A program made the position numbers and the translations under genes. From a virus, in the IMG/VR virus record IMGVR_UViG_3300025151_000218, positions 1 to 28,306 of that record: DNA of 28,306 bases; one strand, written 5' to 3'. Below, in pieces: positions 1-28,306 of the stretch (positions are counted from its first letter, which is position 1; every line of letters starts with the position of its first letter). Below the pieces are notes generated by a model. It saw nothing but the letters and a program-made list of their open reading frames with translations, searched no databases and was not told where the DNA came from.

Positions 1-72
1 TTTGGTAAATACTATCAGTTCAAACGTGCTTTCACATACAGTGAAAGACTTATGCGGATAACAACCGCGTAG
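1..72 (+). CDS. C-terminal fragment of an upstream gene (partial)
   Basis: Frame 1 is open from the window edge to a TAG at 70-72 and reads 23 residues ending in RLMRITTA. The gene starts outside the window and I do not recognise the product. Frame 2 is also open for 19 codons to a TAA at 56-58, so the choice of frame 1 is not certain. It rests on the longer frame and on the stop lying directly before a structured leader and the next gene. Same strand as the fibre block, so probably another virion gene. Confidence 0.4.
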   Translation, partial: FGKYYQFKRAFTYSERLMRITTA

Positions 73-106
73 CCAGGAGAACTGGCATTGGACTCCTATA
101 AAGGAG
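72..106 (+). promoter_or_regulatory. Structured leader that can mask the ribosome binding site of the next gene
   Basis: Two small hairpins lie between the stop at 70-72 and the ATG at 114. The first is GCCAG (72-76) paired with CTGGC (82-86). The second is CTCCT (93-97), loop ATAA, AGGAG (102-106), and the AGGAG arm is the Shine-Dalgarno of the gene at 114. A second AGGAG at 75-79 could pair with the same CTCCT, so two mutually exclusive folds are possible. The pairing is read directly from sequence; any regulatory use is inference. Confidence 0.4.
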
Positions 107-113
107 AAAACAA

Positions 114-551
114 ATGGGAAGACCTATCAAAAAAAGTAAAATGGCTGGAAGTGCCTCAGGTGTAGCAGGTAACATTGCAGTTACGGCTTACAGAGCATCT
201 GGTGGTTCAAAAGTTGACTCTACAACGGCTTATATCATAAGTCAAAGAGGATCTAAATTATTCAAGATTTCTTTGGAAGATTCAACTTCTGGCGTTTACT
301 GTTTAAAAGCAGTAGCACCAGGTTCATTATCAGCGTCTCCACCAAACGGATCTGCAGGTGAATTCTGTGTACAGATGATTCTAAATGACTCAACTGTTGC
401 ATACGTAGAGAAATTCTACAACAACACAGTACACTATGTTGATGCCGCAGGAAACACAGGTGTTACAAAATACACACTTGGAACTGAGACAACTGACGAA
501 GGACAAGCAGGCGCAGGAATTGGTAACATCGACGTTATCACAGACCAGTAA
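114..551 (+). CDS. Small conserved marine myovirus protein, probably virion-associated
   Basis: 145 aa. The start ATG has a strong Shine-Dalgarno (AAGGAG at 101-106). The N-terminus MGRPIKKSK is basic, and the rest is Gly/Ser/Thr/Ala-rich and beta-prone, with no membrane segment or signal peptide. The MGRP start followed by a Gly-rich beta domain resembles small proteins I associate with marine T4-like phages near structural genes; their function is not established. The gene sits first before the fibre block and is closed by its own terminator at 573-600, so it may be expressed separately and at high level. A minor capsid or tail decoration role is inference from context only. Confidence 0.6.
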   Translation: MGRPIKKSKMAGSASGVAGNIAVTAYRASGGSKVDSTTAYIISQRGSKLFKISLEDSTSGVYCLKAVAPGSLSASPPNGSAGEFCVQMILNDSTVAYVEKFYNNTVHYVDAAGNTGVTKYTLGTETTDEGQAGAGIGNIDVITDQ

Positions 552-572
552 TAGGGAACACGTGCTTATAAG

Positions 573-600
573 AGGGGGGAGTTTCGGCTTCCCCCTTTTT
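573..600 (+). terminator. Rho-independent terminator
   Basis: GGGGG (575-579) plus A580 pairs with T590 plus CCCCC (591-595), followed by TTTTT (596-600). It lies 22 bases after the stop of the gene at 114 and immediately before the late-promoter octamer at 604-611, so it separates two transcription units. Confidence 0.85.
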
Positions 601-603
601 CTA

Positions 604-611
604 TATAAATA
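604..611 (+). promoter_or_regulatory. T4-style late promoter TATAAATA
   Basis: Perfect match to the T4 late-promoter octamer. Its last base is 8 nt before the ATG at 619, and no Shine-Dalgarno lies between. By T4 spacing the transcript would start about at the ATG. Confidence 0.7.
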
Positions 612-618
612 ACAACAA

Positions 619-1845
619 ATGGCTAAAACTCTACGTACATCAGGTGATTACACCATAAAAGCAGGCGACGGGTACAACTCGGGATCTGGAGCAAACACAA
701 TCAATCTTGACAGTTTGAATGTAAGCGTAACTGGTAACCTCACAGTAGGCGGATCAACTTCGACCATAAGCACTACAAACACAACAGTAGAAGACAACAT
801 ATTAGAATTAAACACAGGCGCAACAGCAAACAGTAACAATGCTGGAATAATAATAGAGCGAGGATCAACAGGCGACAACGCCGCAATCATCTGGAAAGAG
901 GACACAGATACTTTTATATTAGGTACAACAACAGCAACGGCGGCAGACAAATCAAGTTCATTATCGGTTACCGCAGGGGCGTTACAGACTGGGGCCTTGA
1001 CAGCAACAACAGGAACGTTCAGTGGCGCTGTCACAAGTGCAGGTTCAACAGTAACAGGAAACTTCACTGCAGGCTCAGTAACAACAAACGAGATCGAAGG
1101 CAATGGTTCAAACGCGGCTATCACAGTAGCGTCATCAGGCACAGGAGATATAACTTTAGACGCTGGTGGAGATATAATACTAGACGCAGACAACGCCGAC
1201 ATAAAATTACAAGACGGTGGTGTAGAATTTGGTAGAATAAGCAGAGTAACTTCAGACCTAGTCATTAAAAGCATGGGCGACAACAATGATATATTGTTCA
1301 AAGGAGTAGATGACTCGGCCACAATCACAGCATTAACACTTGACATGAGTGCGGCAGGTGCCGCAACTTTCAATGACATGGTCACCATTGGTGGATCATT
1401 CAAAAAAGCAATACACACATTCACAGGCGATGACGCAATCACAGAAGTAGAACACGCAGGAAGAACACTATTACTAGGAGAAGTAGGTGGTAATGCCAAT
1501 GTTGTTCTAACACTTCCAGATGCGACAGGTTCAGGAAACATCTATCATTTCATAGTAAGCGTTGCAATGGGAGGATCAACAACGTACAAAATTCAAGTTC
1601 CAGATGCTGATAACACGATAACAGGACAGATCATGTACCTCGACGAAGACGGCACAGCAGTTACATCGTTTCCAACTGTGGCGGCATCGGACACAATTAC
1701 ATTGAACAGTGGCACACAAGGTGGACTAGTTGGTGACACACTAACACTTATCGACATTGCCGCAGACAAATACGCAGTGTCAGGTAATATGAGAGTGGCG
1801 GCGGGTGCCAATCCATCAACACCATTTACTGCCGCGGTAAGTTAA
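619..1845 (+). CDS. Repeat-rich tail fibre-like structural protein
   Basis: 408 aa, rich in Thr/Ser/Gly/Ala and beta-prone, with no signal peptide, typical of trimeric fibre shafts in marine myoviruses. Around residues 38-105 it carries a module with the order NLTVGGS, VEDNILEL, IIERG and IIWKEDTD. The same module recurs in the proteins starting at 3322 and 7504. Around residue 160 there is one copy of the SNA-x-I-T-x4-SGTGDI-x-L repeat that is shared along the fibre block. The C-terminal 130 residues look like a separate beta domain. The start is fixed by the late-promoter octamer at 604-611; no Shine-Dalgarno is visible. The role in adsorption is inferred from family style and neighbours. 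Confidence 0.75.
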   Translation: MAKTLRTSGDYTIKAGDGYNSGSGANTINLDSLNVSVTGNLTVGGSTSTISTTNTTVEDNILELNTGATANSNNAGIIIERGSTGDNAAIIWKEDTDTFILGTTTATAADKSSSLSVTAGALQTGALTATTGTFSGAVTSAGSTVTGNFTAGSVTTNEIEGNGSNAAITVASSGTGDITLDAGGDIILDADNADIKLQDGGVEFGRISRVTSDLVIKSMGDNNDILFKGVDDSATITALTLDMSAAGAATFNDMVTIGGSFKKAIHTFTGDDAITEVEHAGRTLLLGEVGGNANVVLTLPDATGSGNIYHFIVSVAMGGSTTYKIQVPDADNTITGQIMYLDEDGTAVTSFPTVAASDTITLNSGTQGGLVGDTLTLIDIAADKYAVSGNMRVAAGANPSTPFTAAVS

Positions 1846-1848
1846 TAG

Positions 1849-2292
1849 ATGAGATACAAGGAAATTGACATCAACATAAAAGCAATTCCTGATAAGGAAG
1901 ACGAAGCATTGTTAAATCAATTGATGGGTGCTAAAGGTGTATCAGTGTCAGACGCTGATGATAAAACAGAACCTTCAACAGACAATAGCGATAACCCAGG
2001 TAAGGTTGCGTCAGATGATCCGAACACAGTAGCAACAGTTTTCCCACCACAACAAGAATTAGAAATGAAGAAGAAAGAAGCGGGTAAAGACATTGCCCAA
2101 TTTGATAATATCGTACAAGATGCAGATGACAAAGCACCGGATCAAGAAGCGAGAGTTGACGAACCTTTGGTAAAGCAACCTGAACTTACTGGTGGAGATC
2201 AACCAGGTGTACCTGCTGAAATGAAGAAGAAACAACCAAAGACAGAAAGTGAATTCATTCAAAGACTAAAAACATTATCTGGCCAAAACTAA
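1849..2292 (+). CDS. Acidic, probably disordered protein of unknown function
   Basis: 147 aa, rich in Asp, Glu, Lys, Pro and Gln; most of it looks disordered. It starts 3 bases after the previous stop with no Shine-Dalgarno, so translation is probably coupled to the fibre gene upstream. A short motif recurs inside it: ELEMKKK near residue 72 and PAEMKKK near residue 125. It ends with EFIQRLKTLSG, which resembles the ELNRITKLAG and ELDRIKTLA motifs in the protein at 25491 and ILKLAGI in the one at 23019. I do not recognise a family. A scaffold, fibre-assembly or internal virion role is possible but not shown. Confidence 0.65.
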   Translation: MRYKEIDINIKAIPDKEDEALLNQLMGAKGVSVSDADDKTEPSTDNSDNPGKVASDDPNTVATVFPPQQELEMKKKEAGKDIAQFDNIVQDADDKAPDQEARVDEPLVKQPELTGGDQPGVPAEMKKKQPKTESEFIQRLKTLSGQN

Positions 2293-2301
2293 GGAGCGTA
2301 C

Positions 2302-3243
2302 ATGGCATTCAGGAAACTAGTAGGGTCCTACAAAGATTACAACTTATCAACACACATCTTGGAAGACGGTTATCTAGCAGTAGATGTAGATACAGGTAGT
2401 TTAAGATTAGGTGATGGAACAACAGCCGGCGGTATTTCTGTTGGTGGAGGTGGTGGAGGTGGCTCCGCATCTGGATTAAAATTTGGAGACACTACATCAT
2501 CAACTATTTCAATTGCCGATGGTGCCACGTTAAATCTTGTTGGTACAGGCGGTGTTACTGCAACAGTCAGTGGCGACACTTTGACCATTGATGGTTCAGG
2601 TGTTTCGGGAGGTGGCGGAGGTGCCAGCAGTCTTGGAGATTTGACTGCTGTTGGATCAACTTTAACTGCACCGAGCAATGCTGACCTTACTCTCGTGTCC
2701 AGCAATGGAAATGTTGTAATTGAAGGAATCAGAATAGCAGGAACCACAATATCAACTGAAGATTCAAGTCCAGGTATCGAAATATCAGGTAATCTTATAC
2801 CTAGTCAGGACGGAGTATTCCAACTTGGATCCTCAACACGTAGATGGCAGACAGCATATCTATCAGCAGAAACAATTGATCTAGGTGGAGCAACCATATC
2901 ATCAGATGGAACAGGTACAATCGAAATTGCGGCAACAGGTGCTACACTGCCTGAAGGATCTAAAGTAAAATCAGGTGTTACAACGCAAAATATACAGTTG
3001 CAAGGAAAAACTTCTGCAACAGCAAACAGACCTATACAGTTAGTAAAAGTATTTGTAAGTGACGGCACTACCACATTCACAGACGCAGAACTTTTGGCCA
3101 AAGAAGGCGATCTGGAGTTGGAATTCAACGGCACAATCGAAGAAATTCCTGTTTATACAGAAGCACAACAAACATTTACATTATCAAACGGTACTTCTCT
3201 ACAATCACAATACAGCACTAGAAACACGCTGTTTCAATTTTAA
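2302..3243 (+). CDS. Tail fibre or adhesin-like protein with a Gly-rich linker
   Basis: 313 aa, with a good Shine-Dalgarno (AAGGAG) just before the ATG. The N-terminal 45 residues (DYNLSTHILEDGYLAVDV, then LRLGDGTTAGG) have the head-binding pattern GEL/YLAVD-x-G-x-L-x-LGDGTT seen at the start of many phage receptor-binding proteins. A run of Gly/Ser follows at about residues 49-60 and another near 100-106, acting as flexible linkers. One SNADLTL repeat is near residue 131. LIPSQDGVFQLGSSTRRWQTAYLS (about 166-189) is the LGS-x3-RW pattern common in phage fibre tips. The residues after 215 form a distinct C-terminal domain. It belongs to the late fibre block. Confidence 0.75.
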   Translation: MAFRKLVGSYKDYNLSTHILEDGYLAVDVDTGSLRLGDGTTAGGISVGGGGGGGSASGLKFGDTTSSTISIADGATLNLVGTGGVTATVSGDTLTIDGSGVSGGGGGASSLGDLTAVGSTLTAPSNADLTLVSSNGNVVIEGIRIAGTTISTEDSSPGIEISGNLIPSQDGVFQLGSSTRRWQTAYLSAETIDLGGATISSDGTGTIEIAATGATLPEGSKVKSGVTTQNIQLQGKTSATANRPIQLVKVFVSDGTTTFTDAELLAKEGDLELEFNGTIEEIPVYTEAQQTFTLSNGTSLQSQYSTRNTLFQF

Positions 3244-3249
3244 TCTTAC

Positions 3250-3257
3250 GATAAATA
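3250..3257 (+). promoter_or_regulatory. T4-style late promoter GATAAATA
   Basis: 7 of 8 match to the late octamer, just after the stop at 3243 and 65 bases before the fibre gene at 3322. Confidence 0.5.
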
Positions 3258-3274
3258 TCTACAATATAAAGGAA

Positions 3275-3349
3275 ATGAATGCATTCCGTGAGTTCAAGAA
3301 GGCGGAGCACAGAATTGAGTTATGGCTGATAAAACACCGGTACGAGTAG
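3275..3349 (+). CDS. Possible 24-residue leader peptide overlapping the next fibre start
   Basis: A short frame with a good Shine-Dalgarno (AAAGGA) begins MNAFREFKKAEHRIELW and ends at TAG 3347-3349, 27 bases inside the fibre gene that starts at 3322 in another frame. The fibre ATG itself has only a weak ribosome site, so translating this peptide could bring ribosomes to it. It may equally be chance. Confidence 0.25.
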   Translation: MNAFREFKKAEHRIELWLIKHRYE

Positions 3350-5259
3350 TCTTTAATGCATCTAATGTAGCCACGGGGATGGCAGAATTCCAATCGGGGG
3401 AAACGGTACCAGTAGCAAATGGTGGTACAGGCCTTTCATCAATTGGTTCAGCAGGACAGGTTTTAAAAGTAAATGCGGCAGGATCTGGTTTAGAATTTGG
3501 CGCTGAGGGTGACATCTCAATTACAAACTTGGTAGCACCAACTAACGCAGATTTAACATTCACAACATCAGGCACAGGAAACATTGTTCTTGATGCAGTC
3601 ACAGTAAGGGGCACAACTTTTAGTGCCGCTGACTCAACTAAAATTACAATAGCAGAAGCACTTGATGTAACAGGTGCTTTGACATTTTCAGGACTTACAC
3701 TTCCAACATCAGATGGAACAGTAGGGCAATTTTTAAAAACAGATGGATCAGGCACATTATCATTTGCAAGTGTTTCGGTAGGTGATTTAGATATAGTTGG
3801 ATCATCGATAGCCTCGCCAAGCAACGCAGATTTGACTTTGGACCCAAGCGGTTCAGGTAGCATTAAATTGAACGCCGCGACCGATGTAACAGGTACATTA
3901 ACAGCAACATCTTTAAACATTGCCAGCGATGGTGCGACAGTGACAGGCATCAAAGATGAAGATAACATGGCGTCCGATAGTGCAACAAAATTGGCAACAC
4001 AGCAATCTATAAAAGCATTTGTTGAAAGTGGCACACATACATTAACAAATAAAACTTTAACGAATCCAACAATCAATGCATTCACTGGCACAGGCAATGG
4101 CAGTATAACAGGAACTTTAAGTATTGCAAACACAACTACAGACGATTCGTTATTGCTTACAAGCACAGAAGATTCAAACAGTGGGGCACCAGTTTTAACT
4201 TTAAAGAGAAACAGTTCAAGTCCGGCGGATGCCGACTACCTGGGTAGGATCAAATTCAAAGGTGAGAATGATGCAGATCAGGAAGTTCAGTACGGATCTA
4301 TATCAGGAAAAATACTAGATGCTTCGGATGGTACAGAAGATGGTGCGATAGAATTCAATGTAAAGAAAGCAGGCTCAAATAATATCGCAGTAAGAATTAA
4401 TAGTGACACAGTAAAATTATTGAACAATACTGATTTAGAAGTGCATGGATTAACTTATCCAACTTCTGATGGTTCCGCAGGTCAATTCATGACCACAGAT
4501 GGATCGGGTAATTTATCCTTTGCAAGTGTATCGGTTGGTGACTTTACTTTCACAGGCTCAACAATGAGCTCACCATCAAATGCAGATATTACTTTAGACC
4601 CAAGTGGATCTGGTGACATTCAATTGAAAGCAAACACAGTCATAACAGGAAATTTGACGGTATCAGGTACGCAGACTACACTTGAAACAACAACATTAGT
4701 TGTTGAAGATCCGTTGTTAGAAATGGCGAAAAATAATTCAGGTGGTATAGCAAATACCATGGACCAAGGATTATTTTTCAACAGAGGATCATTGGCCAAT
4801 GTTTCATTCCTGTGGGATGAATCCGCTGATGAATTTGCTTTTGCCGTTACTTCAGGAGAGGACGGAACTACTACAGGAAATGTAACAATTGACTCTTATG
4901 CGAACTTAAGAGTAGGCACAGTTAGTACAACAGGAAACGTTGTGCTTGGCGAAGATGCCGTGGTTGTATTCGAAGGTGCAAGTGATAATACTAACGAGAC
5001 AACTTTAACAGTAGTTGATCCAACAGCAGATAGAACAATTAGTTTACCAAATAAATCAGGTACTCTTGCCATGGATACGGATTTAAATTTCCCTGCATCA
5101 ACACTAGCGGCACACCCAGCCGCATCTGGAGACGCTGATTTAGGCTCTAATTTAACTGCCGCAGTACTTGATGCTTTTGGCATACCAGTTGATAACATAT
5201 ACGACATGGTTGAGCCAAGGGGATCCACATCAACCGTCGATTTAGGGGCGTTTAGTTAA
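3322..5259 (+). CDS. Long repeat-rich tail fibre-like protein
   Basis: 645 aa. Start at ATG 3322 (MADKTPVRVVFNASN). The N-terminus has the VPVANGGTGLSS segment found in many phage fibres. Three copies of the motif [PS/T]NAD-L/I-T-x3-SG-S/T-G-x-I-x-L follow, with tails of the type DVTGALT. Two nearly identical stretches of the pattern LTYPTSDGSAGQFMTTDGSG then NLSFASVSVGDF occur near residues 128-155 and 382-410. The VEDPLLEM ... FFNRG ... FLWDESADEFAF module lies near 460-505, matching the proteins at 619 and 7504. The C-terminus ends in a short domain after TISLPNKSGTLA. No catalytic motif is seen. The start has a weak ribosome site, and the octamer at 3250-3257 is the likely promoter. Confidence 0.78.
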   Translation: MADKTPVRVVFNASNVATGMAEFQSGETVPVANGGTGLSSIGSAGQVLKVNAAGSGLEFGAEGDISITNLVAPTNADLTFTTSGTGNIVLDAVTVRGTTFSAADSTKITIAEALDVTGALTFSGLTLPTSDGTVGQFLKTDGSGTLSFASVSVGDLDIVGSSIASPSNADLTLDPSGSGSIKLNAATDVTGTLTATSLNIASDGATVTGIKDEDNMASDSATKLATQQSIKAFVESGTHTLTNKTLTNPTINAFTGTGNGSITGTLSIANTTTDDSLLLTSTEDSNSGAPVLTLKRNSSSPADADYLGRIKFKGENDADQEVQYGSISGKILDASDGTEDGAIEFNVKKAGSNNIAVRINSDTVKLLNNTDLEVHGLTYPTSDGSAGQFMTTDGSGNLSFASVSVGDFTFTGSTMSSPSNADITLDPSGSGDIQLKANTVITGNLTVSGTQTTLETTTLVVEDPLLEMAKNNSGGIANTMDQGLFFNRGSLANVSFLWDESADEFAFAVTSGEDGTTTGNVTIDSYANLRVGTVSTTGNVVLGEDAVVVFEGASDNTNETTLTVVDPTADRTISLPNKSGTLAMDTDLNFPASTLAAHPAASGDADLGSNLTAAVLDAFGIPVDNIYDMVEPRGSTSTVDLGAFS

Positions 5260-5271
5260 TATGTTCATAAC

Positions 5272-5279
5272 AATAAATA
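5272..5279 (+). promoter_or_regulatory. T4-style late promoter AATAAATA
   Basis: 7 of 8 match. It lies 29 bases before ATG 5308, leaving a leader that contains AAGGA and AGGA Shine-Dalgarno candidates. Confidence 0.55.
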
Positions 5280-5307
5280 TAAGCAATAAGGAAAATAGGA
5301 ATTAAAA

Positions 5308-7446
5308 ATGCCAACAGCACTGCAATTTAGACGGGGAACGACATCACAAAACAACTCATTTACAGGAGTTGTGGGTGAACTTACTGTCGACACAGATCTA
5401 GATACAATCGTAGTACATGATGGCTCAACAGCAGGTGGTTTTCAAATTACCCAAAATAATGCTGTACAAACTTTAACAAATAAAACACTTACAAATCCAA
5501 CAATTAATGGTGGTACATTCAGTGGTACATTCACTGGTACAATATCACCCGGACAGGTTACAACCAATTCAATTATATCTAATGGTTCGAATGCAGATAT
5601 CAGCATCCAACCTAGCGGCACAGGTGATATACTATTAAGTGCATTAAGAGTAAATGGAACAACATTAGACAGTTCAGACTCAACGAAAATCACAATAGCA
5701 GAAAATGTTGATGTTACAGGAACTTTAAGCGTAGAAGGAGCATTGAGTTCATCTACAAGTTTAGCATTAGCCTCAGGAGCAACAGTAACAGGTATTGCCG
5801 ACGAAGACAACATGTCAAGCAACAGTAACACATTGTTAGCAACACAGCAGTCAATCAAAGCGTATGTAGATGCACAACTAACAGCAGAAGATCTTGACTT
5901 CCAAGCAGACTCAGGTGGTGCATTAGCAATCGATCTAGACAGCGAAACAATGACATTTACTGGTGGCACAGGTATTGACACATCAGGATCAGGCAACACA
6001 ATTACATTCGCGATAGACTCTACCGTTGCCACACTCACAGGGTCACAAACACTTACGAACAAAGTGTTAACATCACCAACGATTGCTACACCTACAATAA
6101 CCGGCAATGCTACAATTGGAGAGATTACAACAAATAAAATTACATCAAATGGATCAAACGCAGAATTATCACTACAAGCAAGTGGTACAGGAGATGTCTT
6201 AATCAGTGCATTAAGAGTAAATGGAACAACATTAGATTCAGCGGATTCAACAAAGATTACAATAGCAGAGGCACTAGATGTAACAGGTGCTTTGGTTTAC
6301 AATGGCTTTACAATGCCGACTACAGACGGTTCAGATGGACAAGCAATCGTTACAGACGGTTCTAAAACTTTAAGTTTTGCAACAGTAAGCACAGAATCTA
6401 ACGCTTCAGATGACACAACTGCAACTGCTGTTACACAATTACAAATCAGCAACAGTGCAAAAACTATTGACTCATTTGTATCTAGTTTCCAAGACAGTGC
6501 ATTATACTATTGTGTATCAAAAGATTACAATACAGATACAGTAAACATTCAGAAAGTTTCATTATGCCACAACGACAGCGATGCATTTGTATCGGCAGTT
6601 GGTGCGAAATCAGGTACCAACACAGCAGGCACAGACATGACGGCATTCACAGCGGCACTAACAAATGGTATCGTACAATTGAAAGCACAGACTCCAAATG
6701 CGGCGGGAGGTGCAATATCTTTCCTACAGTTTGGGTTAGGAGATAACACATCTGCAGGCACATCAGGCAACGTGATTATCACACAGAATACAGATGTTGA
6801 TTCAGCATCAGAATCACTTGTTAGTTTTGCTCATTCAACTTTTAGAGGTGCAAAATTGTTTATATCAATTAACAACAATGCTAAAACTGAAGTTGGAAAC
6901 ATGGAAGCACTTGTTGTGCATGATGGCAGTGATGCATATATTTTACCATACAATGGAATGCAATCAGGAGACAATCCACTGCTAACATTAACAGCGGCAA
7001 TTGACGGAAGTAACGTTGTTGTCTCAGCGGCAGGTGGTGAACCAAACTTGAGGGTTACTGTTTCTGCAATTATGTTGAAAGACACAATGACAGCAACAGG
7101 TACACAATTTGATAACATCCTTGCTATTGCTCCGGTGACAGTTTCTTCAACTGCAACTGAAATAGACGCAATGCCGGCCGATGCTAACAACGGAGCAGTG
7201 TATTACTGTGTTAGTAAAAATACTGCTGAAGGTTCTTATGCCGTGCATGAAGTTTTCCTAGCACTTGGGCCAGGAGATGCAACTGTGGCAAGTGGACCGT
7301 ATGTTAGTACAAAAGGTACACACCAACTAGATTTTACTGCTGAATACAAAAGCACAGGAAAAAACACAGGTGCTTTGAAGGCATCTTCTACTTCTGGTGC
7401 ATCAACTACTGTAAGTTCGTATAGAATAAACGCATTAGCGAAATAG
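5308..7446 (+). CDS. Large tail fibre / receptor-binding protein with Mtd-like N-terminus
   Basis: 712 aa. The N-terminal 45 residues (LQFRRGTTSQN, then GELTVDTDLDTIVVHDG) follow the pattern of the N-terminal domain of Bordetella phage major tropism determinant and similar fibres: RRGT, then GEL-x-VDTD-x2-T-x-VVHDG. A shaft of repeated modules follows: TNKTLTNPTIN twice, SNAD/E-I/L-S twice with the same RVNGTTLDS tail, and DEDNMSSN-x-LLATQQSIKAYVD once. The C-terminal 330 residues hold two related halves. Each has an [AV]YYCVSK segment (near residues 394 and 631) and an Ala/Ser/Thr-rich beta domain, which suggests a duplicated tip domain. No reverse transcriptase or template repeat is nearby, so this is not a visible diversity-generating target. 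Confidence 0.8.
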   Translation: MPTALQFRRGTTSQNNSFTGVVGELTVDTDLDTIVVHDGSTAGGFQITQNNAVQTLTNKTLTNPTINGGTFSGTFTGTISPGQVTTNSIISNGSNADISIQPSGTGDILLSALRVNGTTLDSSDSTKITIAENVDVTGTLSVEGALSSSTSLALASGATVTGIADEDNMSSNSNTLLATQQSIKAYVDAQLTAEDLDFQADSGGALAIDLDSETMTFTGGTGIDTSGSGNTITFAIDSTVATLTGSQTLTNKVLTSPTIATPTITGNATIGEITTNKITSNGSNAELSLQASGTGDVLISALRVNGTTLDSADSTKITIAEALDVTGALVYNGFTMPTTDGSDGQAIVTDGSKTLSFATVSTESNASDDTTATAVTQLQISNSAKTIDSFVSSFQDSALYYCVSKDYNTDTVNIQKVSLCHNDSDAFVSAVGAKSGTNTAGTDMTAFTAALTNGIVQLKAQTPNAAGGAISFLQFGLGDNTSAGTSGNVIITQNTDVDSASESLVSFAHSTFRGAKLFISINNNAKTEVGNMEALVVHDGSDAYILPYNGMQSGDNPLLTLTAAIDGSNVVVSAAGGEPNLRVTVSAIMLKDTMTATGTQFDNILAIAPVTVSSTATEIDAMPADANNGAVYYCVSKNTAEGSYAVHEVFLALGPGDATVASGPYVSTKGTHQLDFTAEYKSTGKNTGALKASSTSGASTTVSSYRINALAK
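5638..5669 (+). repeat. 32-bp direct repeat, copy 1 (inside fibre gene)
   Basis: Identical over 32 bases to 6205-6236. It encodes the ALRVNGTTLD part of a repeated shaft module; sequence on both sides is similar but diverged. Confidence 0.85.
6205..6236 (+). repeat. 32-bp direct repeat, copy 2 (inside fibre gene)
   Basis: Identical over 32 bases to 5638-5669, 567 bases upstream and in the same frame. Recombination between the copies would remove 189 codons without a frameshift. Confidence 0.85.
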
Positions 7447-7457
7447 CATCAAATCAT

Positions 7458-7465
7458 TATAAATA
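7458..7465 (+). promoter_or_regulatory. T4-style late promoter TATAAATA
   Basis: Perfect octamer 12 bases after the preceding stop. The leader to ATG 7504 contains GGGAG as Shine-Dalgarno. Confidence 0.7.
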
Positions 7466-7503
7466 CAGTACATTAACAACAATCATGCGGGAGATATGGA
7501 ACC

Positions 7504-8541
7504 ATGACAACACGTAACTTTAGAGTTAACAACGGTATTGAAGTAGGCGATATTACGATATCAGCATCTACTAATAAAATTACCGGCGGTAGCACAGCGG
7601 CACCATCAGGAGACGGTGATTTCGCTAACAAAAAATACGTCGACGATTCAATCGCGGCGGTATCAACAACTGCAATTTCGCAACTTAACACATCAGTAGC
7701 ATGTACAGACACAGGTACAGACGGAAAAGTCTTGATCACTTGTGACGGTAATGCTGAATTAACAATTACTGATTCAGGTGTAAGAGTACACGGCGACTTG
7801 ACAGTAGACGGAAGTGAAACTGTAATTAACACAGCGACACTATCAGTTGAGGACAACATCATCGAAGTAAACAGAAACATTTCATCTAATTCAGGAATGC
7901 CTGCTTACTCAGGATTAAAAATTAACAGAGGTCAAACATCAGCGGCGACAGAACAAGACTTGTTCTGGGTATGGGATGAAGGCTTTAACGATGGCGACAG
8001 TACTATATTTGGTAATGCAGGCGGTGCCTTTACGGCATTGAGAGCATCAACAGGTACAGACAACCAATCTGAAATTACATCAACAGAGACCAATTTGGTT
8101 GATATAAGATGTAATGTGGTACACGCCCTAGCAACTTCGGCCCAGTACGCGGACGTTGCCGAGCGTTTCGAAGCAGACGCTCCTATGTCAGCAGGCGCAG
8201 TAGTAATGGTAGGCGGTGAAGCAGAAATCACAGAAACAACATCAGAATTATCTGATCAAGTTTTTGGTGTTATATCTGATAATCCAGCATATGCCATGAA
8301 CGCGGCGGCAGGTAACAACGAATCACATCCTTTCGTTGCAATGACTGGAAGAACTCCAGTAAGAGTAACAGGAGAAGTAACTAAAGGACAAAGATTAGTT
8401 AGTTCAACAGTAAAAGGTTGTGCAAGAGCAGTAGCAACAGGTGAATCAATTTCACCATTCCAAGTTATTGGTAGAGCATTAGAAAGTTCAACAGACGCAG
8501 GTATCAAATTGGTAAACTGTGCAGTGAGAACAAACAACTAA
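7504..8541 (+). CDS. Fibre protein with a chaperone/G2-like C-terminal domain
   Basis: 345 aa. Residues 1-55 hold a KKYVDDSIAA segment typical of phage fibres. Residues 97-160 carry the shared module GDLTVDGSET, SVEDNIIEVN, LKINRG and FWVWDEG. Residues from about 214 to the end form a distinct domain: ADVAERFEADAPMSAGAVV, then VFGVISDNPAYAMN, TGRTPVRVTG and KGQRLVSS. This pattern resembles the C-terminal domains of phage appendage proteins that act as intramolecular trimerisation chaperones and cut themselves off (peptidase G2-type), but the catalytic residues cannot be assigned by eye. The gene is last in the fibre block and is followed by a strong terminator. Confidence 0.75.
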   Translation: MTTRNFRVNNGIEVGDITISASTNKITGGSTAAPSGDGDFANKKYVDDSIAAVSTTAISQLNTSVACTDTGTDGKVLITCDGNAELTITDSGVRVHGDLTVDGSETVINTATLSVEDNIIEVNRNISSNSGMPAYSGLKINRGQTSAATEQDLFWVWDEGFNDGDSTIFGNAGGAFTALRASTGTDNQSEITSTETNLVDIRCNVVHALATSAQYADVAERFEADAPMSAGAVVMVGGEAEITETTSELSDQVFGVISDNPAYAMNAAAGNNESHPFVAMTGRTPVRVTGEVTKGQRLVSSTVKGCARAVATGESISPFQVIGRALESSTDAGIKLVNCAVRTNN

Positions 8542-8547
8542 TAAATA
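8540..8547 (+). promoter_or_regulatory. Late-promoter-like octamer AATAAATA over the stop codon
   Basis: 7 of 8 match overlapping the end of the fibre gene. A transcript from here would meet the terminator at 8570-8600 within about 20 bases, so its use is doubtful unless termination is leaky. Confidence 0.3.
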
Positions 8548-8569
8548 ATTTTACTTTTTAGTAGAACAT

Positions 8570-8600
8570 AAAGGGCGGTGGAAACATCGCCCTTTTTTTT
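8570..8600 (+). terminator. Strong rho-independent terminator with GAAA tetraloop
   Basis: The 10-bp stem AAGGGCGGTG (8571-8580) pairs with CATCGCCCTT (8585-8594) with one G-T pair. It is closed by a GAAA tetraloop and followed by eight Ts (8593-8600). It closes the fibre operon. The last T directly touches the ATG of the next gene at 8601. Confidence 0.93.
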
Positions 8601-9173
8601 ATGACTTTACAAACAGACGGCACAGATAAAAATGGCAACTATGATATTCTTCATGAATATCTGCGTGGAAAACATTTACGCAGGTTAATAGACATTGGTG
8701 CATGGTGGGGGCCATGGTCACTGTTTTGGCAACCACGTGCAGAGAAAATTGAAATTTTTGAACCAAACAAAAGGATCTTGCCAATGTTAGAAAATAACAT
8801 TTCCGAATTTTCTAATTGCACACTACACAAAACAGCATTGGGTAACTACCAGGGAAAAGTGTCAATGGAGTATGAATCACACTCTGGAACAAATCATATC
8901 ACTAAATTAAGTGGTGATGTAAATTTGACAACGCTAGACAGTTTTAAATTTGAAAACGTAGATGTGATAAAAATTGATGTTGAAGGTTATGAAATTTCGG
9001 TACTTGAAGGTGCAAAAGAAACAGTGATGAGGGAGAAACCAATAATTCAAATAGAAGCAAATAAGTCGGGAAAAAGATACGGAAAGACTAAAATTGACAT
9101 ACTTGAAATGCTTTCAGGTTGGGGAATGAAAAGATTAATAAAAAAATGGCCCGACCAAGTGTGGGCGTTTTAA
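8601..9173 (+). CDS. FkbM-family SAM-dependent methyltransferase
   Basis: 190 aa. Motif I is DIGAWWGPWS at residues 31-40, the SAM-binding loop (usual form DIGA-x-x-G-x-x-S). An acidic FEPN is at 53-56, and the FkbM signature IKIDVEGYE is at 123-131, followed by LEGA and the strand IIQIEAN. This family usually O-methylates sugars or small glycans. Next to fibre genes it could modify a host surface glycan or a phage component, but the substrate is unknown. The start is odd: the ATG abuts the terminator T-tract and has no ribosome site; the next in-frame ATG is past the SAM loop, so this start is needed. The stop overlaps the stop of the convergent NUDIX gene. Confidence 0.88.
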   Translation: MTLQTDGTDKNGNYDILHEYLRGKHLRRLIDIGAWWGPWSLFWQPRAEKIEIFEPNKRILPMLENNISEFSNCTLHKTALGNYQGKVSMEYESHSGTNHITKLSGDVNLTTLDSFKFENVDVIKIDVEGYEISVLEGAKETVMREKPIIQIEANKSGKRYGKTKIDILEMLSGWGMKRLIKKWPDQVWAF

Positions 9174-9598
9174 ACAATCAAATCGAGAATAGTTTGAAGT
9201 TTACCTTTAATACTTTTATTATTAAGAGTGTTCCTTAAACCCATGTGTAGATTCTTAGGCCAACACTCAAAAGAAGTCCAACAGTATCCTGAATGTTCTC
9301 CATTTAGTTTAGGTATAAATTCTGTTTCTAGTGCAATTAGATAAGTGTGAAAATAAAATTTTTGATCGTTTGATGTAAACATTTCTAAAGGAATTACTTT
9401 TTTGAACTTAGGTGTTGCACCAACTTCTTCCTCAATTTCTCTCTTTAGTCCTTCAAACGCACTCTCAGAATACTTCGCCTGTCCACCGACCAATCCCCAC
9501 ATGCCTTGTGTTTTCTTTGCTGTCCTCTGCAGAAATAAAAAACGTTTGGTGCTAGTAGAATAGAACAACGCTCCAGAACAAATTATATTTTCTTTCAT
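9170..9598 (-). CDS. NUDIX hydrolase
   Basis: 142 aa, leftward. It has a complete NUDIX box GX5EX7REUXEEXGU at residues 39-61 (G39, E45, R53, E54, E57, E58, G60), the Mg-binding and catalytic helix that cleaves nucleoside diphosphate-linked compounds. Before it lies LFLQRTAKKTQGMWGLVGG, the usual strand and Gly-rich entry; W34-G35 resembles MutT-type proteins. T4 also encodes a NUDIX enzyme (NudE), but I cannot assign a substrate here. It lies 30 bases downstream of gp15 on the same strand with no clear Shine-Dalgarno. A TATAAT-like stretch (minus strand, about 9602-9610) precedes the ATG. It ends tail to tail with the FkbM gene. Confidence 0.9.
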   Translation of the reverse strand: MKENIICSGALFYSTSTKRFLFLQRTAKKTQGMWGLVGGQAKYSESAFEGLKREIEEEVGATPKFKKVIPLEMFTSNDQKFYFHTYLIALETEFIPKLNGEHSGYCWTSFECWPKNLHMGLRNTLNNKSIKGKLQTILDLIV

Positions 9599-9628
9599 AA
9601 TATATTATAACAATTTAACAAAAAATTA

Positions 9629-11074
9629 TCAAGGAGTAGTAGCATCTTGGCCAGATGCATCGTCATTTGCCACAAATCCACCATCAAGTACAATGCTCCA
9701 ATTACCAGCAGTATACACACCCTCGTATGACTTCACCCACTCTGTGCCATTGAATCTATACTGAATCCCTGTGTTCAAGTTTGTTACATAATGTTGCGTA
9801 CTGTCTGGGTTAGAGGCATCAAAAGCGATATTCCACTTGCTTGTTGTACCATTGTATTCTATGATATCACCAACACTAGCGACCAAACTGCCCCACGTTG
9901 CACTCTGAAAGGATGCTGACGAATCTCCAACATCATTAATCACAAGATACCTATCACCGTCTGTAGGAGTGCCTGGATCAAATGTTGCAGGGTTAATTAT
10001 TTTCTTGACTGCTGTCAGTGTGCTACTAGGTATTGTATCGTCATCTATGCTGTATAATAGTATTGTATCGTCTAATGTAGTTGTAGCAATAGTGCCTACA
10101 ATTTCGTTCCCATTTGGTTGTGTCAATCTTATTTGTGATGTGCCATTTGTAACTTTGCCGTATTGGTCAAGCAAAAGTTTCCAGTTTAATGGTGGACCAA
10201 ACGTTTCAAAAGGATCTGCTAATCCAGGATCATTTGCCCCTGAGTAATACCCATCACCACCAGATTTGGCACTTATTCCTGTTGTTCCTAAAAGTCTTAA
10301 TTGGTTTCCTGAAACTAACAGTCCATAGTTGTTTGGTGTGACATAACTTCTTGAAATGAGATCTCCATCTATCAATCCTTTGGCCATTCCGCCATCATCG
10401 TCGTAGATACTCATAATGATTTTCTGTACAACTCCTAATTTTTTAACTTTCACAGGAGGTGATAACCATATTGGCATACTGAATGTCAATGTTGCGACAT
10501 CTATCTCTGTATCTGCTCCTACAGGTATAGTTCTGCTACTAAAAGTAATACCTGTAAGTTCAACGTAACTTAAAGATGTCCAGTCTATGTAGTTGTCTGT
10601 CTTCTGTATTTCGAAATCTGGATTGAAGAGATATAGTATCTGCTCCATGATTTGTAATTTTTGATCGGTATTTGTGGTCCATATATCTGCTGACACTTCC
10701 AACCTAAAAGGTGACGGCATTACCTTCTCAACTGTGTACCCTGCACCTAATTGATTGGTGTAGTTGCCATCACTGTCTACGTCTCTTTCTTTAAGATGTT
10801 GCTTTTCGACGTGATAAGGATTCTGCATTCTGTCTCGATCATAGTTCAATTCTCGCACATATGCGGCAATTCTTGGAGCATACTGTAAAGCATTTTCTGA
10901 ATTGTTCCTTATTATATTAGCAACCTGTCTTGTTGGATCTCCGTACACCACTGGCACTGCTCTCAACGCCACTTGTCCGTCTTTGCCTCTACCTTGCTCA
11001 ACAGAAAAGTTGCTCAAAATCCTTATAAATTGAGTCAAAAACTTCCTAACCTGTCCGTCGTAAAAGTGTAACAT
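9629..11074 (-). CDS. gp15: Tail sheath stabiliser gp15-like protein with a long C-terminal extension
   Basis: 481 aa, leftward. Residues 1-225 match the gp15 tail-completion pattern of T4-like phages: MLHFYDGQVRKFLTQFIRIL at the N-terminus, VPVVYGDPTR near 41-49, YAPRIAAYVRELNYDRDRMQNP (65-86), and a VMPSPFRLEVSADIWTTN core. In T4, gp15 is 272 aa and caps the tail sheath where the head joins. The 481 aa here mean roughly 200 added residues at the C-terminus. This extension holds a beta-rich module (364-466) ending YRFNGTEWVKSYEG, which is similar to modules in the gp14 and gp18 proteins of this window. It starts 2 bases after the gp14 stop, so the two are co-transcribed. Confidence 0.82.
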   Translation of the reverse strand: MLHFYDGQVRKFLTQFIRILSNFSVEQGRGKDGQVALRAVPVVYGDPTRQVANIIRNNSENALQYAPRIAAYVRELNYDRDRMQNPYHVEKQHLKERDVDSDGNYTNQLGAGYTVEKVMPSPFRLEVSADIWTTNTDQKLQIMEQILYLFNPDFEIQKTDNYIDWTSLSYVELTGITFSSRTIPVGADTEIDVATLTFSMPIWLSPPVKVKKLGVVQKIIMSIYDDDGGMAKGLIDGDLISRSYVTPNNYGLLVSGNQLRLLGTTGISAKSGGDGYYSGANDPGLADPFETFGPPLNWKLLLDQYGKVTNGTSQIRLTQPNGNEIVGTIATTTLDDTILLYSIDDDTIPSSTLTAVKKIINPATFDPGTPTDGDRYLVINDVGDSSASFQSATWGSLVASVGDIIEYNGTTSKWNIAFDASNPDSTQHYVTNLNTGIQYRFNGTEWVKSYEGVYTAGNWSIVLDGGFVANDDASGQDATTP

Positions 11075-11076
11075 TC

Positions 11077-12246
11077 TTAATTGTCAGCCTTTGGTTTTAA
11101 TGCGTTAGATAACGATTGTCTTTGTTTAGTAGTTAATCCGTTTATGGTGTCTTCGGTTGTGTTATTGACAAATCCAGTTTTGTAATTCACCCTAGAGTCA
11201 TCATTTGTCATGCTTATTCTAACTGAATCCTCTATTTTTACCCATCTATTTCCGTCATAACGGAACAATCTATTAGGCAAGTAATCAGTACGTAAGAAAT
11301 AATCGCCTTTGTCGACATTGGCACTAGGAAAACTGATTCCAAAGCCTGCGGGATTTCCGTTTGGTGCAACTCCGTCGCCGTCTAGATAAAAACCATAGTG
11401 TGAACCTGCTGGCGTGTCTATCACAGCATTAACTTTTTTATCACCACTTACTCTTGTTTCTTCATTATTAACATTATCAGTCCTGATATTGCCTCTTTCA
11501 TCAATTGGTGCAACATAATATTGCTTGTAGTTGAAACCTGACTTCGGTGCATTAAGTTCTGCTTCAGCAACTACTTGGTCATTTATTGTTTTTTCTCTGT
11601 TGAAAGTTGACATATAACTTGCAAGTGAATTTTCTGTTGCGGCATCTCCTAGGATATCTCTGTATTCCTGTGAGTCTACTAGGGATTTAAGTTTAAGTCT
11701 AAGTAGATGTGGCCACCATGTTTGTGAAAATCCTTCAGCGGCTCTGTTTACATCTTCAACAACATAATATCTTTTAAGTGCAATTGGTATGCTTTCATCT
11801 AAAGAATAGTCTTCTTTCATGTGTGGGAATTCGATAACATCACCACTCATTGGTTTTCTACCTAATCTTTCAACAACGTCATTCATGTGTACAGTCAAAA
11901 ATAGTGTGTCATTTGATAGGAACATTCCAAACTGTGAAAGGTTGAAATCTTGATCTTGGACGTTGTAGATTCCTCTTATTACATAGATATCTGCGTCATA
12001 TTTTCTGTCTCTGTTTTCTAAAAACAGTAAATCTTGGATCGTTCTCTCGTTTAGGCCATCCCCAGAATACTGTGGTTGTGTCGGAGTGGCTTCACCGTCC
12101 TTGTTTGTTTCTCCCTGATCATAGGGACCAAGATATTTGTGAAAATGTAGGTCCGTCCCACCAACCGTAAACATCTCTTTTATGTTACGATCGAAGAACT
12201 TGTAGTCATTGCCCTTTTCAGGCTTAAAAATGGATAATCTTGGCAT
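11077..12246 (-). CDS. gp14: Neck protein gp14-like
   Basis: 389 aa from ATG 12246 (MPRLSIFKPEK). An in-frame ATG at 12255 lies inside the late-promoter octamer and is unlikely to be used. The central region ERTIQDLLFLENRDRKYDAD, then NLSQFGMFLSNDTLFLTVH (about 102-120) and GRKPMSGDVIEFPHMKE (129-145), follows the gp14 neck-protein pattern (FGM-x-L/V-x-D-x2-L ... EGD-x-IYFP in T4). gp14 works with gp13 to build the neck that joins head and tail. The protein is longer than T4 gp14 (about 256 aa). The extra C-terminal part holds a module RLFRYDGNRWVKIED (327-341) also seen in gp15 and gp18. Transcribed with gp15, divergently from gp13. Confidence 0.78.
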   Translation of the reverse strand: MPRLSIFKPEKGNDYKFFDRNIKEMFTVGGTDLHFHKYLGPYDQGETNKDGEATPTQPQYSGDGLNERTIQDLLFLENRDRKYDADIYVIRGIYNVQDQDFNLSQFGMFLSNDTLFLTVHMNDVVERLGRKPMSGDVIEFPHMKEDYSLDESIPIALKRYYVVEDVNRAAEGFSQTWWPHLLRLKLKSLVDSQEYRDILGDAATENSLASYMSTFNREKTINDQVVAEAELNAPKSGFNYKQYYVAPIDERGNIRTDNVNNEETRVSGDKKVNAVIDTPAGSHYGFYLDGDGVAPNGNPAGFGISFPSANVDKGDYFLRTDYLPNRLFRYDGNRWVKIEDSVRISMTNDDSRVNYKTGFVNNTTEDTINGLTTKQRQSLSNALKPKADN

Positions 12247-12252
12247 ATCACA

Positions 12253-12286
12253 CATATTTATTGCACAGGCAAAGGCAATAAATATG
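12253..12286. promoter_or_regulatory. Divergent late-promoter pair between gp14 and gp13
   Basis: A perfect 12-bp inverted repeat, CATATTTATTGC (12253-12264) and GCAATAAATATG (12275-12286), is separated by 10 bases. It places the octamer AATAAATA on both strands: minus 12262-12255 and plus 12277-12284. Distances to the start codons are 9 nt (gp14, 12246) and 6 nt (gp13, 12290). Confidence 0.7.
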
Positions 12287-12289
12287 AGT

Positions 12290-13051
12290 ATGTCAGAACT
12301 ACAAACAGGTCAACAAGAGATATTCGATTACGTTAAAAACAACCTCGGTGAGGGCATGATTGATGTTGAATTAGACCCTAAACACTACCAAACGGCCCTG
12401 GAAAGAGCAGTAAACAAATTTAGACAGAGATCATCTAACGCTGTCGAAGAATCATACGCTTTCTTAGAACTTAAGAAAAATCAGAACACATATATTTTGC
12501 CAGATGAGATTATAAATGTAAGAAATTTGAATAGAAGAACAGTTGGATCACGTACAGAGGGTGGCGAAGGCGGAACATTGTTTGAACCATTCAACCTAGC
12601 ATACACAAACACTTACCTATTAAGAGCAGGAGCAACAGGTGGACTAGCAACTTACTATGCATTCGCTTCGTACCAAGAACTGATAGGAAAAATGTTTGGA
12701 AGTTTCATACAGTTCCATTTCGATGTTGCAACGAAAAAATTAACAATCACACAAAGACCTAGAGCAGACAACGAAACAGTTCTGATGCACACTGACAATT
12801 ATAGACCAGACATAACATTGTTCAAAGACATATATGCTAAACCATGGATCAGAGATTACACACTTGCTGTATCTAAAATAATGTTAGGCGAAGCGAGAGG
12901 CAAATTCAACACCATCGCAGGCCCACAGGGTGGCACAACACTTAATGGTGATGCATTAAAAAGTGAAGGCCAGGCAGAAATTGATAGGTTAGAACAAGAC
13001 CTGGGCAATTTTGCCGAAGGTGGTACTCCACACAGTTTTGTTATTGGTTAA
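12290..13051 (+). CDS. gp13: Neck protein gp13-like
   Basis: 253 aa from ATG 12290 (MSELQTGQQEIFDYV). Upstream in-frame ATGs (12284, 12209) lie in or before the promoter octamer. LGEGMIDVELDPKHYQTALERAVNKFRQRSS, NQNTYILPDEIINVRNL and the C-terminal IRDYTLAVSKIMLGEARGKF followed by TTLNGDALKSEGQAEIDRLEQDL form the conserved order of gp13 neck proteins of T4-like phages. gp13 and gp14 make the neck that seals the filled head. T4 gp13 is about 309 aa, so this is slightly short. In T4, genes 13-14-15 lie on one strand; here gp13 is opposite to gp14/gp15. Confidence 0.82.
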   Translation: MSELQTGQQEIFDYVKNNLGEGMIDVELDPKHYQTALERAVNKFRQRSSNAVEESYAFLELKKNQNTYILPDEIINVRNLNRRTVGSRTEGGEGGTLFEPFNLAYTNTYLLRAGATGGLATYYAFASYQELIGKMFGSFIQFHFDVATKKLTITQRPRADNETVLMHTDNYRPDITLFKDIYAKPWIRDYTLAVSKIMLGEARGKFNTIAGPQGGTTLNGDALKSEGQAEIDRLEQDLGNFAEGGTPHSFVIG

Positions 13052-13067
13052 TTCATAATCATATATT

Positions 13068-13075
13068 TTTAAATA
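13068..13075 (+). promoter_or_regulatory. Late-promoter-like octamer TTTAAATA
   Basis: Weaker match to the octamer (core AAATA intact), ending 9 bases before ATG 13084 with no Shine-Dalgarno, the same layout as other late genes here. Confidence 0.45.
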
Positions 13076-13083
13076 AACGTGTC

Positions 13084-13266
13084 ATGACAGATCATCGATA
13101 CAGAACATATTCAGACCTTACATTAGATGAACTTGAAGAAGTAGTGCAAGACCTAGAGAACATGAGTATTGTTGCACTAAAACAGAAAAAGAAAGACCTA
13201 AGAATTACCATTCTCAAATCTGTTCTCGAAGCAAAAAAAGAGATTGAAAGACGATTCAAAAGATAG
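13084..13266 (+). CDS. Small helical protein of unknown function
   Basis: 60 aa, highly charged. Residues 13-60 (LTLDELEEVVQDLENM ... KQKKKDLRITILKSVLEAKKEIERRFKR) are predicted by eye to form two amphipathic helices, possibly a coiled coil. I do not recognise a family. Support for it being real comes from the octamer spaced 9 nt upstream, the clean fit between gp13 and the dNMP kinase gene, and codon use like its neighbours. It ends 12 bases before the next start and may be co-transcribed with the kinase. Confidence 0.6.
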   Translation: MTDHRYRTYSDLTLDELEEVVQDLENMSIVALKQKKKDLRITILKSVLEAKKEIERRFKR

Positions 13267-13278
13267 TATAATCAATAG

Positions 13279-13932
13279 ATGCTTATAGGAATTGTAGGAC
13301 TAATAGGTTCTGGTAAAGACACTGTTGCCGAACACCTTGTGGAACAACACGGTTATAAAAGAGATAGTTTTGCTAAAAGTTTGAAAGACGCAGTTGCATC
13401 CATGTTTAACTGGGATAGAAAGATGCTTGAGGGTAAAGGAGAATCAAGCAGACATTGGCGTGAACAACCTGACAAATTTTGGAGTGAAAAGTTTGGCAAA
13501 CCTGTAACTCCTAGGTGGGTATTACAATATTTTGGTACAGAAGTGATGCGTGGACAAATGTATGACGCAATATGGGTAGACAGTTGTATCGGTCGATACA
13601 AAGGACAGAATACAGTGATATCAGATACTAGATTCCCAAATGAAGTTAAAGCCATTAGAGCACACGGAGGCAAAATAATACGTGTAAAAAGAGGACAAGA
13701 TCCTGAATGGTTTACTAATTATGTTGAAGGAAATGTAGAACCAACAAACGTGCATTCTTCAGAATATGCTTGGGCAAAAGAGGAGTTTGATTTTGTCATA
13801 GAAAACAATGGTACAAAAGAAGAATTATGCGTAAAAACAAATAATCTATTCATCAGCAACAAGATCCCCCACACGCCATCCAAGCCTTCGAATACTGTCA
13901 AGTCTTTGGCAATTGGCGCAAACAGTTTTTAA
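13279..13932 (+). CDS. Deoxynucleoside monophosphate kinase (T4 gene 1 type)
   Basis: 217 aa. The P-loop GLIGSGKDT is at residues 7-15, followed by AEHLVEQHGYKRDSFAKSLKDAVASMFNWDR, the usual start of phage dNMP kinases. Later come PRWVLQYFGTEVMR, then DTRFPNEVKAIRAHGGKIIRVKR (about 116-138), the conserved D-x-RFPNE segment. T4 gp1 phosphorylates dTMP, dGMP and hydroxymethyl-dCMP to supply replication; substrate choice here is unknown. The last 25 residues after NNLFISN look like an added tail. They are encoded in the 87 bases shared with the antisense HNH-type gene, so an earlier stop may have been lost. No Shine-Dalgarno is visible. Confidence 0.85.
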   Translation: MLIGIVGLIGSGKDTVAEHLVEQHGYKRDSFAKSLKDAVASMFNWDRKMLEGKGESSRHWREQPDKFWSEKFGKPVTPRWVLQYFGTEVMRGQMYDAIWVDSCIGRYKGQNTVISDTRFPNEVKAIRAHGGKIIRVKRGQDPEWFTNYVEGNVEPTNVHSSEYAWAKEEFDFVIENNGTKEELCVKTNNLFISNKIPHTPSKPSNTVKSLAIGANSF

Positions 13933-14205
13933 ATTATTAGCAGTAGTGTTTCTCATGTTACCGTCAACAAACAGCACATCTAGTTGTTTTGTCTGTTGAG
14001 CTTTGAACCCACACAACTCACATTTTTTACGTTTCTTGTAGCCAGACCTTTGTAACGGAGTCACTCCACCAACACGTTTACCCGCTTTTTTTCTATTACA
14101 GGTATCACAAAGGCTACGCCAATATATTTTATTACCCTTCCTGTATGCATACGCCCTGGGTTTGCTTCCACACTTCTTACATAATGGCCTATCTTTATAT
14201 CGCAT
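13846..14205 (-). CDS. Degenerate HNH-type zinc protein
   Basis: 119 aa from ATG 14205, 6 nt after the minus-strand octamer at 14211-14217. A longer frame to 14307 runs through promoter-like DNA and is less likely. Four CxxC pairs (C9/C12, C33/C36, C62/C65, C96/C99) bind zinc in pairs. The segment FVDGNMRNTTANNLKTVCANC matches the beta-beta-alpha HNH core, usually (H)H-x-DGN-x-N-x5-NL-x2-LC-x2-CH. The histidine positions before DGN are replaced (L78-F79-V80), and the final H is Gln100. Asn83 and Asn91 remain. So it resembles phage HNH homing endonucleases but may lack nuclease activity. Its 3' end overlaps the dNMP kinase gene by 87 bases, antisense. Confidence 0.72.
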   Translation of the reverse strand: MRYKDRPLCKKCGSKPRAYAYRKGNKIYWRSLCDTCNRKKAGKRVGGVTPLQRSGYKKRKKCELCGFKAQQTKQLDVLFVDGNMRNTTANNLKTVCANCQRLDSIRRLGWRVGDLVADE

Positions 14206-14210
14206 ATGCT

Positions 14211-14217
14211 TATTTAC
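14211..14217 (-). promoter_or_regulatory. Minus-strand late promoter GTAAATA
   Basis: The core TAAATA ends 6 nt before ATG 14205 on the minus strand, with no Shine-Dalgarno. It supports the shorter start of the HNH-type gene. Confidence 0.5.
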
Positions 14218-14220
14218 GTC

Positions 14221-14232
14221 GCCTATATAGGC
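14221..14232. repeat. Perfect 12-bp palindrome
   Basis: GCCTATATAGGC reads the same on both strands. It lies between the divergent HNH-type gene (start 14205) and the tail sheath gene (start 14322), just upstream of the minus-strand late promoter. It could be an operator or a cleavage site. Confidence 0.6.
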
Positions 14233-14274
14233 ACCATGAAAACGGTAAATTTTGTCGTAAAAACCGTATGATTG

Positions 14275-14282
14275 AATAAATA
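14275..14282 (+). promoter_or_regulatory. T4-style late promoter AATAAATA
   Basis: 7 of 8 match, followed by a 39-base leader that carries AAGGAG (14306-14311) before ATG 14322. This is the probable promoter of the tail sheath gene. Confidence 0.6.
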
Positions 14283-14321
14283 ACTCTAGTATATACGTAA
14301 CTTGCAAGGAGAATACGAAAA

Positions 14322-17300
14322 ATGGCTAGAACATCACCAGGAGTAGAGGTTTCAGTAATAAACGAAAGTTTTTACGTACCGTCAGATGCGGGAACAACAC
14401 CTCTTTTTATAGTAACATCATCAACCGACAAGGCGAATGGTGCAGGATCAGGAACAGCGGCAGGAACACAAACTGCTAATGCCAACACTGCATATTTGAT
14501 CTCGTCACAAAGAGAATTAACAGAAACTTTCGGAGATCCGAAATTTTATCAAGACACAGCAGGCAATCCATTACACGGTTATGAATTGAATGAATGGGGT
14601 CTACAAGCGGCTTACTCATTTTTAGGAGTTGCCAACAGAGCATACGTTTTAAGAGCAAACGTTGACACTAGCGAATTAATCGGCGGTGCATCGGCTCCTA
14701 CAGCGTCACCAACAGATGGAACATATTGGTTTGACCTTGCATCAAGCTCTTATGGTTTATTTGAATGGTCACAAACAGATCAAAAATTTACAGCGAAAAC
14801 ACCAACGTTGATTACAGCAGTTACTGACCTGGTAGGTAACAGTTCAACAGGTGCACCAAAAACTAATGTAGGTAGCATTGGAGATTATGCTATCAACACA
14901 ACGCATGTATCAAACAAGATATACAAAAAAACATCAAGCAACACATGGGTGCAGTTAGGTTCACCTTCATGGCATAATTCACTACCAGTGATCACAGTTG
15001 CATCAGGAACAACAGTAACAAGTTCTCACAAGATGTCAATCAACGGTGTTGAAATTACAACAGGCGGTACAGCATTATCAGATGTTGCAACAGCAATAAA
15101 CACAGGTGACGGTACATCATCCGTGCCTGGCGTAACTGCAAGTGTGAACGCAACAACAGGAAACCTAGAGATATTCCACAATGGTCTATCATTTGGTGAC
15201 TCAACAGCAGGCGATGGCACACTTAGATTTGAAGCAGTTTCAGGTACACTTCTAGCAGACTTAGGAATTACAGCAGGTACTTTCAACGCAAACAAATTTT
15301 TACAAGCGGCACACACTTCAAGACCAACTTGGAAAACAGCAGATGAGAACAGACCTAACGGTTCAGTTTGGTTCAAGACAACTTCTGCAAATGCAGGTGC
15401 TAACATTGTTGCGAAACTTTACAGTTCAGCAAGTGGCAGTTTCACTTCAGTAAGTGCACCACTACACGCTACGCATCATCAAGCGATATTCAAACTTGAT
15501 CCTGCTAATGGCGGAACTGGTTTAAGTGCTGGTACATTGTACACACAATTCAACATTACAGAACAATCAAGTGATGGACAACAAGATGACACTCCAAATG
15601 TTGGAGACTTCCAGTTGTTTAGATACGAGGGTGGAGAAACTATCATTTCAGGAAAAACTATAAACCCAACTTTCACACACAATGAAACGTTCACTGTAAG
15701 AGAAAGTTTAAAAAATCAAGAAGCATTAGATACTGCTAAAACTGTTACAATACAATCAGGTGACGGTTCAACGTTGGCTGATTCAGAAGACTTTATCACG
15801 GCGTTTGCGGCGGCTAACTTCACAAACCTTGAAGCATCAATTATATCAAGCGGTGAGTTCGAGGGTGCTATCCAGATCAAACACAAACTAGGTGGTGAGT
15901 TCAGAATGAATCAAACATCAGGCACACCATTAGATGATGCTGGACTAGGCGTTTCACAAGCACACAGTTATGGCGGATACACAGCGAACAGCACAACATT
16001 AATAGATAACTTGTATGTTGCACCAGCAGGTGATTCAGAAGACTCAACTGTGGGTAACGAAACAATCGCTTCTAACTGGAAGAGATTGAGTTACACAGCA
16101 AGTTCAAGCACACCAACTAATGAACCAGCAGACGGAACATTATGGTATGACAGCAAGATTGATGAAGCAGATATCATGGTTCACAATGGTACAACTTGGG
16201 TTGGATACGTAAGCAATTATTCTTCAACAGATCCAAATGGTCCACAGTTTAGTGCAACAGCACCAACTACACAATCAGATGGCACTGTTTTAGTAAACAA
16301 TGACTTATGGATTGACACTTCAGACTTAGAAAACTATCCAAAACTTTACAAATACAACACATCAGCAACATTAAGTTCAACAAACACAGCGAACCAAGTT
16401 GCAGTAACAACAACAGGCGCGGCTTGGGAACTAGTTGACAAAGCAGATCAAACTACAGAAGACGGTATTGTTTTTGCCGATGCAAGATGGCACACTTCAG
16501 CAGACAAGAGTGCTAACAACAGCACACAGGCGGGAACTGCATCTTCAATCAAGAACTTATTAAGTGATAACTTCTTAGATCCAGATGCTCCAGATCCAGC
16601 ATTATATCCAAATGGTATATTGTTATGGAACACAAGACGTTCTGGTTACAATGTTAAAGAATACAAAAACAGTTACATCACTGAAACAAAATATCCAAGT
16701 TCAGGTGGATCTGGCTTAGGTAACATTAGATTCAACAACGAAAGCGTTGGCGGTTACTACCCAGACAGATGGATTACTAAATCAGGTAACAACGCAGACG
16801 GTTCTGGAACTTTTGGAAGAAAAGCACAGAGAAAAGTTATTGTTCAACAACTTAAATCAGAGATGGACACTAACCAAGCAATCAGAGAAGACCAAAGAGG
16901 CTTCAACGTTATTGCTTGTCCTGGCTATCCAGAATTGATACAGAACATGATTAACTTAAACACAGACCGAGGAAACAAGGCTTTTGTTGTAGGTGATACA
17001 CCTTTAAGATTATCAGGTACAGCAACTGACATTCAAAACTGGGCAAACAACTCATCTGGTGCATTAGACAACGGCGAAGACGGCCTAGTTAGTGCAAGTG
17101 AATACCTAGGAGTATTCCACCCAGCAGGATTAACAACAGACAATGGCGGTAATAGTATTGTTGTTCCACCATCACACATGATGATGAGAGTACTAGCGAA
17201 CAACGACAATGTTGCTTTCCCATGGTTTGCACCAGCAGGTACAAGACGTGGTGTTGTAGACAATGCGACAGCAGTTGGATTTATTGATTCAACTTCTGGA

Positions 17301-17762
17301 GAATTCCAAACAACATCTGTTACGGAGTCAGTGAGAGATTCGATGCATGGGGCGAAGGTAAATCCAATTACTTTCTTCTCAGGATCAGGAATTGTAAACT
17401 TTGGAAACTTGACAAAAACATCAGGAAGTTCAGCACTAGACAGAATAAATGTTTCAAGATTGGCAGTATATCTAAGAGCACAACTAGATTCAATTGCGAA
17501 ACCGTTTATTTTTGAACCGAATGATGAATTAACTAGAAACGAGATCAAACAGGCGATCGAGTCATTCTTGTTAGAACTAGTTGGACAGAGAGCATTATTT
17601 GACTTCTTAGTAGTATGTGATGACACAAACAACACACCTACTAGAATAGATAGAAATGAACTTTATGTGGATATAGCGATTGAGCCAGTTAAATCAGTTG
17701 AATTTATTTACATACCGTTGAGAATCAAAAACACAGGAGAGATTGCAAATTTAGGGAACTAA
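14322..17762 (+). CDS. gp18: Tail sheath protein gp18-like, greatly enlarged
   Basis: 1146 aa; T4 gp18 is 659. The N-terminal core MARTSPGVEVSVINES, then AYLISSQRELTETFGDP (57-73) and NEWGLQAAYSFLGVANRAYVLRA (90-112), and the C-terminal core from about 760 (FNVIACPGYPELIQNMI, WFAPAGTRRGVV, RINVSRLAVYLRAQLD, and VKSVEFIYIPLRI near the end) are typical contractile sheath segments. Between about 120 and 715 lies an insertion of roughly 600 residues. It holds repeated P-x-DGT-x-W-x ... W modules (126-156, 335-376, 598-630, 650-704) and a segment (220-315) with INGV ... AIN ... VTAS like flagellin IN motifs. The core polymerises around the tube and contracts on infection; the insert would sit on the tail surface. 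Strong Shine-Dalgarno. Confidence 0.9.
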   Translation: MARTSPGVEVSVINESFYVPSDAGTTPLFIVTSSTDKANGAGSGTAAGTQTANANTAYLISSQRELTETFGDPKFYQDTAGNPLHGYELNEWGLQAAYSFLGVANRAYVLRANVDTSELIGGASAPTASPTDGTYWFDLASSSYGLFEWSQTDQKFTAKTPTLITAVTDLVGNSSTGAPKTNVGSIGDYAINTTHVSNKIYKKTSSNTWVQLGSPSWHNSLPVITVASGTTVTSSHKMSINGVEITTGGTALSDVATAINTGDGTSSVPGVTASVNATTGNLEIFHNGLSFGDSTAGDGTLRFEAVSGTLLADLGITAGTFNANKFLQAAHTSRPTWKTADENRPNGSVWFKTTSANAGANIVAKLYSSASGSFTSVSAPLHATHHQAIFKLDPANGGTGLSAGTLYTQFNITEQSSDGQQDDTPNVGDFQLFRYEGGETIISGKTINPTFTHNETFTVRESLKNQEALDTAKTVTIQSGDGSTLADSEDFITAFAAANFTNLEASIISSGEFEGAIQIKHKLGGEFRMNQTSGTPLDDAGLGVSQAHSYGGYTANSTTLIDNLYVAPAGDSEDSTVGNETIASNWKRLSYTASSSTPTNEPADGTLWYDSKIDEADIMVHNGTTWVGYVSNYSSTDPNGPQFSATAPTTQSDGTVLVNNDLWIDTSDLENYPKLYKYNTSATLSSTNTANQVAVTTTGAAWELVDKADQTTEDGIVFADARWHTSADKSANNSTQAGTASSIKNLLSDNFLDPDAPDPALYPNGILLWNTRRSGYNVKEYKNSYITETKYPSSGGSGLGNIRFNNESVGGYYPDRWITKSGNNADGSGTFGRKAQRKVIVQQLKSEMDTNQAIREDQRGFNVIACPGYPELIQNMINLNTDRGNKAFVVGDTPLRLSGTATDIQNWANNSSGALDNGEDGLVSASEYLGVFHPAGLTTDNGGNSIVVPPSHMMMRVLANNDNVAFPWFAPAGTRRGVVDNATAVGFIDSTSGEFQTTSVTESVRDSMHGAKVNPITFFSGSGIVNFGNLTKTSGSSALDRINVSRLAVYLRAQLDSIAKPFIFEPNDELTRNEIKQAIESFLLELVGQRALFDFLVVCDDTNNTPTRIDRNELYVDIAIEPVKSVEFIYIPLRIKNTGEIANLGN

Positions 17763-17768
17763 TTTTGG

Positions 17769-17776
17769 AATAAATA
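17769..17776 (+). promoter_or_regulatory. T4-style late promoter AATAAATA
   Basis: 7 of 8 match between sheath and tube genes. The tube gene also has an AGGAG Shine-Dalgarno 5-10 bases before ATG 17791, so read-through and a new start are both possible. Confidence 0.55.
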
Positions 17777-17790
17777 GATAGGAGAAACAA

Positions 17791-18411
17791 ATGGCAATAT
17801 CAACATTATCAAAATTTACAGTACCTTTAGCAAACGATCAAAGTAGTGCATCACAAGGCTTGTTGATGCCTAAACTACAATATCGTTTTAGATGTATCCT
17901 GGAAAATTTTGGAGTATCAACACCGAGATCAGAACTAACAAAACAGGTTATGGATGTTACAAGACCAAACTTGACTTTTGACACAGTAACGTTAGATGTT
18001 TACAACTCAAAAGTTTATGTGGCAGGAAAACATACTTGGGATCCAATAACAATCACTTTAAGAGATGACGTAAACAACTCAGTTACTAAACTGGTTGGTG
18101 AACAGATTCAGAAACAGTTCGACTTCTTTGAACAGGCTTCGGCGGCATCTGGTATCGACTACAAATTCACAGGTAGAATTGAAATGTTAGATGGTGGAAA
18201 CGGTTCAAGTGCACCAAATGTTCTAGAAACATTTGAGTTATACGGTGCATATGTTGAAAACGTAAACTACAACACACTAGCATATCAAACTTCAGAACCG
18301 GCTACAATCACATTGTCAGTAAGATACGACAACGCAATACAGACTCCAACAGGAACTGGAATTGGAACAGCAGTATCTAGAACAATCGGTACATTAAGTA
18401 CTGGTGGTTAA
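17791..18411 (+). CDS. gp19: Tail tube protein gp19-like
   Basis: 206 aa. LQYRFRCILENFGV (about 30-43), then TKQVMDVTRPNLTFDTVTLDVYNSKVYVAGKHTWDPITITLRDD (50-93), is the tail tube fold pattern: F-x-V, then V-x-P-x-L-x-F-x3-T-x-D-VYNSK-x-Y-x-AGKH-TWDPI-x-I-x-x-RDD. It is known from T4-like gp19. YGAYVENVNYNTLAYQTSEPATITLSVRYDNA near the C-terminus is the conserved last sheet. The protein stacks as hexameric rings that form the DNA channel. It follows gp18 as in T4, has a good Shine-Dalgarno and is closed by the terminator at 18440-18466, which fits high-level separate expression. Confidence 0.92.
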   Translation: MAISTLSKFTVPLANDQSSASQGLLMPKLQYRFRCILENFGVSTPRSELTKQVMDVTRPNLTFDTVTLDVYNSKVYVAGKHTWDPITITLRDDVNNSVTKLVGEQIQKQFDFFEQASAASGIDYKFTGRIEMLDGGNGSSAPNVLETFELYGAYVENVNYNTLAYQTSEPATITLSVRYDNAIQTPTGTGIGTAVSRTIGTLSTGG

Positions 18412-18439
18412 TAAGAATTAAGTTAGCAATTATAACAGG

Positions 18440-18466
18440 AAAAGCGTCTTTATAGGCGCTTTTTTT
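18440..18466 (+). terminator. Rho-independent terminator after the tail tube gene
   Basis: The stem AAAAGCGTC (18440-18448) pairs with GGCGCTTTT (18455-18463) with one T-G pair, loop TTTATA, then Ts to 18466. It is followed within 6 bases by a late-promoter octamer. Confidence 0.88.
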
Positions 18467-18471
18467 GTGAC

Positions 18472-18479
18472 TATAAATA
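18472..18479 (+). promoter_or_regulatory. T4-style late promoter TATAAATA
   Basis: Perfect octamer directly after the terminator and 6 nt before ATG 18485, with no Shine-Dalgarno. It starts the next transcription unit. Confidence 0.72.
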
Positions 18480-18484
18480 ACACT

Positions 18485-19897
18485 ATGCCAAGCATTAACA
18501 ATTTCTTAAAAGGTTTCCAGGACGGACTTCCTGGAATGAAAGATTACCGACACGCATCACGACTGTACATAGACGACACGTACAAGTTGATGCCAAAACA
18601 GAAATTCCTTTTCCATGTTGTTTTCGACACAGACGAATCAATTTTCTTTGATGGATTCCAAAACCATGAAAGAACTGAATTGAACATGCTGGTGAAGGCC
18701 TGTGACATGCCCAAGTATGACATGAGCCTAGAAGAAAAAATTCAGTACAATAAGAAACTGTATACAGCAACAAGGATTGCTTACGAGCCAATCAACATCA
18801 CGTTCCATGATGATCATGCAGATACAGTGAATGCATTCTGGAAGAAATACTACGAGTACAATATTGCGGACTCTGTCGGAATGCAAAGCGAGGCAACTGT
18901 CAGAACCACCAAGGATGACTACTATGACGGAATAGATGCAAAACGTGTTACAAAATTTGGATTGGACACACCTAAGAAAAGGAAAAAACCATATCTAAGA
19001 AACATAGAAATATTTGTTTTACACAAACAAAGATTCACATCAATGACTCTAATTAATCCTGTGATAGGATCATTCTCACACGATAATCTTGATGCGGCAG
19101 ATGGGGCAGGCATCCTGCAAAATACAATGCAGATACTATATGAAACTGTTACATACAAATCAGGAATGATCAAAAACCCCGATGGAAGAGTCAACGCTAA
19201 CAATATCAGAGGTGGCTTCGCTACAATACATTATGACAAGGAACCAAGTCCATTGACTGTGTTGGGTGGTGGGACTAGCAGTATATTTGGTCCCGGTGGT
19301 GTTGTAGACGGTATTGGTTCTGTAATAAGAAATTATAAAAATAAGAACATACTGGGTGCAATATTGGCGGCGTCAAACACTTACAACAATGCGAAAAAAA
19401 TTAAAAAACAAGATGCAAAAGAAGAATTAAAAGGCATTGCAAAACGAGGAGTTTTAGAAGTAGGTAAACAGGCAGGCACAATCACAAATCCCGTTGGTGG
19501 ATTCAACGTTGGTGCCGCGGTCGCAGGTGCTGTTGTACTTGCAACTGCCAAAGGTACCGATGATAAAAAAAACAAAAGCAACGCAAGAGTAATCAAGAGT
19601 CCAGCACTTGATACCACACTATACCTAACAGCAGAAGAATCGTTTCAATTGATATCAAATAACGAAACATTGAAGGACGAGATCGCGGCAGGTATATATT
19701 ACAAAGATATCGGTTCAAGAAAGGATATTACAGTGGCGGCATCTGATATCGAGTATGCAGGATCGAGCGATACCACAAAAAGGGTGTACAGAAACAAGGC
19801 GATAACAGATATAAGGAAATTGGTCACAGAAGGATACATTAAAATTTCAAGAGGAACGCAGGATGTATCAATAACAGTTGAGAAGGCGGCATTATAA
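18485..19897 (+). CDS. Tube-like baseplate/tail protein (gp54/gp19-like fold)
   Basis: 470 aa from ATG 18485 (MPSINNFLKGFQDG). An upstream in-frame GTG at 18467 lies in the terminator/promoter region. The N-terminal 215 residues follow the tail-tube-like pattern: PKQKFLFHVVFDTD, LVKACDMPKYDMSLEEKIQYNKKLYTATRIAYEPINITFHDDHADTVNAFWKKYYEYN, and RNIEIFVLHKQRFTSMTLINPVIGSFSHD. This pattern is found in baseplate tube-initiator proteins (T4 gp54) as well as gp19. After about 225 comes a Gly/Lys/Ala-rich stretch and a C-terminal domain (about 370-470) with no recognised family. A tube initiator or second tube protein is the best guess. The stop overlaps the next ATG by one base (TAATG). Confidence 0.65.
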   Translation: MPSINNFLKGFQDGLPGMKDYRHASRLYIDDTYKLMPKQKFLFHVVFDTDESIFFDGFQNHERTELNMLVKACDMPKYDMSLEEKIQYNKKLYTATRIAYEPINITFHDDHADTVNAFWKKYYEYNIADSVGMQSEATVRTTKDDYYDGIDAKRVTKFGLDTPKKRKKPYLRNIEIFVLHKQRFTSMTLINPVIGSFSHDNLDAADGAGILQNTMQILYETVTYKSGMIKNPDGRVNANNIRGGFATIHYDKEPSPLTVLGGGTSSIFGPGGVVDGIGSVIRNYKNKNILGAILAASNTYNNAKKIKKQDAKEELKGIAKRGVLEVGKQAGTITNPVGGFNVGAAVAGAVVLATAKGTDDKKNKSNARVIKSPALDTTLYLTAEESFQLISNNETLKDEIAAGIYYKDIGSRKDITVAASDIEYAGSSDTTKRVYRNKAITDIRKLVTEGYIKISRGTQDVSITVEKAAL

Positions 19898-20274
19898 TGA
19901 CAGAATTTTACACAAACCTACCACCGAAACAAGATGATGATCTTGAAAAGACTATAAAAAAGTTAACAACAGGAACTTATGAAACAGAATATCAATTCAA
20001 CGTTGGTGAGTACGACAGCACAGTTGCATTCTTTGTTAAACGTGGTTTCAATAGGACCTCAGCGGAATCAACTGCTTATGTGATTCTTTCACAAGCAAAA
20101 ATAGACGATGTAAGTCCACAAGTTCTATTAGATAAAATCTCGAATGCCAACCCGGCACAACTATCGGAGTTGATCACAATAGTGTTGAATGCCAATAGAT
20201 ACAAGTCAAGCCAACTGGGTGTGAGACAGACATTGACAACCAAAGAGACTGTTTCTAGAAATATCATAGACTAA
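19897..20274 (+). CDS. Conserved small marine myovirus protein
   Basis: 125 aa. Helical and moderately acidic, with GFNRTSAESTAYVILSQAKIDDVSPQVLLDKI near 50-80, LSELITIVLNANRYKSSQLG and a conserved-looking SRNIID end. This arrangement resembles a small protein found next to tail and packaging genes in other marine T4-like phages, annotated at most as virion structural; I cannot assign a role. Both ends overlap neighbours by one base (TAATG at 19895-19899 and 20272-20276), so translation is tightly coupled to the tube-like protein before it and the head-completion protein after it. Confidence 0.75.
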   Translation: MTEFYTNLPPKQDDDLEKTIKKLTTGTYETEYQFNVGEYDSTVAFFVKRGFNRTSAESTAYVILSQAKIDDVSPQVLLDKISNANPAQLSELITIVLNANRYKSSQLGVRQTLTTKETVSRNIID

Positions 20275-20714
20275 TGTTACCTAGATTTGCAAGAGGTAAG
20301 TTTACTCCAAAGAACGGAGAAAAATATGTAGGCACAAAAACACCAACTTACAGATCAAGTTGGGAACACTCGTTTATGAGATTGTGTGATGAACATCCTA
20401 GTGTGTATCAGTGGGCGTCTGAGTCAATTAAGATTCCATACAGACATCCTTTCACTGGAAAATACACAGTGTACGTGCCAGATTTTTTTATTGTGTACCA
20501 AGACAAAAATGGTCGTAAACATGCGGAAATGGTTGAAGTAAAACCAATGAGTCAGACTACCATGGAGGCGGCGGGCAAGAGCCAAGGAAAAAAGAAACAG
20601 GTTGTGATAAACATGGCAAAATGGGAGGCCGCAAGTAATTTTGCAAAACAAAGAAAAATAAAATTTAGAGTAATATCAGAAGAACAATTATTCCACAGCG
20701 GTAAACGTAAGTAA
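20274..20714 (+). CDS. gp4: Head completion nuclease gp4-like
   Basis: 146 aa. The order YRSSWEHSFMRLCDEHPSV (26-44), WASESIKIPYRHPFTGKYTVYVPDFFI (47-73) and EMVEVKP (85-91) matches T4 gp4 (head completion protein, also called gp50/gp4) and the TnsA-like restriction-endonuclease fold. Candidate metal and catalytic residues are E31, D70, E88 and K90. KWEAASNFAKQRKIKFRVISEEQL is the usual last helix and strand. In T4 this protein is needed to make filled heads competent for tail joining. The stop TAA lies inside the late-promoter-like AGTAAATA of the next gene. Confidence 0.83.
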   Translation: MLPRFARGKFTPKNGEKYVGTKTPTYRSSWEHSFMRLCDEHPSVYQWASESIKIPYRHPFTGKYTVYVPDFFIVYQDKNGRKHAEMVEVKPMSQTTMEAAGKSQGKKKQVVINMAKWEAASNFAKQRKIKFRVISEEQLFHSGKRK

Positions 20715-20717
20715 ATA
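20710..20717 (+). promoter_or_regulatory. Late-promoter-like octamer AGTAAATA
   Basis: Core TAAATA ends 6 nt before ATG 20723. The octamer contains the stop codon of the gene before it (20712-20714). No Shine-Dalgarno. Confidence 0.5.
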
Positions 20718-20722
20718 AAGCA

Positions 20723-21247
20723 ATGACAAAGAAACTAGAAGATATCCTTAATTTACCAAACGTCAAACAAGCGTTCAAAGAAGTCGACAAAAAAGAACAG
20801 GCAAAAGCCAACAGAGATCAAACAAAAGAAGTGATGAAAAATGTTGATCCGCAAACACGTAAAAATTTAGAAAAGAGTTATGCAGAATTTGACAAGGTTG
20901 CGGCCGCACTACCGCAGGTTAAAGGCCTGGGAGAACTATCAGATTTAGAATTAGATAAGTTGGCTGTAGAAGCAGAAGAAAGTTATAAAAATCTAATGGA
21001 TTTGGGGATGAACGTTGATTCTCGTTACTCAGGCAGAATATTCGAAGTTGCAGGAAACTTTTTACGTAATGCCATAGACGCAAAAGGTTCTAAAATTGAT
21101 AAAAAATTAAAAATGGTCGAATTACAATTAAAGAAAATGAAGATCGACAAAGACGGAAACAAGGACGGGGGTCCAATAGAGGAGAGCGACGGTTTTGTAA
21201 TATCTGACCGAAACGAATTGATGAAGAAATTACTGAAGAAAGACTAA
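20723..21247 (+). CDS. gp16: Small terminase subunit gp16-like
   Basis: 174 aa, mostly helical and charged. The central part LSDLELDKLAVEAEESYKNLMDLGMNVDSRYSGRIFEVAGNFLRNAIDAKG (about 72-122) matches the oligomerisation core of T4-type small terminases (pattern L-x-DTG-M-x2-x-x-R-x-EV-x-x-x-L-x-x-x-I-x-A). The KLKMVELQLKKMKIDKDG segment that follows and the C-terminal FVISDRNELMKKLLKKD tail also fit. It recognises phage DNA and stimulates the large terminase. The large terminase gene is not adjacent but three genes downstream (23886), an order unlike T4, where 16 and 17 adjoin. The stop overlaps the ATG of the radical SAM gene by one base. Confidence 0.85.
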   Translation: MTKKLEDILNLPNVKQAFKEVDKKEQAKANRDQTKEVMKNVDPQTRKNLEKSYAEFDKVAAALPQVKGLGELSDLELDKLAVEAEESYKNLMDLGMNVDSRYSGRIFEVAGNFLRNAIDAKGSKIDKKLKMVELQLKKMKIDKDGNKDGGPIEESDGFVISDRNELMKKLLKKD

Positions 21248-22386
21248 TGTCGCTTCCTAGTAACTTTTGTCCGGCCCCATTCATACAACTACAAACATCA
21301 AAAAACGGATCGTGTGGTCCATGTCCATACAGGCCAAATATGTGGAATGTAAAAGGACCAATATCGGAGCAGTGGCGATCTGATGCAATAAAAGGATTAC
21401 GTCAGAACTTTCTTGATAATAAAAAAGATCCACGTTGTCAACGTTGCTGGAAAGAAGAAGAAGCAGGCCATGAGAGTTTGAGATTACGACTCCGAGAATT
21501 CAGAGGCAGTGCCAATACTGGAAAAGTTTTTGAAAAATATATTGAAACAAAAAAATATGAAAAGTTTCCATTAATTTTGACTGTTATCCCCGGAAACGAA
21601 TGTAATTTATCCTGTCCATCTTGCAACGGAAATTTTTCAAGTAAATGGAATAGTATGGCAAGTAACAGCGACTATGGAGGATTTCAAAAAGTGGTGGATA
21701 ATTGGAATTTAACAGAGGCACAATACCAGGACATAGTGGATAATTCTCCTAATTTACAGAAAATAGAAGTGTTTGGTGGAGAACCTTTTCTAAATAAAAA
21801 AAATAGAAAATGGCTTATTGAAAGATTAATCGAAAAAGGCACATCAAAAAATATAAAATTATACTTCAACACAAATGGCACACAATTCGATAGCAAGTAC
21901 ATGGAGAAAATTACGAGTAATTTTAAGTTTGTTGAAATAAGACAATCGATAGACGGCTTATATGAACAGTTCGAATATATACGTTATGGGGCAAAGTTCG
22001 ATCAGATCATCTCCAATGCTGAAAAATTCAATGCACTTCCAAACACAGATTATGAAATAATATGTACAGTGTCTATTTTCAACGTTTTATCACTTGAAGA
22101 TATTGATAGTTTTTTCAAAGCACGTAATTGGTCCGTATATTATAATGTAGTTGATTTTGAAAATCACTTACTCCTACACAACATACCTGATGTATTGAAA
22201 AAACACATCAAATTACCTAGAAAATTCCACGACATAGAACAGTATATAAACATGCAAAATTGCAACACTGATCATTGGGATAGTTTTGTAAGATATACTA
22301 AAATTTTAGACACAAACAGAGGCACATCCTTCAAAAACACCTTCCCTGCCCTGCATAATCTAGTCAAAAAACACGGCTATGAATGA
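21247..22386 (+). CDS. Radical SAM enzyme with extra cysteine pairs (twitch/SPASM-like)
   Basis: 379 aa. The radical SAM cluster motif is CX3CX2C at C119, C123 and C126 (NECNLSCPSC), preceded by a strand LILTVIPG. GGEP at 176-179 is the usual SAM amino-group site. The N-terminal part has C8, C23, C26, C64 and C67 in the layout FC-x-APF ... GSCGPCPY ... C-x-x-C, which suggests an auxiliary iron-sulphur cluster as in twitch or SPASM-like proteins. Substrate unknown; relatives modify peptides, sugars or small molecules. TAATG overlap with the small terminase stop means coupled translation inside the packaging operon. An acquired metabolic or virion-modifying gene is possible. Base composition looks like the neighbours. 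Confidence 0.88.
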   Translation: MSLPSNFCPAPFIQLQTSKNGSCGPCPYRPNMWNVKGPISEQWRSDAIKGLRQNFLDNKKDPRCQRCWKEEEAGHESLRLRLREFRGSANTGKVFEKYIETKKYEKFPLILTVIPGNECNLSCPSCNGNFSSKWNSMASNSDYGGFQKVVDNWNLTEAQYQDIVDNSPNLQKIEVFGGEPFLNKKNRKWLIERLIEKGTSKNIKLYFNTNGTQFDSKYMEKITSNFKFVEIRQSIDGLYEQFEYIRYGAKFDQIISNAEKFNALPNTDYEIICTVSIFNVLSLEDIDSFFKARNWSVYYNVVDFENHLLLHNIPDVLKKHIKLPRKFHDIEQYINMQNCNTDHWDSFVRYTKILDTNRGTSFKNTFPALHNLVKKHGYE

Positions 22387-22395
22387 TACATAAAG

Positions 22396-22403
22396 GCTAA
22401 ATA
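22396..22403 (+). promoter_or_regulatory. Late-promoter-like octamer GCTAAATA
   Basis: Core TAAATA ends 7 nt before ATG 22410, with no Shine-Dalgarno. Confidence 0.5.
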
Positions 22404-22409
22404 TTGCAT

Positions 22410-23015
22410 ATGAGCACGTTCAAAGACTATCTAACAGAATCAGCAAAGTCGTATGACTACAAAATAAAGGTAGCAGGCGATCTAGACAAAGATTTTGGCA
22501 GTAAGTTAGAATCAGCACTTGCAAAATTTGAAGTTGCAAATATGTCAGCAGGTAAGAAAACACCTATAATGACATTGCCACTTGATTTTCCTGCCTTGAG
22601 TAATGAGCAGGTAACAATTTTTGATGTGACAACAAATTATCCAGCATCATCAAATGTAATGAAAGAATACCTTTCAGACATTTTAAGAGTTCCGGCAACT
22701 CACATTGTTGTGAGAAAACCAGGCGAACCTACAGAGCAATATCAAGACGACATGCAAGTTGCTCAAAATTCAGAATACAAAAACAAATTACTAGACATAG
22801 AATACAAAGACGCACCAAAAGTCAAAGGTGAAGATTTCCATTCAACTCAAGCAAACATGAGTTTGTTAAAAGAACTATTAAAAGACAGAGAAGACAATAA
22901 AGACCAGCCAAAGGGTGGACAAGAAACTGGCGTACAGAGCCACATAGAAGAAAAAGGAACACCAAGTCCTTTAAGCAAATCAACAAACCCACACCCAGAC
23001 CCAAAAAGGAAATAA
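22410..23015 (+). CDS. Candidate internal head protein of unknown function
   Basis: 201 aa from ATG 22410; an in-frame TTG at 22404 lies against the octamer and is unlikely. The N-terminus MSTFKDYLTES closely resembles the capsid-targeting peptide of T4 internal proteins (MKTYQEFIAEA). It includes a possible gp21 protease site LTE before S11 (consensus L/I-x-E). Residues 15-120 form a compact alpha/beta domain (KIKVAGDLDKDFGSKLESALAKFEV, then FDVTTNYPASSNVMKEYLSDIL and HIVVRKPGEPTEQYQDD). The C-terminal 60 residues are Lys/Pro/Glu-rich and look disordered. I do not recognise an enzyme. An internal or scaffold-associated protein is inference from the peptide and the position between terminase genes. 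Confidence 0.65.
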   Translation: MSTFKDYLTESAKSYDYKIKVAGDLDKDFGSKLESALAKFEVANMSAGKKTPIMTLPLDFPALSNEQVTIFDVTTNYPASSNVMKEYLSDILRVPATHIVVRKPGEPTEQYQDDMQVAQNSEYKNKLLDIEYKDAPKVKGEDFHSTQANMSLLKELLKDREDNKDQPKGGQETGVQSHIEEKGTPSPLSKSTNPHPDPKRK

Positions 23016-23018
23016 GTT

Positions 23019-23846
23019 ATGGAAATGATAGATGTATTAAAGAAACTACAAGAGATCGCAGAAACAAAACCTGAATTGGTAAAGGACGCAGTGGAAAATG
23101 TTGAGAGAACAAATCCAAAAGAAAAAGTTGCAGAAGGCGGAATGAAAGACTACTTGCACGGCGAAGCAGAAAAACTTTCAAGAGAAGAATTCCTTAAGAA
23201 ACATGGTGAAAGCCTAAGAGGTTTCTACAATGCAATCAACGGGTCAGAAGACGACGAAGATGATATGGAAGAAGGAAAAATGATGAAAAAAGAAACTGTA
23301 AAAGAAGATATCAAAATTTCAGCAGACACTCCTCAAGAAGCAGGAATGATGATGCAAATTTTAAAATTAGCAGGCATTCAACCAATGGGTGCTGATATGC
23401 CAAATATGGAACCAAAACCAGAACCAGAACAAGACGATGCAATGGGTTCCATGGACATGGCTAAAATGAGAGACATGGTTACTGCACCTGATGAAGAAAA
23501 AGCGGCAGAAACATTTGCAAATTCTCCAGGAGATAGAGAAAAAGATGAACCTACAACTATGGACACAGACACTCTAGTAAACACTATGTCAGGTGGCATG
23601 AACAGACAAAAGAAAACTCATCAAAGAGTTTCTCCAGGTGATAATCCAATGGCGGCAGAAGACAAGATCACAGAACAGGACCTTGCTAATAGTTTAAGAA
23701 ACCAATATGATGCTTTCAAAGAAAGTTACAAGAAAGCGGCAAAAATGGCAGAAACAAAAGCAAAACCTGACTTCTTAGACATGGACAAAGATGGCAACAA
23801 AAAAGAACCAATGAAAAAAGCCATCAAAGATAAAGAAGCAAAGTAA
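23019..23846 (+). CDS. Acidic Met-rich protein of unknown function
   Basis: 275 aa with AAGGA Shine-Dalgarno, starting 3 bases after the previous stop. It is rich in Glu, Lys, Asp and Met (EDDEDDMEEGKMMKKE near 77-92) and mostly disordered. It contains MMQILKLAGIQPMG near 110-123, similar to short L-x-LAG motifs in the proteins at 25491 and 1849. It ends with FLDMDKDGNKKEPMKKA (about 251-267), whose D-x-D-x-DG run looks like an EF-hand calcium loop. The same ending is, from memory, common in proteins of marine T4-like phages. The role is unknown; a scaffold-like or internal head protein is possible. It is probably co-transcribed with the gene at 22410. Confidence 0.68.
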   Translation: MEMIDVLKKLQEIAETKPELVKDAVENVERTNPKEKVAEGGMKDYLHGEAEKLSREEFLKKHGESLRGFYNAINGSEDDEDDMEEGKMMKKETVKEDIKISADTPQEAGMMMQILKLAGIQPMGADMPNMEPKPEPEQDDAMGSMDMAKMRDMVTAPDEEKAAETFANSPGDREKDEPTTMDTDTLVNTMSGGMNRQKKTHQRVSPGDNPMAAEDKITEQDLANSLRNQYDAFKESYKKAAKMAETKAKPDFLDMDKDGNKKEPMKKAIKDKEAK

Positions 23847-23870
23847 TACTTTTCTACCCAGGCCCACAGC

Positions 23871-23878
23871 GTTAAATA
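23871..23878 (+). promoter_or_regulatory. Late-promoter-like octamer GTTAAATA
   Basis: Core TTAAATA ends 8 nt before ATG 23886, with no Shine-Dalgarno. The spacer ends in ACACTATG, like those at 18485 and, nearly, 25491. Confidence 0.5.
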
Positions 23879-23885
23879 CTACACT

Positions 23886-25478
23886 ATGGCGTATGTATCA
23901 TTAGACAGCGACCAAATTAAAAAGGCGCACAAGAAACACAAATACACTAAAGAACAAGTTGAACAACTTGAAAAGTGTATGGATGAAAAAACAGGTCCAC
24001 TTTACTTCATGAAACAGTTCATGAAGATACAACATCCAACAAAAGGTGAGATGAAATTTCAACCTTTTCCTTACCAAGAAAGATTAGTAGAGGCATACAA
24101 CAATCATCGATTTAGTATATCTATGCTTCCAAGGCAAACAGGAAAAACTACATGTGCATCAGGATACCTTATATGGTATGCAATGTTTAAACCAGATTCT
24201 CAAATACTAATCGCCGCTCACAAATACGCGGGTGCATCAGATATCATGTCAAGGGTGCGTTATGCATATGAGATGTTACCTAGTTGGATAAAAGCAGGCG
24301 TAACACAGTACAACAGGAACTCAATAGAATTTGACAATGGGTCAAAAATTATGGCAACCACAACAACTGAGAACACAGGTAGGGGTATGTCACTTACATT
24401 AATATATTGTGATGAGTTTGCGTTCGTTCAACCACCAGAAAAAGCCAAAGAATTTTGGACATCACTGTCTCCAACATTGAGTACAGGTGGTAAATGTTTG
24501 ATTACTTCAACTCCAAATAGTGACGAGGACCAATTCGCTATGATTTGGAAAGAAGCAAACAAGAGATTTGATGAATATGGAAATGATAAAATAGTTGGTA
24601 CCAACGGTTTCTATGCCATGAAAGCACACTGGAACGAACACCCAGACAGAGATGAAGCATGGGCAGAACAAGAACGTTCAAGAATTGGCGAAGAAAGATT
24701 TAGAAGGGAACACGAGTGTGAGTTCTTAATTTTTGATGAAACACTCATATCAAGTTTGGTGCTGGCAGACATGGAAGGTGTACCACCTGTAGAAACCACA
24801 GGACAAGTGCGTTGGTTCAAGAGACCCACACCCGGACACACCTACATGGTTTCATTAGATCCAAGCATGGGAACGGGAGGAGACTTTGCCGCAATACAGG
24901 TATTTGAACTGCCAACCTTCGAACAAATAGGTGAATGGCATCATAACCAAACACCAATGAATCAGCAAGTTAGAATACTTCAAGGTATCAACAAGCATAT
25001 ACATGACACAATTATGGAAAAAGATGCAACAGCATCTCCACAAATATTCTATAGTATGGAAAATAATTCAATAGGTGAGGCCGCACTCATGAGGGTAATG
25101 GATATTGGCGAAGAGAACATACAAGGCATGTTTCTATCAGAACCTATTAGAAAAGGACATAGAAGAAAATTTAGAAGAGGATTTAACACAACAGCGAAAC
25201 ACAAAATAGATGCCTGCACAAAATTTAAAGAACTTGTAGAAAACGATAAAATGAAAATTCATTCACAATTATTAATATCAGAACTAAAGGATTTTGTTGC
25301 ATCAGGATTATCATATAAAGCCAAGCCTGGACAACATGACGATCTAGTAAGTGCTTGTTTGCTTATGACTCGTATGATGAAAGTATTAGCAGATTTTGAC
25401 CCAAAAATCTTCGAAAAATGGACTGACAGAACATCTGAGATAACCCCAATGCCTATATTTGGATCGTTCACAGGTTAA
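23886..25478 (+). CDS. gp17: Large terminase subunit gp17-like (packaging ATPase and nuclease)
   Basis: 530 aa. Walker A PRQTGKTT is at 82-89 in the T4 gp17 form, with Q motif-like PFPYQERLVEA before it. Walker B LIYCDE is at 172-177 with E177 as catalytic Glu. Coupling motif LITSTPNS is at 205-212. The C-terminal RNase H-like nuclease has VSLDPSMGTGGDFAA (D325, D333) and HDDLVSA at 484-490 as the metal-binding acidic residues. It drives DNA into the head and cuts the concatemer. T4 gp17 is 610 aa; this length is usual for marine relatives. The stop lies inside the late octamer of the next gene. Confidence 0.96.
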   Translation: MAYVSLDSDQIKKAHKKHKYTKEQVEQLEKCMDEKTGPLYFMKQFMKIQHPTKGEMKFQPFPYQERLVEAYNNHRFSISMLPRQTGKTTCASGYLIWYAMFKPDSQILIAAHKYAGASDIMSRVRYAYEMLPSWIKAGVTQYNRNSIEFDNGSKIMATTTTENTGRGMSLTLIYCDEFAFVQPPEKAKEFWTSLSPTLSTGGKCLITSTPNSDEDQFAMIWKEANKRFDEYGNDKIVGTNGFYAMKAHWNEHPDRDEAWAEQERSRIGEERFRREHECEFLIFDETLISSLVLADMEGVPPVETTGQVRWFKRPTPGHTYMVSLDPSMGTGGDFAAIQVFELPTFEQIGEWHHNQTPMNQQVRILQGINKHIHDTIMEKDATASPQIFYSMENNSIGEAALMRVMDIGEENIQGMFLSEPIRKGHRRKFRRGFNTTAKHKIDACTKFKELVENDKMKIHSQLLISELKDFVASGLSYKAKPGQHDDLVSACLLMTRMMKVLADFDPKIFEKWTDRTSEITPMPIFGSFTG

Positions 25479-25484
25479 TAAATA
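25477..25484 (+). promoter_or_regulatory. T4-style late promoter AATAAATA
   Basis: 7 of 8 match overlapping the large terminase stop codon. It ends 7 nt before ATG 25491, with no Shine-Dalgarno. Confidence 0.6.
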
Positions 25485-25490
25485 CACTAT

Positions 25491-27605
25491 ATGAACCCAA
25501 AAAATTCGCAAGATTTATTCAATAAAATTAGATCACAGTTTTCTAACATACGTTTAGGCGATGAAAATGGAGCGGCAACGGCTGACCCATCAAATGCAGT
25601 GTTTTTTGAGTTTGAATTCCAGGAAGACGCAGACACATTTGGCTCTGTGAGCATCAGTTTAGCAGATGGTGAAAATATGAAAGTCTACTATAATAGAGAT
25701 CTAGTGAGCAAAATAGACGAAGATAGCAGAGATGAATGGTATGCTTTCCTAAAAGAACTAAAAGACTTCGCTGTAGAACATCAGTTAACTTTTGACGTAA
25801 GAGATATTACTAAAAACAACCTAACGAAGCAAGATTATGAAAATCTTGCAGATACGAACAAAACGGTAAATACTGATGAAATGTCAGAAGAACTAAACAG
25901 AATCACCAAATTAGCAGGTGTCGAAAAGGCACCGGTTGCAGAAGGTCTAACAGGCACTTCTAAAAGTTCATTTGAAAATTTAGATAAAACAAAATTAATA
26001 ATTAGGCACAAAGGAAAAGTTGATGAAACTGTTCCAGGTGCAAGATCAAGACAGATACAATCACTATACATTGAAAACGAAGACGGTGAAAGATTCAAAT
26101 ATCCATTAACACACCTAGCAGGTGCAAGAGCGATGCAAAGACATGTTGCAAATGGCGGAAGACCACATGATGAATTTGGACAACATATTGTTTCAACTTC
26201 AGAAGACATAGCAAAATTAAATTCATTTTCGCGATATGCATCAAATAAAGATCAACTAAATGATAATGCAGGTGATATAATTGAACAAACTAAATTAAAA
26301 TTAGAAAATCTAAGAGGTTATATGAGAAACCTATCAAAGCAATCTCATTATGAAGCGGCATCAAAAGATTTCAAAACATCAGAAGAACAAATTTTAGACG
26401 ATGAAACAGTTAACAAATTAAGAGAAAAATTTACAATGAAGAATTTGGATAGCAGGGTTGAAGATGCTTTCCCAATTATAAACAGAATAATGAGTGAATT
26501 CGAAGCAACTAAAGAACAACCTGTTAACGAATTGGAACCAGATGCAGAACCAATTGACGCACCTGTACAAGCACCAGTAGATCATGGCGCAGTTGTTCAA
26601 AGTTTTTTAAACGATCCAGAAAGCAAATTAGTATTAAGAAAAGATGACTCTGCTGATAAAATGCTAAAAGTTACAAAATTTACAAATAAAAACACAATGT
26701 TAAGTTCAATACTATCAGATATAGCAAGTAGACTTTTAACAAAATCAGGTGAAGAAGATAGAGTGGCAAACTTTGCTTCGAGAGTTGCAGACGAGATGGA
26801 ACAGGAAAATTCAGCAACATTCAAACCTACACCAGACTACATCAAGAACAAAAAAATCGCAGTGCAGTTAGCAAAGAGATACATTGACGACTACAAGAAA
26901 ATGGAAAAAGATCCAGCATACGGAAAAGAAATAAGAATGGAACCAGGCGAATTTGCACCTAAGAAAGACCTAAAAGGCAAAGCAAAAGAAACAGAGGCAT
27001 TCGAAGGTTGGGTTGATTCAATGATAGACGAAGGTGGAATCAAGCCTTACGTGTCAATGAGCAGGGGCGAAAAAGATGGCAAGATGATGTACAACGTTCT
27101 AGACAGAAATGAAAAAACAATCTTCGCATCGAGAGACGAGAAAGAAGCAACTGCATTCTTAAGAAAAAACTTTGACAAATTAAGAGCAGGCGAAATGGAA
27201 GTGGCCGAATATGCTAAAATGGGAGATTTTCCAAGAGATAAAGAAATCGAAAAGAAAGACAAAGAGAACGCAACTAAACTTGACGTTACAAAAGCAGACA
27301 AAATGATGAACACAACTGCTTACAAAAGAATGCAGGCAGGTGACCCCAAGTACGCAGATAAGACAGAGGGAAATCAGTTCGCACAGGCAGTACAGAAAGC
27401 CAAGGCGGCGGGTATGAAGGCTGGCGATAAATTTAAAGTTGGTGATCAAGAATACACACTGAAAGACGCTATCGAGATGGCAGGATTGCAACTTGAAGAA
27501 TTCTTCTCAGAAGAAGACCTTGCATCAATCGAAGATGCACAGCAAGAAGCAGAAGCGATCAACACAGAATTAGACAGAATTAAGACACTGGCTAACCTTT
27601 CTTAA
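25491..27605 (+). CDS. Large charged protein of unknown function between terminase and gp32
   Basis: 704 aa. The N-terminal domain, about 1-115, is alpha/beta (NAVFFEFEFQEDADTFGSVS, EWYAFLKELKDFAVEHQLTFDVRDITKNNL). ELNRITKLAGVEKAPVAEG follows near 133-152. A second ordered region at about 160-250 contains TKLIIRHKGKVDE, PGARSRQIQSLYIENEDGERFKYP and HLAGARAMQRHVANGG. Helical, acidic stretches fill the middle, and GGIKPYVSMSRGEKDGKMMYNV near 520 marks a small C-terminal domain. It ends with ELDRIKTLANLS. No enzyme motif or membrane segment is seen. The two ordered N-terminal regions resemble uncharacterised proteins I associate with other marine T4-like phages. Late promoter and context suggest a virion or assembly role. 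Confidence 0.8.
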   Translation: MNPKNSQDLFNKIRSQFSNIRLGDENGAATADPSNAVFFEFEFQEDADTFGSVSISLADGENMKVYYNRDLVSKIDEDSRDEWYAFLKELKDFAVEHQLTFDVRDITKNNLTKQDYENLADTNKTVNTDEMSEELNRITKLAGVEKAPVAEGLTGTSKSSFENLDKTKLIIRHKGKVDETVPGARSRQIQSLYIENEDGERFKYPLTHLAGARAMQRHVANGGRPHDEFGQHIVSTSEDIAKLNSFSRYASNKDQLNDNAGDIIEQTKLKLENLRGYMRNLSKQSHYEAASKDFKTSEEQILDDETVNKLREKFTMKNLDSRVEDAFPIINRIMSEFEATKEQPVNELEPDAEPIDAPVQAPVDHGAVVQSFLNDPESKLVLRKDDSADKMLKVTKFTNKNTMLSSILSDIASRLLTKSGEEDRVANFASRVADEMEQENSATFKPTPDYIKNKKIAVQLAKRYIDDYKKMEKDPAYGKEIRMEPGEFAPKKDLKGKAKETEAFEGWVDSMIDEGGIKPYVSMSRGEKDGKMMYNVLDRNEKTIFASRDEKEATAFLRKNFDKLRAGEMEVAEYAKMGDFPRDKEIEKKDKENATKLDVTKADKMMNTTAYKRMQAGDPKYADKTEGNQFAQAVQKAKAAGMKAGDKFKVGDQEYTLKDAIEMAGLQLEEFFSEEDLASIEDAQQEAEAINTELDRIKTLANLS

Positions 27606-27643
27606 TAAAATATCCATATTACCAATAATAGTAGTAGACATTA

Positions 27644-27651
27644 GATAAATA
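27644..27651 (+). promoter_or_regulatory. Late-promoter-like octamer GATAAATA upstream of gp32
   Basis: 7 of 8 match, 80 bases before the gp32 start. It overlaps the spacer of a possible sigma70-type promoter, TAGACA (27635-27640), 17 bases, TATATT (27658-27663), which would fit early expression of gp32. Confidence 0.45.
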
Positions 27652-27655
27652 TAGT

Positions 27656-27686
27656 TGTATATTATGTACTATATGTCTAATATACA
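27656..27686 (+). promoter_or_regulatory. Inverted repeat in the gp32 leader
   Basis: TGTATATTA (27656-27664) and TAATATACA (27678-27686) are a perfect 9-bp inverted repeat with a 13-base loop. In T4, gp32 represses its own translation by binding a structured, AT-rich leader, so this is a candidate autoregulatory element. It could also be a DNA operator. Confidence 0.5.
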
Positions 27687-27730
27687 TTTAGGCACAAACA
27701 ACAACATAGGCACACAAGGAGGCTTACATT

Positions 27731-28306
27731 ATGGCTACATTGGCTGAAATAAGAGCGAAGTTAAAATCTCAAGAAGTGAATCGCTCCACTTCCAACACAG
27801 GCGGAGACAACGCCATCTACCCACACTGGAACATATCAGAAGGCTCAGAAGCAGTTGTTAGATTCTTACCGGACAGGGACGAAACTAATACATTTTTCTG
27901 GACTGAAAGAAACATGATCAAATTACCTTTCGCAGGTATCAAAGGTCAAACTGATTCAAGACCAGTACAGGTACAAGTACCATGCATGGAGATGTATGGC
28001 AAAACTTGCCCAGTACTAACGGAAGTTAGACCATGGTTCAAAGACAAGAGCATGGAAGACATGGGCAGAAAATATTGGAAAAAGAAAAGTTATATTTTCC
28101 AAGGTTTTGTCACAACAAATCCACTAGCAGAGGACACAACACCTGAGAATCCAATCAGAAGATTCATAATTGGACCTCAGATTTTTAATATCATCAGAGG
28201 AGCATTAATGGATCCAGAGATGGAAGAAATGCCAACTGATTACGTTAAAGGTGTTGATTTTAGAATTACTAAAACAACTAAAGGTGGATACGCTGACTAC
28301 TCAACA
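27731..28306 (+). CDS. gp32: Single-stranded DNA-binding protein gp32 (partial, N-terminal 192 residues)
   Basis: The frame runs off the window end. Strong Shine-Dalgarno AAGGAGG 9-15 bases before the ATG. MATLAEIRAKLKSQE is the basic N-terminal arm used for cooperative binding. The OB-fold core contains WNISEGSEAVVRFLPD (33-48), VPCMEMYGKTCPVL (83-96), KYWKKKSYIFQGFV, and RRFIIGPQIFNIIRGALMDPEMEEMPTDYVKG, all in the gp32 order of marine T4-like phages. T4 gp32 holds zinc with H64, C77, C87 and C90. Here only C85 and C93 are evident and the position of the third Cys is Leu96, so the zinc site looks reduced. It coats single-stranded DNA in replication and recombination. The only gene here clearly not for virion assembly apart from the accessory enzymes. 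Confidence 0.93.
   Translation, partial: MATLAEIRAKLKSQEVNRSTSNTGGDNAIYPHWNISEGSEAVVRFLPDRDETNTFFWTERNMIKLPFAGIKGQTDSRPVQVQVPCMEMYGKTCPVLTEVRPWFKDKSMEDMGRKYWKKKSYIFQGFVTTNPLAEDTTPENPIRRFIIGPQIFNIIRGALMDPEMEEMPTDYVKGVDFRITKTTKGGYADYST

Follow-up and report, generated by a model that had tools for sequence, protein, structure and literature searches.

Results

The analysed stretch (28,306 nucleotides, hereafter the window) is part of a 138.7 kb IMG/VR virus genome, G001. Ten genes in the window carry a late octamer, TATAAATA or similar, 6–9 nt before their ATG, and these are listed in Table 1 together with four octamers placed farther upstream, two sigma-70-type promoters and two intrinsic terminators. 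The ten short distances were re-measured and agree exactly with the original prediction. Its claim that these genes lack a Shine-Dalgarno (SD) sequence was likewise borne out, since all ten duplex energies are weaker than the −4.5 kcal/mol threshold (SD present at or below this value). The starts at 14205 (minus) and 12290 rest on orthologues, because the gene caller did not call the former and chose an ATG further upstream for the latter. The octamer at 20710..20717 overlaps the TAA stop of the preceding gene. A gp55-type late sigma factor is encoded in G001 at 91027–92007 (phrog_12791, 6e-82; phrog_234, 2e-22). No match to gp45 or gp33, the partners of gp55 in T4, was obtained by tblastn or with PF09116 in contigs that are possibly incomplete, although T4 requires both alongside gp55. 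The tRNAs gave no clue to the host.

Table 1 Promoter and terminator features in the window, with SD duplex energy and conservation of the octamer-to-ATG distance.
Feature	Coordinates	Strand	ATG	Distance to ATG (nt)	Gene product	SD (kcal/mol)	Octamer distance in orthologues
Late octamer TATAAATA	604..611	+	619	8	tail-fibre-like	+1.6	kept in 4/5 aligned relatives
Late octamer	12255..12262	-	12246	9	virion structural protein, phrog_11591	0.6	9 nt in 7/7
Late octamer	12277..12284	+	12290	6	head-tail adaptor, gp13-like	-3.2	6 nt in 7/7
Late octamer	13068..13075	+	13084	9	unknown product, 60 aa	0.6	7-9 nt in 19/19
Late octamer	14211..14218	-	14205	6	HNH endonuclease-like	-2.8	6-7 nt in 23/23
Late octamer TATAAATA	18472..18479	+	18485	6	tail tube-like protein	0.7	6-9 nt in 53/53
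Late octamer	20710..20717	+	20723	6	weak match to small terminase	-0.9	6-8 nt in 61/65
Late octamer	22396..22403	+	22410	7	virion structural protein	-3.2	7 nt in 67/67
Late octamer	23871..23878	+	23886	8	terminase large subunit	0.6	8-9 nt in 76/76
Late octamer	25477..25484	+	25491	7	virion structural protein	-3.2	7-8 nt in 78/78
Far late octamer, leadered mode	5272..5279	+	5308	29		-5.3	
Far late octamer	7458..7465	+	7504	39		-7.4	
Far late octamer	14275..14282	+	14322	40	tail sheath	-8.5	
Octamer	17769..17776	+	17791	15	tail tube	-7.3	
Sigma-70-type promoter TTGAAA-17-TATAAT	13244..13272	+	13279	7 (last T)	dNMP kinase		
Sigma-70-type promoter TTGATA-17-TATAAT	9604..9632	-	9598	6 (last T)	NUDIX-like		
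Intrinsic terminator, abutting octamer	574..601	+	619	~18 (end of T-run)			
Intrinsic terminator	18438..18466 (approximate)	+	18485	18 (end)			

The wider sample comprised G001 and nine relatives (ten contigs, 709 genes), with gene starts called independently and without use of the motif. Octamers resembling TATAAATA are enriched upstream of virion genes. The exact octamer was dropped as a counting motif because it showed no enrichment over its reversed pattern, and counts are given for its informative core, TAAATA. In the window, TAAATA lies 6–9 nt before 8 of 25 called starts versus 3 of the 1033 remaining ATGs (Fisher 4.5e-12); the corresponding figures for the 138.7 kb genome are 19/141 and 4/5247 (Fisher 2e-27). 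Across the ten contigs it occupies this position in 108 of 709 genes from 44 families, whereas its frequency farther upstream would predict about 6. The genes at 6, 7, 8 and 9 nt number 34, 39, 20 and 15, respectively. Five genes in all have the motif at 1–5 nt, three of them at 5 nt and none at 2–4 nt. The genome-wide distribution therefore shows the sharp peak foreseen by the original prediction, with almost nothing closer to the start codon. The peak recurs in the related phages of the window's clade, and two Pelagibacter phages in culture show it at precisely 6 nt. Chance placement of the octamers was ruled out by the non-start ATGs and by control hexamers. All 108 near genes start with ATG, a codon that the gene caller favours. 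Orthologues keep the motif and a gene-specific distance while the rest of the upstream sequence diverges. Among the matches listed in a database-wide sample, an ATG 6 nt past the octamer opens an ORF of at least 100 aa in 79% of cases, versus 33% for an ATG at 4 nt and 45% for one at 11 nt.

SD strength was also found to divide by octamer distance across the ten contigs, as predicted: an SD was present in 1% of near genes, in 40% of genes with no motif and in 60% of those with an octamer more than 25 nt away. The accompanying claim that all far-octamer genes have an SD held for the four in the window (5308, 7504, 14322 and 17791) but not genome-wide, where genes 11659, 22288 and 81000 of G001 combine a far octamer with no SD. 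The near/far dichotomy is thus a strong tendency and not a rule. Low-copy virion parts tend toward the predicted leaderless layout; sheath, tube and capsid retain an SD. In most relatives the tail-tube gene (17791 in the window) has its octamer at 11 nt and its SD upstream of the predicted transcript start; because octamer, SD and ATG all lie within 11 nt, this SD would not be transcribed from the gene's own octamer. That layout counts against a two-mode model.

The T4 late octamer occupies positions −13 to −6 relative to +1 (PMC1524935), and the lower edge of the distance peak, 6 nt, matches this transcript start (octamer +6). Far promoters in 15 families with ATAAATA have a pyrimidine at octamer +5 in 80% and a purine at +6 in 87%, and T4 octamers have a purine at +6 in 86%. 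The signature of the far promoters is consistent with a putative +1 six bases past the octamer. Near genes at 6 nt have a pyrimidine at −1 in 89%; those at 7 nt show a displaced initiator signature, with A at +5, and some leaders may therefore be 2 nt long. From the promoter register alone, the predicted +1 of the near genes is at the start codon or a few nucleotides before it.

Upstream neighbours bear on the same point. The terminator ahead of 18485 was found in 10/10 contigs, and a terminator within 30 nt upstream was present for 11/108 near genes, 2/73 other TAAATA-bearing genes and 0/527 motif-free genes. The ATGs of the divergent genes 12246 (minus) and 12290 are separated by 43 bp, and the divergent gp2 and gp4 of the Pelagibacter phage HTVC008M are 26 bp apart, with an octamer-to-ATG distance of 6 nt in both genes. 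Pairs so tightly spaced leave no room for leaders.

The genes behind the two sigma-70-type promoters, 13279 and 9598 (minus), have no SD and represent two further leaderless candidates in the window, overlooked by the original prediction. The orthologue of 9598 (minus) in relative G003 has the same promoter layout. TATAAT distances peak at 7 nt (13/641 genes), which is the sigma-70 +1 distance, and 15 of 19 have a −35 match. Since these promoters are placed like the late octamers, the leaderless design extends beyond the late regulon. Of the proposed two translation modes in one late regulon, the distance peak and the SD split stand, but the layout is shared with sigma-70 promoters.

Comparison with other phages and bacteria

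Late transcription in T4 is a textbook system whose mRNAs are leadered and SD-led. The window's phage resembles T4 in its octamer (TATAAATA), its gp55 homologue, the purine at octamer +6 and the use of the octamer at virion genes. It differs in spacing: in a 50 kb T4 region, octamers lie 10–47 nt upstream with a peak at 28–29 nt and strong SDs, and none was found at 6–9 nt. Near octamers, mostly without SD and beside leadered SD genes, were found in the Pelagibacter phages HTVC008M and Mosig, a distant lineage (TerL ~32% identity) in which the octamer is almost always exactly 6 nt from the ATG, versus 6–9 nt here. As far as searched, no recognition of this layout in print was found for either phage. 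The near peak is absent from the regions examined of phiM12, Atu_ph07 and Phosso, and a general link to alphaproteobacterial hosts was dropped for this reason; Cr30, read in its early region only, says little. A phage-encoded bS21 acting as the switch was also unsupported. The protein is encoded by HTVC008M, Mosig and Melnitz, but Melnitz has no near octamers and the window's clade gave no match over the cut-off.

Most middle and late mRNAs of Thermus phage P23-45 are leaderless, as in phiYS40, and the phiYS40-type program includes a phage-induced shift of IF2/IF3. Most middle and late mRNAs of phiYS40 are leaderless and initiate independently of an SD (PMC3594737), and its host, Thermus, comes from a group rich in leaderless genes (PMC3160421). 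The window's phage would share SD-independent initiation with phiYS40 but would use a gp55-type late sigma in place of host sigma-A promoters, and in its clade both modes would coexist within one late regulon. Leaderless phage mRNAs are therefore already known; new would be their occurrence in gp55-type phages. Leaderless genes of Deinococcus-Thermus and Actinobacteria similarly have a −10 box abutting the ORF (PMC3160421, PMC12340547), with the difference that cellular sigma factors serve there and a viral late sigma here.

Discussion

We place at roughly 0.86 the probability that gp55-type late octamers positioned on start codons give leaderless or nearly leaderless mRNAs alongside leadered SD genes. 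The octamers would act as gp55-type late promoters with +1 at octamer +6, as in T4. The start codon of about 13–15% of the genes in the window's phage and its marine relatives would then coincide with +1 or lie at most 3 nt downstream, the actual 5' ends would fall there, and the mRNA would therefore be leaderless or nearly so. The ribosome would recognise the 5'-terminal AUG directly, presumably by 70S-type initiation, with no need of an SD. The remaining late genes would follow the T4 layout (octamer ~15–50 nt upstream, leader, SD), and some sigma-70-promoter genes would use the same zero-leader design.

Several other explanations were weighed. If the octamer-adjacent ATGs were false starts, the true start would be a downstream codon with an SD, and such codons exist at 18485 (internal ATG 17 codons in, SD −6.5) and 12290 (22 codons in, SD −7.0). 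Strong internal SD starts are absent from the remaining near genes, however; four of these have an in-frame stop 9–15 nt upstream of the ATG, and the motif played no part in the calling of starts. Octamer-proximal N-termini also align among orthologues, and the five genes sampled best keep the ATG in 53/53, 65/65, 67/67, 75/76 and 78/78. False starts are extremely improbable. We regard as very unlikely that the octamer is an AU-rich ribosome-binding element within longer transcripts begun elsewhere. AU-rich SD-independent initiation signals are known in other bacteria (PMC3160421), but the octamer is the known promoter sequence of gp55, which the virus encodes, and at 18485 and 619 an immediately preceding terminator curtails read-through. 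The hard 6-nt edge and pyrimidine/purine initiator are features of transcription starts, and TATAAT peaks at a different, promoter-appropriate distance (7 nt).

The promoters might be real and translation proceed mainly by coupling on read-through mRNA, the leaderless transcript being minor. Many near genes do start within ~12 nt of the preceding same-strand gene; yet 619 and 18485, behind terminators, and the divergent 12246 (minus) and 12290 cannot rely on read-through, and coupling leaves the conserved octamer-to-ATG spacing unexplained, which makes this account unlikely. Less improbable, though still unlikely, is that leaderless genes abound in the host and the layout simply reflects this, with nothing specific to the phage. 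The phage's sigma-70 promoters are laid out the same way, and Alphaproteobacteria have natural leaderless mRNAs, 171 of them in S. meliloti (PMC3616915). Against this, neither TATAAT nor TAAATA gave a peak in the genes of a single Pelagibacteraceae genome sampled over 400 kb, an organism from which the window's host may differ, and T4-like phages of Sinorhizobium and of an OM43 host have no near layout in the regions examined.

Under start-codon promoters, because the leaderless set consists mostly of low-copy virion parts, the likely function would be compact gene-by-gene initiation with a translation rate that is reduced or under different regulation. We tentatively suggest that one late sigma may feed two translation channels, with virion stoichiometry tuned by the promoter-to-ATG spacing (leaderless mRNAs for low-copy parts; SD-led ones for bulk capsid, sheath and tube), possibly with a phage-induced late change of the ribosome.

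In marine T4 relatives, including phages of SAR11, an abundant ocean bacterium, the late promoter has apparently moved onto the start codon. If this is true, late promoters in these phages would escape searches built around a leader and an SD, and gene callers with the same expectation would set starts wrongly. Late-promoter prediction in pelagimyophages was reported to be unsuccessful (PMC7029224), and missed leaderless promoters would fit that failure. With both modes present in the cultured HTVC008M and Mosig, SD-independent initiation could be tested in a host that is ecologically dominant.

The virus, its relatives and its late sigma factor

The window is a contig of a marine virus, and a 138,715-base IMG/VR contig (G001) that is 99.99% identical to window positions 1-27801 belongs to the same virus, so that octamer-to-ATG distances could be plotted genome-wide, as proposed with the original prediction. 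The comparative set consisted of nine further contigs (~73-80% nucleotide identity) and about seventy shorter loci. Among named phages, the nearest relatives of the large terminase subunit (TerL) are PA5oct and jumbo phages of Rhizobiales. A gp55-type late sigma factor of 326 aa is encoded in the genome, matching the profiles phrog_12791 (E 6e-82) and phrog_234 (E 2e-22). This homologue has a long N-terminal extension, and the T4-type gp55 profile phrog_234 matches residues 160-277 only. A gp47-like gene follows it, the same order as in the cultured Pelagibacter (SAR11) phage HTVC008M.

Octamer placement and Shine-Dalgarno sequences

The octamer-to-ATG distances originally listed were reproduced exactly. 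None of the listed near genes, with the late octamer 6-9 nt before the ATG, has a Shine-Dalgarno sequence (SD) of -4.5 kcal/mol or better, and each of the four far genes, with the octamer further upstream, has one. Starts were called from coding score and ATG preference, with the motif left out of the procedure. The octamer core TAAATA lies 6-9 nt before 8 of 25 called starts versus 3 of 1033 other ATGs in the window, and before 19/141 versus 4/5247 in G001. Across 709 genes on ten contigs, the nearest TAAATA was found at 6, 7, 8 and 9 nt in 34, 39, 20 and 15 genes, respectively, at 5 nt in three and at 2-4 nt in none, and was scattered beyond 9 nt. These 108 near genes form 44 families by similarity. 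Control hexamers of the same composition gave much weaker peaks or none, except overlapping ones (e.g. ATAAAT, AAATAT). The anticipated division in SD strength was evident in the same 709 genes: -4.5 kcal/mol was reached by 60% of genes whose octamer lies over 25 nt upstream and by 40% of those lacking the motif, but by 1% of near genes.

In the orthologues of all ten genes TAAATA persists, at a spacing that is specific to each gene and hardly changes, while the nearby upstream sequence varies. SDs are absent from these orthologue sets, except in 22% of the set of gene 14205 (minus strand).

Sites and orthologue sets (window positions unless stated)
Feature	Position	Promoter or spacing	Orthologues
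Large terminase gene		8-9 nt	76/76
Gene 22410	22410	7 nt	67/67
Gene 25491	25491	7-8 nt	78/78
Gene 18485	18485	6-9 nt	53/53
Gene 20723, octamer	20710-20717	6-8 nt	61/65
Decoy ATG, gene 12246 (minus)	12255-12253 (minus)		
Decoy ATG, gene 12290	12284-12286		
Radical-SAM-like gene	21247-22386		
Tail-tube gene, upstream region	17769-17791		
Terminator before gene 8601	8570-8601		
dNMP kinase gene	13279	TTGAAA-17-TATAAT	
NUDIX-like gene	9598 (minus)	TTGATA-17-TATAAT	
gp2/gp4, HTVC008M	NC_020484 18916-18943	6 nt each	
gp55 homologue	G001 91027-92007 (locus L088 11027-12007)		

Predicted transcript starts

The T4 late octamer spans positions -13 to -6 (Nolan et al., PMC1524935), which places +1 at the sixth base after the octamer (octamer +6). 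This register was checked on leadered promoters of the same phages with family weighting; they are independent, since no ATG can bias their bases. Among far promoters with ATAAATA (15 families), octamer +5 is a pyrimidine in 80% and octamer +6 a purine in 87%; a purine occupies +6 in 78% of all far promoters (25 families) and in 86% of T4 octamers. The T4 register thus appears to hold in these phages, and the 6-nt lower edge is the shortest distance that would leave the ATG wholly transcribed. Near genes at 6 nt have a pyrimidine preceding the ATG in 89%. Leaders of 0, 1, 2 or 3 nt are predicted at 6-9 nt, in agreement with the 0-3 nt first proposed. For genes at 7 nt, A is preferred at +5, which points to a leader of 2 nt or to transcription beginning at the AUG.

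Gene 18485 is preceded in 10/10 contigs by a strong terminator that stops 18 nt short of the ATG, as is gene 619 in G001, so transcripts of such genes must start within ~18 nt of the ATG, most of which the octamer takes up. Terminators within 30 nt upstream precede 11/108 near genes, 2/73 other TAAATA-bearing genes and 0/527 genes without the motif. The ATGs of the divergent genes 12246 (minus) and 12290 (plus) are separated by 43 bp that hold two octamers; gp2 and gp4 of HTVC008M likewise stand back to back, 26 bp apart, and an octamer lies 6 nt from either ATG. Alignments of the nine large contigs end at window 21247 and restart at 22392, the octamer of gene 22410, so insertion of the radical-SAM-like gene left the promoter intact.

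Several compact arrangements were also seen. The octamers of 12246 (minus) and 12290 each share bases with a decoy in-frame ATG (AATAAATATG), which would fall outside the predicted transcript, the real start being the next ATG, 6-9 nt further. None of the nine other large contigs has the radical-SAM-like gene at its window position (21247-22386). The gene before 20723 ends in a TAA stop that is part of the 20723 octamer, and the same seems true of the 22410 octamer in relatives without the inserted gene. At the tail-tube gene, most relatives fit octamer, SD and ATG into 11 nt; this SD lies upstream of the predicted +1 and would serve only read-through mRNA. At gene 8601, encoding an FkbM-like methyltransferase, the T-tract of a strong terminator (AAAGGGCGGTGGAAACATCGCCCTTT) extends right up to the ATG, and neither a promoter nor an SD would fit.

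Sigma-70 promoters

In sigma-70 promoters, transcripts start 7 nt after TATAAT. TATAAT peaks 7 nt before the ATG, in 13/641 genes versus ~1 expected; 15/19 such promoters have a -35 match (at least 4/6 to TTGACA, spacing 16-18 bp), and 5% of genes with this placement have an SD. The window has two such genes, the dNMP kinase gene 13279 and the NUDIX-like gene 9598 (minus). Two promoter classes with differing start distances each set their own predicted +1 on the ATG, and this matched placement is strong evidence, at the level of sequence, for leaderless initiation. Of the proposed two translation modes in one late regulon, the near/far SD split stands; the leaderless mode is not limited to late genes.

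Other phages, host and function

The pattern extends to related phages, with 12 near genes in HTVC008M and six in Mosig, a second cultured Pelagibacter phage; almost all are at exactly 6 nt, mostly without SD, beside leadered SD genes. In the 50 kb of T4 that were read, by contrast, distances are 10-47 nt with a peak at 28-29, SDs are strong, and there are no near octamers. None was found in the regions read of Melnitz, phiM12, Atu_ph07, Phosso, Syn9 and P-SSM4; that of PA5oct has one. The pattern TATAAATA-N5-ATGGCT was sampled over 2.9 million viral contigs. Among the matches listed, 96/121 start an ORF of 100 aa or more, with 89% showing a pyrimidine before the ATG and 5% an SD, versus ORFs opened in 33% and 45% with N3 and N10 spacing; the 96 genes form 36 families, and 93 of ~120 loci match T4-like references. 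Together with the phage comparison, this indicates a design widespread in environmental T4-like phages, in at least two distant lineages.

Plain imitation of the SAR11 host would fit the SD content of the host genome sample, where just 17% of genes have one, but is not supported because no such peak precedes the host's own genes there. Near genes and SD-led genes tend to differ in product. In the window, near genes include those for the gp13 head-tail adaptor, a homing-type endonuclease and the two terminase subunits, of which the small one is a weak match, and those of HTVC008M include gp2, gp3, gp4, gp13, gp25 and gp48. In G001, HTVC008M and Mosig, SDs of -6 to -9 kcal/mol precede the genes for tail sheath, tail tube and the major capsid protein. 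Leaderless initiation may thus serve low-copy parts, a hypothesis because gp13 and the large terminase of Mosig have SDs and near gene 18485 is tail-tube-like.

Leaderless middle and late mRNAs are established in Thermus phage phiYS40 (reviewed in PMC3594737), and -10 boxes abut ORFs in several bacterial phyla (PMC3160421, PMC12340547). Late-promoter prediction in pelagimyophages was reported as unsuccessful (PMC7029224). No description of this layout for gp55-type late promoters was found in the literature searched, which left out most subscription papers. As read from sequence, the predicted leaderless late-promoter layout is a real and widespread feature, of a known kind and new in gp55-type phages.
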